Shown one piece after another: positions 1-64,000 of a DNA stretch of 64,000 nucleotides (positions are counted from its first letter, which is position 1; each line of letters opens with the position of its first letter). Below the pieces are notes generated by a model that worked only from the letters and a program-made list of their open reading frames with translations, did no database searches and was not told the origin of the DNA. The stretch lies in NCBI RefSeq assembly GCF_014280435.1, contig NZ_CP060388.1, positions 1,736,001 to 1,800,000 of the forward strand, in the 5' to 3' direction. This DNA is from Sphingobium sp. KCTC 72723. GTDB taxonomy: Bacteria > Pseudomonadota > Alphaproteobacteria > Sphingomonadales > Sphingomonadaceae. Both the position numbers and the translations under genes were made by a program.

Positions 1-1
1 G

Positions 2-661
2 CATCCCGAGCAAAAGGACATGACTGTCGCGCAGGCGCTGGAGGCCGAACGGCCCGTACTGCAACCGATGCTGTCGCCGTTCGACGGCTTTCACGAGACG
101 AGCCACGCGGTCACCGGCACATGCCTGATCAGCTTTGACCGCAACCGCTATTCTGTGGCGGCGCGGACGGTGCGCCGTGCGGTTCAGGTGCGCGCCTATG
201 CCGACCGGATCATAGTCCGCTTGGGGGACGAGATCGTCGCCGAACACCCGCGCTGCTTTGGGCGCGACCGCACGATTTACGATCCATGGCACTATCTGCC
301 GGTGCTGGTGCACAAACCCGGCGCCCTGCGCAACGGCGCACCATTCCTTGACTGGGCGCTGCCACCAGCGCTGGCCCGGTTGCGGCGCAAGCTGGGCAGT
401 GGGGACGAAGCCGATCGCCGTTTTGTCCGCGTGCTTGCTGCCATATCCACCGATGGGCTGGAGGCTGTCGAGGCCGCCATCGGCGAAGCGTTCGATACCG
501 GCGCTGCCAGCGACGAGGTGATCCTCAATATTCTGGCGCGCCGCCGCGAACCGCCAGCAGATCAGCCAATGAGCGTGGTGGTCGACCTCAAGCTCAAGCA
601 TCCGCCCCGCGCCGATTGCGCGATCTATGATACGGTGCGAGGCCACAATGCAGCGGCATGA
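2..661 (+). CDS. istA: IS21 transposase IstA, C-terminal part (truncated by window edge)
   Basis: The frame is open from base 2, so the start lies outside the window; about 219 C-terminal residues are visible. IstA is the DDE transposase of IS21 elements and works with the IstB helper ATPase. The visible part begins beyond the catalytic core, with an [18 protein letters not shown] segment followed by a beta-rich region containing FDRNRYSV. That motif is typical of the IstA C-terminal domain after the integrase core. The stop at 659-661 overlaps the start of istB, the usual translational coupling in this family. The ATG at base 20 is internal and not a real start. Confidence 0.85.
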
Positions 662-1376
662 GATGATCGACACCATGCGCGCGCTGGGCCTCAAGGGAAT
701 GGCCAGCGCGTTCGATGAGGCGGTAACCACTGGCGTGCAACGCCAGCGCACCACGCCCGAGATCCTGACCGATCTGCTGCGCGCCGAAGCCGCCCACCGT
801 CACGCCGCCTCGATCCGCTACCGCATGAGTGCGGCCAAACTGCCGGTGATCAAGGATCTTGATGCGTTCGTGTTCGACGGTACGCCTATCAACGAGGAAC
901 TGGTCCGCGCGCTGCACGCCGGATCATTCCTGCCCGGCAGGCGCAATATCGTACTGGTTGGCGGCACCGGAACCGGCAAGACTCACTTGGCAATCGCCAT
1001 TGCCGCCAGCGTCGTGCGCGCAGGCGCCCGTGGCCGCTACTTTAACACCGTTGATCTGGTCACCCGGCTCGAGGATGAGGCGCGCATCGGCAAGGCCGGC
1101 GCACTCGCTGCCCAACTCAGCCGCATCGAACTCGTCGTGCTTGATGAACTGGGTTATCTGCCGTTTGCTCGCTCCGGCGGCCAGTTGCTGTTCCACCTGA
1201 TGAGCAAACTCTACGAAAAGACCTCAGTGATCATCACCACCAACCTGGCATTCGGCGAATGGCCCACGGTGTTCGGCGATCCCAAAATGACCACCGCGTT
1301 GCTCGATCGCACCACCCACCATTGCGATATCATCGAGACCGGCAACGACAGCTGGCGCTTCAAACACCGCAACTGA
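648..1376 (+). CDS. istB: IS21 helper ATPase IstB
   Basis: This is the AAA+ ATPase that assists IstA in target capture and transposition. With the start at 648 the protein has 242 residues, close to the family norm of about 250. A Walker A motif (GGTGTGKT) lies at residues 105-112 and Walker B (LVVLDELGY) follows about 60 residues later. The C-terminus holds the family-typical ALLDRTTHH segment. The start at 648 overlaps the istA stop by 14 bp; an alternative ATG at 627 would add seven residues. The gene appears intact. Confidence 0.93.
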
Positions 1377-1406
1377 CCCAGCCTCAAAAGCCCCCATAAA
1401 AATTGC

Positions 1407-1465
1407 TTCGCGCTGGCGCTGCCTCCGGTCGGGCTACGCCCTCCCTACGCCAGCGCCAGCGCGAA
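1407..1465 (+). repeat. Perfect 15-bp inverted repeat downstream of istB
   Basis: TTCGCGCTGGCGCTG at 1407-1421 is matched by its exact reverse complement at 1451-1465, giving a 15-bp stem with a 29-nt loop. It lies inside the element between the istB stop and the terminal repeats. No T-tract follows, so it is not a standard Rho-independent terminator. It may limit readthrough or expression from outside. Confidence 0.7.
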
Positions 1466-1503
1466 ATCCGCGCCCGGCATCAACCCCAGCGCAACGCCGC
1501 AAG

Positions 1504-1551
1504 GTGGTTCCCTTTTGCACGCCGATAGTGGGTCCCGTTTGGACGCCGATT
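1504..1551 (+). repeat. IS21 right-end tandem repeats (2 x 24 bp)
   Basis: Two adjacent 24-bp units share GTGG-TCCC-TTTG-ACGCCGAT with four mismatches. They immediately precede the TGACA element terminus at 1555. Such repeats are the transposase binding sites of IS21-family ends. Confidence 0.75.
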
Positions 1552-1558
1552 GACAGGC

Positions 1559-1711
1559 ATGAATGCCGTGGCGGTCGAAAATCTCGCTGATGTGCCGGTC
1601 ATCATCGCCTCGATCATCCAAGCCATCCACGCTGGCGAGCTGGACGTACAGGCAAAAGCGGCCATTGCCGACCGCAAGGTTCAGCGTAAAGCCAAGCAGG
1701 CCGCTGCTTAA
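1559..1711 (+). pseudogene. Small ORF fragment at the IS junction (50 aa)
   Basis: A 50-residue reading frame starts four bases after the inferred IS end, with sequence beginning MNAVAVENLADVPVI and ending in a Lys/Gln/Ala-rich tail. The frame is also open upstream into the IS terminus, and there is no clear ribosome binding site before the ATG. This looks like the 3' remnant of a gene cut by the insertion sequence. I do not recognise the family. It could be a genuine short helical protein. Confidence 0.4.
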
Positions 1712-1747
1712 TGCAATTGATTGAATAGGGCGGGCCGCGTGTCCGCC

Positions 1748-1945
1748 CTAATTGCCGCTCACTATTAGTGAGGCGAGCAGATCGCCGACACCAATACGGC
1801 GGCCAGTGCGATCATAGGTGGCATTTATCGCGGGATCGAACCAGCCCGCAGGCGACCCATCAGCAGCATAGCCCCTGATCTGCCGCCCTACCTGTTGCCG
1901 CCACCCCAGCAATTTCCCTGAACCATCCCGCAAATTTTGCCGCAT
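1748..1945 (-). CDS. Small glycine-rich beta-repeat protein, possibly 4-fold beta-flower type
   Basis: This is a 65-aa protein. The ATG at 1945 is preceded by GGAGG five bases upstream on the minus strand, which decides the start; the longer frame would need a TTG at 1972. The sequence has repeating turns of the kind GKLLGW, GRQIRGYAADG, GWFDPAINATYDRTGRRIG and ends GDLLASLIV. From memory this recurrent G-x-x-G-aromatic / TYD-x-x-G-R pattern resembles small beta-flower proteins carried by prophages and islands; I cannot confirm that without a search. It lies just downstream of the integrase on the same strand. Function unknown. Confidence 0.6.
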   Translation of the reverse strand: MRQNLRDGSGKLLGWRQQVGRQIRGYAADGSPAGWFDPAINATYDRTGRRIGVGDLLASLIVSGN

Positions 1946-2069
1946 TCCAGCCTCCAATTTTGAGGCTGTCAATCAAGCGCTGGCTTCGGCGCATGTCGAT
2001 CCGCTATGGCTACTTCCGCCCACGATTGGTGAGAATGCCCTGTCGGCGTCTGAGTGCTGGAACCGCAGT

Positions 2070-3425
2070 TCACGCTGTCGCACTGCTTGGGCTGGGCAAA
2101 TCGCCATCGTCGGGCTGGAGCGCGCGCCTGAGTGCAGGATGCTTGTCGCCCCACGGATCGTTTTCCAGTTCAGCAAGCCCAGCCGCTTCCACAAGGGCAT
2201 CAAAATCGAAATCTTCCCCGCCATTCTGTTTCGCAAAGCGGAGCGCAGCAAGGATCGTTGCAGGATCCCATTCACCCTCTGGGTATCCAGTCAGTTCTTT
2301 GACGCGGTGTTCTGGCAGCACATGGTCGTAGTGCCTGTGGATTTGCGTCACAGAGGTTCCGCAGTTGCGAGCAATGTCAGCGTGCTGCTTCCCGTTCGTC
2401 AGTCGATCCGTAATGTAGGTATGCCGCAGGCTATAGATGGTACGGTTGTGGCCATCTGGCCCTTTCAGCAAATCCGCCTCGGCCAGCAAGTTGCGGAAGG
2501 TGTGGTGAGGATCCCAGCCCGGCTTGAATAGGAAAACCTTTTCCTCTTCCGTGCTGCCGTCATCCTTTCGGAGATTCTCCAGTTCCTGCAAATATGGCTT
2601 GAGACCAAGCTGGCTGAACACAATTCGCGTGCCCGTCTTCGTTTCGTTCATCACGGTGATCTTGGCGAGGCCGTCACGGGTCCATTTGACATCAGACCAC
2701 TTGCAGAGAGCGGCTTCGCGCGGCCTCATGCCCGTGAGATAGTAGAACCAGACGAGGCATCGGACGATCTGGCGCTGATGGTTGTGCAGCTTATGTTGCC
2801 CGCTATGCTGCCAATCGTCCATGTGCTGGGCCAGCTTGAACCATTCGTCGGCATCAAATCCGAAGCGCTTTGCGCGGTTCGGATCGGTATTGAGCAACTT
2901 GGCTTTGGCGCGCGGAATGACGGGACAAAGAGACCAGCGCACAGCTTGATCGAGAGCTTGGCCGATTAGCCCAAGTTCCATTGTTAGCGTTTTGCGCGCC
3001 GGGCGCTTCGTCCCTTTTTCCCTGCGCCAACCAACGTAATTTTCGACTTTTTGGACCGTGATCTTGTCTACGGCGCAGTTATCGAAATACGGCTTGATGT
3101 AACGATTGCCACTCCCGCTATGCAGCCTCTGACGATGAATGCTGAGGTTCTTCTCTACCCACGGAATCCAGCGCTTGTCCCAAAATTCGTCGAACTTGAT
3201 AGAATTGAGTGGCATATCAGCGTCTGCACGCGGCTTTAGCTTGCTGTACAGTTCCAAGGCAGCACGTTCCGCCCCCGCCTGATCCAATATCTTTAGGCTT
3301 CGTCGTGTCCGTTTTCCACCGCCAAGCTCCAAACGAGCCTGCCACGTCCCGTCACTATTGTCGCCGCGCTTGTAGAGGACGATCGCACCGCCCATCAATT
3401 TTACAGTGTCTTGCTGATGCCCCAT
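2070..3425 (-). CDS. Phage-type tyrosine recombinase / integrase
   Basis: A site-specific recombinase of 451 aa that would integrate or excise the genomic island to its left. An N-terminal arm-binding/SAM-like part covers about residues 1-160. The catalytic domain follows with Arg in TGMRPREA (about residue 234), the second box YSLRHTY (Arg 334, His 335; the first box-II histidine is Tyr, common in phage integrases) and the nucleophile in HRHYDHV (Tyr 366). A C-terminal extension of about 80 residues rich in Glu/Asp is unusual. The ATG at 3425 has a GGTGG-type ribosome site five bases upstream; a GTG at 3434 is the alternative. It points away from rpsI, so the att site should lie at 3426-3651. 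Confidence 0.88.
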   Translation of the reverse strand: MGHQQDTVKLMGGAIVLYKRGDNSDGTWQARLELGGGKRTRRSLKILDQAGAERAALELYSKLKPRADADMPLNSIKFDEFWDKRWIPWVEKNLSIHRQRLHSGSGNRYIKPYFDNCAVDKITVQKVENYVGWRREKGTKRPARKTLTMELGLIGQALDQAVRWSLCPVIPRAKAKLLNTDPNRAKRFGFDADEWFKLAQHMDDWQHSGQHKLHNHQRQIVRCLVWFYYLTGMRPREAALCKWSDVKWTRDGLAKITVMNETKTGTRIVFSQLGLKPYLQELENLRKDDGSTEEEKVFLFKPGWDPHHTFRNLLAEADLLKGPDGHNRTIYSLRHTYITDRLTNGKQHADIARNCGTSVTQIHRHYDHVLPEHRVKELTGYPEGEWDPATILAALRFAKQNGGEDFDFDALVEAAGLAELENDPWGDKHPALRRALQPDDGDLPSPSSATA

Positions 3426-3439
3426 GCTTGCCACCCTAT

Positions 3440-3585
3440 GCGTGTAAAGGTGACTAAGTCGTAAGCTCGCGGAGCTGTCGTCGCGATCAAAACATGAACA
3501 AGCGTGTAATCGCGCGTGTTGCCTGCGTGTATCAGGCTAACTCGTGGCAGCGCATTTCTGCGGCGAGCGTGTAAGCTACGTGTAA
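3440..3585. repeat. Six NCGTGTNN direct repeats upstream of the integrase
   Basis: GCGTGTAA occurs at 3440, 3502 and 3567; GCGTGTTG at 3514; GCGTGTAT at 3525; ACGTGTAA at 3578. Three neighbouring spacings are 11-12 bp (3502-3514-3525 and 3567-3578), about one helical turn. The array fills the gap between the integrase start and the rpsI terminator, the expected place for integrase arm-type binding sites at an attachment site. Confidence 0.6.
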
Positions 3586-3587
3586 CG

Positions 3588-3616
3588 AAAAAGGGGGCCA
3601 TTTCTGACCCCCTTTT
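3588..3616 (-). terminator. Rho-independent terminator of rplM-rpsI
   Basis: On the minus strand AAAAGGGGG pairs with CCCCC across a 10-nt loop and is followed by five T residues. It lies 36 bp after the rpsI stop. The symmetrical A/T flanks would allow some function in both directions. Confidence 0.85.
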
Positions 3617-3651
3617 CCTTGATTTCCAACTGGTTAAGCCCAGCTTCCAGA

Positions 3652-4227
3652 TTAGCGCTTCGAGAACTGGAAGCTCTTGCGCGCCTTCGCCTTGCCGTAC
3701 TTCTTGCGTTCGACAACGCGGCTGTCGCGGGTCAGGAAGCCTTCGGCCTTGACCGCGCTGCGCAGCGCAGGCTCATACTTCGTCAGCGCCTGGGCGATGC
3801 CATGCTTGACCGCACCGGCCTGACCCGACAGACCGCCACCCTTTACGGTGCAGATCACGTCATACTGGCCATTGCGATCTGTAACGCCGAACGGCTGGTT
3901 GATCACCAGACGCAGGGTAGGACGCGCAAAGTAGATTTCCTGATCGCGGCCATTGACCGTGATCTTGCCGGTGCCGGGCTTTACCCAAACACGGGCCACG
4001 GCGTCCTTACGACGGCCCGTGGCATAAGCGCGGCCAAGGCCGTCGATTTCCTGCGCACGCAGCGGCATGGTGGAAACCGGGGGAGCAATCGGCGCGGCAG
4101 GCGCTTCGGCTTCGGCAGCAGCGTCGGCAACAGGTGCCTCGGCAGCGACCGGCGCGGCGACAGGCGCAGCAGCGGCTTCGGCAGCGATCTGCGCGAGGTC
4201 GGACAGGGACTGGCGGTTATCGGACAT
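3652..4227 (-). CDS. rpsI: 30S ribosomal protein S9 (uS9) with long N-terminal extension
   Basis: The core uS9 fold covers roughly residues 63-191, with the conserved [10 protein letters not shown] start and the invariant basic C-terminal tail ending SKR that reaches the ribosomal P site. At 191 aa it is about 60 residues longer than the usual 130. The extra N-terminus is Ala/Pro/Glu-rich (repeats of [14 protein letters not shown] type) and probably disordered. Its ATG overlaps the rplM stop (TAATG), the usual rplM-rpsI operon coupling. A 9-bp inverted repeat (3642-3650 with 3667-3675) straddles the stop codon. Confidence 0.96.
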
Positions 4228-4706
4228 TATGCACCCACCTTGTTCTTGCGGTTGCGCGATGCGAAATCGAGCACTTCGGGGTTCTGGGCTTCATGCACAT
4301 GATCGGCACCGGCGAACACGCGCAGGTTGCGCATCTGCTGGCGACCCAGCGGGCCACGGGGGATCATGCGTTCGATGGCCTTTTCAAGCACGCGCTCAGG
4401 AAAACGACCTTCCAAAATCTTGGCAGGCGTGGTTTCCTTGATGCCGCCGGCATAACCGGTGTGCTTGTAATAGACCTTGTCGGTCAGCTTCTTGCCGGTG
4501 AACTTCACCTTGCCCGCGTTGATGATGATGACATTGTCACCGCAATCGACATGGGGGGTAAAGCTGGTCTTGTGCTTGCCGCGCAGGATATTTGCGACGG
4601 TCGAAGCGAGACGACCCACGACGAGGCCTTCGGCGTCGATCAGGATCCATTTCTTGTCGACCGTTGCCGGCGAAGCCGACTTGGTGGTCTTCATCAGCGC
4701 CTTCAT
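4227..4706 (-). CDS. rplM: 50S ribosomal protein L13 (uL13)
   Basis: An early-assembling large-subunit protein. The 159-aa sequence shows family landmarks: [17 protein letters not shown] near the N-terminus, [15 protein letters not shown], and the Y-HTGYAGG segment. It is slightly longer than the E. coli protein at both ends. It is first in a two-gene operon with rpsI. A GGAGT ribosome site lies about 10 bases upstream of the ATG, and the leader carries a strong GNRA-capped hairpin described separately. Confidence 0.97.
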
Positions 4707-4734
4707 GGTGCCAATACTCCAGAATAAAAGGAAA

Positions 4735-4758
4735 CCGGACGCCGTTACCGACGCCCGG
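4735..4758 (-). promoter_or_regulatory. GUAA-capped hairpin in the rplM leader
   Basis: On the minus strand these 24 bases fold into a 10-bp stem (two G-U pairs) closed by a GUAA tetraloop of the GNRA class. It sits 29 bases upstream of the rplM start and just after the inferred transcription start, so it would form the extreme 5' end of the mRNA. It could stabilise the transcript or serve L13 feedback control; the latter is inference. Confidence 0.5.
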
Positions 4759-4768
4759 AAGTGAGGCG

Positions 4769-4797
4769 CTAATGACGGGCGCGCCCCTGAAAGTCAA
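4769..4797 (-). promoter_or_regulatory. Probable housekeeping promoter of rplM-rpsI
   Basis: On the minus strand TTGACT (4797-4792) and CATTAG (4774-4769) are separated by 17 bp, matching a sigma-70 type -35 well and a -10 moderately. Transcription would start near 4762, giving a leader of about 56 nt. Confidence 0.45.
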
Positions 4798-4842
4798 GAG
4801 ATTCGGCCCGTTTGCTGACGGGTAAAATAATACCCGTGCCTT

Positions 4843-5637
4843 TTACCCGCCGGTCAACCGCCGTGTTTCGGTCAATGTGCGTGCGCCCACGGTCAGCGTG
4901 CGGTGCTGGCTTTCGACCAGTCCGGTGGTGCGTGACAGGTGATAATGGAGCGTAACGCCAATCCCCTCCCCCGCCAGATTTTCCGTCATGTCGAGCGCGG
5001 CGGGCGTTTGTGCGGTGACGCGCAATTCCCCTGCCACCGGCACCGGACGGCCCAGTGGCGACCCCGCCATGGTGCGCACGCCCCGCCCTGCGCCATCCTC
5101 CACGCCGCTGGCGACAAACAGCAACAGCGGCTGAAACTCACCCGCCAGCAAGGACAGCCGCCCTTCGGACGACAGCCCGGCAAACAGCGCCTGCACCGAC
5201 CGGGCGGCCCGGTGGCGCGGCGTGTCCGGCGCGAAGCCGGCCAGCATATTGTCCAGCCCGGACTGCACCGTCGTCCAGACCGCATCCATATCGTCCAGCG
5301 CGACGATCCGACCCGCAGGATCAAGCCGGAAATGCAGCCCCACACCGACCAGCGGGGTCAGCGCGGCGGCAAAGGGTTCCGCACCGGACGCAGGCGCATC
5401 GCTGTCCACGGCGCGCAGCGTGGCGTGGAGAATATAGCCTTCCCCCGCCCGCTCGAAACGCAGGTCACGGGTGGCGGTGAAACGGCTGTCGCGCCCTTCG
5501 ATCGGGCGATGCTGTTCGATCACATAGGTCAGCGCCCGGTCGGTCGGCGGCGCGAAGGGGATGGCGATGCTATCCGCCCGTGCAACGCCGGGCGACAGGA
5601 TGGCCAGCGCCAGCACGACGACGCCCCACCGCTTCAT
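4843..5637 (-). CDS. Secreted protein of unknown function, coupled to ctaA
   Basis: 264 aa with a clear Sec signal (MKRWGVVVLALAILSPGVARADS, cleavage after ARA). The mature part has beta-rich stretches such as ALTYVIEQHRPIEGRDSRFTATRDLRF and a C-terminus GVTLHYHLSRTTGLVESQHR. No catalytic motif is recognised. The ATG at 5637 overlaps the ctaA stop in an ATGA junction, so it is translationally coupled to heme A synthase and may act in cytochrome oxidase biogenesis or envelope homeostasis; that is only context. A dyad at 4818-4837 (ACGGGTA/TACCCGT) follows the stop but lacks a clear T-tract. Confidence 0.75.
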   Translation of the reverse strand: MKRWGVVVLALAILSPGVARADSIAIPFAPPTDRALTYVIEQHRPIEGRDSRFTATRDLRFERAGEGYILHATLRAVDSDAPASGAEPFAAALTPLVGVGLHFRLDPAGRIVALDDMDAVWTTVQSGLDNMLAGFAPDTPRHRAARSVQALFAGLSSEGRLSLLAGEFQPLLLFVASGVEDGAGRGVRTMAGSPLGRPVPVAGELRVTAQTPAALDMTENLAGEGIGVTLHYHLSRTTGLVESQHRTLTVGARTLTETRRLTGG

Positions 5638-6674
5638 GCGCGGCGCATTCCCACCGCGTGCGCGCCCCATGCCGCCGACGCCACCACCAGCGCGCCGACC
5701 GCCTGATGCAGCACGGCCAGCGGCAAAGCGATGCCGCTGATAACCGTGGCGATGCCCAGCACGACCTGCGTCCCGACGGTCGCGTTGATGGCGATGGATG
5801 CACCGCGCTGGCCCGCCCTTTTGGCTTTGCGGGCGAGCAGGATCAACGCAGCCGCTGCGACCCACGCCCACCAGCGATGAATGAAATGGACCAGATAGGG
5901 GTCGCTGGACAGAGTCGCCCAGAGCGAACCGAGCCAGGCAATGCCCTGCGGCACCAGATGGTCGTTCATCAACGGCCATGTGCTGGAGACATAGCCCGCA
6001 TCCAGCCCGGCCGTGAACGCGCCGAACATCAGTTGCACGAACAGCCCCACCAGCGCGACAAGCGCCAGCGGGCGCAGCGTCGCTCGATGGGCGCGCGGAT
6101 TACGGGCCAGCGCCAGCAGGTCCAGCGCCGTCCACACCAGCCCGCCGATGATGAACAATGCGGTCAGCAGATGGACCGCCAGCCGATAATGACTGACATC
6201 CGTGCGCACCGACAGGCCGGATTTGACCATCCACCAACCGATCGCCCCCTGCAACCCGCCCAGCGCCAGCAATGCGACCAGACGCAGGCCATAACCCGCC
6301 GGAATCGCGCGCTTCCATGCGAACCACAACAGCGGCAGGGCAAAGGCGACACCGATCAGCCGCCCCAGCAAGCGATGCGCCCATTCCCAGAAGAAAATGA
6401 ACTGAAAGTCGGGCAGGCTCATGCCCCGGTTGATCTGCTGATATTCCGGGGTCTGCTGATACAGGCGGAACGCCTCCATCCACTGGTCATGGGTCAGCGG
6501 CGGGATGGCACCCGTAATCGGTTTCCATTGCGTGATCGACAGGCCCGATTCGGTCAGCCGGGTGATCCCGCCCACCACCACCATCAGGAAAACGAGGATA
6601 GCGACAGCCAGCAGCCAGCGCGCGATGGCGCGCGGAGCAAGATGGGATGGGGCGGAAAAAGCGGGCGCGGTCAT
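5634..6674 (-). CDS. ctaA: Heme A synthase, COX15/CtaA type
   Basis: This integral membrane enzyme oxidises the C8 methyl of heme O to a formyl group, giving heme A for aa3-type oxidases. The 346-aa protein has about eight hydrophobic segments. Heme-ligand motifs are visible: FFWEWAHRLLGR (the E-x-x-H type), VHLLTALF, LVHFIHRWWAW and VLHQAVGAL. The type with SGLSITQWKPITGAIPPL after the first segment matches the alphaproteobacterial/mitochondrial COX15 group. The start at 6674 (MTAPAFSAP) places the first membrane segment correctly; the frame continues upstream without homology. Confidence 0.93.
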   Translation of the reverse strand: MTAPAFSAPSHLAPRAIARWLLAVAILVFLMVVVGGITRLTESGLSITQWKPITGAIPPLTHDQWMEAFRLYQQTPEYQQINRGMSLPDFQFIFFWEWAHRLLGRLIGVAFALPLLWFAWKRAIPAGYGLRLVALLALGGLQGAIGWWMVKSGLSVRTDVSHYRLAVHLLTALFIIGGLVWTALDLLALARNPRAHRATLRPLALVALVGLFVQLMFGAFTAGLDAGYVSSTWPLMNDHLVPQGIAWLGSLWATLSSDPYLVHFIHRWWAWVAAAALILLARKAKRAGQRGASIAINATVGTQVVLGIATVISGIALPLAVLHQAVGALVVASAAWGAHAVGMRRA

Positions 6675-6759
6675 GCCCGGTCCATGCGCCGATGCACCGC
6701 CCGTTTCAAGAGCAGCCGCAAGATGATGCCATGGACAAAACGTCCCGGCATCGGTGCCA

Positions 6760-7392
6760 TCAGGCCAATGTGGCTTTCCACGCCGCCACCAGATCACGCC
6801 CCCGCTGCCCCACTGTCGCAGCATCGTCGCCCGGCCGGTAGAGCGCGCCGCCCACGCCAATGCCCTCGCACCCGCCCGCCAACCATTGCCCGATCGTATC
6901 CGCGCCCGTGCCGCCGACCGCCCACACGCCGACATGTTTGGGCAGCACGTCCTTGACCGCCTTCACATAGGCCGGGCCAAGCCGGGCGGCGGGGAACAGC
7001 TTGATCCGGCGCGCGCCTGCCTTGATCGCGGCAAAGGCTTCGCTGGGCGTCATGAAGCCAGGCAGCAATTCCAGACCCAATTCAGCGCCGCGCGCGATCA
7101 CCGCCGGGTCCGTGTTGGGCGTCACCATGATGCGCCCGCCCACGCCATGCAGCGCATCGACCGATTCGACGCTCAGCACCGTGCCGCCGCCAATCATCGC
7201 CACATCGCCGAACGCGCGTTGCATCGCGCCGATGCTGTCGAGCGGATCGGGCGAATTGAACGGCACTTCCAATATGCGGATGCCCGCCTCCACCAGCGCG
7301 GCGGCGACGTCCAGCGCCTCTTCCGGGCGGATGCCGCGCAGGATCGCGGCGATCGGCGGCGCACCATCGGCCAGCAGGTCGTCCATCGTCAT
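6760..7392 (-). CDS. dgoA: 2-dehydro-3-deoxy-6-phosphogalactonate aldolase
   Basis: A class I aldolase of the KDPG/KDPGal family that splits 2-keto-3-deoxy-6-phosphogalactonate into pyruvate and glyceraldehyde 3-phosphate. The 210-aa length is normal. Family features are the AAILRG start, the catalytic Glu in ILEVPFNSP, the GGGTVL motif and the Schiff-base Lys in RRIKLFPA. The ILRG-IRPEEA and IEVPFNSPDP pattern favours the DgoA branch over Eda. Its ATG overlaps the stop of dgoK (ATGA), so the two form one transcript divergent from the dehydratase. Confidence 0.93.
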   Translation of the reverse strand: MTMDDLLADGAPPIAAILRGIRPEEALDVAAALVEAGIRILEVPFNSPDPLDSIGAMQRAFGDVAMIGGGTVLSVESVDALHGVGGRIMVTPNTDPAVIARGAELGLELLPGFMTPSEAFAAIKAGARRIKLFPAARLGPAYVKAVKDVLPKHVGVWAVGGTGADTIGQWLAGGCEGIGVGGALYRPGDDAATVGQRGRDLVAAWKATLA

Positions 7393-8294
7393 ATCTTGAT
7401 ATCCCCGGTAAACCCAAGCCCCGCCAGCGCGCAGGCATCACCATCCAGCCGTTGCGACGCGACACCCTGCGCGGCCAGCGCGCGGGCATAGCGATCGCCC
7501 AGCCCCGCGTCGCCAATCAGCGTCACTCCCTCGCCCGCGCCCAACAACGCGCGCGTTTCCAATATCTCGCCACCGATCAGCAACCCCGACAAATAGCCCA
7601 AGGCCCAGTCCGCCGAACGCCCGGCGCGCAACCGCATCGCCCGCGCGGCGAACAACCCGGCCAGCACGCGACCGTCCTGCGCCCGCGCCAGCCCTTCGGC
7701 AAAGCCTGCCGTTTCCTGCGCTACGTCACCCACGGCATCCTTTGGTCCCAGCGTCGAGCCATCGCGCAGCAACGCAAACATCTCGCCGGTCGGCACGGTG
7801 CGGAACGCGATGACGCGGCCATCTTCCACCAGCGCCCATTTGCTGTGCGTGCCGGGCAGGACGATCAACTGCCGCCCCTGACCCAACGCGGGGTCGAGCG
7901 CGATGGCGCCGAAAATCTGCGCCTCCTCGCCGCGCATCACGTCCGGCACGCCATCGTCCGCTACGCAGGCAAGGCCCGCCATGATCGCCAGCGGCGCGCC
8001 ATTCCAGTCGAAGCGAATCGCCGCCGCGCGCCAATCCGCCACATCGGCGGGACAATCGGCATAGGGTGCCTCCACCCAGCCATCGCGCGCACCGACCATA
8101 CCGCAGAGCGTGATCGCAGTTGGCGTACCGTCCTGCAACCAGGGCGCGATCGCCTGTGCAAAGGCGGCCTCCGCCTCTTTCCCCACAATGCCGATACCTT
8201 GCCCGTCGCGGCGCGCGACGATGCGCCCGTCCTGCACCCGGAACAGGCGCAGGCGGCTGGTCCCCCAATCGCCGATGACGCTATAGTCGCTCAC
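7389..8294 (-). CDS. dgoK: 2-dehydro-3-deoxygalactonokinase
   Basis: This kinase phosphorylates 2-keto-3-deoxygalactonate before aldolase cleavage. At 301 aa it has the family N-terminus VIGDWGTSRLRLF (the nucleotide-binding DWGTS motif) and the LPGTHSKWA segment. I chose the GTG at 8294 because GGAGG lies six bases upstream; the ATG at 8315 would put that site inside the coding region and add seven basic residues without homology. It is first in the dgoK-dgoA unit; operator-like dyads lie just upstream. Confidence 0.92.
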   Translation of the reverse strand: MSDYSVIGDWGTSRLRLFRVQDGRIVARRDGQGIGIVGKEAEAAFAQAIAPWLQDGTPTAITLCGMVGARDGWVEAPYADCPADVADWRAAAIRFDWNGAPLAIMAGLACVADDGVPDVMRGEEAQIFGAIALDPALGQGRQLIVLPGTHSKWALVEDGRVIAFRTVPTGEMFALLRDGSTLGPKDAVGDVAQETAGFAEGLARAQDGRVLAGLFAARAMRLRAGRSADWALGYLSGLLIGGEILETRALLGAGEGVTLIGDAGLGDRYARALAAQGVASQRLDGDACALAGLGFTGDIKI

Positions 8295-8319
8295 CCCCGG
8301 CCTCCGGCGCGGCATTTTT

Positions 8320-8333
8320 TGGTAGCGCTCACA
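8320..8333. promoter_or_regulatory. LacI-family-like operator
   Basis: TGGTAGCGCTCACA is a near-palindrome around the central AGCGCT. One half (GCGCTCACA) equals the ideal lac half-site and the other matches the TGGTAGCGC half common in alphaproteobacterial LacI operators. It lies between dgoK and the divergent dehydratase gene. No LacI-type gene is in the window. Confidence 0.45.
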
Positions 8334-8367
8334 TATCCTCTTTTCGGGTGCTTGAATTTCTATTTGT

Positions 8368-8402
8368 CTGAGTATATCAGGAGGGCGAGCGCGTCAACGC
8401 GC
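8368..8402. promoter_or_regulatory. Dyads in the leader of the sugar-acid dehydratase
   Basis: CTGA-GTATA-TCAG (8368-8380) is a short dyad of the size bound by GntR-type regulators. It is followed by GCGCGT-CA-ACGCGC (8389-8402), nested in AGGGC/GCCCT, which would form an mRNA hairpin about 30 bases before the start codon. The GntR gene downstream is the obvious candidate partner; this is inference. Confidence 0.35.
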
Positions 8403-8433
8403 GTTGCCCTAATTTCTGCGTCAGGATGCCCCA

Positions 8434-10251
8434 ATGAGCGATTCGTCCCAGCCCGCCCCTAACACGCCCGCCCCCAAGCTGCGCAGCCGCGCCTGGTTCG
8501 ACAACCCCGACAATATCGACATGACCGCGCTCTATCTCGAACGCTATCTCAATTTCGGGCTTTCTCTGGACGAACTGCGCAGCGGCAAGCCGATCATCGG
8601 CATCGCCCAGACCGGCAGCGACCTGTCGCCCTGCAACCGCCATCACATGGTGCTGGCCGAACGGATGCGCGACGGCATCCGCGAAATGGGCGGCATCGCG
8701 CTGGAATTTCCGGTCCACCCGATTCAGGAAACCGGCAAGCGTCCCACCGCGGGGCTGGACCGGAACCTGGCCTATCTGGGACTGGTCGAGGCGATCTATG
8801 GCTATCCGCTGGACGGCGTGATCCTGACCACCGGCTGCGACAAGACGACGCCAGCGCTGCTGATGGCCGCCGCGACCGTGAACATCCCGGCGATCGCCTT
8901 GTCGGTCGGGCCGATGCTGAACGGCTGGCACAAGGGCGAGCGCACGGGTTCTGGCACCATCGTGTGGAAAGCGCGCCAGTTGCTGGCGGCCGGCAAGATC
9001 GACGATGAAGGCTTCATCAAGCTGGTCGCCTCGTCCGCTCCCTCGACCGGCTATTGCAACACCATGGGCACGGCATCGACCATGAACTCGCTCGCCGAAG
9101 CGCTGGGCATGATGCTGCCCGGTTCCGCCGCGATTCCCGCCCCTTATCGTGATCGGCAGGAAGTCGCCTACCTCACCGGCAAGCGCATCGTCGAAATGGT
9201 GCATGAGGACCTCAAGCCCTCCGACATTCTGACCAAGGATGCGTTCCACAACGCCATCATGGTCAATTCGGCCATTGGCGGTTCGACCAACGCACCCATT
9301 CATCTTGCCGCGATTGCCCGCCATATCGGCGTCGACCTGCCGCTCAAGGATTGGGAGACGGTCGGTCACAAGATCCCGCTGCTGGTCAATCTCCAGCCTG
9401 CGGGGGAATATCTGGGCGAGGATTATTATCGCGCCGGTGGCGTCCCCGCCGTGGTGGCGCAGTTGATCGCGCAGGGGCTGATCCATGAGGACGCCCTGAC
9501 CGTCAATGGCAAGACCATGGGCGACAATTGCCGGGGCGTGGAGATTGAGGATGAAAAGGTCATTCGCCCCTATGGCCAGCCGCTGGTCGAGGATGCCGGC
9601 TTCCTGGTGCTGTCGGGCAATCTGTTCGACGCCGCCGTGATGAAGACCAGCGTGATCAGCGCCGAATTCCGGGACCGTTACCTGTCCAACCCTGACGATC
9701 CCAACGCCTTTGAAGGCCCGGCGGTCGTGTTCGACGGGCCGGAGGATTATCATCACCGGATCGACGATCCGTCGGTCGGCATCACCGACCAGACCCTGCT
9801 GTTCATGCGCGGCGCGGGGCCGATCGGCTATCCCGGTGCCGCCGAAGTCGTCAACATGCGCCCGCCCGCCTACCTCATCACCGAAGGCGTATCTGCCCTG
9901 CCCTGCATCGGCGATGGTCGCCAGTCCGGCACGTCTGGCAGCCCATCCATCCTGAACGCTTCGCCCGAAGCGGCGGCAATGGGTGGCCTGGCGCTGCTGG
10001 AAACCGGCGATCGGGTGCGTATGGACCTGAACACCGGCACGGTGAACGTGCTGATTTCCGACGCGGAACTGGCCGAACGGCGGGCGACGCTGGAGGCCGC
10101 TGGCGGTTTCAAATATCCCGCATCGCAAACCCCCTGGCAGGAAATCCAGCGTTCGGTCGTGGGTCAGATGGACACCGGCGCGATATTGGAAGGCGCGGAA
10201 AAATATCAGCGTATCGCCCAGACCATGGGCCTGCCGCGCGACAATCACTGA
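8434..10251 (+). CDS. Sugar-acid dehydratase, IlvD/Edd family (galactonate/arabinonate type)
   Basis: An iron-sulfur dehydratase that removes water from an aldonate to give a 2-keto-3-deoxy acid. The 605-aa length fits the sugar-acid branch. Cysteines expected to hold the cluster are in [17 protein letters not shown] and [10 protein letters not shown]; the C-terminal domain has [17 protein letters not shown]. Members of this branch act on L-arabinonate, D-galactonate, D-xylonate or L-fuconate. The neighbouring kinase and aldolase point to galactonate, while the semialdehyde dehydrogenase points to arabinonate. AGGA seven bases before the ATG supports the start. A CGGGCAT/ATGCCCG hairpin follows the stop at 10253-10270. 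Confidence 0.9.
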
Positions 10252-10252
10252 G

Positions 10253-10270
10253 CGGGCATTGATATGCCCG
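10253..10270 (+). repeat. Short intergenic hairpin after the dehydratase
   Basis: CGGGCAT and ATGCCCG flank a 4-nt loop directly after the stop codon. There is no strong T-run, so it may be a processing or weak termination site. A second GGGGGAGCAG/CTGCCTCCCC hairpin follows in the same gap before 10315. Confidence 0.4.
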
Positions 10271-10409
10271 TATTGAATGACGGGGGAGCAGCAACCATCT
10301 TTCTGCCTCCCCGCCATTGCCAATTTCGCATCGCCTGAGCCGGAAAACGATCATCCGTTTTCGGCCCGATCGTCTAGCCAGACATAGTTTATCATTTCAG
10401 GAGAATGTC

Positions 10410-11987
10410 ATGTTCAACGGAGCCATCCTTATCGGCGCGAGCGAGCGCCAGGGCGGAGAACCTTTCTACGCCATCAACCCGGCGACCGGCGCAAAGGGCG
10501 ACATCGCCTTTTCCTGCGCCATGCCCGCAGATGTCGATGAAGCCTCAGCCCTCGCCGACGCCGCGTTCGACAGTTTTTCGACGCTGACGCCCGACGCGCG
10601 CGCCACCTTCATGGAAACCGTCGCCGACAACATCATCGCCATCGGCGACCTGCTGATCGAAACCGCAATGGCCGAATCCGGCCTGCCGCGCGCCCGGCTG
10701 GAGGGCGAGCGTGGCCGCACCGTGGGCCAGTTGCGCCTGTTCGCCAGCTATGTGCGCCTGGGCGACTGGCTGGACGCCACCATCGACCCCGCCATGCCCG
10801 ACCGTGCGCCGCTGCCGCGCGCTGACCTGCGCCGCGTCAACCATTCGGTCGGCCCGGTCGCCGTGTTCGGCGCGTCCAACTTCCCGCTCGCCTTCTCGGT
10901 CGCGGGCGGTGACACCGCATCGGCCTTCGCCGCCGGTTCGCCTGTCATCGTCAAGGGCCACAGCGCCCACCCCGGCACCGGCGAGTTGGTCGCCCGCGCC
11001 ATTCAGGCAGCGGTCAAGGCGTGCGGCCTGCACGAAGGCACCTTCTCCTATCTGCCCGGCAGCAACCGGGCGCTGGGTGGAGCATTGGTCGCCGATCATC
11101 GCGTCAAGGCGGTGGGCTTCACCGGATCGCGTGGCGGTGGCGTCGCGCTGATGAAGATCGCGGCCGACCGTGCCGAACCGATCCCGGTCTATGCCGAAAT
11201 GTCGTCGATCAACCCGGTCGTCCTGCTGCCCGGCGCATTGGCCGACCGGGCCGCTGCGATGGGTACCGCGTTCGTCGGTTCGCTGACCATGGGTTCGGGC
11301 CAGTTCTGCACCAATCCCGGGCTGGTCATCGCCCTCGACGGCCCGGATCTCGACACGTTCGTTGCAGCCGCAGCGCAAGCCATGTCGGGCGCAGTGCCGC
11401 AGGTCATGCTGACGCCGGGCATCCATGACGCCTATGAAAAGGGCGTCGCCGCTCTGGAGGGCGCAGATGGCGTCACCACCATCGCGCGCGGCACGGAAGC
11501 GGAAGGCGTCAACCGGGGTCAGGCAGCCTTCTTCGCGACCGATTCGGCCACGTTCGGCGCAAACCCGCTGCTGGCCGAGGAAGTGTTCGGCTCCTCGTCC
11601 GTCCTCATCCGGTGCAGCAGCATCGATGAAGTCATCGCCACCATCGCAGGGCTGGAAGGCCAGCTGACCGCCACGCTACAACTGACCGACGCAGACAGCG
11701 ATGACGCTGCCAGGCTGCTGCCCGTGCTGTCGCGCAAGGTTGGCCGCATCCTGACCAATGGCTGGCCCACCGGCGTCGAAGTGACTCATGCTATGGTTCA
11801 TGGCGGTCCCTTCCCATCGACGGCGGATGGCCGTTCGACCTCGGTCGGCACGCTGGCGATGATGCGCTTCCTGCGCCCCGTCTGCTATCAGGACGTGCCG
11901 GACGCGCTGCTGCCCGCCGCGTTGCAGGCGTCCAATCCGCTGGGTCTTACCCGCCGGATCGACGGCAAGCTGGTAGTCGCCGCATGA
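10410..11987 (+). CDS. 2-ketoglutarate semialdehyde dehydrogenase (2,5-dioxovalerate dehydrogenase)
   Basis: A NAD(P)-dependent aldehyde dehydrogenase that oxidises alpha-ketoglutarate semialdehyde to alpha-ketoglutarate, the last step of Weimberg-type pentose or sugar-diacid pathways. 525 aa. Conserved residues: Asn 157 in GASNFPLAF, Lys 182 in VIVKGHSAHP, Glu 263 in YAEMSSINP, Cys 300 in GSGQFCTNPG. The KGHSAHPGTGE and MSSINPV patterns are characteristic of this subfamily. AGGAGA five bases upstream of the ATG at 10410 fixes the start. It overlaps the next gene by ATGA. Confidence 0.88.
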   Translation: MFNGAILIGASERQGGEPFYAINPATGAKGDIAFSCAMPADVDEASALADAAFDSFSTLTPDARATFMETVADNIIAIGDLLIETAMAESGLPRARLEGERGRTVGQLRLFASYVRLGDWLDATIDPAMPDRAPLPRADLRRVNHSVGPVAVFGASNFPLAFSVAGGDTASAFAAGSPVIVKGHSAHPGTGELVARAIQAAVKACGLHEGTFSYLPGSNRALGGALVADHRVKAVGFTGSRGGGVALMKIAADRAEPIPVYAEMSSINPVVLLPGALADRAAAMGTAFVGSLTMGSGQFCTNPGLVIALDGPDLDTFVAAAAQAMSGAVPQVMLTPGIHDAYEKGVAALEGADGVTTIARGTEAEGVNRGQAAFFATDSATFGANPLLAEEVFGSSSVLIRCSSIDEVIATIAGLEGQLTATLQLTDADSDDAARLLPVLSRKVGRILTNGWPTGVEVTHAMVHGGPFPSTADGRSTSVGTLAMMRFLRPVCYQDVPDALLPAALQASNPLGLTRRIDGKLVVAA

Positions 11988-12907
11988 GCATCCGGGCAGG
12001 GCTGGTAGGGCTGGGTAAAATCGCGCGCGACCAGCACCTGCCCGCGATGGCCAAAGTCGACGGCATCGATCTGGTCGCCATCGCCAGCCGCAATGCGCAG
12101 GGGGAAGGGGTGAATAACTACCCCGACCTCGGCGCGATGCTGGCGGGCGAGCCGGATCTGGACGCCGTCATCCTGTGTCAGCCGCCACAGGCCCGCTATC
12201 ACGCAGCGCGGCAAGCGTTGCTGGCGGGCAAGCATGTGTTCCTCGAAAAACCACCGGGCGCGACCGTATCCGAAGTGGAGGCGCTGATCGCACTGGCAAG
12301 GGCGCAGAATGTCACCCTCTATGCCAGCTGGCACAGCCGCTATGCCGCCGCCGTGGCGCAGGCGAAGGCGTGGATCGCCCAGCGCAGGATCGAGCGTATC
12401 TCCATCCAGTGGCGCGAAGATGTCCGCCACTGGCATCCCGGCCAGCCATGGATATGGGAAGCAGGCGGTTTCGGCGTGTTCGATCCGGGCATCAACGCCC
12501 TGTCGATCCTGACCGAAATCGTGGCCGAACCCGTCACCGTCCTGTCCGCCAATCTGGAAGTGCCATCGAACAAGGACGCTCCCATCGGCGCGACACTGGC
12601 AATGGCGACTGCGTCAGGCGCACCGATCGACACGGTTTTCGACTGGCGGCAGACCGGGCCGCAGACATGGGACATTGCCGTCGATACCGACAATGGCGCG
12701 CTGCTATTGTCCGAAGGCGGCAATACATTGCGGCTGGATGGCGAAGTGCAGATGAAGGCACCGGACGAGGAATATCCGGCCATGTACCGCCGCTTCGTCG
12801 ATCTGGTCGCGGCCCGTGCGATCGACGCGGACATAGCGCCGCTGCGTCTGGTGGCGGACGCCTTCCTTTGCGGGCGGCATTGCCCTACGGCTGTGTTCGC
12901 GGACTGA
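11984..12907 (+). CDS. gal: D-galactose / L-arabinose 1-dehydrogenase (Gfo/Idh/MocA family)
   Basis: Oxidises the sugar at C1 to the lactone with NAD(P)+, the entry step of non-phosphorylative galactose/arabinose breakdown. 307 aa. The Rossmann motif [16 protein letters not shown], the EKPPGAT segment and the run [30 protein letters not shown] closely match what I recall of the Pseudomonas fluorescens galactose dehydrogenase and Azospirillum arabinose dehydrogenase. These enzymes accept both sugars because C2-C4 stereochemistry is the same. It is translationally coupled to the upstream dehydrogenase gene. Confidence 0.88.
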   Translation: [307 protein letters not shown]

Positions 12908-12924
12908 CACACAGGAGACGGAAT

Positions 12925-13659
12925 TTGGGTAGCGGGCGCAAGTTCATATCGGACGACAGCACGCTGCGCATCCATCAAACGATCGCGCGCGACCTGGGCA
13001 CCGCGATCCTGACCGGCCGCCATCAGCCCGGCGAGTTGTTCGAGGGCGAGATAGAGGCGTCCGATCGCCTGGGCGTGTCGCGCACCGCCTATCGGGAAGC
13101 GGTGCGGATCTTGGTGGCCAAGGGGATGCTGGAAAGCCGTCCCAAGGCCGGCACCCGCGTATTGCCGCGCAACCGCTGGAACGTCCTGGACCCCGAAATG
13201 CTGGCATGGATGTTTGCGGGCGAACCGGATGCGAATTTCATCCGCGACCTGTTCGAATTGCGCGGCGTGATCGAACCGGCAGCAGCGGAATTTGCCGCGC
13301 GCCGCCGTACCGACGAACAGCTGACAATCATGGAAGCGGCGCTGGCCGAAATGGGCCGCTATGGGCTTTCGACACCCGAAGGGCGCGCGGCGGACCAGCG
13401 TTTCCACAATATAATACTGGCTGCGACCCGCAACGACGCGCTGGAGGCTCTGGCCAGTTCGGTCGGCGCGGCAGTAAGTTGGACCACCACCTTCAAGCAT
13501 CGCAAGAAACTGATGCCGCGCGATCCCCTGCCCGACCATCGCGCCGTGTTTCAGGCCATCGCCGCGCGCGACACAGCAGCGGCGCGGACCAGCATGGCCG
13601 AATTGCTGCGACTGGCGCTGGCCGACATGGACATCGCCCTGGCCGAACCGGAGGGGTGA
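12925..13659 (+). CDS. GntR-family transcriptional regulator (FadR/FCD subfamily)
   Basis: 244 aa. The N-terminal winged helix-turn-helix is at about residues 10-75 (IARDLGTAILTGRHQPGELF, then ASDRLGVSRTAYREAVRIL) and an FCD-type ligand domain follows (LFELRGVIEPAAAEFAARR, with later D/H metal-site residues in DQRFHNIIL and DHRAVFQAI). The frame is open far upstream, overlapping the previous gene, but TTG at 12925 has AGGAGA about six bases upstream and gives a normal-length protein. Last gene of the sugar cluster; likely represses it in response to a sugar acid. Confidence 0.85.
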   Translation: MGSGRKFISDDSTLRIHQTIARDLGTAILTGRHQPGELFEGEIEASDRLGVSRTAYREAVRILVAKGMLESRPKAGTRVLPRNRWNVLDPEMLAWMFAGEPDANFIRDLFELRGVIEPAAAEFAARRRTDEQLTIMEAALAEMGRYGLSTPEGRAADQRFHNIILAATRNDALEALASSVGAAVSWTTTFKHRKKLMPRDPLPDHRAVFQAIAARDTAAARTSMAELLRLALADMDIALAEPEG

Positions 13660-13681
13660 TCACTCCCCCCGCCGGGAAGGA

Positions 13682-14395
13682 TTATATCTGCACCAGATGC
13701 GCGACATCCTTCGCGCTTTCCTCCGCGATCGCGCCCTGCCGGATGATCCGTCCATTCTGCATCGCGCTATAACGATCGGCAAAGCGCCACACGAAATCCA
13801 GATATTGCTCGACCACCAGCACGGTCATGCCCAGCTGGTCGCGGACATGCACCAGCGCCGCCTCGATCTGCTGCACGACATTGGGCTGGATGCCCTCGGT
13901 CGGTTCGTCCAGCAGCAGCAGGCTGGGTTCCCCCGCCAGCGCGCGACCGATCGCCAGTTGCTGCTGCTCACCCCCGGACAGAAATCCCGCCGCGCGGGCG
14001 CGAATGTCATAAAGTTTGGGGAACAGGTCGAAAATATGCGGTGGCACTTTGGCGCTACCTTTCCCCCGCCCGGCCAGCGCAGACAGCCCGGTTTCCAGAT
14101 TTTCCATGACGGTCAGCTGCGGAAACACATGCCGCCCCTGCGGCACGAAGCCGATCCCCGCGCGCGACCTTTTATGCGCGGTCAATGCCGTAATGTCCTG
14201 CCCGTCGAACCGGATCGTCCCGCCCGTCACTAGCCGCGTCCCCATGATCGTATGCAGCAACGTCGTCTTGCCCACGCCATTGCGGCCGATCAGCGCCATC
14301 ACCTGCCCCCGCGCCAGCGTCAGGTCCACGTCCCACAACACCCGGCTCTGACCATAAGCGCTCGACAGGCCGCCAATTTCCAGCAGCGCGCTCAT
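13682..14395 (-). CDS. urtE: Urea ABC transporter, ATP-binding protein UrtE
   Basis: One of two ATPases of the branched-chain-type urea importer. 237 aa with Walker A (GRNGVGKTT), Q-loop (GFVPQGRHVFPQLTVMENLETGL), signature LSGGEQQQLAIGRAL and Walker B LLLLDEPTEGIQPN. The EGIQPNVVQQIE run is characteristic of UrtE relative to LivF. It is the last gene of urtABCDE and overlaps urtD by ATGA. It converges with the GntR gene 22 bp away. Confidence 0.93.
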   Translation of the reverse strand: MSALLEIGGLSSAYGQSRVLWDVDLTLARGQVMALIGRNGVGKTTLLHTIMGTRLVTGGTIRFDGQDITALTAHKRSRAGIGFVPQGRHVFPQLTVMENLETGLSALAGRGKGSAKVPPHIFDLFPKLYDIRARAAGFLSGGEQQQLAIGRALAGEPSLLLLDEPTEGIQPNVVQQIEAALVHVRDQLGMTVLVVEQYLDFVWRFADRYSAMQNGRIIRQGAIAEESAKDVAHLVQI

Positions 14396-15150
14396 GCGGT
14401 GTGGCCCAGATAGACGGCAGCGACTTCCGGGTCGGCGCGCACTTCGGCGACGCTGCCCTGCTTTAGAAACTTGCCTTGGTGCATCACCGTCACGGGCGCG
14501 GCCAGTTGTTCGACAAAGCTCATATCATGGTCGATGACCAGCACGGTGCGCGTGTCGCCCAGCCCCAATATCAGCTGCGCGGTGCGGCTCGTCTCCGCCG
14601 GACCCATGCCAGCGGTCGGCTCGTCCAGCAGCAGCAGTTCCGCTCCCGTCGCCATCACCATCGCGATTTCCAGCCATTGCTTCTCGCCATGCGCCAGCGT
14701 GCCGGCCTCCACCGTGGCGCGGTGCGTCAGGCCGACGCTCTCCAGCGCTTCGTCCACCGCGATCCGTTCGTCCGCCGGGATGCCAGTCGCCAGACTCTTC
14801 CACCAGCGCCGGTCGCGCCGCGCCGCCAGCGCCAGATTATCGCGCACGGACAGGGTCGGCAGCACGCCGGGCGCCTGAAATTTCCGGCAAATCCCCCGCG
14901 CGACGATCGCCTGTTCGGGCAGGCGGTGGATTTCCTCGCCCTTGAATATCACGCGCCCCGCGCTGGGCCGCACCCGGCCGATGATCGTGTCGCACAGGGT
15001 CGATTTGCCAGCCCCGTTGGGACCGATGACCACGCGGGTTTCGCCCCGGTTCAGCGTCATCGAAAATCCGTCCAGCGCCTTGAACCCGCTATAGTCGATG
15101 GTCACGCCATCGACGCTCAGGATAAGGTCGGATACAGCAGATCCGCTCAT
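14392..15150 (-). CDS. urtD: Urea ABC transporter, ATP-binding protein UrtD
   Basis: 252 aa, the LivG-like ATPase of the urea importer. Walker A GPNGAGKST, signature region LAHGEKQWLEIAMVMATGAELLLLDEPTAGMGPAET. HGEKQWLEI replaces the usual LSGGQ, a hallmark of UrtD. The ATG at 15150 (MSGSAVSDLILSVDGV) overlaps the urtC stop by 4 bp; the longer open frame upstream is shadow of urtC. Confidence 0.93.
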   Translation of the reverse strand: MSGSAVSDLILSVDGVTIDYSGFKALDGFSMTLNRGETRVVIGPNGAGKSTLCDTIIGRVRPSAGRVIFKGEEIHRLPEQAIVARGICRKFQAPGVLPTLSVRDNLALAARRDRRWWKSLATGIPADERIAVDEALESVGLTHRATVEAGTLAHGEKQWLEIAMVMATGAELLLLDEPTAGMGPAETSRTAQLILGLGDTRTVLVIDHDMSFVEQLAAPVTVMHQGKFLKQGSVAEVRADPEVAAVYLGHTA

Positions 15151-16175
15151 GCCGCCTTCCCCTTCACCAGACCCGCCAGCCCGCGCGGCAACAAAGTGAC
15201 GACGAAGATGAACAGCGCGCCCATCAGATAGAGCCACAATTCAGGGAAAGCACTCGACACCGCATCGCGCGCCAGATTGACGAGCAGCGCGCCGACGATT
15301 GCGCCTGCCAGACTATAGCGCCCGCCAATCGCGACCCACACGACCATCTCGATCGAAGGCACCACGCCGATCAGCGCAGGCGACACGACGCCAGCGTGCA
15401 GCGTGAACAGCGCGCCGCCGATCCCGGCCAGCATCGCGGCAATGGCAAAGGCCGCGACCTTGAACGGCGTGGGATTATAGCCCAGAAACCGCACCCGGTT
15501 TTCGCCATCGCGCGCCGCGCGCAGCAATATGCCAAAACGCGACGCCAGCAACCAGCGCAGCCCGACAAACGCCCCGCACAACAGCGCCAGCGTGATCCAG
15601 TAGAGCATCGATCCGGTGCCGGGACTGGCCAGCCCGACGCCGAAGATCGAATAGAAATCAGTGAGGCCATTGAAGCCCCCGGTCACGTCCTGCCGCGAAA
15701 TGATGAGCGTGGCGAAGGCCAGGCTCAACGCCTGCGTTATCAGCGCGAAATAGGTGCCGCCCACCCGCCGGTGGAACACGGCCCAGGCAAACAACGCCCC
15801 TGCCAGCGTCGGCACCGCGACAATCGCTGCGATCGTGAAGGCAGGGCTGGCAAAAGGCGCCCACCAGAAGGGCAGACTTTCCCGTCCGCTCCACACCATG
15901 AAATCGGGCAGTTCGCCCGCTGGCAGATCGGCCAGCTTCATATGCAGCGCGATGGCATAGCCACCCAGCCCGAAAAACACCCCCTGCCCCAGGCTCAATA
16001 TCCCGCCATGGCCCCAGATGAGGACAAGGCCGAGCGCCAATATCCCCATCGCCATGAACCGCGCAAGCAGGTTGAGATCATAGCTGGACAGCGCGAAGGG
16101 CGCGACGATGCCGAGTAGCAGCAAGGCCCAGGGCAGCGCTGGCTTGGGCGGCGAAAGACGGGAAAGATCAGGCAT
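15147..16175 (-). CDS. urtC: Urea ABC transporter permease UrtC
   Basis: 342-aa inner-membrane permease of the LivM type with about ten hydrophobic segments. Typical urea-branch motifs: LIWGHGGILSLGQGVFFGLGGYAIALHMKL, DVTGGFNGLTDFYSIFG, RFGILLRAARDGENRVRFLGYNP. It overlaps urtB by 8 bp and urtD by 4 bp. Confidence 0.94.
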   Translation of the reverse strand: MPDLSRLSPPKPALPWALLLLGIVAPFALSSYDLNLLARFMAMGILALGLVLIWGHGGILSLGQGVFFGLGGYAIALHMKLADLPAGELPDFMVWSGRESLPFWWAPFASPAFTIAAIVAVPTLAGALFAWAVFHRRVGGTYFALITQALSLAFATLIISRQDVTGGFNGLTDFYSIFGVGLASPGTGSMLYWITLALLCGAFVGLRWLLASRFGILLRAARDGENRVRFLGYNPTPFKVAAFAIAAMLAGIGGALFTLHAGVVSPALIGVVPSIEMVVWVAIGGRYSLAGAIVGALLVNLARDAVSSAFPELWLYLMGALFIFVVTLLPRGLAGLVKGKAA

Positions 16176-17055
16176 CGAGCTGGCGGGTCTTTACGGCGAC
16201 GACGCCTTGCGGGCGCACCTGGATGAAAAGGATGACGAAGACGAGCAGCAACATCTGCGCCACGCTGACATCGACGAAAATCTGCGCGAGCGCGGCGAAC
16301 AGCCCCAATATGATCGCCGATGCGGTCGTGCCGACGATGCTGCCAAGGCCACCCATCACCACGACCAGGAAGGCGGGAATGATATAGCTTTGCCCGACAT
16401 TGGGCGTCACCGGGCCAAGCAGCGCCAACATGACTCCCGCCAGTCCCGCGACCCCCGAACCGAGGCAGAAGATCGTGAAATCCACGCGCTTGACGTCGAT
16501 GCCACTGGCCGACGCCATCATCCGGTCCTGATTGACGGCCCGCACCAGCAAGCCGATCCGTGTCTTGAGCAACAACAGTGCGAGCGCACCCAGCACCAGC
16601 GCGGCGATGGCAATGATGAACAGCCGCGCCGATGGTAAAGTGACGCCGAACGCGACGAAACTGCCCGTCAGCCATTCGGGCGCACGCACTTCCACCCCGA
16701 TCGCGCCGAACAGGTCGCGCGCGCCCTGTTGCAGGATCAGGCTGACCCCCCATGTCGCCAGCAACGTATCGAGCGGCCGCGCGGAAAGGTGACGGATCAG
16801 CGTGGACTGTATGAACCCGCCCATCGCGGCTGCACCCGCGAACGCGACGGGGATCGCCAATATGATCCCCATCGCGCCCGGCACCACCAGCAACGTCATC
16901 CAGGCGAGATAACCGCCCAGCATCAGCATTTCGCCATGCGCCATGTTGATCACGCGCATCAGCCCGAAGGAGAGGGCCAGGCCAAGCGCGGCCAACAGAT
17001 AGAGCGACGCCAGCGAAATGCCGTTGAACAGCTGGTTGAGGAAAAGGGCGTCCAT
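16168..17055 (-). CDS. urtB: Urea ABC transporter permease UrtB
   Basis: 295-aa LivH-like permease partner of UrtC. Landmarks: MDALFLNQLFNGISLASLYLLAALG start, RVINMAHGEMLMLGGYLAW, NVGQSYIIPAFLVVVMGGLGS. Some UrtB proteins carry a long periplasmic N-terminal domain; this one is the short form. The frame runs further upstream through the repeat element, but the start at 17055 coincides with the first membrane helix. Confidence 0.93.
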   Translation of the reverse strand: MDALFLNQLFNGISLASLYLLAALGLALSFGLMRVINMAHGEMLMLGGYLAWMTLLVVPGAMGIILAIPVAFAGAAAMGGFIQSTLIRHLSARPLDTLLATWGVSLILQQGARDLFGAIGVEVRAPEWLTGSFVAFGVTLPSARLFIIAIAALVLGALALLLLKTRIGLLVRAVNQDRMMASASGIDVKRVDFTIFCLGSGVAGLAGVMLALLGPVTPNVGQSYIIPAFLVVVMGGLGSIVGTTASAIILGLFAALAQIFVDVSVAQMLLLVFVILFIQVRPQGVVAVKTRQLDA

Positions 17056-17067
17056 GCGCTTAAAAAT

Positions 17068-17164
17068 CCGTTCGTCCTGAGCGAAGTCGAAGGACTTGCC
17101 TGAGCGAAGCGAAGGCATTTCGCTCCGCGCGATGAGGGGCTTCGACAGGCTCAGCCCGAACGGG
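17068..17164. repeat. REP-type inverted intergenic repeat
   Basis: CCGTTCGTCCTGAGCGAAG begins the left arm at 17068 and GCTTCGACAGGCTCAGCCCG begins the right arm at 17139; the arms are imperfect reverse complements around GTCGAAG. This pair is a widespread dispersed palindrome in sphingomonads and other bacteria. It sits between urtA and urtB inside the operon, so it may act as an mRNA stability or attenuation element separating the abundant binding protein from the permeases. Confidence 0.75.
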
Positions 17165-17177
17165 ATTGTGCGACATT

Positions 17178-18395
17178 TTACAGCTTGCAGGTCTTGCCGG
17201 GGAAGGCCAGCGCGTCATAGGGTTCCGGCACGATGTCCTTGCCGCTGTCGGCAATGATCTCGAACTGGCCATCTGCCTTCAGCTTGCCGATATAGGCTTT
17301 CTGGACCAGGCTCTGGTTCGCGGCGAAGCTGACCATGCCCATCGGCGTCGCGAACCCGCCCAGCGTCGCCGCCGCTTTACGCACCGCTTCGGGGTCGAAG
17401 CTCTTGGCCTTCTCCACTGCCGCTTTCCACGCATATACGTCCAGATAGCCATGGACCATCGGGTCGGTGATCGCCGCGTCCTTGCCGAACTTGGCCTTAT
17501 AGGCGGCGATGAACTTGGCGTTCGCCTCCCCGGTCAGGCTCTGGAAATAATTCCATGCGGCATAGCTGCCCTCGACCAGACCCGCGCCCATGGCCTGCGC
17601 TTCCTGTTCGCCGATGGAAAAGGACATGACCGGCATCGTCTTGGGGCTGATGCCTGCGGCCTGCATCTGCTTGAAGAAGGCGACATTGCTGTCGCCGTTC
17701 AGCGTGTTGATGATGATCGCGGGTTTTGCCTGCGCAATCTTGGCGATCACGCCCGAAAAATCGGTCCCGCCCAGCGGCACATAGGCTTCGCCCAGCACCT
17801 GCATCCCGCCCTTTTCGATATGCTTTTTCAGGATCAGGTTGGCGGTGCGGGGATAGACATAATCGGACCCGACCAGGAAGAAGCTCTTGTAGCCCTGCTT
17901 CACTGCCCATTCGAGCGCGGGGAGCGCCTGCTGGTTGGGTTGCGCGCCCGAATAGATGATGTTGGGCGAACATTCATTCCCCTCAAACTGTACCGGATAC
18001 CAGAGCAGATTCTTCGTCCGCTCGAAAACCGGCAACATCGCCTTGCGGCTGGCCGAGGTCCAGCCACCGAACACCGTCGCCACCTTGTCGCTTTCGATCA
18101 GCTTGGACGCCTTCTGCGCGAAGGTCGACGGGTCGGACGCGCCATCCTCGACCAGCGCATTGATCTGCTTGCCCATGACGCCGCCCGTGGCGTTGATTTC
18201 CTCGATCGCCAGCATTTCGGCATTTTTCACGGTGATCTCGCTGATCGCCATCGTGCCGGTCAGCGATTGCAGCACGCCCACCGAAACGCTGTCGCCCGCA
18301 GGCGCGCTCGCATTGTCGCCGCCGCCACCCGAACAGGCAGCCAGCGCCAGCGCGGCGGACGTAGTGGCAAGCAGCAGCAGCCTGGAACGGATCAT
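17178..18395 (-). CDS. urtA: Urea ABC transporter substrate-binding lipoprotein UrtA
   Basis: 405 aa. The N-terminus MIRSRLLLLATTSAALALAACSGGG carries a lipobox (LAAC), so it is probably a lipoprotein in the periplasm. The body matches UrtA: VGVLQSLTGTMAISE, GGWTSASRKAMLPVFE, LLWYPVQFEGNECSPNI, VGSDYVYPRTAN, VEGSYAAWNYFQS. UrtA binds urea and passes it to UrtBC. First gene of the operon; a 16-bp TACGTCA element lies 91 bp upstream. Confidence 0.94.
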   Translation of the reverse strand: MIRSRLLLLATTSAALALAACSGGGGDNASAPAGDSVSVGVLQSLTGTMAISEITVKNAEMLAIEEINATGGVMGKQINALVEDGASDPSTFAQKASKLIESDKVATVFGGWTSASRKAMLPVFERTKNLLWYPVQFEGNECSPNIIYSGAQPNQQALPALEWAVKQGYKSFFLVGSDYVYPRTANLILKKHIEKGGMQVLGEAYVPLGGTDFSGVIAKIAQAKPAIIINTLNGDSNVAFFKQMQAAGISPKTMPVMSFSIGEQEAQAMGAGLVEGSYAAWNYFQSLTGEANAKFIAAYKAKFGKDAAITDPMVHGYLDVYAWKAAVEKAKSFDPEAVRKAAATLGGFATPMGMVSFAANQSLVQKAYIGKLKADGQFEIIADSGKDIVPEPYDALAFPGKTCKL

Positions 18396-18485
18396 CGTCT
18401 GAAGTCTCCTCCATGGCAGGGCCGGACATGACGCTGCCGCACATTGGATGCCCTAAAGGCTATGGAATGCCGCCTGTCCCCCGTA

Positions 18486-18501
18486 TGCGTCATTTGACGT
18501 A
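18486..18501 (-). promoter_or_regulatory. TACGTCA-type 16-bp dyad upstream of urtA
   Basis: On the minus strand TACGTCAAATGACGCA, a nearly perfect dyad with half-sites TACGTCA and TGCGTCA. It lies 91 bp upstream of urtA and 35 bp upstream of the divergent ppiC-like gene. It belongs to a set of four such sites in this window. Confidence 0.55.
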
Positions 18502-18535
18502 GGCAGCAGCGACCGCTTGCGCCTAGAATGACACC

Positions 18536-19387
18536 ATGGCGATCGGGGCGGACAGAATGGACGATGGCGGGTTAGCGCAGCGGCGATCGCGCTCGTTCTC
18601 ACGTGCGGGAGCTACCCTTATTTTGCGCGATCCGCTATTTGCGTTTCTGCTCGCCGGGGTCGCGCTGTTTGTCGGCTATCAGGCGATCGAACGGATGCGC
18701 ACGCCGCCGGTCGTCTACACCGCCGATGTCGAACAAGCGACGCTTGCCGATTTCGAGACATTGACCGGGCGCAAGGCCAGCGCCGCCGACCGCGCCCGCC
18801 TGAAAGCGGATTATCTGGCCGAGGAGTTGCTGTTCCGCGAAGCGATCGCCCGCAACATGCACCTGACCGACGGCGAAACCCACAAGCGGCTGGTCGACAA
18901 GCTGCGCTACCTGATCGCCGGCGCGCCGCCCGAACCGACCGAAGAACAGCTGGTCAACCATTATGCCGAAAATCTGGTCCAATATCGCGCCGAACCGCGC
19001 AGCAGCTTCACCCAGGTCTATCGCATCGCCAAACCCGCCGACGCAGCACTGATTCTGGCGCAGCTCAACGCCGGGGAGACAGTGGCCAGCGACGATTTCT
19101 GGCTGGGCCGCGACTTCCCCCGCTATGGCGATTCGATGGTGCGCGGCATTTTCGGCCAGCCCTTCGTCGCCACACTAAAAACCGCCCCGGAAGGCTGCTG
19201 GATCGGCCCGGTGCAATCGCCGCGCGGCTGGCATTTCGTGCGCAAGCGCGAAAGCATCGCATCGGCCATGATTCCCTTTCCCGCGATCCGGGATCAGGTG
19301 CGGCAGGATTATATGATCGCTCACAGCAATACAGCCATTGGCAAGGCGCTGGCGGACCTGAAGGAGAAATTCGATGTGGAAGAATAG
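18536..19387 (+). CDS. Membrane-anchored PpiC-like peptidyl-prolyl isomerase
   Basis: 283 aa. One N-terminal membrane segment (LFAFLLAGVALFVGYQAI, residues about 34-51), then a helical SurA/PpiD-like part (LKADYLAEELLFREAIARNMHL) and a parvulin domain (about residues 145-245, with FVATLKTAPEGCWIGPVQSPRGWHFVRKRE). Parvulins catalyse proline isomerisation of exported proteins. The next gene overlaps it by 14 bp, so the pair is co-translated. It is divergent from urtA and close to the qhp genes, whose periplasmic products might be clients; that is inference. Confidence 0.85.
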   Translation: MAIGADRMDDGGLAQRRSRSFSRAGATLILRDPLFAFLLAGVALFVGYQAIERMRTPPVVYTADVEQATLADFETLTGRKASAADRARLKADYLAEELLFREAIARNMHLTDGETHKRLVDKLRYLIAGAPPEPTEEQLVNHYAENLVQYRAEPRSSFTQVYRIAKPADAALILAQLNAGETVASDDFWLGRDFPRYGDSMVRGIFGQPFVATLKTAPEGCWIGPVQSPRGWHFVRKRESIASAMIPFPAIRDQVRQDYMIAHSNTAIGKALADLKEKFDVEE

Positions 19388-20369
19388 TCTGGCCGCCCTG
19401 CTGCTGGCGCTGGCGGCGCTATTGCCCGGCACGGCAATGGCCGACATCTTCCTGTCCGCCGATTTCGCCCTGACCCGTGGCGAAGATCCGGGCAGTTATG
19501 AATTGACTGCCGCCGTCCCCGAAGCGGTCGGCCAGCCAGCGCCGGTCGTCTGGCCGCAGGGATGCCGCCAGACCGCGATGAGCCGCCAGACCAGCGGTGG
19601 GCGGGCGCAATATGCCTATGAATTTTCCTGCGACCGCGCCTTCACGACGGACGACCGAATCGGGACGCCATGGAAAGCGGATGGCGGACACTTCGTCACC
19701 AACATATTGGGCGCGCAGGTCGACCGCAGCCTGACTGGCGACGTCAATGGTATTCAGATACCCGTCGGCGAAACTGCCGCAACCGCCCGTCCGCTCACTA
19801 CCATTGCCCCTGAATTTCTGGCGCAGGGCGTCTGGCACATCTGGTTGGGCTGGGACCATCTGGCGTTCGTTCTGTGCCTGGCGCTGCTGGCGCGCGGACG
19901 CGATTTATTGTGGCTTGTCAGTGCGTTCACTGCTGGTCACTCTGTCTCTCTCGCTGTCGCCTTTTTCGAGCTGATCCGCGTCCCCGTGCCGCCGGTGGAA
20001 GCCGCGATTGCCCTGTCCATCGCCTTCATGGCGCGTGAAGCCCTGCTGGTCGGCAAAGGCGAGCAGGCCTTCGCTTTCCGCCGCCAGTTGATCGTGGTGT
20101 CGCTGTTCGGCCTGCTCCATGGCCTTGGCTTTGCCACGGCGCTGGGCGAACTGGGCGTGCAGGCGGGGGAGAAACTGCCCGCGCTGGTCTTCTTCAACAT
20201 CGGCGTGGAAGCGGGGCAATTGCTGTTCGTCGGCGCGATCCTGGGCTTGCTGGCGGGATTGCGCGCAGTATCGCTGGCCTCGCCGGTGAGAGTCGCGGCA
20301 CTCTATGCCGTGGGCGCGATCGGCGCCTTCTGGATGGTCGAGCGGGTCGCGGGGTTCGCCATCGCCTGA
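19374..20369 (+). CDS. HupE/UreJ-like membrane protein
   Basis: 331 aa with a signal peptide (MWKNSLAALLLALAALLPGTAMADI), a roughly 120-residue periplasmic domain and a C-terminal membrane domain of about seven helices. Histidine-bearing motifs WLGWDHLAFVLCL, FTAGHSVSLA, LHGLGFATAL and FNIGVEAGQL match the HupE/UreJ family, members of which take up nickel. Next to a urea transporter, nickel supply for urease is an attractive role, but no urease gene is in the window. Its last 67 bp overlap the 3' end of the convergent protease gene. Confidence 0.82.
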   Translation: MWKNSLAALLLALAALLPGTAMADIFLSADFALTRGEDPGSYELTAAVPEAVGQPAPVVWPQGCRQTAMSRQTSGGRAQYAYEFSCDRAFTTDDRIGTPWKADGGHFVTNILGAQVDRSLTGDVNGIQIPVGETAATARPLTTIAPEFLAQGVWHIWLGWDHLAFVLCLALLARGRDLLWLVSAFTAGHSVSLAVAFFELIRVPVPPVEAAIALSIAFMAREALLVGKGEQAFAFRRQLIVVSLFGLLHGLGFATALGELGVQAGEKLPALVFFNIGVEAGQLLFVGAILGLLAGLRAVSLASPVRVAALYAVGAIGAFWMVERVAGFAIA

Positions 20370-20983
20370 TCGGCCATTTCCCGCGCGATGATGCCGCTCG
20401 CATTGGCCACGGCGAAACTCACGCCAAACAGGTTGCGCTGCTGCGGCACGCCGGGAATCGGCCGGGGATGGCCCGACGCATGGATAATGCCATCCCGCTC
20501 GACACAGGCGTCACGCGGGCAATCCCAGTCGAGCGTCACGCCCAATACCCCGTCCAGGCGACCGGGCCAGCAGGGTTGACCGTCCGCCTCCCGCGCGGCG
20601 ACGATCCTGATGCCCGCCGCCCTTGCCCGCGCCGCTGCCGCTGCAAAGGCCGCCGCATGGGCCGGGTTCATTGTACCAAGGCTCAGGTTGATGATGTCCA
20701 CCCGCGCCGCCACCGCCCGGTCGATCGCACTGACCAGCGCCCGCGCACTGGCACGCAACCCGTCGTGAAACACCCGGATCGGCAGGCACAGCGAGTCAGG
20801 TGCCTGCTCCTGAATCGCGGCAGTGACGGCCGTGCCATGGCCGAGAGCGTCGATGCTGTCGCCATCGCGCACCGCGCCATCGCGCGCCACGGCGAAGCCG
20901 GGCAACAGGCGCGCCGCGTCGATATGGGGATGATCGGGATGGACGCCGCTGTCGATCACGGCGATGCGGATGGCGTCAGGCAT
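20303..20983 (-). CDS. qhpE: Subtilisin-like protease of the amine dehydrogenase cluster (QhpE)
   Basis: 226-aa S8 peptidase without a signal peptide. QhpE is described as removing the leader of the cross-linked gamma subunit. The triad is visible: Asp 11 (IAVIDSGVHPDHP), His 49 (DALGHGTAV) and Ser 189 (FGVSFAVANASG). Two departures from the family are evident: the usual AAGN oxyanion-hole segment reads AAREADG (about 129-135), and the Pro after the serine motif is missing. The start at 20983 overlaps the exporter gene by 8 bp. Last gene of the qhp operon. Confidence 0.85.
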   Translation of the reverse strand: MPDAIRIAVIDSGVHPDHPHIDAARLLPGFAVARDGAVRDGDSIDALGHGTAVTAAIQEQAPDSLCLPIRVFHDGLRASARALVSAIDRAVAARVDIINLSLGTMNPAHAAAFAAAAARARAAGIRIVAAREADGQPCWPGRLDGVLGVTLDWDCPRDACVERDGIIHASGHPRPIPGVPQQRNLFGVSFAVANASGIIAREMADQAMANPATRSTIQKAPIAPTA

Positions 20984-22679
20984 CCACCGGCTCGCCGCGC
21001 CGTTCGACCAGCGCATGACCATCGGCCAGCCGCACGATCATGTCGGCGGATGCGGCCATGGCAGGCTTGTGGGTGATGACGATGATCGTGGCATTGGGCA
21101 ACGCCCCGCGCAGCCGCCCGGCGATCAGCCGCTCCGTTTCGCCATCCAGCGCGGAAGTGGGTTCGTCCAGAATCAATATGCTGGGTGACCGCAACAATGC
21201 GCGCGCCAGCACTACCCGCTGCCGCTCGCCCGTCGACAACGCCATGCCGCGTTCACCGGCGCGGGTCGCATAGCCCAGTGGCAGGCTGGCGATGAAATCG
21301 TCCAGACCGGCGGCATGGGCAGCCGCCTCTATATCCGCCTGCTGCACGTCGGCCATGGCAAAGCCGATATTGGCGGCGATGCTGTCGTTGAACAGATAGG
21401 GCGACTGATCGACCAGGATGATTTCACGGCGCAGGTCGTCCAGTCGGTAATCGCGCAGGTCGCGGTCGTTGACCCATATGCGCCCCGCGTCGGGATCAAG
21501 GTAACGCACCATCAGGTCGGCCATGGTCGATTTGCCCACGCCGCTGGGGCCAAGGATGGCGCACAGGCTGCCCGCCGGGATGGTCAGGTCGATGTCCCGC
21601 AACACGGCATCGCGATCGTAGCGCATCGCCACGCCATCGAAGCGCAAGGCACCTGCCCGCTCCATCGGCACGGCGTCCGCCCGCTCGACCACTTCGGCCT
21701 TCGTATCGAACAGCTCGAATATCCGCCCCAGCGACACCCGCGCCGAAGCAAGGCCCGACGTCAGCCCCATCAGCGTCTGAATGGGGGAGAGCAGCCGCAT
21801 ATGATAGGTCATGAAGGCGACGAGCGTGCCGATGCTCATGCCGCCCTCTATGATGCGCCAGCCGCCATAGAGGATCACCGCCGATGTCGCCGCCGTCATC
21901 AACGCTCCGGGCAGCGCGCCCGTCATGAAGGAAGCGACCTGCATTTTCAGCATCGAACCGACAAAGGCGTCATTCTTCTGCCGGAAGCGCCCCACCTCAT
22001 GCTCGCCCGCGCGGAGCGAGGCGACGACCCGCATCCCCATCACCGTATCGACCAGCAGGCTGCCCAGATCCGCGCCCTTTTCCCGCATGTCGCGGGTCAG
22101 GTCGGTCAGGCGGCGCTGATAATGGCGGAACGTAGCGAGGCTGGCGGGGACGAGGATGACGCTGACCAGAAACAGCCGCCAGTCGAGCCAGACCATCATC
22201 GCGACGCAGCCGACGAAGAACAGCAGGTTGCTGACCACCGACAGTAACGTGTCCGACGCGATCCGCTGCACGTCGCTGACATCGCTATTCATGCGGGAGA
22301 CGAGATCGCCGAGGCGAAAGCTGCCGTAGAAGCGCGGCGAGAGCGTCTGAAGATGGCGCAGCAGCGCGGCGCGAATATCGTACAGCATTGCCGCCGACAG
22401 CGCGACATAACGGTAGCTGGCGAGGATATTGACGCCGAAACCCGCGATGGTCAGCGCCACCATGACGGCGGCGATCCGCACCAATGCGCCCATGTCGTGT
22501 TTCAGCAGCGCCTGGTCTATCATCAGCTTGGACAGATAGGGTTGGGCGAGGCCGAGCATGGTGGAGAGCAGGCTGATCGCCAGCACCATCAGCAACGCGC
22601 CGCGATAGGGGCGCAGGAAGGGCGTGAGCCGCTTATAGGCGCTCCAGTCAGCGATCGGCGGAGACGACGGCACGGTCAT
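20976..22679 (-). CDS. qhpF: ABC exporter for the amine dehydrogenase gamma subunit (QhpF)
   Basis: 567-aa fused membrane/ATPase exporter. Six membrane helices cover about residues 25-300. The ATPase domain has Walker A GPSGVGKSTMADL, Q-loop ILVDQSPYLFNDSI, signature ALSTGERQRVVLARAL and Walker B ILILDEPTSALDGET. In known qhp operons this protein carries the modified gamma polypeptide to the periplasm because it lacks a Sec signal. The order G-F-E with ATGA overlaps supports that assignment; a general lipid/peptide exporter would be the fallback reading. Confidence 0.87.
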   Translation of the reverse strand: MTVPSSPPIADWSAYKRLTPFLRPYRGALLMVLAISLLSTMLGLAQPYLSKLMIDQALLKHDMGALVRIAAVMVALTIAGFGVNILASYRYVALSAAMLYDIRAALLRHLQTLSPRFYGSFRLGDLVSRMNSDVSDVQRIASDTLLSVVSNLLFFVGCVAMMVWLDWRLFLVSVILVPASLATFRHYQRRLTDLTRDMREKGADLGSLLVDTVMGMRVVASLRAGEHEVGRFRQKNDAFVGSMLKMQVASFMTGALPGALMTAATSAVILYGGWRIIEGGMSIGTLVAFMTYHMRLLSPIQTLMGLTSGLASARVSLGRIFELFDTKAEVVERADAVPMERAGALRFDGVAMRYDRDAVLRDIDLTIPAGSLCAILGPSGVGKSTMADLMVRYLDPDAGRIWVNDRDLRDYRLDDLRREIILVDQSPYLFNDSIAANIGFAMADVQQADIEAAAHAAGLDDFIASLPLGYATRAGERGMALSTGERQRVVLARALLRSPSILILDEPTSALDGETERLIAGRLRGALPNATIIVITHKPAMAASADMIVRLADGHALVERRGEPVDA

Positions 22680-23683
22680 GCCGCCTGCCGCCGGGGGACG
22701 AGGCGGAAGCCGTCGAGCGCATAGCGCGGCTCGGGCATGGTCGCCAGCAGCGCGGTGCAGCGCCGATGCCCGGCCATCAGCGCATCATGCTGCGCCCGCC
22801 ACCAGTCGCCCTGCCCCCCGGTCGCATAGAATTGCGCGCAGAGCAGCAAATGCCGTCGCATCGTGGCGATCAGCATGGACTGATAATGGGTGAGCAATGC
22901 CGCACGATCGCCCCCCTCCGCTATGCCGGTCAATACAGCAGCGGCGAGGATAGCTTCCCGCACCGATTGGGCGGTGCCGTCGCCGCAGATCGGGTCGAAG
23001 CCCAACGCCGCCGTGCCGCAGGCCAGCCAGTCGTCGCCGCACAGCGGCAGATGCAGGCGCGGCGCAGCCATGAACGGCATGGACGCGGCACCGACCGCAT
23101 CGACCACCGGCGCGATCAGGTGGCTTTGGCCGAGCAGCATGTCGAGGCCGTCGCCCACCGCCAGCAGCCATCCCTCCCCCGGTTCGGCGGGGACGAGAAA
23201 CAGCCAGCCATTCGCGACCGCCTCGACTCGGCATTCCTGCGCAGATTGCGGATCGCGCAGGCGCACTTTGGCGGCGATGGCATTGCGATCGCCAAAGATA
23301 TGGAGGTCGCCCATCGGCAGCGGGGGCGCGGCGTGGAGCGTGAAATCGGCGGGCGATCCGGCCGGTGCGGCATCAACGGTCGGCAAGGCCGCCTGCACCG
23401 CATCTTCCGACGCCAGCGCCGCCATGTGCGGCACCGTCACGGCCGGTCCGCCCCACGCCACCACCCGCCGCATGATATGCGGGCTATCGGCGAACAGGTC
23501 CACCCGTTCGAATATCCCGCGCACCAGCGACAGCGCCGCTTCGCTGAGCAGGATCGTCGGCACTGGCGCGCGATGGGCGGCTTGGCTTGCGACCCGAAGG
23601 CCAGCCCGGTCCAGAAGATAGGCGCATGTCGTCGCGGCGATTCCGCTGCCCTTGATCGCGACGATCATGCCGGCATCGCTCAC
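22676..23683 (-). CDS. qhpG: FAD-dependent monooxygenase for CTQ formation (QhpG)
   Basis: 335 aa. The N-terminus IKGSGIAATTCAYLLDRAGL is an FAD-binding Rossmann motif (GxGxxA), and the later GDDWLACGTAALGFDPICGDGTAQSVREAI matches the second FAD motif of the tryptophan halogenase/aromatic hydroxylase class. QhpG is known to dihydroxylate the gamma-subunit tryptophan that becomes cysteine tryptophylquinone. Start and stop overlap neighbours by 4 bp. Confidence 0.88.
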   Translation of the reverse strand: MSDAGMIVAIKGSGIAATTCAYLLDRAGLRVASQAAHRAPVPTILLSEAALSLVRGIFERVDLFADSPHIMRRVVAWGGPAVTVPHMAALASEDAVQAALPTVDAAPAGSPADFTLHAAPPLPMGDLHIFGDRNAIAAKVRLRDPQSAQECRVEAVANGWLFLVPAEPGEGWLLAVGDGLDMLLGQSHLIAPVVDAVGAASMPFMAAPRLHLPLCGDDWLACGTAALGFDPICGDGTAQSVREAILAAAVLTGIAEGGDRAALLTHYQSMLIATMRRHLLLCAQFYATGGQGDWWRAQHDALMAGHRRCTALLATMPEPRYALDGFRLVPRRQAA

Positions 23684-24768
23684 GGCACCGCGACCATGCC
23701 CGCGCCGGTGGTGTCATAGCCCAGATCCCACGTCACATCATGTTTGAGCGTCTTGGCGTCATACACTTCCACATCATAGCTGGCGCCGTAGATATAGAGT
23801 TTGCGCCCGTCCATCGACATGCCCAGGCGAAAGCGCGAACGGCAGGGAAATTCCGCCTTGTCGACTACCGCATTGCTGGCCATGTCCATATGCCAGAATT
23901 CGCAACGCTTGTTGCCCAGCTTCCCGTTGGTGACGACGGTATAGGCGTCCTTGCCATCAGGCGTCATCTGCATCCCCGCCATGGCGTCGGGCGCGGGGCC
24001 GATGGGGGTGAAATCGAACTGGCGGGTGGTCAGGTCGAACCGCGCCATGCCGAACATCTTGTTGTGGATATAGGGGTCCGCCGCGTTGAACAGCGAGACA
24101 TATTGGCCCGGCGTGCGGATGGCGTCGAGCGTGCCGCCAAAGCCGCCATTTTCCATGCCGGTCGTTTCCGGCTTGGACAGGTCGATGCGATCGATCGCCT
24201 TGAGGCTGGCCAGGTCGATGATGATGACCTTCTCCCCAAAGACATAGAGATATTTGCCGTCGGGCGAGACTTTATAGCCGCCACGCCCGCCACCGGCACG
24301 CTCATCTTCCTTGTCGATCTCCGCCGTGCGCACGACCTTTTGCAGTTTCAGGTCGATGACGCCATACATCGGCTTGCTGACGGTGTAGCGGTCGATGCCC
24401 TTTTCGAACTTCGATATGACGGTGTAGAAATAGCGCCCGGTCGGGTCCGGCGTGCCGCCCCAGAAACGGTAGCGGGTGGTGCCATCGTTCAGGCTGAACT
24501 TGTTGATGACCTTGCGCGTCGCGGTGTCGATCACCTCGATCCCGCTGGTGGTGATGGTGGTCACATAAATGCGTTTGCCATCGTCGGACAATTGCATCGA
24601 CGTGGGCAGGCCAGTGTCCAGCTTGATGGTGGAGGTGACTGCGCCCTTCCCTTCCTCGAACACCAGCAGGCTGTCGGGATAGGAACCCATGAACAGGGTT
24701 GCGGCGGACGCGGGCAACACCGCCAGCGCCGCAAGGCCGGTGGCGAGCATCAGGCGGAATGTCTGCAT
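23680..24768 (-). CDS. qhpB: Quinohemoprotein amine dehydrogenase, beta subunit
   Basis: 362 aa with a Sec signal (MQTFRLMLATGLAALAVLPASAATLF) and seven-bladed beta-propeller character: repeated units such as SDDGKRIYVTTITTSGIEVID, SPDGKYLYVFGEKVIIIDL and SMDGRKLYIYGASYDVEVYD. The beta subunit encloses the small gamma subunit in the periplasmic enzyme. I chose ATG 24768, preceded by AGGGG; an ATG at 24780 would overlap the qhpC stop (ATGA) and add four residues. Confidence 0.92.
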   Translation of the reverse strand: MQTFRLMLATGLAALAVLPASAATLFMGSYPDSLLVFEEGKGAVTSTIKLDTGLPTSMQLSDDGKRIYVTTITTSGIEVIDTATRKVINKFSLNDGTTRYRFWGGTPDPTGRYFYTVISKFEKGIDRYTVSKPMYGVIDLKLQKVVRTAEIDKEDERAGGGRGGYKVSPDGKYLYVFGEKVIIIDLASLKAIDRIDLSKPETTGMENGGFGGTLDAIRTPGQYVSLFNAADPYIHNKMFGMARFDLTTRQFDFTPIGPAPDAMAGMQMTPDGKDAYTVVTNGKLGNKRCEFWHMDMASNAVVDKAEFPCRSRFRLGMSMDGRKLYIYGASYDVEVYDAKTLKHDVTWDLGYDTTGAGMVAVP

Positions 24769-24776
24769 CGGACCCC

Positions 24777-25136
24777 TCATGGGAAAACGAGATCGAGACT
24801 GCGCCAGTCCTTCGTGGCGGTGGCGCAGTTGCTGGCCCAGTCGGGCGAATAATTGACATGGTCGGGCACCTGCACCGGCCAGAAGCAAGTGACGTAACAG
24901 TCGTAAATGTCGCGTTCGACCGGCTGGCACAGGCCCGCCGTGCCGCCGCCCGCATCGACTTCCCAGCCGGGCGAGAAGGACAGGGTGCAGCCCATCGGCA
25001 CATGGGGCCGCGGCTGTTGCTGAAGGGCGACGACATCTTCCTCCAGATCGGCGTCGGGTGAGGCCGCCGCTTCCATCTGCGTCACGGCCTCGTCGATCCG
25101 CTGCGCCTTTTTATTGATCGCCCGAAGATGCTTCAT
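24777..25136 (-). CDS. qhpC: Quinohemoprotein amine dehydrogenase, gamma subunit (CTQ-bearing)
   Basis: 119-aa precursor. The known gamma subunit carries four intrapeptidyl thioether bridges. Every partner residue is present here at the spacing I recall for the Paracoccus enzyme: Cys 50-Glu 59, Cys 70-Asp 76, Cys 84-Asp 92, and the cofactor pair Cys 80-Trp 86 (cysteine tryptophylquinone). Residues 1 to about 43 are a charged helical leader without a Sec signal, consistent with recognition by the radical SAM enzyme and export by QhpF. Starts in an ATGA overlap with qhpD. Confidence 0.95.
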   Translation of the reverse strand: MKHLRAINKKAQRIDEAVTQMEAAASPDADLEEDVVALQQQPRPHVPMGCTLSFSPGWEVDAGGGTAGLCQPVERDIYDCYVTCFWPVQVPDHVNYSPDWASNCATATKDWRSLDLVFP

Positions 25137-26590
25137 GACAGCCCCTTTCTTTCGGCAAAGCGTTCGAGAAAGCCCGGATTACGCACCGACAAAACGCCGT
25201 AGATGCGCAGGCATGTGTCGGTCCACTGGCGTATCCAGTCGCAATAATGGAGGTTGGCGTGGCCAGTGTCGCCATAGCGCACGAACGCTTCATGATGGCA
25301 TCCGCCAGCGCAGAGCGGCCGCGCCCAGCAGCTTTGGCAATCATATTTGGATTCGACATGGCCTTTTTTCAGGAACTCGCCCTGTTTGGTCCGGTCGATG
25401 CCGCTGGAGACATGGCCCATCACATGCGTGTCGGCGTCCGTGAAGCGGTGGCAGGGCGACAGGTCGCCCGACGGGCTTACGCCCATCAGGCCCAGGCCCG
25501 CGCCGCAGGGATGCGATTTGTTGACGCCGGAGATCAGCTCGCTGATCGTTTCGCTGACATTGGTGAAGCCGTGCGATTGCCCACGCAGCGCATATTCCAG
25601 CCATTCTTCGGCCAGCAGGTTGAACTGCGCCAGCACGCTGTCCATGCCATTATCGTCCAGCGAATAGGCGCGTTCTTCCCCCGTCGTTACCGGCGCGAAG
25701 CCGACTTCGTGGAAGCCTAGGTCATCCTTCAGGTGGCGGAAGATGCGCACCACATCGGTCACGCCTTCGGTCAGCGTGACGCGCGCGGTGATGGCGCGGG
25801 TCTTGTGATGGGCGATCAGCGTGCGCAGGCGCGGTTCGATGACCGCATAGCTGCCCTTGCCGTTCTTGTAGACGCGATGCTTGTCCTGCAACTCCGGTGG
25901 GCCATCCATGGATACGGTCACGCCGACGCGGTTGTCGGACAGGAAGGTGACGATCTCCGGCGTCAGCAGCGTGGCATTGGTGGTCAGGCTGTAGGTGATG
26001 GCCTTGCCCGCTGCCGCCGTTGCGCCATTGGCATAATCCACCACATCGCGCAGCAGCTTGAAATTCATCAGCGTTTCGCCGCCGAAGAAAGTGATATGCA
26101 CCGCCTTGCGCCCGACCGCTTCGGCGATCAGCAGATCGACCGACGCCTTGGCCGTGTCCAGCGTCATATATTTGGGCTTGCCTGCGGGCGTCGCGATCTT
26201 GTCTGCACCGAACTCATAGCAATAGGTGCAGGCGAGGTTGCACTGGTTGGTGACGTTCAGCACCAATGCCTGCAACGGAAAATCAGCGGGCGGTGCCTGC
26301 GGCACTTCGGCCAATAGCATCGCATGACCCAAATGGATGAGCCGCGCCTGCCGCAATTCGCAAACCAGCCCGTCCGCTTCGTCCGCCGCACGGCCTTCGC
26401 TCACCAGTTCGCGGACCAGTGCGGCGTGCGTCAGTTCCTGACCGTCCAGCCGGTCCAGCACGGCGCGGACATCGGCGTCGATCTCGAAGATCGCGCCCGC
26501 GCTGACCAGATAGACAAAGTCGCTGCCCCCCGCGTCGAAGCCATGATATTCCGCCCGGCGATAAGTTGGCGGTGCCTGCATCACGGTCAT
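25133..26590 (-). CDS. qhpD: Radical SAM/SPASM maturase forming gamma-subunit thioethers (QhpD)
   Basis: 485 aa. The radical SAM motif Cys 117-x3-Cys 121-x2-Cys 124 lies in TNQCNLACTYCYEFG, and a C-terminal SPASM-type set of cysteines follows (SHPCGAGLG, DLSPCHRF, CQSCWARPLCAGGCHHE). The N-terminal 100 residues form a peptide-recognition-like domain. QhpD links Cys sulfur to Asp/Glu carbons in QhpC. The ATG at 26590 overlaps the qhpA stop (ATGA); the ORF extends further upstream only as shadow. Confidence 0.95.
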   Translation of the reverse strand: MTVMQAPPTYRRAEYHGFDAGGSDFVYLVSAGAIFEIDADVRAVLDRLDGQELTHAALVRELVSEGRAADEADGLVCELRQARLIHLGHAMLLAEVPQAPPADFPLQALVLNVTNQCNLACTYCYEFGADKIATPAGKPKYMTLDTAKASVDLLIAEAVGRKAVHITFFGGETLMNFKLLRDVVDYANGATAAAGKAITYSLTTNATLLTPEIVTFLSDNRVGVTVSMDGPPELQDKHRVYKNGKGSYAVIEPRLRTLIAHHKTRAITARVTLTEGVTDVVRIFRHLKDDLGFHEVGFAPVTTGEERAYSLDDNGMDSVLAQFNLLAEEWLEYALRGQSHGFTNVSETISELISGVNKSHPCGAGLGLMGVSPSGDLSPCHRFTDADTHVMGHVSSGIDRTKQGEFLKKGHVESKYDCQSCWARPLCAGGCHHEAFVRYGDTGHANLHYCDWIRQWTDTCLRIYGVLSVRNPGFLERFAERKGLS

Positions 26591-28329
26591 TGCGACACCT
26601 CCGGTTGATCCCATTTCTGATAGGCAGGCACGGTCACGACCAGATAGGATCGCGCGCTCAGGGGCTTGCCGAACTTGTCTTTCTCGGTCTTGGCCGTCGC
26701 CACGACCCAGACTTCGCCATAATTGTTGCGGCCAAAGCGGCGCTGCGGGTTCGGGCCTTCGGTCGCCGGGGTGAAGAAGGCGGTGGGGCTGAGCGCGCCG
26801 ACATATTTGGTGTCGTCGTCATAATAGACCGAGAGAAATTCCTGCATCGACCAGGTGGCGTCGACCGCGCCGATGGCGATGTCGTCGGGCGTGTTCGCCT
26901 TGCCATCCAGCCCGTTTTCAAAGCCGGTCGCTTCAAATTGCTGATAGCCTTTGGGGAATTTCACCCCGCCCAGCCGCGAAAGGCCGGTTTCGGGCGTCAC
27001 CTTGATATAGTCGATCTTGCCATAGACGGGGAAAGCGCGTTCCAGCACCGCGCCCGCCACGCTGATGTCGCGCTGGCCCGATGCGGCGGTAGGCGCGATG
27101 TCGGCAGTGACGACCAGTTCCTGCGGGCCGGCCGATACGATCTTCGTCACTGTCACGCCCGCGCCCAGATCCAGATCGGCGGCGGCGGGTGACAGGGGCA
27201 GATTATGGCCAAGGATGCGCAGTTGCACGCCCTTGCTGCCCGCCTTTACCGGGCCGGGCGTCACCGCCAGCACAGCGGGCGCAGCGGTGGCGCGGATCAG
27301 TTTCACGTCCAGGCCAAATTCCTGATAATCGCCCCAATACCAGCGGCCCTGCGCGCTTTGCTGGTCGGGGGCGAACCACATGGCTTCGCGTGCGGCGCTG
27401 GACAGATCGTCGGGCTTGGCCGCCGCGACGCCGCCCTTCGACGATCCGCGCCAGCTATAGCCGGCATAGACGATGCCCGTGCCGGTGCGGCTGATCGTCC
27501 CGCCATTGGTCAGCGAACGCAGCGTGCTGCTCGTCACAAACTCGTCGCCGCTCTTGCCCGGCGTGACGCTGAACTGGCCGATGAATTTCCCCTGCCCCGG
27601 TGCGGACGCGACGACCAGCCATTCGCCAGTCAGGCGCGGGTTGCGCTGGCGCGCGCTCCAGGCCGCCCATTCGGGCGTATGGAGCGGCGCGACCTTGGGC
27701 ATGTAGGTCAGCGCATATTCGCCGCGCGTCAGCTTATCCTTGGGATCGCGGCCGGTGGGCTGCTCGCTATCCTCGGCGGGGCGGCGATATTGGGCATCGG
27801 CCTGCGAATAGAGGGCGACGTGCAGATCCTGCAACTGCTTCCATTCCAGCTTCGACCGGCGCCACGACAGCGGCTGCGCATAGCTGTGGCAGGCCGCGCA
27901 CGCGCCGCGCATGGTTTCGTTGGGGATGTTGCTTTCGTCCAGCATCCGCTTTTCGGGCAGATACATGACGGGCCGCGCTTCTTCGGGAGCCAGCCCGTGC
28001 GAGGCGGAGAGGGATTTGACGATGGCGCGGGATTCGGCGGGAGTGATGGCAAGGCCGTTCAGCCGCACCATCCGCTTGATTGCCTGCGCCCAGCCTTCGG
28101 GCGTGGTGCGGACCCAGCTGATCCGCGACAAATTGCCCTTTGCATCGGGGGCGTGGCAAGTGCCGCACTTTTCTTTGACCAGCGCGTCGGCGACGGGGAT
28201 CCCCGTCGCCGTTTCCTTCATGGTCGCGCCGTCCGGCCCGCCATCGGCCTGCGCAAACAGGATCGAGGTGGAAAACAGCGCCAGCAAACCGAATTTCGAG
28301 CCAAATTTCGAGACAGTTACCCGCTTCAC
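26587..28329 (-). CDS. qhpA: Quinohemoprotein amine dehydrogenase, alpha subunit (diheme)
   Basis: 580 aa. Signal peptide MKRVTVSKFGSKFGLLALFSTSILFAQA. Two c-type heme sites, Cys 55-x2-Cys 58-His 59 (KCGTCHAPD) and Cys 144-x2-Cys 147-His 148 (GACAACHSY), then three beta-sandwich domains typical of the subunit. The enzyme oxidises primary amines in the periplasm to aldehyde and ammonia and passes electrons to soluble cytochrome or azurin-like carriers. First gene of A-D-C-B-G-F-E; the TACGTCA element is 71 bp upstream. No AraC-type qhpR is present. Confidence 0.95.
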   Translation of the reverse strand: MKRVTVSKFGSKFGLLALFSTSILFAQADGGPDGATMKETATGIPVADALVKEKCGTCHAPDAKGNLSRISWVRTTPEGWAQAIKRMVRLNGLAITPAESRAIVKSLSASHGLAPEEARPVMYLPEKRMLDESNIPNETMRGACAACHSYAQPLSWRRSKLEWKQLQDLHVALYSQADAQYRRPAEDSEQPTGRDPKDKLTRGEYALTYMPKVAPLHTPEWAAWSARQRNPRLTGEWLVVASAPGQGKFIGQFSVTPGKSGDEFVTSSTLRSLTNGGTISRTGTGIVYAGYSWRGSSKGGVAAAKPDDLSSAAREAMWFAPDQQSAQGRWYWGDYQEFGLDVKLIRATAAPAVLAVTPGPVKAGSKGVQLRILGHNLPLSPAAADLDLGAGVTVTKIVSAGPQELVVTADIAPTAASGQRDISVAGAVLERAFPVYGKIDYIKVTPETGLSRLGGVKFPKGYQQFEATGFENGLDGKANTPDDIAIGAVDATWSMQEFLSVYYDDDTKYVGALSPTAFFTPATEGPNPQRRFGRNNYGEVWVVATAKTEKDKFGKPLSARSYLVVTVPAYQKWDQPEVSQ

Positions 28330-28399
28330 CCGATGTCCCCCTGAACGCGGTGCATTGCCGCGTGAAAGTGCAGCCTAGGCAGGTGCCGTTCCCGCGCTA

Positions 28400-28415
28400 T
28401 TGCCCAAATGACGTA
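28400..28415 (-). promoter_or_regulatory. TACGTCA-type 16-bp element upstream of qhpA
   Basis: On the minus strand TACGTCATTTGGGCAA, sharing the TACGTCA half-site and WW spacer with three other sites. It lies in the 134-bp gap between the ureohydrolase operon and qhpA, suggesting qhpA has its own regulated promoter. Confidence 0.5.
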
Positions 28416-28463
28416 TGGCCCCGCGACAATCCGCCATAGGAAACTTGACGACCATCAAGATTT

Positions 28464-29936
28464 TTAGCTTTTCTTCTTTGGGCCGTAATAGTCATCCTGC
28501 CCATGATCGACCGACACCGGGTTGAAATAGCCCGGCGGCAGACCCTTTTTGCGCATGGCGATGCCCGCCAGACAGGCGTTGAGCAGATAATTGCTGTTCA
28601 GCGCAGTCTTGTAGCTGGTGTCGAGATAAGGGGCGACTTCGACGATATCGATGCCCGCAATATCATTCTCCGCACATAGCCGCCGCATGATCGGCTGCGC
28701 CTCCCGCATGGTCAGGCCGCCGGGAACCGGCGTGCCGGTGCCGGGCATGAAGGCGGGGTCGAGAACATCGACGTCGAAGCTGATCCAAAGCTTCTTGGTG
28801 TTGGCCCGCGCTTCTTTCAGCGCGCGCTCCATCACCTTTTCCCAGCCCCATTTTTCCACTTCGACCATGGTGTGATATTTCATGCCCTTGTTGCGCATCC
28901 ACCCAAAGGTTTCGAGGTCGGGACCGCGCGCGCGCAGGCCGACCTGCACATAATCCTGCGGCCGGACATGGCCTTCATGCAGGACGCGATAGACCGGCGA
29001 TCCATGCGTGATCCAGTGAACGCCATTGCGGCCGACATCATAATGGCTGTCGAAATGGACGACGCCGACATTGCCCTTGCCATGCACATCGGCAGCCGCC
29101 GCGACATTGGGATATTCCAGGCTATGGTCGCCGCCGATGACGATGGGGATCGCACCCGTTTGCGCGATTTCGCGCACCATTTCGCGCACATGCGCGACGG
29201 AACGTTCGGTCGAGTTCTGGTCGATGGCAATGTCGCCATAATCGACGATTTCCAGCTGCGATCCGGGGTTGATCATCGAATACATGTCGTTGCCGCCCGC
29301 CCCGCCGGTCATGCGCAGCGCGCGCGGCCCGTCGATCGCATTGCGCCAGCCCGAACCCATGTCGAGCGGCGCGCCTACGATGGCGACATCGACCTTGCCC
29401 GCCTTCAAATCCGCCGGCGTCATCGCTACCGGCGCACCGGCAAAGGTCGCAAACGCGCCGCGTCGCCCGCCGATATAACGGCCAAGGTCGATCGGCCCAG
29501 CCTCGCGCCTTGGGTCCATAACCAGCGGGCGCTTGGCTTTCCACGCATTGAACCAGGCGGATCGGGTGTCGAGCGGGATGGTCTTTGCGTCGCGGCCCTC
29601 CTTATATTCGACCTGTTCGTGCAGCGCGGCGATCGCATCGATATAGGCGGCCAGTTCGGCGGCGGGCAGCGTGCGAATACGGTCGAACAGCACATCCTTT
29701 TCGACATAGCGCCCGGTCCGCCCCTGCGTGATGAGCGCGACCTTTTCCGGCGCGATGCCGGTCAGTTTCGCCGCGACATCGGCGGGAAGCGTCAGGGGCT
29801 TAGGCTCGCCCATAATGTCTTCCTGCGGGATCGGCGGCGGCGGATTGGGCGTGTCGAAACTGTCCCCCGCCAGCACCGATGTTGCCGCGGCCACCGCCGC
29901 TACGCTCCAGCCCGTTATGGCATTGATCGACGGCAT
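28464..29936 (-). CDS. Ureohydrolase (agmatinase/guanidino-acid hydrolase family), paralog 1
   Basis: 490 aa. Hydrolyses a guanidino compound to urea and an amine with a binuclear metal centre. All six ligands are present: His 271 (GGDHS), Asp 296, His 298, Asp 300 (HFDSHYD), Asp 388 and Asp 390 (SFDVDVLDP). The protein is about 170 residues longer than cytosolic agmatinases: a hydrophobic N-terminus (residues 5-23) without basic residues, a Pro-rich linker, and an extra helical domain at about 45-150. GGAGG six bases upstream fixes the start. Very similar to paralog 3. Substrate not predictable; localisation uncertain. Confidence 0.88.
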   Translation of the reverse strand: MPSINAITGWSVAAVAAATSVLAGDSFDTPNPPPPIPQEDIMGEPKPLTLPADVAAKLTGIAPEKVALITQGRTGRYVEKDVLFDRIRTLPAAELAAYIDAIAALHEQVEYKEGRDAKTIPLDTRSAWFNAWKAKRPLVMDPRREAGPIDLGRYIGGRRGAFATFAGAPVAMTPADLKAGKVDVAIVGAPLDMGSGWRNAIDGPRALRMTGGAGGNDMYSMINPGSQLEIVDYGDIAIDQNSTERSVAHVREMVREIAQTGAIPIVIGGDHSLEYPNVAAAADVHGKGNVGVVHFDSHYDVGRNGVHWITHGSPVYRVLHEGHVRPQDYVQVGLRARGPDLETFGWMRNKGMKYHTMVEVEKWGWEKVMERALKEARANTKKLWISFDVDVLDPAFMPGTGTPVPGGLTMREAQPIMRRLCAENDIAGIDIVEVAPYLDTSYKTALNSNYLLNACLAGIAMRKKGLPPGYFNPVSVDHGQDDYYGPKKKS

Positions 29937-29948
29937 GGCAGTCCTCCC

Positions 29949-31298
29949 TCAGCGCTTGGCGGTCTTGATCGGCGTACCCGTCTTGCGCATCGCGATGCCC
30001 GACAGGCAGGCGTGCAGGATATAGTTGGCGCTCATCCGGCTGACATAGGTCGGGTCGAGGATAGGCGCAGCGTCGAGCAGGTCGAAGCCCACCACCTTGG
30101 TCTGGGCGCACAGTTGCCGGACCATGGGGATGGCTTCACGCATCGTCAGGCCGCCCGGCACCGGACGACCGGCTGCCGGGGCATCGCCCGGATCGATGAC
30201 GCTCATGTCGAAGGAGACGAAGATATTCTCCGGCCCTTTCTTGAGGCCAGCGAGGAGGTCGTTCGTCACGGCCTGCCAGCCGCGTTCCTGCACGGCGGCG
30301 GTCGGCATGATGCGCGCGCCTGCGTCGGTCAGCCGCTTCTGCGTGGCGGGATCGGCGTCGCGGCCATGCAGGCCGACCAGCGTCACGTCGCTGCCGCGCA
30401 ACAGATTCTGTTCGAGCAGGCGGGTGAGCGTCTGGGTGTCCGAAATCAGGTGATCGCCGTTCAACTCCGCCCCGGCATGGGCGTCGAACTGAATGAGCGC
30501 CACTTTGCCCGCGCCATAGGTGTCGACCATCGCCGCCACGTCAGGAAACATCAGCGTATGGTCGCCGCCGACGATGAATGGGACGACGCCCACGCTCGCC
30601 ATTTCGGCGATCATCGCGCGAATATGGTCCAGGCCACGGTCGGGTGCCATCGGATCAAACGCCAGGTCTCCATAATCGGCGATGGAGAGGACAAGACCCG
30701 GATCGACCCCGCCATCGGCATCCGCGCCGACCAGTCCGTCCATGCCGCGCAGCGCCATCGGCGCGTGCTTGGCATCGCGCCAGCCCGACGAGAAATCGAG
30801 CGGCACGCCAACAAAGGCGACCTCCACCTTCCCCGCGATCAAATCTTCCTTGCGGATCGCGACCGGCGCATCGGCGAAGGTCGGGATCGCGCCCTTTTGA
30901 AACTGATAGCGTTTCAGACTGAACGGGCCCTCGTCGCGCTTCAATTTGTCGAACATTTTGGGGCGGACGGTGGACCCGGCGTTCCAGCCGCGCGCTTGCG
31001 GGTTGAGCGCGATTTCGGACGGATCGCGCCCGGCCTTATATTTGCTGTCCTCCACCACGGCCATCAGCGCGGTGGCATAGGCGTCCACGTCCGCGGCGGA
31101 CCGTCCGGTCAGGGCGACCTGCAATTTTTCGGCCGTCAGGCCAAAGCGGGTCAGCACCGCCGGATCGGACAGGAACGCCTTTTTGTCCGGCGACAGGGTA
31201 GCCAGCGGATCGACGCCTTGCGCCGATGCGGGGCCGGACAGAGTCGCAAGGGCAAGGGCGAAAGCGGCGCTGCGCGCCAGCAAGGTGGTGCGTGCCAT
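29949..31298 (-). CDS. Secreted ureohydrolase-like protein with incomplete metal site, paralog 2
   Basis: 449 aa with a standard Sec signal peptide (MARTTLLARSAAFALALATL, cleavage after ASA), so periplasmic. It keeps the family fold and His 247 (GGDHT), Asp 272, His 274 and Asp 364, but two of the six metal ligands are replaced: Gly 276 in FDAHAG instead of Asp, and Ser 366 in SFDMSVIDP instead of Asp. Each replaced residue normally serves one of the two metals, so ordinary dinuclear catalysis is doubtful. It could be a partner subunit or binding protein. The ATG at 31298 overlaps the paralog 3 stop (TGATG). Confidence 0.85.
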   Translation of the reverse strand: MARTTLLARSAAFALALATLSGPASAQGVDPLATLSPDKKAFLSDPAVLTRFGLTAEKLQVALTGRSAADVDAYATALMAVVEDSKYKAGRDPSEIALNPQARGWNAGSTVRPKMFDKLKRDEGPFSLKRYQFQKGAIPTFADAPVAIRKEDLIAGKVEVAFVGVPLDFSSGWRDAKHAPMALRGMDGLVGADADGGVDPGLVLSIADYGDLAFDPMAPDRGLDHIRAMIAEMASVGVVPFIVGGDHTLMFPDVAAMVDTYGAGKVALIQFDAHAGAELNGDHLISDTQTLTRLLEQNLLRGSDVTLVGLHGRDADPATQKRLTDAGARIMPTAAVQERGWQAVTNDLLAGLKKGPENIFVSFDMSVIDPGDAPAAGRPVPGGLTMREAIPMVRQLCAQTKVVGFDLLDAAPILDPTYVSRMSANYILHACLSGIAMRKTGTPIKTAKR

Positions 31299-32776
31299 CA
31301 ATTCTTCTTCCCATAATAGGCGTCCAGGCCGTGATCGACCGAAACAGGGTTGAGATAGCCGGGCTTCAGCCCCTTCTTGCGCATGGCGATGCCCGCCAGG
31401 CAGGCGTTCAGCAGGAAATTGCTGTTGAGCGCGGTCTTGTAACTGGTGTCGAGATAGGGCGCGACTTCGACGATATCGATGCCCGCAATGTCATTTTCCG
31501 CGCACAGGTTGCGCATGATCGGCTGCGCCTCCCGCATGGTCAGGCCGCCGGGAACGGGTGTGCCGGTGCCGGGCATGAAGGCGGGGTCCAGCACGTCGAC
31601 GTCGAAACTGATCCACAATTTCTTGGTGCTGGCGCGGGCTTCCTTCAATGCGCGGGCCATCACCTTGTCCCAGCCCCATTTCTCCACTTCGACCATCGTG
31701 TGATATTTCATACCCTTGTTGCGCATCCAGCCGAAGGTTTCGAGGTCGGGACCGCGCGCGCGCAGGCCGACCTGGATATAGTCGCTGCCGCGCACATGCC
31801 CTTCGTTGATCACGCGATAGACCGGCTGGCCATGGTCGAGCAGGTGGACCCGGCCCCGGCCGATGTCATAATGGCTGTCGAAATGGATGACGCCGACATT
31901 ACCCTTGCCATGCACGTCCGCAGCCGCCGCGACATTGGGATATTCCAGGCTGTGGTCGCCGCCGATGACGATCGGGATCGCGCCGGTGCGGGCGATTTCG
32001 GCGACCATGGCGCGGACATGATCGACGCTGCGTTCGGTCGAATTCTGGTCGATGGCGATGTCGCCATAATCCACGATCTTGAGCGCGGCATTGGGGTTGA
32101 TCATCGAATACATGTCGTTGCCGCCCGCCCCGCCGGTCATCCGCATGGCGCGTGGGCCGTCGATGGCGTTGCGCCAGCCTGAACCCATGTCGAGCGGCGC
32201 ACCCACGATGGCGACATCCACCTTGCCCGCCTTCAAATCCTCCGGCGTCATCGCCAGCGGCGCACCGGCAAAGGTGGCAAAGCCGCCGCCATAGCCGCCA
32301 ACATAGCGAGTCAGCTCCCACGGCCCCGCATCACGCCGGGGGTTCATCGCGGCCGGGCGCTTTTCTTTCCAGGCGTTGAACCAGGGTGATTTGGTATCGA
32401 GCGGGATGGCGGCCAAATCCCGCCCGGCCTTGAATTCCACCTGCGCATGGAGCGCCTGCATCGCATCGATATAGGCGCTGATTTCCTCTGCCCTGCCCTT
32501 GCGGATACGGTCGAACAAAGCGTCCTTTTCGACATAACGGCCCGTCACGCCGCTCTTGAGGAAGTCGATCTTCGCCTTGTCGACACCAGCCAGCTTCGCT
32601 TCGACATCCTTGGGCAGTTCCAGCGGCTTGGGCCGGCCCATATCGTCTTCCAGCGGCATTTGCGGCGCGGGCGTAGCAGCATTGGTCAACACCGGCGGCA
32701 AGTCGCCAGCAACCACGGCACCAATGGCCGCGATCCCGGCCATGCTCCATCCAGTAATGGCGGTCAAAGAAGGCAT
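31298..32776 (-). CDS. Ureohydrolase (agmatinase/guanidino-acid hydrolase family), paralog 3
   Basis: 492 aa, first gene of the three-gene operon. Metal ligands are complete: His 275, Asp 300, His 302, Asp 304, Asp 392, Asp 394. From residue 160 on it is nearly the same as paralog 1 (for example VAIVGAPLDMGSGWRNAIDG), and it shares the same uncharged hydrophobic N-terminus AITGWSMAGIAAIGAVVAGD. I chose ATG 32776 because GGAG is six bases upstream; the ATG three bases earlier would be too close. A further ORF extension upstream has no homology. Two short hairpins lie in its leader. Confidence 0.87.
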   Translation of the reverse strand: MPSLTAITGWSMAGIAAIGAVVAGDLPPVLTNAATPAPQMPLEDDMGRPKPLELPKDVEAKLAGVDKAKIDFLKSGVTGRYVEKDALFDRIRKGRAEEISAYIDAMQALHAQVEFKAGRDLAAIPLDTKSPWFNAWKEKRPAAMNPRRDAGPWELTRYVGGYGGGFATFAGAPLAMTPEDLKAGKVDVAIVGAPLDMGSGWRNAIDGPRAMRMTGGAGGNDMYSMINPNAALKIVDYGDIAIDQNSTERSVDHVRAMVAEIARTGAIPIVIGGDHSLEYPNVAAAADVHGKGNVGVIHFDSHYDIGRGRVHLLDHGQPVYRVINEGHVRGSDYIQVGLRARGPDLETFGWMRNKGMKYHTMVEVEKWGWDKVMARALKEARASTKKLWISFDVDVLDPAFMPGTGTPVPGGLTMREAQPIMRNLCAENDIAGIDIVEVAPYLDTSYKTALNSNFLLNACLAGIAMRKKGLKPGYLNPVSVDHGLDAYYGKKN

Positions 32777-32892
32777 CATCGTCTCCGGCCCGTGCGTCGC
32801 CAGACGGGCGATACGGGCTTGGGCAACAGAAAGGAGGCAGGTTTTCCCGCCATGTCTTCCACGGGGTAGGCGAGGCAAGGCCGCCGCCCCAA

Positions 32893-32908
32893 TGGGGCAT
32901 TTGACGTA
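32893..32908 (-). promoter_or_regulatory. TACGTCA-type 16-bp element facing the ureohydrolase operon
   Basis: On the minus strand TACGTCAAATGCCCCA, 117 bp upstream of paralog 3. Its sequence is identical over all 16 bases to the element at 32941-32956 on the other strand. Confidence 0.6.
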
Positions 32909-32940
32909 GACCAGCGCCATGATGACCCGGACGAACAGGC

Positions 32941-32956
32941 TACGTCAAATGCCCCA
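32941..32956 (+). promoter_or_regulatory. TACGTCA-type 16-bp element facing the TonB receptor
   Basis: TACGTCAAATGCCCCA on the plus strand, 166 bp upstream of the receptor start. With 32893-32908 it forms a perfect 16-bp inverted repeat separated by 32 bp. Confidence 0.6.
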
Positions 32957-33121
32957 TGTCTGACTGCCTGCGCAGCCCATAGCTTCCACGACATATCACA
33001 AGAAAATGAGGCGGCAGTCCATGTCGTCTGCAAGCAAACGTGGCCGCTGCATCAAGCGCGGGACGGTGCGATCCGGGAGGGGTCGAGGGCAGGGAATAGA
33101 CAGAAGGATAAGGGGAACATC

Positions 33122-35563
33122 ATGTCGTATCGCGCTAAGCTGAAACTGGGACTGCTATCCGCGACGATCATGTCGAGCGCGGCCATGGCCACGCCCGCCA
33201 TGGCGCAGGTTGCCGCCGCAGAAGCGGAGGCGGACAGCGACGTTATCGTCGTCACCGGCACCCGCCGCAGCACCACGTTGATGGAAACGCCGATTAATAT
33301 TTCGGCCATCGGTGCCGCTGAGCTGGCCGCCGAACGGCTGGACGACGTCCGCGATCTCGGCGCGTTCACGCCGGGCATCACCGTGACTGACACCGGCCCG
33401 CGCGGCGCGGCGACCATCGTCATGCGCGGTCTTTCCGCGAACGATACGGAAGCGTCTGGTTCGAACTACAGCAGTTCGTTCGGCACCTATCTGGGTGAGA
33501 TTCCGCTGTATCTCGACTTTAAGTTTATCGACATCGAACGGATCGAAACGCTGCTGGGTCCGCAAGGCACGCTTTACGGCTTGGGCACGCTGGCAGGCGC
33601 GATCCGCTACATGCCCAACCGGCCCGATCCGACGCAGTTTAGCGGTGAAGTCCATGGCCGCGCCTATGACGTGGCGCACAGCAAGGGCGTGGGCTATGTC
33701 GGCGACGCGACGATCAACATCCCGATCATCAAGGATGTTCTGGCGTTCCGTTCAGCGACCGGCTATTATTACGACCCTGGCTTCATCGACTATCCGTTCC
33801 TGGTGAAGACGCCCGGCGTATCGCTGGCGCAGCCCGGCCCGGCTTCCAATCCGCTAGGCACGCAGGCGCAGCAGGACGCCAATTTCGCCGGGCGCAAGGA
33901 TCTGAATTTCGAAAAGACCTTCACCACCCGCAACCAGCTGGGCGTGTCGGTGCCCGACTTCAACGCCTATCTGACCTATGCCTATCAAAAGACGCGGACC
34001 GCCGGCCGTCAAGCAACGACCGACGGCATCGTGGGCGAAGGCAAATATGAGGCCGCAGGGCGCTATGCCGAACCATCGACCCGCCGGTCGCAATTGGTCA
34101 GCCTGGAAATGGAAGCGCAGTTGGGCGATGTGTTCCAGGCAGTCTGGGCATCTGCCTTTACCAAGACCAAGAATAATACGGTCGGCGACGTGTCCGACCT
34201 GCTGCTCGACCTTGATTATGACTATGAGTTGTTCCCCGCCTTTGCAGGCTATACGACGGGCATCAACAGCCGCACCCAGTTCAACCAGGAAATCCGGTTG
34301 GTTTCGACCCATGGCGGGCCGTTCAGCTGGGTCGTGGGCGGTTTCTACAACAGCATGAAGTTCAAGTCCGACAGCGTCGAAACGCTGCCCGGCTTCGCTG
34401 AGTTTGCCGTCACCGCCGCAGGCCGCGCCGCCTATGGCAATTTCTACAACGGCCTGATCCGTCCCGATGGCGCGGAATATGTGTCCTTCACCCGGTCCAA
34501 GACCGAAGAACAGGCCGTATTCGGTGAATTGACATTCAAGCCGATTGAACAGTGGCAGATCACAGGCGGCGGGCGTTACTTCCGCTACGACACATCGATC
34601 ACCGGCGGTTCCGACACGCCGATGACGGGTGGTGGCCGTCGCCGGATGCCCTATCCCAGCCTGACCATTGATCCGTCGCGCGTGCGCAGCGGGCAAGCAG
34701 GCGATGATGGCTTTGTTTGGAAGTTCAATACCTCGTTCAACTTCACCCCAGACCTGATGGCCTATGCAACCTACAGCAAGGGTTACCGGATCGGCGGCGT
34801 CAACCGCGTGGTGCCGTGCATCCAGCCATTGCCCGCCGGACAGAATCTGTGCGCTCTGCCCAACGAGCTGACTTTTGGCCCGGACAAGGTGAAGAATCTG
34901 GAACTGGGTGTCCGCGCCCAGTTGTTCGACCGTCGCCTGTCCACCAGCGTGTCAGTGTTCCAGGTCAAGTGGGACGGTATCCAGCTGTCGAGCCAGACGG
35001 TCAACGGCGCGATCGGCATCACGGCCAATGGCGGCAAGGCCAAGTCGCAGGGCGTCGATTTCACCTTCAATGCCCGCGTCACCGACCAATTCATCGTTCG
35101 CGGCAACTACTCCTATCTCGACGCGAAACTGACCGAAGATGTGCCGGGCCTGTTGTCGACAGCGACCGGCGACGCCGATCTCTTCTCCGGCGATCGCCTG
35201 CCTGGTTCGGCCAAGAATTCCGGCGCGGCGTCGGCAGTCTATACCCTGCCTATGGGCGAGAACGACCTGCGTCTCAACTGGACCGCGACTTATACCGGCG
35301 GCATCCTGACCCGTCCGGGTGCGCGGGGCGGCGGCGAGCGGCTGCCGTCCTATGTGATGCACCGTGCGGCGGCGACCTACAGCACGGACGCATGGGAAAT
35401 CAGCCTGTTTGCGAACAACATCTTCGACAAATATGCGCTGACCGGCGTGTCAAACGACCTGACCCGGCGTGGCCAGATCAACGACGGCATCATCTATCGC
35501 GGCTATGCCCGGTCGGTCGCGCAACCGCGCACCATCGGCCTGGAAGGGCGCGTGAAGTTCTGA
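33122..35563 (+). CDS. TonB-dependent outer-membrane receptor, probably for a nitrogen compound
   Basis: 813 aa. Signal peptide ending TPAMAQ, then a TonB-box-like DVIVVTGTRRS, the plug domain (about 45-165, with RGLS and LLGPQGTLYG) and a 22-strand type barrel ending in aromatic-basic GLEGRVKF. It lacks features of iron-siderophore receptors and has no Fur-like site upstream; instead it is divergent from the ureohydrolases and shares their promoter element, so the ligand may be a guanidino or peptide-like nitrogen source (inference). AAGGGGA five bases before ATG supports the start. A strong terminator follows. Confidence 0.88.
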   Translation: MSYRAKLKLGLLSATIMSSAAMATPAMAQVAAAEAEADSDVIVVTGTRRSTTLMETPINISAIGAAELAAERLDDVRDLGAFTPGITVTDTGPRGAATIVMRGLSANDTEASGSNYSSSFGTYLGEIPLYLDFKFIDIERIETLLGPQGTLYGLGTLAGAIRYMPNRPDPTQFSGEVHGRAYDVAHSKGVGYVGDATINIPIIKDVLAFRSATGYYYDPGFIDYPFLVKTPGVSLAQPGPASNPLGTQAQQDANFAGRKDLNFEKTFTTRNQLGVSVPDFNAYLTYAYQKTRTAGRQATTDGIVGEGKYEAAGRYAEPSTRRSQLVSLEMEAQLGDVFQAVWASAFTKTKNNTVGDVSDLLLDLDYDYELFPAFAGYTTGINSRTQFNQEIRLVSTHGGPFSWVVGGFYNSMKFKSDSVETLPGFAEFAVTAAGRAAYGNFYNGLIRPDGAEYVSFTRSKTEEQAVFGELTFKPIEQWQITGGGRYFRYDTSITGGSDTPMTGGGRRRMPYPSLTIDPSRVRSGQAGDDGFVWKFNTSFNFTPDLMAYATYSKGYRIGGVNRVVPCIQPLPAGQNLCALPNELTFGPDKVKNLELGVRAQLFDRRLSTSVSVFQVKWDGIQLSSQTVNGAIGITANGGKAKSQGVDFTFNARVTDQFIVRGNYSYLDAKLTEDVPGLLSTATGDADLFSGDRLPGSAKNSGAASAVYTLPMGENDLRLNWTATYTGGILTRPGARGGGERLPSYVMHRAAATYSTDAWEISLFANNIFDKYALTGVSNDLTRRGQINDGIIYRGYARSVAQPRTIGLEGRVKF

Positions 35564-35585
35564 TCTTCGGGCGGGGCTGAAGACA

Positions 35586-35622
35586 GGGGCGTTCTTCCAG
35601 ACGGGAGAACGCCCCTTTTTTT
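35586..35622 (+). terminator. Rho-independent terminator after the TonB receptor
   Basis: GGGGCGTTCT (35586-35595) pairs perfectly with AGAACGCCCC (35606-35615) and is followed by seven T residues. Confidence 0.95.
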
Positions 35623-35663
35623 GTCGCGTCGCCAATCCATACATTTTGATACAAAATTCTTCC

Positions 35664-35694
35664 TGCGACTCGTTTGCAATTGCGAGTCGTTCGC
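35664..35694 (+). promoter_or_regulatory. Two overlapping iron-box-like sites upstream of the PepSY operon
   Basis: TGCGACTCGTTTGCA (35664-35678) and TTGCGAGTCGTTCGC (35680-35694) both fit a TGCGA-N5-TNGC(A) pattern resembling alphaproteobacterial Fur boxes. A possible -35 (TTGCAA, 35674) and -10 (TATGCG, 35697) with 17-bp spacing are covered by the sites, as expected for repression by Fur-iron. Confidence 0.45.
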
Positions 35695-35739
35695 GGTATG
35701 CGATCGACACCCTTTCCCGCAGGACCATTCCCCCTTTCG

Positions 35740-36381
35740 ATGCATGGAAAAACCCGGACCCAGCCGAAGAAAAAGAGCGCCAAGGCGTTCTGGCTGAAAC
35801 AGTTGCACAGCTGGCACTGGATCAGTTCGGCGATCAGCCTGATCGGCCTGCTGTTGTTCGCCTTTACCGGCATCACGCTGAACCATGCCGCCGATGTCGA
35901 AGGATCGCCCCAGACGATCGAGAAAGCCGCGACTCTGCCCGCCGCCCTGTTGAAACAGGTCGCGCCCGATGACGCGCCTGATGCCAAGAAGCCGCTGCCC
36001 GCTCCGGTCGCCGCCTTTGTGGAAAAGGCCGTGGGACAGCGCGGCGCGGGCGACGCGGAATGGTCCGCCGATGAAATCTATCTGGCCCTGCCCCGCCCCG
36101 GCGGCGACGGATGGGTGTCGATCGACCGGAACAGCGGCGCTGTGACCAGCGAAGCGACCAGCCGGGGGTGGATCAGCTACCTCAACGACCTGCACAAGGG
36201 GCGCAACACTGGCTCCGTCTGGAAATGGTTCATCGACATATTCTCGGTCGCCTGCTTCCTGTTCGCGCTGACCGGGCTGTTGCTGCTGCAACTCCATTCC
36301 AAAAAGCGGCCCAGCACCTGGCCGCTGGTCGCCATCGGCCTCGCCCTTCCGGCGGTCCTTGCCATCATCTTCATCCATTAA
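35740..36381 (+). CDS. PepSY-domain inner-membrane protein
   Basis: 213 aa from the ATG at 35740. One membrane helix near the N-terminus with histidines (HSWHWISSAISLIGLLLFAF), a periplasmic PepSY-like segment containing SADEIYLALPRPGGDGWVSIDRNSGAV, then two helices (WFIDIFSVACFLFALTGLL and a C-terminal one). PepSY-associated membrane proteins of this kind occur with ApbE and DUF2271 in flavin-based periplasmic electron transfer loci. The ATG at 35698 lies directly after the operator-like sites and over the likely -10, so I reject it. First gene of a four-gene operon. Confidence 0.8.
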   Translation: MHGKTRTQPKKKSAKAFWLKQLHSWHWISSAISLIGLLLFAFTGITLNHAADVEGSPQTIEKAATLPAALLKQVAPDDAPDAKKPLPAPVAAFVEKAVGQRGAGDAEWSADEIYLALPRPGGDGWVSIDRNSGAVTSEATSRGWISYLNDLHKGRNTGSVWKWFIDIFSVACFLFALTGLLLLQLHSKKRPSTWPLVAIGLALPAVLAIIFIH

Positions 36382-36393
36382 GGGGAAATATCC

Positions 36394-36918
36394 ATGCAGA
36401 TCAGCTATCGGTTGTTGCTGACCGGCACGGCGGCGCTGGGCACAGTCGCCGCGCCTGCCACCGCGCAGACGATGAACCTGTCGGTCGGCATACCGCGTCT
36501 GTCGGTGGCCGAATATCATCGGCCCTATGTCGCGATCTGGATCGAGAAGGAAGGCGCGGCACCGCGCACCCTGTCGGTCTGGTATGATTTCGACAAGGCC
36601 AAGGGCGAAGGCACCAAATGGCTGCGCGACGTGCGCCAGTGGTGGCGTGCGTCGGGCCGGACGATGAGCTTCCCCGCTGATGGCGTGACTGGCGCGACCC
36701 GCGCGCCGGGCGACAACAAGATCGCCTTTGCTGCGGGCAAAGGTCCGCTCGGCACGCTGGGCGCAGGCAATTATACGCTGATCGTGGAAGCGGCGCGCGA
36801 AGTGGGCGGACGCGAAGTCGTGCGCCTGCCCTTCGCCTGGCCGCCCAAGCCCGGTGCGACCGTCAAGGCACAGGGCAGCACAGAATTGGGCGCCGTAGCC
36901 CTGAGCTTCGGCAAATAA
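36394..36918 (+). CDS. DUF2271 periplasmic protein with a covalent-flavin attachment motif
   Basis: 174 aa. Signal peptide ending PATAQ. The body (SVGIPRLSVAEYHRPYVAIWIEKE, WYDFDKAKGEGTKWLRDVRQWWR) fits DUF2271. Residues 96-102 read D-G-V-T-G-A-T, matching the D-x-x-(S/T)-G-A-(S/T) signature to which ApbE attaches FMN, so Thr 102 is the predicted flavin site. With ApbE three genes downstream, the protein is probably a flavinylated periplasmic redox carrier. Family membership and motif are seen; the function is inferred. Confidence 0.85.
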   Translation: MQISYRLLLTGTAALGTVAAPATAQTMNLSVGIPRLSVAEYHRPYVAIWIEKEGAAPRTLSVWYDFDKAKGEGTKWLRDVRQWWRASGRTMSFPADGVTGATRAPGDNKIAFAAGKGPLGTLGAGNYTLIVEAAREVGGREVVRLPFAWPPKPGATVKAQGSTELGAVALSFGK

Positions 36919-36927
36919 GGGGATAAG

Positions 36928-37836
36928 ATGATGAAAGCCAGATTGATGATCGCGGGCGCTGTAGCCGCCCTGATGCTATCGGGTGCGGCGCAGGCCCATC
37001 GCCAGTGGATGATGCCATCGTCCACCACTTTGTCCGGCACCGACAGCTGGGTGACGGTCGATGCCGCCGTGTCCAACGACCTGTTCTATTTCGAACATGT
37101 GCCGATGCGCACCGACGGCATCGTGGTGACCCAGCCGGACGGCAGCGCTGGCAAAATCGAAAACGCCGCCACCGGCAAATATCGCTCGACCTTCGACGTG
37201 CATCTGACTCAGCCCGGCACCTATCGCATCGCCAATGCGTCGACCAATGTCATGGGCAGCTATATGCTGAACGGCAAGCAGGAACGGCTGCCGCGCGGCA
37301 CGACCAAGGACAAGCTGGCCAGCGTAATCCCGGCGGGCGCGACCGATGTGCAGGTGGCCGAAGCATCCAACCGGAACGAGATTTTCGTAACGCTGGGCGC
37401 ACCCAGCACCGGCATCTTCAAGCCGACCGGATCGGGCATCGAGCTGGTGCCGGTGACGCACCCCAATGATCTGGTATCGGGCGAGTCCGCAACCTTCCAG
37501 TTCCTGCTGGACGGCAAGCCTGCTGCGGGCCTGAAAGTCACGGTCATTCCCGGCGGTATTCGTTACCGCGATGCGCTGGGCCAGATGGATCTGGTGGCCG
37601 ACAAGGATGGCAAGGTCGCGATCAACTGGGCGCAGCCGGGCCTTTACTGGCTGAACGCCAGCATCGGTGGCGGTCGTGAAGGTGGCGAAGGCGGCGGCCC
37701 CGGCATGGGTGGACCCGGCGGTCCTGGTGCAGGTGGTCCCGGTGCCGGTCAGGGCGCACCGCCCGCGCCGCGCCCTGCCGGTCCGCCGCAGCGCCGCGCC
37801 AGCTATATCAGCACGCTGGAAGTGCTGGCCCCCTGA
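36928..37836 (+). CDS. DUF4198 periplasmic protein with Gly/Pro-rich insert
   Basis: 302 aa. Signal peptide ending AAQA, followed by HRQWMMPSSTTLSG, the usual DUF4198 opening whose N-terminal histidine becomes residue 1 of the mature protein and often binds metal. Two immunoglobulin-like beta domains follow. Residues about 247-290 form a Gly/Pro/Ala-rich low-complexity insert (GGPGMGGPGGPGAGG type) before the last strand. DUF4198 proteins accompany metal uptake systems. The stop overlaps a possible CTG start of the next gene. Confidence 0.85.
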   Translation: MMKARLMIAGAVAALMLSGAAQAHRQWMMPSSTTLSGTDSWVTVDAAVSNDLFYFEHVPMRTDGIVVTQPDGSAGKIENAATGKYRSTFDVHLTQPGTYRIANASTNVMGSYMLNGKQERLPRGTTKDKLASVIPAGATDVQVAEASNRNEIFVTLGAPSTGIFKPTGSGIELVPVTHPNDLVSGESATFQFLLDGKPAAGLKVTVIPGGIRYRDALGQMDLVADKDGKVAINWAQPGLYWLNASIGGGREGGEGGGPGMGGPGGPGAGGPGAGQGAPPAPRPAGPPQRRASYISTLEVLAP

Positions 37837-37934
37837 CGCAACCCGTTCGTATCGCCATCCCCCCCGCCCTGTCGCCCGACCAATTTGTCGGGCGGCGGCA
37901 GGCAGGGCATGTCAAGACGCTGGGAGGACCGACG

Positions 37935-38792
37935 ATGGGGACCAGTTGGTCCGCGCAGATCGTCGATCCGCCTGCGGGCTGCACCGAAGCGATCGAGGCT
38001 GTGCTGGCGCGCGTCATTGCGGCCATGAGCAATTGGGAAGCAGCTTCGGACATCAGCCGTTTCAACCGGACCCCTATCGGGCAATGGATGGCATTGCCGC
38101 CCGATATGATGACCGTGCTGCGCGCGGGGCTGGACATGGCCCGCCTGTCCGGGGGGGCGTTCGATCCCGCTATCGGACATATTGTTGGCCGCTGGGGCTT
38201 TGGTCCGGCGAGCGATGCGCCTGATATTGCCGCGCCATGGACAGCGATCGAGACAGACGGGGACAAGGCGCGTAGGATCGCTGACGTAGCGCTCGATTTT
38301 TCTGGCATTGCCAAGGGTTTTGCCGTCGACGCGGTCGCCGCGGAACTGCGCGCGATGGGCGTCGCGAGTTTCCTGATCGAGATTGGCGGCGAATTGCGCG
38401 GCGACGGGGTGAAGCCGGATATTCAGCCCTGGTGGGTGGATGTCGAAGCGCCGCCGGGCCTACCCGTCCCGATCTTGCGCGTGGCGCTATGCGGGCTATC
38501 GGTTGCGACGTCGGGCGACTATCGCCGCTTCCGACTGGAAGGTGCGCGCCGCCTGTCCCATAGCATCGACCCGGCGCTTGGCGCGCCGATCGCCCATGAT
38601 GTGGCGTCAGTGACGGTGCTGCACGACAGCGCAATGATGGCCGACGCCTGGGCCACCGCGATCACCGTGATGGGGCAACAGCGCGGCATGGCGCTGGCGA
38701 CGCGGCACGGGCTGGCGGCGCGGCTGGTGCGGCGCGATGGCGGGCGCGGGATCGAATATATGACCCCCACGCTGGCGGCGATGCTGGACTGA
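37935..38792 (+). CDS. apbE: FAD:protein FMN transferase ApbE
   Basis: Transfers FMN from FAD to Ser/Thr of periplasmic proteins. 285 aa from ATG 37935. Motifs: TMGTSW at the start, SNWEAASDISRFN, GGAFDPAIGHIVGRWGFGP, ALDFSGIAKGFAVDAVA, LIEIGGELRGDG, and HSIDPALGAP. GGAGG six bases upstream favours this ATG, but the frame stays open 34 codons upstream with family-like sequence (VKTLGGPTMGT), so the true start may be a CTG at 37833 overlapping the previous stop (CTGA). No signal peptide in either form. Target is probably the DUF2271 protein. Confidence 0.9.
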   Translation: MGTSWSAQIVDPPAGCTEAIEAVLARVIAAMSNWEAASDISRFNRTPIGQWMALPPDMMTVLRAGLDMARLSGGAFDPAIGHIVGRWGFGPASDAPDIAAPWTAIETDGDKARRIADVALDFSGIAKGFAVDAVAAELRAMGVASFLIEIGGELRGDGVKPDIQPWWVDVEAPPGLPVPILRVALCGLSVATSGDYRRFRLEGARRLSHSIDPALGAPIAHDVASVTVLHDSAMMADAWATAITVMGQQRGMALATRHGLAARLVRRDGGRGIEYMTPTLAAMLD

Positions 38793-38794
38793 GG

Positions 38795-39478
38795 TCAGGC
38801 GTCGGCCCAGCGGCGCAGCAGATTATGATAGACGCCCGTCAGGCGAATGACTTCGCCATGATCCTGCCCCATCTGCGCCGCCACACCCTGCACGCTGCGG
38901 TCCAGGTCGAACAGCAACTGGCGCGCGGCGTCGTCACGGATCATCGACTGGAGCCAGAAGAAGCTGGCGACGCGGCGCCCGCGCGTGACGGGTTCGACCC
39001 GGTGCAGCGAGGATGACGGGTAGAGGACGGCGTGGCCGGCGGGCAGTTTGATCTGCTGCACGCCGAAGTTGGTTTCGATCGTCAGCTCCCCACCATCATA
39101 GCTTTCGGGCGATTCCAGGAACACCGACATGGACATATCCGAACGCACGCGAAAACCAGTGCCAGCCTGTATCCGCACTGCGTTATCGACATGCACGCCA
39201 AAGGCCTGACCACCGGCGTAGCTGTTGAAAAGCGGCGGAAAAATCTTGAGCGGCAGGGCGGCTGCGATGAATAGCGGGGAGCGTCCGAGCGCGTCCAATA
39301 TCATCTGCCCCGCCTGTCGCGCGGCCGGGCAATCTTCGGGCAATTGCAGGTTGCGCTTGGCCATGGCCGATTGCGGGCCGGAGGTGATGTTGCCATCCAC
39401 CCAGTCGGCCGGGTCGATGAGCGCGCGGATCGTGGCGACCTGCGCCGCGTCGAGCAGGTCGGGAATGGCAATCAGCAT
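38795..39478 (-). CDS. PKHD-type Fe(II)/2-oxoglutarate-dependent oxygenase (PiuC-like)
   Basis: 227 aa, the usual size. Iron ligands are in GVHVDNA (His-x-Asp) and [24 protein letters not shown] (His, with the 2-oxoglutarate Arg). PiuC-like proteins are encoded next to siderophore receptors and are thought to modify the siderophore or receptor. Here it follows tonB and the receptor on the same strand. Converges with apbE, stop to stop with 2 bp between. Confidence 0.9.
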
Positions 39479-39496
39479 GGGACTATGTCTATCTTG

Positions 39497-40267
39497 TCAG
39501 GCTGCGTCGGTGCGCAGCACGAAGGGGATTTCGACCACGCCCCGCACGCGCACCGGCTGCCCACCGCGCAGGGTCGGGCGCCAGCGCCAGCCCTTCACGG
39601 CGTCCCGCGCGGCATTGTCCAGCCGGGGAAAGCCGCTGCTGCCAGTGATCGCGATACTGTCCACTTCGCCGTCCAGCCCCAGCGTCAGGGTGAGGACGAC
39701 TGTTCCCTGCTCGCGCTTGCGACGGCTTTCGACCGGATAACGTGGCGGCTTGCCCGCCACCATCTGCGTGCCGAGGTCGCCGCCCTGCACCACACTGGGC
39801 GGTGCGGGTGGCGCGGCGGGGGCTGCGGCGGGAGTCGGGGTTGGCGTCGCGACTGTCGTTGGCGCAGGGACCAGAACGGGATTTGGCGTCGTCTGCATGA
39901 TCGGGACTGGCGGAACCGGAGTCTGTACGATCGGCGGGGGTGCCACGACCTGCGGCGTCGAGGGCGGTGGCGGCGGTGTTTCCGATGCAGGGGGTGGCGG
40001 CGGTGGCGACAGGTTCACGACCGTCAGCTTCGCCTCCTGCACCCGCAACACATGGCTGCGCACCTGAATGAGCGCGCCGATCAGTATGGCGTGGACGATC
40101 AGGATGAGGGCGATGGCCGGGACGTTGGGACGCGACCGGGCGCCGTAGCGATCGGCGGGGTCGATCGTGCCACCGGCCAAAGCGCTTGGCATCGAACGCA
40201 CGACGGGGCCGTCCTGCCCGACATCGGGCATGGAATCTTCGATCAGCCTGCTTTGGTCGTGCAGCAT
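39497..40267 (-). CDS. tonB: TonB-like energy transducer
   Basis: 256 aa. One membrane helix (VPAIALILIVHAILIGALI, about 49-67), a long periplasmic Pro-rich spacer (PPPPPPASETPPPPP and following), and a C-terminal TonB domain (YPVESRRKREQGTVVLTLTLGLDGEVDSIAITGSSGFPRLDNAARDAVKGWRWRP). It energises outer-membrane receptors with ExbBD, which are not in the window. The N-terminal cytoplasmic tail of about 48 residues is longer than usual. GGAAGG seven bases upstream supports the start. Confidence 0.93.
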   Translation of the reverse strand: MLHDQSRLIEDSMPDVGQDGPVVRSMPSALAGGTIDPADRYGARSRPNVPAIALILIVHAILIGALIQVRSHVLRVQEAKLTVVNLSPPPPPPASETPPPPPSTPQVVAPPPIVQTPVPPVPIMQTTPNPVLVPAPTTVATPTPTPAAAPAAPPAPPSVVQGGDLGTQMVAGKPPRYPVESRRKREQGTVVLTLTLGLDGEVDSIAITGSSGFPRLDNAARDAVKGWRWRPTLRGGQPVRVRGVVEIPFVLRTDAA

Positions 40268-40322
40268 GACAGCGCCTTCCTTTGCGTCATCGCGTCCAAT
40301 GCCCCGATACCGCGAACCATAA

Positions 40323-40338
40323 TGCGAATCAATTGCGA
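40323..40338. promoter_or_regulatory. Iron-box-like sequence upstream of tonB
   Basis: TGCGAATCAATTGCGA contains two TGCGA units in an AT-rich setting, 56 bp upstream of tonB. It resembles, less perfectly, the sites before the PepSY gene and the siderophore receptor. Confidence 0.35.
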
Positions 40339-40450
40339 TATTTTGCTGGTCTGTTTCTGGCAGGCAGGTGGACGGGCGGCGACCCGAGGAGGATGGAGTT
40401 ATCGCCGCCCGTCCGGCCCCGGCAGGGACATGCCGGGGATAGGTACCGGG

Positions 40451-42898
40451 TCAGAACATGTAATTCAGGCTGAACACCGCCGAACGAGTGGGTGCCGGTT
40501 GCGCCCAGCTGCCCGCCACGGCGTTGCGCACGGTCGTCACATATTTTTCGTTGGTGAAATTCTGGACATTGACCTGCGCCTTCAGGTTCGTCGTGATCGG
40601 GAAGTTCGCCATGAAGCGGTGAATCGTATAGCTCGGCACATCATAGCCGACATAGGTTCCGGCCGTCAGCTGCGCGAGCGTCGGCTGGTTCAGCAGGAAT
40701 TTCCCCTGATAGGTCAGGCCATAGCCCAGTTCCAGACCGAAGCCGAAGCGATAGGTGGTAAAAAGGCTGCCCGAATGTTTGGGCGTGTTCGTGAGGGCAT
40801 AGCCCGCCGTCGGATCAGGGAAGGCCACGCTGTTGGCGCAGGTTCCCGCAGCCGGATCGACCCGCCCCGGATTGGCGAGGCAATAGTCCGAAACGCCCCG
40901 TTTGATCTCGCTCTTGAGATACATATAGTTGGCCGAAATCGTCCAGTTGGCGGTGATATTGCCCGACGCACCGAAGGATATACCCTCGACCCGCTGAAAG
41001 CCGTCAGCCGCCTGATCGGGCGCAGTCGGATCGCCCGAAATGACCTTGATCTGGTTGCGGTCGTTGCGGAATGCTGCCAGCGTCAGCAGCAGTTTCTTGT
41101 CGAACAGATCGACCTTCGCGCCGATCTCATAATTTTTGGTCGTTTCCGGCTTCACGAAGCAGGTGCCACTTCCGCCGAGCGCGTTGGCCGCCGTGCAGCT
41201 GCCATCGACAGACGCTTTGGACGGCAGTTTGGAGTTGCCGTAGGCAACATACAGGCTGGAGTTCAGGGTCGGTTTGACCACTACCCCGACGCGATAGGAA
41301 AAAAGATTGTCGTCGGTCTGCGGCAGCGACGTGACCGATGTCAGCGCCCCCAGCGTGGGCGACAGAGCGGTTATATTATAGGCGAAAGAGCGGCTGGAAC
41401 CCTTCACATTTTCATAACGCACGCCGCCGTTAACCTCCAGCCAGTCGGTGAATTTCATCGTGTCGAACAGATAGGCCGCATAGCTGGTCTGTTCGCCGAT
41501 CGCCTGAGCGCTGCGGATGAAATTGATCGGGCCGGTATATACGTTGCTGCCATAGGTGAACCCGGCCGGGCCGGGCACGATCGCGCCGGGGTTGGCGATG
41601 TTCACCAGCGGGAAGGCTGGCGTCGATCCATCGGCATTGCGCGGCAGGGTGCCAGTGGTCTGGTCGAACCTTTCCCACAGCGCCGACGCGCCCAGCACCA
41701 GGGTATGGCCGATACCGGCAGTAGCGAATTCAGCGGAAAGATCGACCTGATTATAGGCCGTTTCATTGTTGATCAGCCGCTGCACGCCGCGACCGCCGGT
41801 GGGAAGGTAATAGCCGACGGGAACGGTGGCAGGACAGGCAACCCCGACCGTCCCGGCAAAAGGTGCCAATGGCTGAAGTCCGGTGGACGCAAGGCAGAAG
41901 GTGCCAGTCGGCTGGCTGGTCACGGTGTTCTGCGTGATTTTCTCATAGCGGGTCAGGTTGCGGATTTTGACCGTGTCGCTGAACTGATGGCTGAAAATCG
42001 CCTGAAGCGAGCGGGTCTTGCTATCCTGCCGGTCCAGATTGGCGAAGCCATAATAGCCGCTGCGGTCGAAATCGGGCAGGAAGCCGCCCAGATTGGTGTA
42101 ATAGCGCAGGCCATATTGCGGCATTGCCTTATCATCCAGATATTCGCCCTGAAGCGTCAGGCTGGTCGGGCCGTCGATGCCGATGGTGATGGCGGGCGCG
42201 ATGCCCCAGCGCTTATAATCTTCCACATCGCGGCCCGGCACGTCATTTTCGTGATAGACAGCGTTCAGGCGCACGGCGATCAGGTCATTCACGCGCTGGT
42301 TAGCGTCGATAGTGGCGCGGTAATAATTGTCGGTGCCGATGCCGGCGCTCAACATCGTCTGATCGTCCGCCAAAGGCTGCTTGGTGACCAGGTTGATGGT
42401 GCCAGCGACCGATCCGCCGCCGTTCATGACGGAGTTGGCACCGTTGGTCACTTCGACCTGTTCGATATTATAGACTTCGTTGCGGTTCACGAACGCGCCC
42501 GAACGGACACCGTCGATGGTGACGTCGTTCTTGGCGTCCTGCCCACGCAGGATGATGCGGTCGCCATAGCCAAAGCCGCCCTCGCCCGCGCCGAAAGTGA
42601 TGCCCGGCACGGTCGAGAGGACGTCGCGCAGGGTGAGCAGATTCTGTTGCTGGATCGTCGCCTTGCCAATGACGGTGATGGTCTGGGGCGTGTCGAGCAG
42701 GGGGCGGGTATATTTGGGTGATTCCGCCTTTTCCACCTTGATTTCGGATTCGTCGATCGCGCTGTCGGTGACGGTCATGCCGCCAAGGCGAGCGCCCGGC
42801 TGGTCAGCCTGCGTCTGGGCCTGCGCGGTAGCGGCCATGGCGATCGCGCCGACGCAGCTGAGTGCGAGAAAGGACGGAATAGACGACGAAGTGGACAT
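40451..42898 (-). CDS. TonB-dependent siderophore receptor
   Basis: 815 aa from ATG 42898 (MSTSSSIPSFLALSC). Signal peptide ending AQAQ. TonB-box-like region (GGMTVTDSAIDES), plug domain with TPQTITVIGKATIQQQN and a second half of RGQDAKNDVTIDGVR, then a barrel ending in the aromatic FSLNYMF. The plug signature is that of ferric-siderophore receptors (Fiu/FhuE-like). Upstream iron-box-like sites and the following tonB and PiuC-like genes support a role in iron uptake. The ORF extends 20 codons further upstream without signal-peptide character. Confidence 0.92.
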   Translation of the reverse strand: MSTSSSIPSFLALSCVGAIAMAATAQAQTQADQPGARLGGMTVTDSAIDESEIKVEKAESPKYTRPLLDTPQTITVIGKATIQQQNLLTLRDVLSTVPGITFGAGEGGFGYGDRIILRGQDAKNDVTIDGVRSGAFVNRNEVYNIEQVEVTNGANSVMNGGGSVAGTINLVTKQPLADDQTMLSAGIGTDNYYRATIDANQRVNDLIAVRLNAVYHENDVPGRDVEDYKRWGIAPAITIGIDGPTSLTLQGEYLDDKAMPQYGLRYYTNLGGFLPDFDRSGYYGFANLDRQDSKTRSLQAIFSHQFSDTVKIRNLTRYEKITQNTVTSQPTGTFCLASTGLQPLAPFAGTVGVACPATVPVGYYLPTGGRGVQRLINNETAYNQVDLSAEFATAGIGHTLVLGASALWERFDQTTGTLPRNADGSTPAFPLVNIANPGAIVPGPAGFTYGSNVYTGPINFIRSAQAIGEQTSYAAYLFDTMKFTDWLEVNGGVRYENVKGSSRSFAYNITALSPTLGALTSVTSLPQTDDNLFSYRVGVVVKPTLNSSLYVAYGNSKLPSKASVDGSCTAANALGGSGTCFVKPETTKNYEIGAKVDLFDKKLLLTLAAFRNDRNQIKVISGDPTAPDQAADGFQRVEGISFGASGNITANWTISANYMYLKSEIKRGVSDYCLANPGRVDPAAGTCANSVAFPDPTAGYALTNTPKHSGSLFTTYRFGFGLELGYGLTYQGKFLLNQPTLAQLTAGTYVGYDVPSYTIHRFMANFPITTNLKAQVNVQNFTNEKYVTTVRNAVAGSWAQPAPTRSAVFSLNYMF

Positions 42899-42935
42899 AG
42901 AGAAAGAACCCCCCTTGAATATGGAGGCTCTGCTA

Positions 42936-43000
42936 TTGCGACTCCCTCGCAGAGTCAACGCTATTGCGAATAATTATTATCAGTGTCGCAAATTGTCGCA
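42936..43000 (-). promoter_or_regulatory. Cluster of iron-box-like sites before the siderophore receptor
   Basis: On the plus strand TTGCGACTCCCTCGCA (42936-42951), TTGCGAATAATTATTATCA (42964-42982) and TGTCGCAAATTGTCGCA (42984-43000). The middle one, read on the minus strand, is TGATAATAATTATTCGCAA, close to the classical Fur consensus. The latter two lie within the 3' end of the upstream RHH gene. Confidence 0.55.
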
Positions 43001-43266
43001 GGTCGTAACATGAACAGCCAGCATCGGATCGCACTGGCCAGGTTGGGCGGGTCCAGCGCAGCCATGCGCATCACGTCGATGCGCGCGATAAGCGCGTTGA
43101 TCGGCAAGGCTTCGCGCTGCGCATGGTAGCGCAGAGCTTCCCAGAAAACGGGTTCGAGGCTGATGGCGGTCTGATGACCGGCAATGGTGACGCTGCGCTT
43201 CACCGGGGGAGCGAAGGGCGACCCTTCCGGTCCATGCGGACCATCGAGAGAGTCGCCCATGCCCAT
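42961..43266 (-). CDS. Ribbon-helix-helix domain protein
   Basis: 101 aa. The central part KRSVTIAGHQTAISLEPVFWEALRYHA, with following LPINALIARIDVMRM and NLASAIRCWLF, matches the RHH_4-type domain found in short alphaproteobacterial DNA-binding proteins. The ATG at 43266 overlaps the phaB stop (TGATG); ATG 43260 is an alternative. Its C-terminal coding region overlaps the iron-box cluster of the downstream receptor. Target unknown. Confidence 0.75.
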   Translation of the reverse strand: MGMGDSLDGPHGPEGSPFAPPVKRSVTIAGHQTAISLEPVFWEALRYHAQREALPINALIARIDVMRMAALDPPNLASAIRCWLFMLRPATICDTDNNYSQ

Positions 43267-43988
43267 CAATACATGTGCTGGCCGCCGTTGATCGACAGGG
43301 TGCTGCCGGTCACAAAGCCACCATCTTCGCTGCAAAAGAAAGCCACGCCGCGCGCGATTTCATGCGCCTGGGCCAGACGGCCGACAGGGATCTTGGCGAC
43401 GATCTTTTCCAGCACGGCGGGCGGCACGGCAGCGACCATGTCCGTGTCGACATAACCGGGCGCAATGGCGTTGACGGTGACGCCGGACTTGGCCCCTTCC
43501 TGCGCCAATGCCTTGGTAAAGCCGTGGATACCCGATTTGGCGGCGGCATAGTTGACCTGGCCATATTGGCCCGCCTGCCCGTTTATCGACCCGATATTGA
43601 CGATGCGGCCCCAGCCGCGTTCACGCATACCGCCAAATGTCGCTTTGGCCATGTTGAAGCAGCCGCCCAGATTGATGCGCATGACTTCGTTCCAGTCGTC
43701 GAAGCTCATCTTCGCCAGCACGCCGTCACGGGTGATGCCGGCATTGTTGACGACGATATCGACAGGGCCGAGTTGTTCCGCCACCAGCGCGCAACCATCC
43801 AGGCAGGCCTGATGATCGCCCACGTCCCATTTGAAGGCGGGGATGCCGGTTTCGTCGGTAAAAGCCTGCGCCTTGGTTTCGTTGCCGCCATAATTGGCCG
43901 CCACGGTATAGCCCATATCCTTGAGCGCCAGACTAATCGCCTCGCCAATGCCCCGCGTTCCGCCGGTCACGATCGCCACTCTCGCCAT
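43266..43988 (-). CDS. phaB: Acetoacetyl-CoA reductase
   Basis: 240-aa short-chain dehydrogenase that reduces acetoacetyl-CoA to (R)-3-hydroxybutyryl-CoA with NADPH for polyhydroxybutyrate synthesis. NADP site TGGTRGIGEAI, NNAGI, catalytic Ser in IVNIGSINGQAGQYGQVNYAAAKSG with Tyr and Lys, and the PhaB-specific segments ITRDGVLAKMSFDDWNEVM and GYVDTDMVAAVPPAVLEKIV. Polymer synthase genes are not nearby. Co-directional and overlapping with the RHH gene. Confidence 0.94.
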   Translation of the reverse strand: MARVAIVTGGTRGIGEAISLALKDMGYTVAANYGGNETKAQAFTDETGIPAFKWDVGDHQACLDGCALVAEQLGPVDIVVNNAGITRDGVLAKMSFDDWNEVMRINLGGCFNMAKATFGGMRERGWGRIVNIGSINGQAGQYGQVNYAAAKSGIHGFTKALAQEGAKSGVTVNAIAPGYVDTDMVAAVPPAVLEKIVAKIPVGRLAQAHEIARGVAFFCSEDGGFVTGSTLSINGGQHMY

Positions 43989-44007
43989 ATGCGCATCCTC
44001 TTCCTGA

Positions 44008-45033
44008 CTAAACGGGCTGGTCGATCCAGCCCGAAAGCTCGCGGCCCAACAGCCTCTGATACAGAGTGATAGCGTTGGCCGATGCGTTTAGACAGGGCAA
44101 ATAGGCGAATTTTTCGCCACCGGCCGACAAAAATGCCTCTTTCGCGCGCAGGGCGATTTCTTCCAGCGTTTCAAGGCAATCCGCCGAGAATCCGGGGGTG
44201 ACTACAGCAACATTTCGGACATCTTTCTGGACCAGCCCGGCCAGCGTCGCTTCGGTTTCCGGTTCCAGCCATTTGGCGCGGCCAAAGCGCGACTGAAAGC
44301 TCATATGGACGGGGATCGGAGAGGTTTTCAGGGACAGGGCTTCGCGCAGCAGGCGGACGGTCTTGACCGACTGACAATGATAGGGATCGCCCAGATGCAA
44401 CGTGCGTTCGGGCATACCATGGAAGCTGGCGAGCAGAGCGTCGGGTTTGAAGTCGAGCGCGGCGATGCTGGCGTCGATCGACGCGACCAGCGCGGCGATA
44501 TAGGCCGGGTCGTCATGATAGGGCGGCAGGGTGCGGATGGCCGGTTGCCAGCGCATGGATTTGAGCGCGGCAAAGGCTGCGTCATTGGCGGTGGCGGTCG
44601 TCGCGCCGCTATATTGCGGATAGAGCGGCGCGAGCAGGATGCGGTCGCACCCGGCCTGCTTCATCGCCGCGAGGCGGGACGCGATCGACGGATTGCCGTA
44701 ACGCATCGCCCAGTCGACGGTGACGCCCTGCCCCATTGCGCCTTGCAGCGCATGGGCCGTGTGGCGGGTGTGGAAAGCGAGCGGCGAACCCTGATCGGTC
44801 CACACCTGTTGGTAGGCATGGGCCGATTTCTTCGGCCGGGTGGTCAGGATGACGCCGCGCAGGATCGGTTGCCACAGGAGCGGGGGGATTTCGACCACGC
44901 GCCGGTCGGACAGAAATTCCGCCAGATAGCGGCGCACCGATTTGGCGTCCGGCGCATCGGGCGTGCCGAGGTTGATGATGAGGATGCCGACGCGCGGCGT
45001 GGGGATGACGGGATGGTCGGGGGGGAGAGTCAT
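44008..45033 (-). CDS. hemH: Ferrochelatase
   Basis: Inserts Fe(II) into protoporphyrin IX, the last step of protoheme synthesis. 341 aa. Motifs: GILIINLGTPDAPD at the start, the active-site His in LLASFHGMPERTL, YHCQSVKTVRLL, MSFQSRFGRAKWLEP and VVTPGFSADCLETLEEI. The ATG at 45033 overlaps the stop of the preceding gene (ATGA); the ORF extension upstream is shadow. Confidence 0.96.
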   Translation of the reverse strand: MTLPPDHPVIPTPRVGILIINLGTPDAPDAKSVRRYLAEFLSDRRVVEIPPLLWQPILRGVILTTRPKKSAHAYQQVWTDQGSPLAFHTRHTAHALQGAMGQGVTVDWAMRYGNPSIASRLAAMKQAGCDRILLAPLYPQYSGATTATANDAAFAALKSMRWQPAIRTLPPYHDDPAYIAALVASIDASIAALDFKPDALLASFHGMPERTLHLGDPYHCQSVKTVRLLREALSLKTSPIPVHMSFQSRFGRAKWLEPETEATLAGLVQKDVRNVAVVTPGFSADCLETLEEIALRAKEAFLSAGGEKFAYLPCLNASANAITLYQRLLGRELSGWIDQPV

Positions 45034-47309
45034 GTCGTTCCCAATAGAGGCAGGCTGCGCAAACGCTGACCTGTCCATGTGTACAGGGCGTTGGCGATGG
45101 CAGGCGCAACGAGGGGTGCCGTAAGATCGCTGACGCCCGCTGGCGGCGCGGTGCTGCGGATCAGTTCGACGGTGACTTCGCCGATGTCGGACAGGCGGGG
45201 CAGGTTCATGCGGCCAAGGATCGCGCGGGTCGGCAGGCCGCGCGCATAGGGGACGGACGCGCCCATCGCGTATGCCAGGCCATAGATCAGCCCGCCCTCA
45301 ATCTGTTGCCGGGCGATGTCGGGGTTGACCTGATCCCCCACATCCACCGCCGCGACGATGCGATTGACGCTCAGCCGGTCGCCGCGCATCGACGCTTCGA
45401 CCAGGATGGCGGCATAGGCACCGTCCATCATATGGGTGGCGATGCCCTGCCCGCTACCCGCTATGCCGCCTTGCCACCCACCCATGGCGGCGGCGGTGGA
45501 CAGGCAATGGGCAAGGCGCGGATTGCCGCCCAGCATCTGGATGCGGAAGGACATGGCATCCATGCGCGCGAGATGGGCGAGTTCGTCCATGAAGGATTCG
45601 GTGAAGAACGCGCCGTGCATATGAGCGTTGCCGCGCGTGAAGCCCAGCGGCAGGCCTACGTCGCAGGGGTAATGATCGACCGCCCAGTGGGGAATCGCAT
45701 AGGGCGGGACCATGCCCGCCACGGCCAGCCGGGTCGCCTTGTCCGCTGCATCCGCCGCTGCTGCGTGCGGCAGCGCGCCGTCGGCGATGCGCGCCCATGT
45801 TTGCGTCATGGCGCAGGGGGCAGCGACCTTGGCCAGCCAGCCTTCGATCGCGCCGTTGCGGCCGAGTTTGGCGGCCATGCGGGCATGGGCAGGTGCGCCG
45901 GGGCGGTCCTGAATGACATCTTCCAGCCGCGACCAGAGGAGTTGCACCGGGCGGCCAATGTCGCGCGCGATCAATGCGGCCTGCACCCCGGCGTCCCAGT
46001 CCATCTTACGCCCGAAGGAGCCACCGGCGTGGAGCGGATAGAGCGTGACGGCGCTTTCCGGGAAGCCCAGCGCATCGGCGATGGCGGCGCGGGCAAGGCC
46101 GGGGGCTTGTGTCGCCATCCAGACTTCCGCGCCATCTTCGGTGACGCGCGCGGTGGCGCAAAGCGGTTCGAGGGCGAGGTGCAGCCCTGCATCGACCTGA
46201 TATTCACTGGCCAATATAGTTGCGCCTTCAAACACCGGGAGCAGGTCGCCCTGCGCATAGAGGCGGCGACCCGCGCTGCTGGCGAAGGCGGATTCCAGTG
46301 TGGCGTCGATCATGCCGCTATCCACCGGGGTTCCGTGCAGGGTGAATATGGGATCGGCGAGATCCAGCGCCTTGTTCGCGGCCCACCAGTTGCTGGCGAC
46401 GGCGGCGACCCAGCGGTCGGTGCGCACCAGTTTGAGGAAGCCAGTGACGCTGCTGGCCGCGCGTTCATCCAGCCCGGCGAGCAAGGCGTCGCCGATCGGC
46501 CCCTGCCGGATGGAAGCGAACAGCATGTCGGGCAGGCGAATGTCGGCGGCGAAATTATGGCTGCCGTCGATTTTGGACGGGGTATCGAGCCGGGGCAGAT
46601 CCTGCCCCGACAGGCGACCGTCCATCCCCTGCCCCGGCCCCTGGCGCAGCGGGAGAATGTCGGGCAGGGCGAAGCGGGCGGCGTCAGCGACGACATCGCC
46701 CAGCTTCATCCGCCGGTCCGCGCCGTCGGTGATGATGCCATCCTGTATGTCGCAGCTTTCCCATGGAATGTTCCAGCGCGCAGCCGCTGCCTGACACAGC
46801 AGCACCCGCGCGGCGGCCCCGGCATCGCGATAGGCATCATGGAACATCGGGACCGACGTGCCGCCGCCGGTCAGCATCAGCGCGTTGCGCGTGGCATATT
46901 GGCCGATCGCCCAGTCGCCTGCATCCCCGATCAGGCGAGTCCAGTCGCTTGCCAGCCATGTGCGCGCCAGCATCGTGTTGGCATAGAGCGGACTGATCGG
47001 CGCGCTTTGCACCGCGACGGTGCGCCAGTCGGCGCCCAGTTCGTCCGCCAAAATCTGCGGCAGGACAGTCGTGATCCCCTGCCCCGTTTCGGTTTGCGGG
47101 ACGATGACGATGACCTGGCCAGTCTGGTCGATCTTCAGGAATGCGTTGACAATGGTTTCGCCGGGCGCGGCGTTGAGGTCGGGCGCATAGCGACGCGGCC
47201 ATGCGCCCCAGGCGATCAGCAGGCCCGCCGCAGCGCCGCCGCCGACCAGCAGCGTGCGCCGGTCGATGCCTTTGGTCCGATCGGTTTTTTTTCGCGGGAA
47301 GCGCGCCAT
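45030..47309 (-). CDS. Tat-exported molybdopterin-binding oxidoreductase subunit (xanthine dehydrogenase family)
   Basis: 759 aa, similar to the large subunit of isoquinoline 1-oxidoreductase and related aldehyde dehydrogenases. Twin-arginine signal DRRTLLVGGGAAAGLLIAWG (residues about 17-36), then molybdenum-cofactor domains with NAFLKIDQTGQVIVIVPQTETGQGI, HAGGSFGRKMDWDAG and a C-terminal glutamate-bearing region. The partner [2Fe-2S] small subunit, usually adjacent, is absent here, so electron transfer and substrate are open. It is upstream of hemH with a 4-bp overlap. Confidence 0.85.
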   Translation of the reverse strand: MARFPRKKTDRTKGIDRRTLLVGGGAAAGLLIAWGAWPRRYAPDLNAAPGETIVNAFLKIDQTGQVIVIVPQTETGQGITTVLPQILADELGADWRTVAVQSAPISPLYANTMLARTWLASDWTRLIGDAGDWAIGQYATRNALMLTGGGTSVPMFHDAYRDAGAAARVLLCQAAAARWNIPWESCDIQDGIITDGADRRMKLGDVVADAARFALPDILPLRQGPGQGMDGRLSGQDLPRLDTPSKIDGSHNFAADIRLPDMLFASIRQGPIGDALLAGLDERAASSVTGFLKLVRTDRWVAAVASNWWAANKALDLADPIFTLHGTPVDSGMIDATLESAFASSAGRRLYAQGDLLPVFEGATILASEYQVDAGLHLALEPLCATARVTEDGAEVWMATQAPGLARAAIADALGFPESAVTLYPLHAGGSFGRKMDWDAGVQAALIARDIGRPVQLLWSRLEDVIQDRPGAPAHARMAAKLGRNGAIEGWLAKVAAPCAMTQTWARIADGALPHAAAADAADKATRLAVAGMVPPYAIPHWAVDHYPCDVGLPLGFTRGNAHMHGAFFTESFMDELAHLARMDAMSFRIQMLGGNPRLAHCLSTAAAMGGWQGGIAGSGQGIATHMMDGAYAAILVEASMRGDRLSVNRIVAAVDVGDQVNPDIARQQIEGGLIYGLAYAMGASVPYARGLPTRAILGRMNLPRLSDIGEVTVELIRSTAPPAGVSDLTAPLVAPAIANALYTWTGQRLRSLPLLGTT

Positions 47310-47347
47310 GCCAGCCTGATAGAGGCGCGCCTGTCCGCTGCCTAGCG

Positions 47348-47782
47348 TTATTCGGCGGGAATTGGCGCGATGCCGAGGCGCGGGATTTCGATGGCGGGGC
47401 AGCGGTCCATCACGACTTTAAGGCCAGCTGCCTCCGCACGCGCGGCAGCGGCTTCGTTGATGACGCCAAGCTGCATCCAGACTGATTTCGCGCCGATGGC
47501 GATGGCTTCGTCCACCGCATCCCCCGCTGCCTCGCTGCGGCGGAAGATGTCCACCATGTCTACGGCCACGCCAATGTCGGACAGGCGGCCCCAGACGAAC
47601 TCGCCATGAACATGCTCCCCCGCGATCTGCGGATTGACGGGCAGCACGCGATAGCCATGATGCTGAAGGAAGGCCATGACAGAGTAGCTGGCGCGACCGG
47701 GCCGGTCGGATATGCCGACCAGCGCAATGGTGCGGGTTGCGTTCAGCAGGTCGGCGATATCCTGCGGGGCATTGAGGGGCAT
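47348..47782 (-). CDS. CoA-binding domain protein (YccU-like)
   Basis: 144-aa single Rossmann domain. [35 protein letters not shown] followed by [18 protein letters not shown] and [33 protein letters not shown] is the conserved pattern. Family members bind CoA; physiological role is unclear. Probably a separate small transcription unit with mrp. Confidence 0.9.
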
Positions 47783-47836
47783 GGGGCTTCTCCTTCATGC
47801 CTATGACGCAGCAGCGGGCAGGACGTTCCCGTCACT

Positions 47837-48802
47837 CTATCGCGTAATGACCAGCCAGTCGGCGACCTTTTGCGCGATCGCGCGGAAGGCTTCGGCATGG
47901 ATGCCCTCGCCCGCTGCCGGGGGATCGCCCGCGTCGGACTGGCGGCGGATGTCGATGGCGAGCGGGATGCGGCCCAGGAAGGGCATGGCCATGTCGCCCG
48001 CCGCCGCTTCCGCCCCGCCCTGCCCGAACGGGTCGGAAATTTCGCCGCAATGGGGGCAGCTGAAGCCTGCCATATTTTCCACCAGCCCGATCATCGGCAC
48101 GCCCGCCTGCGCGAACAGGCTGACCGCGCGGGTCGCGTCGATCAGGGCGAGATCCTGCGGCGTGGAGACGATCACGGCGCCGGCGGGCTTGTGCTTTTGC
48201 ACCATGGTCAATTGAATGTCGCCGGTGCCGGGCGGCATGTCCACGACCAGCAATTCCGTTTCGCCCCAGTCGGCGTCGATCAGTTGCGACAGGGCGTTAC
48301 CGACCATCGGCCCGCGCCATGCCAGCGCCTTGCCCGGTTCGACCAGATGCGCCATCGACAGCATCGGGATACCCAGCGTGCCAGTGACGGTGATCAACTT
48401 TTTCTCACGCGCTTGCGGCTTTTGATCCTCGCTCCCCATCAGCCGGGCCTGCGACGGGCCGTAGATATCGGCGTCGACAAGGCCGACGCGCAGCCCCAGC
48501 CGGTGCAGCGCCACGGCGAGATTGGCCGATAACGTGGATTTGCCCACGCCGCCTTTGCCAGATGCCACCGCGATAATGCGCAGCGCGCGCCGCTCCGACG
48601 TCTGGGCGATGCGCACGTCGGTGACGCCCGGCACGGTCAGCCCGCCTTCGCGGATCGCGGCGAGGATCGCATCGCGCTGATCGGGACCAAGCCCGCCCAC
48701 GTCGAGCGCAAGAGTCATCACGCCGTCCTTGACGCGCGGGGCGCTGGCGCGGCCATCGGTCAGAGCGGTCAGGCGGGCGGTAAAATCGGCGATATCGGTC
48801 AT
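47837..48802 (-). CDS. apbC: Iron-sulfur cluster carrier ATPase Mrp/ApbC
   Basis: 321 aa. An N-terminal DUF59/MIP18-like domain (about 1-70), then a deviant Walker A (GKGGVGKST, residues 82-90), the DADIYGPSQ switch, LLVVDMPPGTGDIQLT, and the CPHC cluster-binding motif in GFSCPHCGEISDPFG. Transfers 4Fe-4S clusters to target proteins. Divergent from hflK with 74 bp between. Confidence 0.95.
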   Translation of the reverse strand: MTDIADFTARLTALTDGRASAPRVKDGVMTLALDVGGLGPDQRDAILAAIREGGLTVPGVTDVRIAQTSERRALRIIAVASGKGGVGKSTLSANLAVALHRLGLRVGLVDADIYGPSQARLMGSEDQKPQAREKKLITVTGTLGIPMLSMAHLVEPGKALAWRGPMVGNALSQLIDADWGETELLVVDMPPGTGDIQLTMVQKHKPAGAVIVSTPQDLALIDATRAVSLFAQAGVPMIGLVENMAGFSCPHCGEISDPFGQGGAEAAAGDMAMPFLGRIPLAIDIRRQSDAGDPPAAGEGIHAEAFRAIAQKVADWLVITR

Positions 48803-48876
48803 GGCGACGCCCTGTAGGAAATAATCGCGGGCATTGGCACTGTTTTTCGCGCGCGAGCCTTCCTATAGAGGATGGT

Positions 48877-50016
48877 ATGAAGAGAATATTCGGGTGGATG
48901 CCTGGCATCATCAGCATGGCGCAAGGCCCGTGGGGCAGCAAAGGCGACGGGCCGGAAGGCAATGACGGTTCCGGCGGGAAAGGATCGGGCGGCGATGGCG
49001 GCCCGCGCAATCCGTGGACCCAGCCGTCCCGTCCGGGCGGGCAGAAAGGTCCGTCGGCGATCGACGAATTGCTGCGCAAGGGCCGGGAGAGTTTCGGTCA
49101 GGGCGGCGGCAATGGCGGCGGTTTCGGCGCAATGCCGCCGCGCCCCAGCGGCAAGGCGCTATGGCCCGCTGCGATCGCGATCCTGATCATTTTGTGGCTG
49201 GTGTTGACCAGTTTCCACCGCGTCGGCCCGCAGGAGCGCGGCGTCGTGACCTTCCTTGGCAGTTACAGCCGCACGCTGACGCCGGGCATCAGCCTGACCC
49301 TGCCCGCCCCGTTCGAAGCGGTCACGACCGTGGACGTGGAGGAAATCCGCACCATCGACATCGGGTCGGCCAATGCGGAAAGCGAAAATCTGGTGCTGAC
49401 CGGCGACCAGAATATCATTGATCTCGCTTATTCGGTGCGGTGGAATATCCGCAACCCGGAACTCTATCTGTTCCAGTTGTCGGACCCGGACGCCGCCGTG
49501 CGCGAAGTCGCCGAAAGCGCGATGCGCGCGGTGCTGGCCAGTGTCAGCCTGGACGATGCGCTGGGCGCGGGGCGCACCGCGATCGAGCAGCAGGTCGAAT
49601 TGAAGATGCAGGAAATTCTCGACGGTTATCGTTCGGGCATCCGTATTCAGGGTATCGCCATCAAGCAGGCTGATCCGCCAACTGCCGTGAACGATGCGTT
49701 CAAGGCCGTTTCGGCAGCGCAGCAGACCGCGCAGACTTACCTGAACGAAGCGCGTGCCGCCGCCCAGCAGGTGACGGCCAAGGCGCAGGGTGAGGCCGCT
49801 GCGTTCGACAAGGTGTATGAACAATATCGCCTGTCGCCCGACGTGACGCGCCGCCGCATGTATTATGAAACCATGGAGGGCGTGTTGTCGAACGTCGACA
49901 AGACCATCGTGGAGGGCGGCAATGTGACGCCCTACCTGCCGCTCCCCGAAATCAAGCGCCGGGCGCAGCAGGCGGCAACCCCTGCCCCCGCTGCCAATGC
50001 GACGGGAGGCCAGTGA
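48877..50016 (+). CDS. hflK: FtsH modulator HflK (SPFH/band 7)
   Basis: 379 aa. Gly-rich cytoplasmic N-terminus, one membrane helix (ALWPAAIAILIILWLVLTSF, about 93-112), then the SPFH domain (RVGPQERGVVTFLGSYSRTLTPGISLTLPAP) and a coiled-coil (KAVSAAQQTAQTYLNEARAAAQQVTAKAQGEAAAF). With HflC it encloses and regulates the FtsH protease in the inner membrane. GAGG five bases before ATG 48877 supports the start. The stop overlaps the hflC start (TGATG). Confidence 0.94.
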   Translation: MKRIFGWMPGIISMAQGPWGSKGDGPEGNDGSGGKGSGGDGGPRNPWTQPSRPGGQKGPSAIDELLRKGRESFGQGGGNGGGFGAMPPRPSGKALWPAAIAILIILWLVLTSFHRVGPQERGVVTFLGSYSRTLTPGISLTLPAPFEAVTTVDVEEIRTIDIGSANAESENLVLTGDQNIIDLAYSVRWNIRNPELYLFQLSDPDAAVREVAESAMRAVLASVSLDDALGAGRTAIEQQVELKMQEILDGYRSGIRIQGIAIKQADPPTAVNDAFKAVSAAQQTAQTYLNEARAAAQQVTAKAQGEAAAFDKVYEQYRLSPDVTRRRMYYETMEGVLSNVDKTIVEGGNVTPYLPLPEIKRRAQQAATPAPAANATGGQ

Positions 50017-50864
50017 TGCCCGCATTCATGCGTCAACCCGTGGCAATTGCGCTGGCCGTGCTGGCATTGTTGATCGTGGTCGGTTCAATCGTGACCATCG
50101 TGCCGGAAACCCGGCAGGGCGTGATCGTGCGCTTTGGCGATCCCAAGGCGATCATCAACCGCTATCGCGCCAATGAACAGTTCGGCAAGACCGGCGCGGG
50201 TGTCATCCTGCGCTGGCCGTTCATCGACCAGATCGTGTGGATCGACAAGCGTGTCCTGTCGGTCGAGATGGAGCGCCAGCAGGTGCTGTCCACCGACCAG
50301 CTGCGTTTGCAGGTCGATGCCTTTGCCCGTTACCGCATCATCGACCCGCTGCGTATGTATATTGCGGCGGGCAGCGAGGAACGGGTGTCCGACGCGCTGC
50401 GCCCGATCCTGGGTTCGGCATTGCGCAACGAGCTGGGCAAGCGGCCCTTCGCGGCGCTGCTGTCGCCCGAACGTGGTCAGGTGATGCAGAATATCGAGGC
50501 TGGCCTCGACCGGGTCGCGCGCCAATATGGTGCGGAAATCGTGGACGTGCGGATCAAGCGGGCCGACCTGCCCGATGGCACGCCGCTGGAAAGCGCCTTC
50601 ACCCGGATGCGGACGGCGCGTGAGCAGGAAGCGCTGACCATCCGTGCGCAGGGCGCCAAGCAGGCGCAGATCATCCGCGCCGAAGCGGACGCCAACGCCG
50701 CGCGTATCTATGCCGAGAGTTTCGGCAAAGACCCCGATTTCTATGATTTCTATCGGGGTATGCAGAGCTATCGCTACACCTTCTCGCCCGACCGGACGGG
50801 TCAGACGAACATCATCCTGTCGCCCAACAACGAGTTTCTGCGGCAGTTCCAGGGGCGGCGTTAA
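50016..50864 (+). CDS. hflC: FtsH modulator HflC (SPFH/band 7)
   Basis: 282 aa. N-terminal membrane helix (VAIALAVLALLIVVGSIVTI), SPFH domain (ETRQGVIVRFGDPK, GVILRWPFIDQIVWIDKRVLSVEME) and coiled coil rich in Arg/Ala/Glu ending at the conserved FYDFYRGMQSYRYTF. GGAGG six bases upstream of ATG 50016 fixes the start; a GTG three bases earlier is less likely. Forms the HflKC complex with the preceding gene product. Confidence 0.95.
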   Translation: MPAFMRQPVAIALAVLALLIVVGSIVTIVPETRQGVIVRFGDPKAIINRYRANEQFGKTGAGVILRWPFIDQIVWIDKRVLSVEMERQQVLSTDQLRLQVDAFARYRIIDPLRMYIAAGSEERVSDALRPILGSALRNELGKRPFAALLSPERGQVMQNIEAGLDRVARQYGAEIVDVRIKRADLPDGTPLESAFTRMRTAREQEALTIRAQGAKQAQIIRAEADANAARIYAESFGKDPDFYDFYRGMQSYRYTFSPDRTGQTNIILSPNNEFLRQFQGRR

Positions 50865-50977
50865 AGTGCATCTGGTTCATTACGGAACCAGCGCCATTCA
50901 ATGAGGGTTAAGGGAAGGCGGCGCATTTGAGGACTGTCCCGAAAAGTCCCGCCTTCTTATCCCCCTTCCTGAAGATC

Positions 50978-52507
50978 ATGAGAGGACCGTCACGAGTGCG
51001 TTACGCTTATGCCATTACCGGCGCCCTGTTGCTGGGCGGCACCGCCATCGCCATCACGTCGCCCAATGTCGGCGCGCAGACAGCCCAGAATGAAGGATTG
51101 CAGGCGGCAGCGCCCGCAGGCGCGCCCGCCAGCCTGGCCGACATGGTTGAAAAGCTGCAACCGGCCGTCGTCAACATTTCCACCAAGCAGCGGGTCGCGG
51201 TGCAGAATCCCTTCGCCGGGACGCCGTTCGGCGACCTGTTCGGCCAGGGGCAGCAGCAGCCGGGCGGGCGTCCGCAGACACGGCAGGCGCAGTCGCTGGG
51301 TTCGGGCTTCCTGATTTCGGCCGACGGTTACATCGTCACCAACAATCATGTGGTGTCGGCCGGGGCCGAAGGGGCGACGGTGGATTCGATCACCGTGACC
51401 ATGACCAACAAGGAAGAATATACCGCCAAGCTGGTCGGGCGCGATCCGGCGACCGATCTGGCGGTGTTGAAGATCGAGGCGAAGAAGCCCCTGCCCTTCG
51501 TCAAGTTTGGCGACAGCAGCAAGTCGCGCGTGGGCGACTGGGTCGTGGCGATCGGCAATCCCTTTGCGCTTTCGGGCACGGTGACGGCGGGGATTATTTC
51601 CGCGCTGCATCGCGGCACCGGCGGCACTTATGACAAGTTCATCCAGACCGATGCGTCGATCAACCAGGGCAACTCCGGTGGCCCTATGTTCGACATGCGC
51701 GGCAATGTGATTGGCATCAACAGCCAGATATTGTCGCCGTCGGGCGGCAATGTCGGCATCGGCTTTGCCATTCCGTCGGAACAGGCCGCGCCGATCGTCG
51801 ATACGCTGCGCAAGGGTGAGGCAATCAAGCGCGGTTACCTGGGCGTGCAGATCAGCCCGCTGGGCGAGGATCTGGCCGACTCGCTGGGTCTGGCCAAGAA
51901 TCGTGGCGAATTCGTTCAGGGCGTCGAGCCGGGCAAGGGTGCGGAGAAGGCCGGGATCAAGGCAGGCGACGTCATCGTCAGCGTGGCCGGTCAGGAAGTC
52001 AGCCCCGACCAGAATCTGTCGTCCATCGTCGCGTCGCAGCCGATCGGGTCGCGCGTTCCCATCGTCCTGCTGCGCAACGGCCAGCGCCAGAGCGTGACGG
52101 CGATCGTGGGCGAACGCCCGTCCGAGGATGAGTTGAACAGCTTCGCCCAACAGCAGGATGAGGATTTCAGCCAGCAGGAAAACCAGAATCCGGGTCAGGC
52201 TGCGCAGCAGTCGCTGGGTATTTCGGCGATTCCGCTGACGCCGACGATCATCCGCCAGCTGGGCGTTGCCGCCGATACGCGCGGCGTCGTCATCACCGCA
52301 GTCGATGCGTCGACCGATGCGGGGACGAAGGGGCTGCGGCGCGGCGACGTGATCATCACCGCGAACAATCGCCCGGTCACCAGCCAGGCGGAACTGGATG
52401 CGCAGGTCAAGGCCGTGTCGGGCCAGAACCGCAACGCCATCCTGCTCCAGGTGCTGCGTCGTGGGCAGCAGCCGATCTTCCTGCCGGTGCGCCTGCGCGA
52501 CAAATAA
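50978..52507 (+). CDS. degP: Periplasmic serine protease DegP/HtrA (Do family)
   Basis: 509 aa from ATG 50978. Signal segment [20 protein letters not shown], a trypsin-like domain with the triad His 124 (TNNHVV), Asp 160 (DPATDLAV), Ser 233 (QGNSGGP), then two PDZ domains (about 275-360 and 410-505). Degrades or refolds damaged envelope proteins. The start is uncertain: a GTG at 50996 with AGAGGA nine bases upstream would give MRYAYAITG, and a TTG at 50927 is also possible. A long terminator hairpin follows. Confidence 0.93.
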
Positions 52508-52529
52508 GCCGGATCGACACAGATCGTTA

Positions 52530-52606
52530 CGGGCCGCGCTTGCCGGACTGCCCCTCTCCCTCTTACAAGGGATGGAGCAGTCCAGCGGGCGCGGCCCGAT
52601 CTTTTT
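52530..52606 (+). terminator. Rho-independent terminator after degP
   Basis: CGGGCCGCGCTTGCCGGACTGC (52530-52551) pairs with 52577-52598 over 22 positions, with 19 Watson-Crick pairs plus G-U pairs, and is followed by a T-run at 52602-52606. It ends only 16 bp before the next start codon, so that gene must rely on readthrough or a promoter within the hairpin. Confidence 0.8.
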
Positions 52607-52622
52607 GTGGAGCATGAGGGCA

Positions 52623-54251
52623 ATGAGCGAAGGCATTTTCATCGGGCTGGGCGCGCCGGACAAGGATGGCGGCGTGCGGCAGTTGCTGAACCTGCGCCGC
52701 GCCAATCGCCACGGGTTGATCGCGGGCGCGACCGGCACCGGCAAGACAGTGACGTTGCAGGGCATTGCCGAAAGCTTTTCCGCGCTGGGTGTGCCGGTGT
52801 TCCTGTCCGACGTGAAGGGCGATCTGTCAGGCATCGCCATGGCAGGATCGCCCACTGCCAAGAACGCCGACAAGCTGGTCGCGCGGGCGGCCGAGATCGG
52901 CATTACCGACTATAGCTATGCCGATAATCCGGCGATCTTCTGGGATCTTTACGGGCAGCAGGGACACCCGATCCGCACGACCGTCAGCGAGATGGGACCG
53001 TTGCTGCTCGCGCGGTTGATGGGGTTGAATGAGACGCAGGAAGGCGTGCTGACCATCGCTTTCAAATATGCCGATGAGGAAGGGCTGCTGCTGCTGGACC
53101 TGGGCGATTTGCAGGCGATGCTGGCATGGTGTGCGGAAAATGCCGACAGCCTGTCGGCGCGCTACGGCAATGTGACCAAGGCCAGCGTCGGCGCGATCCA
53201 GCGGCAGTTGCTGCAACTCGAAAGCCAGGGTGGCGCGCATTTCTTTGGCGAACCCGCGCTCGACATCCATGACTTTTTGAAGGTAGATGAGAAAGGGCGC
53301 GGTTACATCAACGTGCTGGCTGCCGACAGACTGATGCAAAGCCCCAAACTCTATGCGACCTTCCTGCTGTGGTTGCTGGCCGAACTGTTCGAGACGCTGC
53401 CCGAAGTGGGGGATCCCGACAAGCCGGTTTTGGTGTTCTTCTTCGACGAGGCGCACCTGCTGTTCGATGAGGCACCCAAGGCGCTGAGCGACAAGATCGA
53501 GCAGGTCGTGCGGCTGATCCGGTCGAAGGGGGTGGGCGTCTATTTCGTAACGCAGAACCCGATCGACATTCCAGAGGATGTGGCGGGACAGTTGGGCAAC
53601 CGGGTGCAACATGCGCTGCGCGCCTTCACCCCGCGCGACCAGAAGGCGATCAAGGCGGCGGCGGATACGTTCCGCATCAACCCCGATCTGGACGTCGAGA
53701 CGGCGATCACGGAATTGAAGGTCGGCGAGGCTTTGGTGTCGCTGTTGCAGGAGGACGGGTCGCCCGGCATCGTCCAGCGCACGCTGATCGCCCCGCCCCG
53801 GTCGCGGCTCGGCCCGGTAGATGCAAAGGAACGGGCGATCATCCAGTCGATTTCCCCGGTGGCGGGCAAATATGACGAGGCTATCGACCGGGAGTCGGCG
53901 GAAGAGATTTTGGCCGCGCGCGGAGATGCGGCAGCGGCGGCGGCACAGGCCGACAAGGCGAAGCTGGAGGCGGACAAGGCCGCTGCGGTACAGGCCAAGG
54001 TCGAAGCCAAGCAACGCGAGGCGCAGTTGAAGGAACAGGCGCGGCAGGACGCCGTGGCCGCGCGCGAAGCGGCCAAGCCATCGGCTGTCGGCAAAGCGGT
54101 CGAATCCGCCGCGCGGTCCGCCGCCTCCTCAGTCGGACGGCAGGTCGCCAATGAATTGGGCAAGGCAGTGTTCGGCTCCAGCCGCAAATCGTCGGGCGGC
54201 GGAATCGCCGGGAAACTGGTGCGCGGGATATTGGGCAGCTTGTTCAAATAG
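52623..54251 (+). CDS. HerA-like ATPase, DUF853 family
   Basis: 542 aa. Walker A GATGTGKT at residues 35-42, Walker B in [14 protein letters not shown], a [19 protein letters not shown] sensor region, and a C-terminal Ala/Lys/Glu coiled-coil (about 430-490) before a Gly/Ser-rich tail. This is the YjgR-like branch of HerA/FtsK ATPases; function in bacteria is poorly known, perhaps DNA translocation. The ORF continues upstream into degP but [10 protein letters not shown] at 52623 is the family start. Confidence 0.88.
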
Positions 54252-54287
54252 CCTTTTTGCAGCAGCGGGTTAGGAGGCGGTTGGGGC

Positions 54288-54683
54288 ATGAAAAAGACAG
54301 CGAGATGGACGATGGGTGCGATGTTGATGACGGCACCGATTCATGCTCAAACGATTATCCCACCGCGCGACATCGTCGGGGCCGCGATTGCCAGCGAGAT
54401 CGTGCAGGACCGACAGGCCGCGCGCGATGCCCGCCGTCAGCCCTATGCCAGTCCCGGCTATGGCCCGATCAACAGCGCCGCTGCCGCCCGCAATGCGTGC
54501 GTCAGCGAAGCGCGCCAGCAGGCGGGGCCGGGCGCGCAGCTGATCGGCAAGGCGATGGTCGGCAGCATGGCGAGCGGATGGGAAGTGGAAGGCGTGGTCG
54601 GGGCTGGCGGTGAACGGAGCGGCACGCCGTTCGTCTGTTCCGTGCGGAACGGGTCGGTGAGTGGGGTGTTGTTACGGCGATAG
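54288..54683 (+). CDS. Small secreted protein of unknown function
   Basis: 131 aa. Short signal peptide MKKTARWTMGAMLMTAPIHAQ. The mature part has two cysteines (NACVSEAR and FVCSVRNG), which could form a disulfide, around a Gly-rich centre. The C-terminus GTPFVCSVRNGSVSGVLLRR has the form of small outer-membrane or periplasmic proteins seen in sphingomonads. No recognised domain. Confidence 0.7.
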   Translation: MKKTARWTMGAMLMTAPIHAQTIIPPRDIVGAAIASEIVQDRQAARDARRQPYASPGYGPINSAAAARNACVSEARQQAGPGAQLIGKAMVGSMASGWEVEGVVGAGGERSGTPFVCSVRNGSVSGVLLRR

Positions 54684-54848
54684 AGCGCGTGGGCTTTGCC
54701 CGTGCCATCCCATTGCCGGATGTTGCTTGGCCCATATTGGATCGCTCTGGATGCACGAAGGGCAGCCATGTCATCATCAAGAAATGCTGCGCACTTTGTC
54801 TAGCGCTATGGTTGCCTGTTGCGTTGAAGGATGGCTAGAGCGGTTCGC

Positions 54849-56150
54849 ATGACCTCGCCCCCTCCCCGCCACCCGTTACGCTTCGCTTATTTCCGGGCCT
54901 ATCTGGTCGGGCGGCTGATGACCGTGCTGGCGCAATATAGCATGATGATCGTGCTGGGGTGGCAGGCCTATAATATCGCGCGCGAAACGATGACCACGGC
55001 GGGGGCTTCGGCGCAGCTGGGGCTGATCGGACTGGCGCAGTTTCTGCCGCTGTTCCTGCTGACTCCGGTAACGGGGTGGGTTGCGGACCATTATGATCGA
55101 CGGATCATCACCCGGATGACTTTGACGCTGCTGGCGATCGCCGCCGGGGTGCTGGCGTTCGCCACTTATGAAGGCTGGGTCGGGTTGCCGTTGATATTCG
55201 GCATTGCCGTCATCGTCGGTATTGCCCGCGCCTTCAATGGCCCGGCCTATGGCGCGCTGGCGCCCAATCTGGTGCCGCGCGAAGTCTTGCCCAACGCCAT
55301 CGCGATTTCCGGCGTGGTGTGGCAGGCCGGGTCGATTGTGGGTCCGGCGCTGGGCGGCTATGCCTATGCCGCGACGCCATGGGGTGCCTACGCGCTGGCG
55401 TCGGGGCTGTTCGCACTGGCGCTGGGCAGCATGATGCTGATCGGCCCGGTGCCGCAGCCGCCGCGTGACCTGACGCGCCACCCGATCCGTCAGATGATCG
55501 ATGGACTGACCTATGTGCGGACCAACCGGCTGGTGCTGGCGACGATCACACTGGACCTGTTTGCGGTGCTGCTGGCCGGGGCCACGGCGCTGCTGCCCGT
55601 TTATGCGCGCGACATATTGCATGTCGGGTCTGCGGGTCTGGGGCATCTGGCCGCTGCGCCGGGGATTGGCGCGGGGGCGACGGCTTTGTGGTTTTCGTTC
55701 CGACCGATGAAAAGCGAGGTGGGGTTGAAGATGCTGGGCGCGGTCATCCTGTTCGGGATCGCGACGATCATCTTTGGCTGCACCGCGTTTCTGCCGCGCG
55801 GCATCGCGATGGAGGTGGGCATCGGCGCGCTGATCGTGCTGGGCGCGGCGGACATGATTTCGGTATTCGTGCGCCAATCGCTGGTCCAGCTTCACACCCC
55901 CGACGCGATGCGCGGGCGGGTGTCCAGCCTGTCGCAACTGACCATTTCAGCGTCCAACGAACTGGGCGAGGCGGAGAGCGGATTCCTGGCCGCGCTGGTC
56001 GGGCCGGTGGCGGCCGTCATTGGCGGCGGCATCGGCGCGATCGTCATCACCTTGCTATGGGCGAAACTCTTTCCCGAATTGCGCCTTGCGCGCACGTTCG
56101 ATCCACCCGACATATCCCCAGCGGATAAAATTCAGGAGAAGGCCTCATGA
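54849..56150 (+). CDS. MFS transporter (EntS-like exporter family)
   Basis: 433 aa from ATG 54849, twelve predicted helices. The pattern [16 protein letters not shown] after helix 2 and the large central loop with [23 protein letters not shown] match the DUF894/EntS group, which includes siderophore and small-molecule exporters. Its stop overlaps cysK (ATGA). An ATG at 54831 is an alternative start. Substrate unknown. Confidence 0.85.
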
Positions 56151-57076
56151 AAGTTGCCAATATTCTTCAAACCATCGGCCACACGCCGCACATTCGGCTG
56201 AGCCGCCTGTTCGCCGATGCGCCGGCGGGTAGCGAAGTGTGGATCAAGTCGGAACGGTCGAACCCCGGCGGGTCGATCAAGGACCGGATCGCACTGGCCA
56301 TGATCGAGGCGGCGGAGGCTTCGGGCGACCTGCAACCGGGTGGCACGATCATCGAGCCGACGTCGGGCAATACCGGCGTCGGGCTGGCCATGGTGGCGGC
56401 GGTCAAGGGCTATAAGCTGGTCCTGGTCATGCCCGAAAGCATGTCGATCGAGCGGCGGCGGCTGATGCTGGCCTATGGCGCCAGTTTCGACCTGACCCCG
56501 CGTGAAAAGGGGATGAAGGGCGCGATCGAACGCGCGCTGGAACTGGTGGCGCAGACGCCCAATAGCTGGATGCCGCAGCAGTTCGAAAACCCCGCCAATA
56601 TCGACGTGCATGTCCGCACGACGGCGGAAGAGATCATCGCCGATTTTATCGACATGCCGATCGACGCGCTGATCACCGGGGTTGGCACTGGCGGCCATAT
56701 TACCGGCGTGGCGCAGGTTTTGAAGGCGCAATGGCCGAGCATCAGGATTTTCGCGGTCGAACCGACCCTGTCGCCAGTCATCAGCGGCGGCCAGCCCGGT
56801 CCGCACCCGATTCAAGGCATTGGCGCAGGCTTCATTCCGGCCAATCTGCATACCCAGTTGCTGGACGGGGTGATTCAGGTCGATCCGGCCGATGCCAAGG
56901 AATATGCCCGGCGCGCGGCGCGGGAGGAAGGGATGCTGGTGGGCATTTCGTCCGGCGCGACGCTGGCGGCGATCGACGCCAAGCTGAAGGAACTGCCCGA
57001 AGGCAGCCGGGTGCTGGGTTTCAATTACGATACTGGCGAGCGCTATCTGTCAGTGCCGGACTTTCTGCCGGAATGA
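56147..57076 (+). CDS. cysK: Cysteine synthase A (O-acetylserine sulfhydrylase)
   Basis: 309-aa PLP enzyme making cysteine from O-acetylserine and sulfide. Schiff-base Lys 45 in NPGGSIKDR, substrate loop [11 protein letters not shown], phosphate-binding [10 protein letters not shown], and the C-terminal [12 protein letters not shown]. Normal length. Coupled to the MFS gene by a 4-bp overlap, an uncommon pairing that may reflect shared sulfur control (inference). Confidence 0.95.
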
Positions 57077-57080
57077 CGCT

Positions 57081-58397
57081 TTGCCCGGTGTGAAGGAAAG
57101 ACTGTCGCCGCGTCCGGTCATGTGGCTGGTCTGGCTGCTGCTGTTCGTTGGCCTGCCCGCGCTGGTCGCCGGGTGGGAGACGCAGCGACGGCCCGTCCAT
57201 GCGCCACGTCCCGGCGCCGTCGCGATACGCGCGCAGAAAGCTGGCGCGCCGCCGCCAGCGGTCGATCCGGTCGTGGTCTATGCCCTGCCGCGCGACAAGG
57301 CGCTGGCGGTCAATCAGGCCATTCCCTTTTCACCGCTGGCCAATCCGGCGGCGCGGCCTTTTGTTTTTGCAGGTGGGGAGACGGATCTGGCGCGCGCGGT
57401 CGATTGCCTGGCCGCGGCACAGATTTACGAGGCGGGCGACGATGCCGTCGGCGAGCAGGCCGTCGCGCAGGTGGTGCTGAACCGGGTGCGGCATCCGGCC
57501 TTTCCCAAGACAGTGTGCGGGGTGGTGTTTCAGGGGCAGGAACGGCGCACGGGGTGTCAATTCACCTTCAGCTGCGACGGGGCGTTGGCGCGCACGCCAG
57601 GCGCGGCGGCGTGGGCGCGGGCGCGGGAAATTGCGCGCGCGGCGCTGGCGGGCAAAGTCTATGCACCGGTCGGCTATGCCACCCATTATCATACCGACTG
57701 GGTCGTACCCTATTGGAGCAGCAGCCTGGACAAGATTTCAGCGGTCGGCACCCACCTGTTCTTCCGCTGGCGCGGGTGGTGGGGGACGCCGCCTGCCTTT
57801 GGCCGGGGGAGCGGGAGCGGCGAGCCGCTGATCCCGCGCATCGCGCTGCTGTCGGCGGCGCATCGCTCCGTTGGCGAAGCGCCGTTGGCAAGAACGGCGG
57901 CGGTGGCTGCGGCCGTTGCGGCATCGGCCGACATTGCGGCGCGGCCTGCCATGGCGATCGGTAGCAATATGGTGGGCAGGACCGTGGCGGGCAGCCGACT
58001 GATTGGCATTGAGCCGGGGGGCGTGACCTTTCTGTTTGAACTGGGGCGCGGAACGACAGCCGATAGCTGGGTGACGTTGGCCCACACTATATGCGCAGGG
58101 CGACCGCTATGCCGTGTCATGGCCTGGAAAGCCGGGACCGCGCCGGGCGGATGGCCGCCGAGCGCCGCGCAGATCGAAGCGATGAGTTTTGGCTATATCC
58201 ATATTGCGGGCGTTGGATTGCAGCGCACCTTGTGGAATTGCGCGCAGACGCCGCGCGCGGTGAAGGCGGAATGTATGCGCCAGCGGGTGCCTGTAGCGGC
58301 GGTTCCGGCGAGCAGCGGCGGGCTGGCCGGGGTGCGGCGCAAGGATCGGTTCGAAACGGTGAAGATCGCGCCGGTCGCGCCAACCGACGCGCCATAA
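57081..58397 (+). CDS. SleB-type cell wall hydrolase with membrane anchor
   Basis: 438 aa from TTG 57081, which has GGAA about seven bases upstream and lies five bases after cysK. GTG 57090 and ATG 57120 are alternatives. An N-terminal helix (VMWLVWLLLFVGLPALVAGW), then a Hydrolase_2 domain at about 105-230 with the catalytic Glu in DDAVGEQAVAQVVLNRVRHPAFPKTVCGVVFQG and a THYHTDWVVPYW motif. The C-terminal 200 residues are Ala-rich and unassigned. Likely cleaves peptidoglycan in the periplasm. Confidence 0.85.
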   Translation: MPGVKERLSPRPVMWLVWLLLFVGLPALVAGWETQRRPVHAPRPGAVAIRAQKAGAPPPAVDPVVVYALPRDKALAVNQAIPFSPLANPAARPFVFAGGETDLARAVDCLAAAQIYEAGDDAVGEQAVAQVVLNRVRHPAFPKTVCGVVFQGQERRTGCQFTFSCDGALARTPGAAAWARAREIARAALAGKVYAPVGYATHYHTDWVVPYWSSSLDKISAVGTHLFFRWRGWWGTPPAFGRGSGSGEPLIPRIALLSAAHRSVGEAPLARTAAVAAAVAASADIAARPAMAIGSNMVGRTVAGSRLIGIEPGGVTFLFELGRGTTADSWVTLAHTICAGRPLCRVMAWKAGTAPGGWPPSAAQIEAMSFGYIHIAGVGLQRTLWNCAQTPRAVKAECMRQRVPVAAVPASSGGLAGVRRKDRFETVKIAPVAPTDAP

Positions 58398-58442
58398 AGC
58401 GACAGCGAGATGGACAATAGCAAAGCCTGTAGCGGATCTGTA

Positions 58443-58458
58443 CCAATCGTTCGATTGG
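58443..58458. promoter_or_regulatory. Operator-like palindrome CCAATCG-TT-CGATTGG
   Basis: A perfect 7-2-7 inverted repeat followed by an AT-rich stretch (TAATGTTATTACATATTGTAT) that could hold a -10 region, 34 bp before the small ORF at 58492. Confidence 0.4.
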
Positions 58459-58491
58459 GTAATGTTATTACATATTGTATGAAGGTGCGAT

Positions 58492-58653
58492 ATGGTGACG
58501 CGGCGGGCATTTCTGGGCAGTAGCGGGATCGCGGTGAGTGGCGCGGTGCCGATGACGGGCGGAGCGGGGACTGTTTGCCAGACACCCCTTCACAAACAAG
58601 AGCATCATGGCTATATGGGTTGCAATCCGGTCGTCCCGTTACCCATGTGGTGA
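58492..58653 (+). CDS. Possible 53-aa ORF with twin-arginine-like N-terminus
   Basis: MVTRRAFLGSSGIAVSGAVP begins like a Tat signal (RRAFLG followed by a hydrophobic stretch), and GAAGG lies six bases upstream of the ATG. The remaining 30 residues (with two Cys, HKQEHHGYMG) resemble nothing I know. It could be a truncated exported enzyme, a leader peptide in front of rpoB, or chance. Confidence 0.35.
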   Translation: MVTRRAFLGSSGIAVSGAVPMTGGAGTVCQTPLHKQEHHGYMGCNPVVPLPMW

Positions 58654-58750
58654 CGGTTCGGCCGTCTCCCGGATCGTTCGGGGACCAGGGCCGGTTAGCG
58701 CGTGGCCCAGGGCAGTATTGAACGAAACCGGCGAGTCACAAGACGCTGCC

Positions 58751-58785
58751 AGTGCGGATCGGACAGTCCCGACCCGCACTTTTTT
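58751..58785 (+). terminator. Terminator-like hairpin in the rpoB leader
   Basis: AGTGCGG-A-TCGG pairs with CCGA-C-CCGCACT and is followed by six T residues. It would end transcription from upstream or act as an attenuator 105 bp before the rpoB start codon. Confidence 0.8.
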
Positions 58786-58889
58786 GCGTGGACGCGAGGG
58801 TGCGAATCACCCCTGCCCCATGTGCGCTGCGACTGAATTTCCGCTGGGATGCGAGAAAACACGACGAACAGACGACAGGCAGGACACGC

Positions 58890-63056
<4,167 letters not shown>

Positions 63057-63128
63057 GGGACTGGCGGGCGCTGCCTTGCAGCGGCGCCCCCTCCCCCCTT
63101 GTTCGCCCCAAGAATTTTGCCCTCATGA

Positions 63129-64000
<872 letters not shown>

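Follow-up and report, generated by a model that had tools for sequence, protein, structure and literature searches.

A candidate kinase-controlled regulon for urea and guanidino nitrogen with exported-type ureohydrolases in a Sphingobium genome

Introduction

Several described systems resemble parts of the locus analysed here. Metformin/dimethylguanidine hydrolase (MefH, DmgH, also MetCaCb) is a nickel heteromeric ureohydrolase encoded by a tandem of a catalytic alpha subunit and a beta subunit with a degenerate metal site (excerpts of PMC11399263 and PMC11271267). According to an excerpt of the first report, nickel is needed, hupE adjoins the hydrolase genes, and the Aminobacter operon also holds genes of urea transport and metabolism (PMC11399263). 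The guanidine hydrolase GdmH of Synechocystis (PDB 7esr/7oi1) is another member of the ureohydrolase family, and T97 and W305 in Synechocystis numbering are named as guanidinase residues in an excerpt of PMC11410670. Guanidinobutyrase GbuA (PDB 3nio), the quinohemoprotein amine dehydrogenase (PDB 1jmx, 1jju) and canonical urtABCDE and urease loci are the other points of comparison.

In the window, by which we mean the whole 64,000-nucleotide stretch of Sphingobium sp. KCTC 72723 that was analysed, counterparts of most of these systems lie together between 13.7 and 35.6 kb. This block comprises urtABCDE, genes for a peptidyl-prolyl isomerase (PPIase) and a HupE/UreJ protein, qhp genes for an amine dehydrogenase, genes for three ureohydrolase paralogs and one for a TonB receptor; four of its intergenic sites carry a shared element. 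Judged from sequence, the block is quite probably part of a kinase-controlled regulon for urea and guanidino nitrogen that would combine an exported, hetero-oligomeric ureohydrolase with urea import and urease, and to which qhp would have been added. In bacteria of this kind, exported enzymes accompanied by a catalytically dead twin appear to release urea from nitrogen-rich guanidino compounds outside the cytoplasm, and one DNA element probably switches on the ureohydrolases, the urea importer, urease and the amine-oxidising enzyme together. The importer and urease families are those of canonical urt and urease loci; unlike in such loci, a single operator would join them to a permease-like hybrid kinase, a LuxR-type regulator and exported-type ureohydrolases. 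If this is correct, it would represent an extracytoplasmic route of guanidino-nitrogen recycling in which an operator and a candidate kinase tie an exported family and its conserved dead partner to urea import. It would also offer a function to test for many genes whose present name is agmatinase family protein, and a context for HupE/UreJ and PPIase genes and for a large family of permease-like kinases.

Urea import, urease and metal supply

Family profiles place the urea importer, the three ureohydrolase genes, the TonB receptor and the HupE/UreJ protein where an earlier note on this DNA had put them. The importer genes occupy 13682..18395 on the minus strand (urtE 13682-14395, urtD 14392-15237, urtC 15147-16175, urtB 16168-17118, urtA 17178-18395) and match NCBIfam equivalogs, UrtA, UrtB, UrtC and UrtE exceeding their cut-offs and UrtD, at 303.5 against 304.1, lying 0.6 bit under. 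The urea route proposed in that note gains support and extends to a urease operon that lies beyond the window at a distance of about 100 kb and is followed by genes for the hybrid histidine kinase, with its permease-like part, and the regulator of LuxR type. UrtABCDE would bring urea inside, where urease would convert it to ammonia.

On the plus strand lie genes for a PPIC-type PPIase (18536..19387; Pfam PF13145) and a putative nickel permease of the HupE/UreJ_2 family (19374..20369; PF13795, 148.7 bits). It carries H-x5-DH, a motif of HupE/UreJ nickel permeases that is present in 43 of the 44 HupE matches of at least 70% coverage. In relatives, the PPIase gene stands beside a ureohydrolase gene and/or hupE, and the two products more plausibly would provide metal supply and folding for exported ureohydrolases and/or urease. 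Ureohydrolase, urea importer and urease make up the core of the system together with PPIase-HupE. The PPIase paired with HupE had been missing from the gene list of the earlier note.

The TonB-dependent outer-membrane receptor (33122..35563, plus strand; PF00593/PF07715) may carry a guanidino compound, as the earlier note had it, a metal or another cargo, all equally possible. The idea that the receptor forms one conserved unit with a PepSY-DUF2271-DUF4198-ApbE set was rejected, as none of the other loci read has the set next to its receptor.

Exported-type ureohydrolases and a dead twin

The three ureohydrolase genes (PF00491) all lie on the minus strand, at 28464..29936 (ureohydrolase 1), 29949..31301 (ureohydrolase 2) and 31298..32920 (ureohydrolase 3, whose signal-peptide-like N-terminus begins from a start near 32776, giving 492 aa). 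The superfamily metal ligands H, D, H, D, D, D are complete in paralogs 1 and 3. In paralog 2, two metal-ligand aspartates are replaced by G and S at positions 300 and 390 of ureohydrolase 1, and D replaces H311 and E433 in the same numbering. All three paralogs described earlier are present, but not as three working enzymes, the middle one being a conserved pseudoenzyme without the full set of metal ligands. The pseudoenzymes form one clade in a quickly built tree whose support values are SH-aLRT only (124 of 130 ORFs, rows gapped at a key column being dropped; 122 different, own-genome rows included), and all 29 of them stand beside a non-pseudoenzyme paralog. The loci compared were the best 80 of 86 matches, amounting to 72 distinct loci of very unequal length, some overlapping. 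Pseudoenzyme and partner distances correlate at r=0.973, although mirrored distances are also expected from common descent.

A signal-like N-terminus, called by hydrophobicity and not by SignalP, occurs in 76 of 83 active rows and in 29 of 29 pseudoenzyme rows. All three paralogs here carry one; those of ureohydrolases 1 and 3 have no positively charged start. All three proteins are predicted to be exported, in keeping with the earlier proposal that hydrolysis takes place outside or at the inner membrane. Among the literature matches listed, none describes exported ureohydrolases linked to urt or qhp, and an exact-phrase search found no report of an exported ureohydrolase, subscription papers lying mostly outside both searches.

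The tandem of catalytic and metal-site-degenerate paralogs is that of metformin hydrolase, as is the nearby hupE. By analogy with its alpha and beta subunits, catalytic ureohydrolases 1 and 3 probably form a hetero-oligomer with non-catalytic ureohydrolase 2, which would split a guanidino compound, the putative substrate, into urea and an amine in the periplasm, using a metal presumably supplied through HupE/UreJ. Unlike in MefH/DmgH, both paralog types here have signal-peptide-like N-termini, hypA/hypB are seen neither directly upstream nor elsewhere in the window, and the neighbours in the window are the receptor, qhp and the PPIase-HupE pair. MefH-type PDB chains match ureohydrolase 1 (8ryi_C, 1.1e-22) more weakly than guanidinobutyrase or GdmH. 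Its closest solved structure is guanidinobutyrase (PDB 3nio, E=7.7e-46), from which it differs by about 150 extra N-terminal residues, a signal sequence and a pseudoenzyme partner. GdmH shares the family and the metal ligands, matches ureohydrolase 1 at E=1.1e-41 and is the best PDB match of ureohydrolase 2 (7esr/7oi1). Assignment as a guanidinase of the GdmH type was nevertheless rejected because T97 and W305 align with G196 and T402 of ureohydrolase 1 (taking a numbering offset of +2); the T and W pair occurs in 0 of 130 ureohydrolase rows, 12 of which are gapped at one or both positions.

Exported ureohydrolases could instead detoxify guanidino compounds or alkalinise the envelope, with urea import being secondary. 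Many ureohydrolase loci do lack urt or urease in the fetched flanks (urtA is present in 8 of 72, urease in 18 of 72), which is weak evidence because many of the 72 loci are short. UrtA is encoded in all 20 genomes of the genus with exported-type ureohydrolases (counted at E<=1e-60), one UrtA being partial and below its cut-off, which argues against detoxification or alkalinisation as the main role and leaves it quite improbable. Co-occurrence in relatives, named as a check in the earlier note, is thus seen for ureohydrolases with UrtA; qhp is unlinked in three genomes (G101, G147 and G053).

The amine dehydrogenase

The qhp genes, assigned by profile matches, span 20303..26614 on the minus strand: qhpE (20303-21022), an ABC exporter in the place of qhpF (20976-22679), a qhpG-like gene (22676-23683), QH beta (23680-24930), QH gamma (24777-25136) and qhpD (25133-26614). 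The gene for the alpha subunit of quinohemoprotein amine dehydrogenase adjoins them (26587..28329, minus strand; TIGR03908 569.5 bits against a cut-off of 274.35; PDB 1jmx, E=5e-60). As in the known enzyme, alpha, gamma, QhpD and QhpE pass their curated family cut-offs; unlike it, the shared element stands in front, and QH beta (71.3 against 223.2 bits) and QhpG (60.4 against 240) are recognisable but far below theirs, so that the amine dehydrogenase can be called divergent, though complete in its parts. The complete operon of the earlier note is upheld to that extent, with beta and QhpG divergent and the exporter in the place of QhpF. A Pfam scan of 40 ORFs of the window gave no AraC-type regulator QhpR.

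Contrary to its earlier standing as a core member, qhp looks like a later addition to the regulon in this genus: besides the three unlinked cases, 16 of the 35 genus genomes with QH alpha have no ureohydrolases. These 16 genomes also favour an alternative that we place slightly short of even, namely that the regulon serves urea use under nitrogen limitation and that qhp is another nitrogen-scavenging enzyme, co-located for co-regulation only, whose amine need not come from the ureohydrolases. Consistent with this, four of six ureohydrolase-free qhp loci (six of the 16 QH-only genomes were read) have their own molybdenum oxidoreductase and 2Fe-2S gene preceding qhp (L105, L106, L108, L109), together possibly a separate amine-to-acid unit, and one genome (G171) retains full-length qhp though only fragments of its ureohydrolase and of most urt genes are present. 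Yet in 17 of the 19 genus genomes having both, at most about 310 bp separate qhp from a ureohydrolase gene, and the Komagataeibacter locus L051 has a ureohydrolase pair no more than 3 kb from a divergent qhp operon. Furthermore, a good operator (score >=13.6) precedes qhp in 11 of 12 ureohydrolase-linked loci against 0 of 6 loci from ureohydrolase-free genomes; it is absent in G101 and G053 (L112, L113), whose ureohydrolases are unlinked. In the regulon for urea and guanidino nitrogen that we prefer, qhp might oxidise the released amine.

A shared operator-like element

The shared element is an operator-like sequence of about 20 bp, CATGSGKCATTTGACGTAGG, with the dyad-like form TGCGTCA-TT-TGACGTA. 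The promoter element reported earlier at four places is borne out, each copy being intergenic: at 18491 (urtA and PPIase), 28405 (qhp), and 32898 and 32941 (ureohydrolase 3 and receptor). The first putative operator, ATGCGTCATTTGACGTA, lies at 18482..18505 (plus strand; 11-mer at 18491-18501) between urtA on the minus and the PPIase gene on the plus strand, and a weaker one, GCTATTGCCCAAATGACGTATGGC, at 28396..28419 (plus strand; 11-mer at 28405-28415; PWM 13.6) before qhp. Two head-to-head putative operators within 32889..32960 (11-mers at 32898-32908, plus, and 32941-32951, minus; PWM 34.4 and 34.5) sit between ureohydrolase 3 and the receptor. Many of the scored sites had also served to train the PWM, and the qhp site is a weak one, 2.4 Mb of shuffled DNA yielding 9 sites with scores of 13-20.

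Inexact matches were not significant, either in the window alone (element at 3 mismatches: 3 found, a number reached in 14 of 100 shuffles; 11-mer at 2 mismatches: 8 against a mean of 8.7) or genome-wide (element at 1 mismatch: 23 against 21 for the reversed word). The exact 11-mer occurs five times in the 4.43-Mb genome, four times at the regulon and once before a DUF4198-HupE pair. In 1.66 Mb of related loci it occurs 59 times (49 distinct contexts, some loci overlapping), against 0 for the reversed word and a mean of 0.19 and maximum of 3 for 100 permuted words. Among 64 sites of the 17-bp form in the genus, 48 lie within 500 bp of a ureohydrolase gene or urtA and 13 more within 6 kb (61 of 64), distances being taken from 42 of 71 ureohydrolase rows and 20 of 21 UrtA rows, where omitted rows could only shorten them; the remaining three precede PPIase-HupE operons.

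The element precedes three HupE/UreJ operons (in the window, L030 and L032), as would be expected if it controlled nickel supply through receptor and HupE/UreJ together with nickel enzymes, namely urease and possibly the ureohydrolases, the receptor importing a nickel chelate. The nickel dependence of metformin hydrolase, with hupE adjoining, fits such a nickel regulon (PMC11399263). A minimal version of the system (G120) speaks against it: the 20 kb read there contain urt, urease, kinase and regulator alone, the element standing in front of urtA and of ureD, and give no HupE match. The enzyme encoded by qhp is not known to require nickel, which also counts against this reading, as does the kinase adjoining urtA in 7 of 11 class genomes; we consider a nickel regulon unlikely.

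A permease-like kinase and its regulator

In the regulon for urea and guanidino nitrogen, the likely reader of the operator is the hybrid kinase with the LuxR-type regulator. The kinase, through its multi-span permease-like sensor, would signal to the regulator, which would bind the dyad-like operator ahead of urtA, ureD, a ureohydrolase 4, the operons for PPIase and HupE, and ureohydrolase 3 with the receptor, and more weakly ahead of qhp and a cytosolic ureohydrolase. Among 88 genomes of the genus, the 17-bp form is present in 20 of 21 with the kinase and in 0 of 67 without it, and its reversal in none; 17-mer and PWM were derived from loci overlapping this set (contigs of L078 and L092 recur at least in G101 and G122). 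Co-regulation, as the earlier note had claimed, is likely from this co-occurrence, though the counts overstate the case because genomes of one genus are not independent. The kinase-bearing exception (G121) is also without UrtA or ureohydrolase. In G171, the genome with fragmentary ureohydrolase and urt genes, kinase and 17-bp form are both missing, which fits their pairing.

Beyond the genus (kinase thresholds 1e-40 for genus, 1e-60 for class), urtA adjoins the sensor kinase in 7 of 11 other sensor-bearing genomes of the class. Allowing up to 3 mismatches, an 18-bp dyad stands before the kinase in 7 of these 11 against 0 of 44 coding control pieces, the pattern having been written after the sites in L132-L141 were viewed; no dyad is seen in L131 and L140, and only a variant in L133/L136.

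A fuller, envelope-spanning version is conceivable but rather doubtful. Here the receptor would import the guanidino compound, and a heteromeric exported ureohydrolase with an obligatory dead subunit would be metal-loaded outside the cytoplasm via HupE-PPIase. Urea would pass to UrtABCDE and urease, and the amine to the periplasmic dehydrogenase and a molybdenum oxidoreductase, all under one permease-like, urea-sensing kinase.

A PDB search gave no relevant match to the sensor, and Pfam none to the sensor part; its apparent likeness to a permease draws on transmembrane sequence and on the source names of homologues, 5 of which, among the 120 listed, mention purine-cytosine permease, one of the five names being truncated. 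The permease-like kinase family is large, with at least 8000 matches.

Gene content of the window and the urease locus

The window (G000:C1:1736001-1800000, in a source genome of 4.43 Mb) carries urtABCDE (-), encoding the urea importer, then a PPIase and HupE/UreJ pair (+), and the amine dehydrogenase (qhp) genes in the order qhpE, ABC exporter, qhpG-like, beta, gamma, qhpD and alpha (all -). Beyond these lie three ureohydrolases (1, 28464..29936; 2, 29949..31301; 3, 31298..32920; all -) and a TonB-dependent receptor (+), confirming, with the PPIase as an addition, the gene content that the earlier note had assigned to a single block. PepSY_TM, DUF2271, DUF4198 and ApbE genes (35674-38792, +) follow 3' of the receptor on the same strand, possibly as a flavinylation/metal-reduction operon; none of the other loci examined has this set beside the receptor. 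Upstream of the block, an ORF (2070-3434, -) weakly resembles phage integrases (23.2 bits, short of the cut-off).

Urease alpha has one match in the source genome, at 1.644 Mb, about 100 kb from the window. Its neighbors are a TPR/sulfotransferase-like gene, HupE, PPIase, a molybdenum oxidoreductase paired with a 2Fe-2S gene, a protein resembling MauD (76.5 bits, under its cut-off, 188.6), a fourth ureohydrolase whose start is signal-like, an agmatine-deiminase-family gene (PF04371) and a gene that we take to encode a carbon-nitrogen hydrolase. The urease genes themselves (ureD, C, E, F and G assigned by Pfam, ureA and ureB by their position) are accompanied by a 1119-aa hybrid histidine kinase, a response regulator of the LuxR type, a cytosolic ureohydrolase that passes the agmatinase model TIGR01230 (186.7 versus 174.3 bits) and an APC permease. 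A relative of the molybdenum oxidoreductase in locus L038 has a Tat-like start, as judged by eye. The TPR and sulfotransferase-like protein lies 3' of HupE in the source genome (L030 6339-7997), L038 (5698-7260) and L079 (13101-14672), and its gene converges on a TonB receptor in several relatives.

A shared operator and its candidate regulator

An operator with the consensus CATGSGKCATTTGACGTAGG (68 distinct sites) recurs in both regions. A PWM scan of 120 kb of own sequence (the window and source-genome loci L030-L032; score threshold >8) placed window sites before urtA/PPIase, ureohydrolase 3/receptor (two) and qhp (13.6). Outside the window, sites precede the second PPIase-HupE pair, ureohydrolase 4 (two) and ureD (28.2), with lower scores before the cytosolic ureohydrolase (16.5) and a DUF4198-HupE pair (9.5); the remaining scores >8 are opposite-strand readings of two listed sites. 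Shuffled DNA (2.4 Mb) yielded 0 sites scoring at least 20 and 9 scoring 13-20; in the loci, 140 sites of at least 20 fall in the 400 bp preceding a regulon gene and 3 fall in other places, scored by a matrix built from many of these same sites and with some loci overlapping. The DUF4198 partner and third HupE/UreJ gene (L032, G000:C1:2588001-2604000, 5657-7632) have an exact 11-mer upstream, and a further TonB receptor lies nearby (L032 9502-12303). The window also has another gene resembling molybdopterin oxidoreductases (45030-47309, -), near which no site was found.

Among 88 genus genomes, 20 carry the 17-mer form of the element and 21 the kinase sensor. UrtA matches are present in 21 genomes, above the cut-off in 20 of them, exported-type ureohydrolases in 20, and QH alpha above its cut-off in 35; no genome matches the reversed 17-mer. 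Kinase and element coincide in 20 genomes, the kinase stands alone in one (G121), the element alone in none, and 67 have neither; at least two of the 88 assemblies (G101, G122) also supplied loci used to derive the element. Forty-eight of 64 genus sites are no more than 500 bp from a ureohydrolase or urtA, another 13 are at most 6 kb away, and the other 3 precede PPIase-HupE operons. The minimal form is that of G120 (20 kb read), where urt and urease genes accompany the kinase and the regulator and sites precede urtA and ureD; neither a ureohydrolase match nor a QH alpha above the cut-off was found in this genome. In the class sample the sensor is found in 12 of 143 genomes, and urtA adjoins it in 7 of the 11 besides the source genome, read with flanks of only ~1.5 kb. 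The dyad ATACGTC-N2/3-TGACGTAT (<=3 mismatches), a pattern drawn up after some of its sites had been seen, precedes the kinase in 7/11 as against 0/44 coding control pieces; the dyad differs in L133 and L136, and L131 and L140 have none before the kinase. On this evidence the leading candidate for binding the operator, which we infer, is the kinase-regulator pair, and the leading candidate for its signal is urea.

Genome G171 has neither a kinase match nor the 17-mer. Its cluster (L126, G171:C5:1832000-1851900) is decaying, with urtA, urtC, PPIase and ureohydrolases fragmentary and urtD without a match; its qhp is full length and keeps a weak operator site.

Linkage to the amine dehydrogenase

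QH alpha exceeds the cut-off in 2 of the 99 genomes of the family sample, both among the 5 with ureohydrolases of this type; in G053 the two lie 1.8 Mb apart. In the genus, QH alpha accompanies 19 of 20 ureohydrolase genomes. In 17 of these 19, qhp lies within ~310 bp of a ureohydrolase, but ureohydrolases are missing from 16 of 35 QH alpha genomes. At the qhp promoter the site score is 13.6 or higher in 11 of 12 ureohydrolase-linked loci (L033 has 7.6) and below zero in all six loci from ureohydrolase-free genomes (6 of the 16); where qhp is unlinked it is 15.7 in G147 (L111) and below zero in G101 and G053 (L112, L113). Because qhp follows molybdenum oxidoreductase and 2Fe-2S genes in 4 of the 6 ureohydrolase-free loci, it looks like a pre-existing unit that was brought under control of the element in settings where qhp encountered the ureohydrolases. 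Komagataeibacter (L051) likewise has a divergent set of qhp genes (59% for alpha) and an oxidoreductase (34%) next to a ureohydrolase pair.

Ureohydrolases and adjoining pseudoenzymes

All three tandem paralogs are present, but only 1 and 3 (79% identity) have the six metal ligands intact (GGDH, DSHYD, SFDVD). Ureohydrolase 2 (38-39% identity to 1) reads DAHAG and SFDMS, has its conserved His and conserved Glu both replaced by D, and is a pseudoenzyme. The nearest named relative of ureohydrolase 1 among the best 80 of 86 matches is from Sphingobium sp. D43FB (95% identity). The 72 family loci (best 80 of 86 matches), together with the window, L030 and L031, supplied 130 ureohydrolase ORFs; the 124 with every key column filled comprise 83 full active signatures, 29 pseudoenzymes and 12 that differ at the His position alone. 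The pseudoenzymes form one side of a tree branch (SH-aLRT 99; one change versus a shuffled mean of 26.1), and a non-pseudoenzyme paralog adjoins each of the 29, in 27 loci including the window, across Sphingobium, Novosphingobium, Komagataeibacter, Gluconacetobacter, Lysobacterales and Pseudohongiella records. Partner distances mirror pseudoenzyme distances (r=0.973, 29 pairs; 0/1000 permutations), a pattern that common descent of the locus also gives. The arrangement resembles metformin hydrolase, which pairs a catalytic alpha with a degenerate beta subunit (PMC11399263).

A hydrophobic N-terminal stretch and possible cleavage site are found in 76/83 active, 29/29 pseudoenzyme and 11/12 other ureohydrolases by a crude test with script-picked start codons; the cytosolic-type enzyme of the urease locus, one of the 83, fails it. 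The MauD-like gene (L030 12608-13306) diverges from ureohydrolase 4, as in some relatives, and could serve disulfide formation in predicted exported enzymes. Among the full-text literature matches listed, drawn mostly from non-subscription papers, no description was found of ureohydrolase export, of this operator or of a link between urt, qhp and ureohydrolases.

A GdmH-type guanidinase identity was rejected, the published residues (T97 and W305) being absent. The best solved relatives are guanidinobutyrase, then GdmH, for ureohydrolase 1 and GdmH for ureohydrolase 2; on this sequence evidence the predicted substrate is therefore a guanidino compound, not a named one. Twelve more distant ureohydrolases (L088, L097-L104) keep the metal ligands, have H311 (ureohydrolase 1 numbering) replaced by N, G, S, A or I, and may act on other substrates.

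Accessory genes and possible metal supply

Neighbors in the 72 ureohydrolase loci (best 80 of 86 matches; many contigs short) include PPIase in 38, HupE in 36, both in 32, the receptor in 27, urease in 18, the kinase in 17, QH alpha in 13 and urtA in 8. PPIase and HupE remain near distant ureohydrolases in L102 and L104, which argues for a role in servicing the enzyme (folding, metal) rather than urea handling. In Sphingobium sp. ba1, nickel exposure is reported to induce a gene of the HupE/UreJ type along with some TonB receptors (PMC5557971), which may differ from the window genes. Nickel is a plausible metal for these ureohydrolases by analogy, since the HupE family is present and metformin hydrolase and GdmH use nickel and chaperones (PMC11399263).
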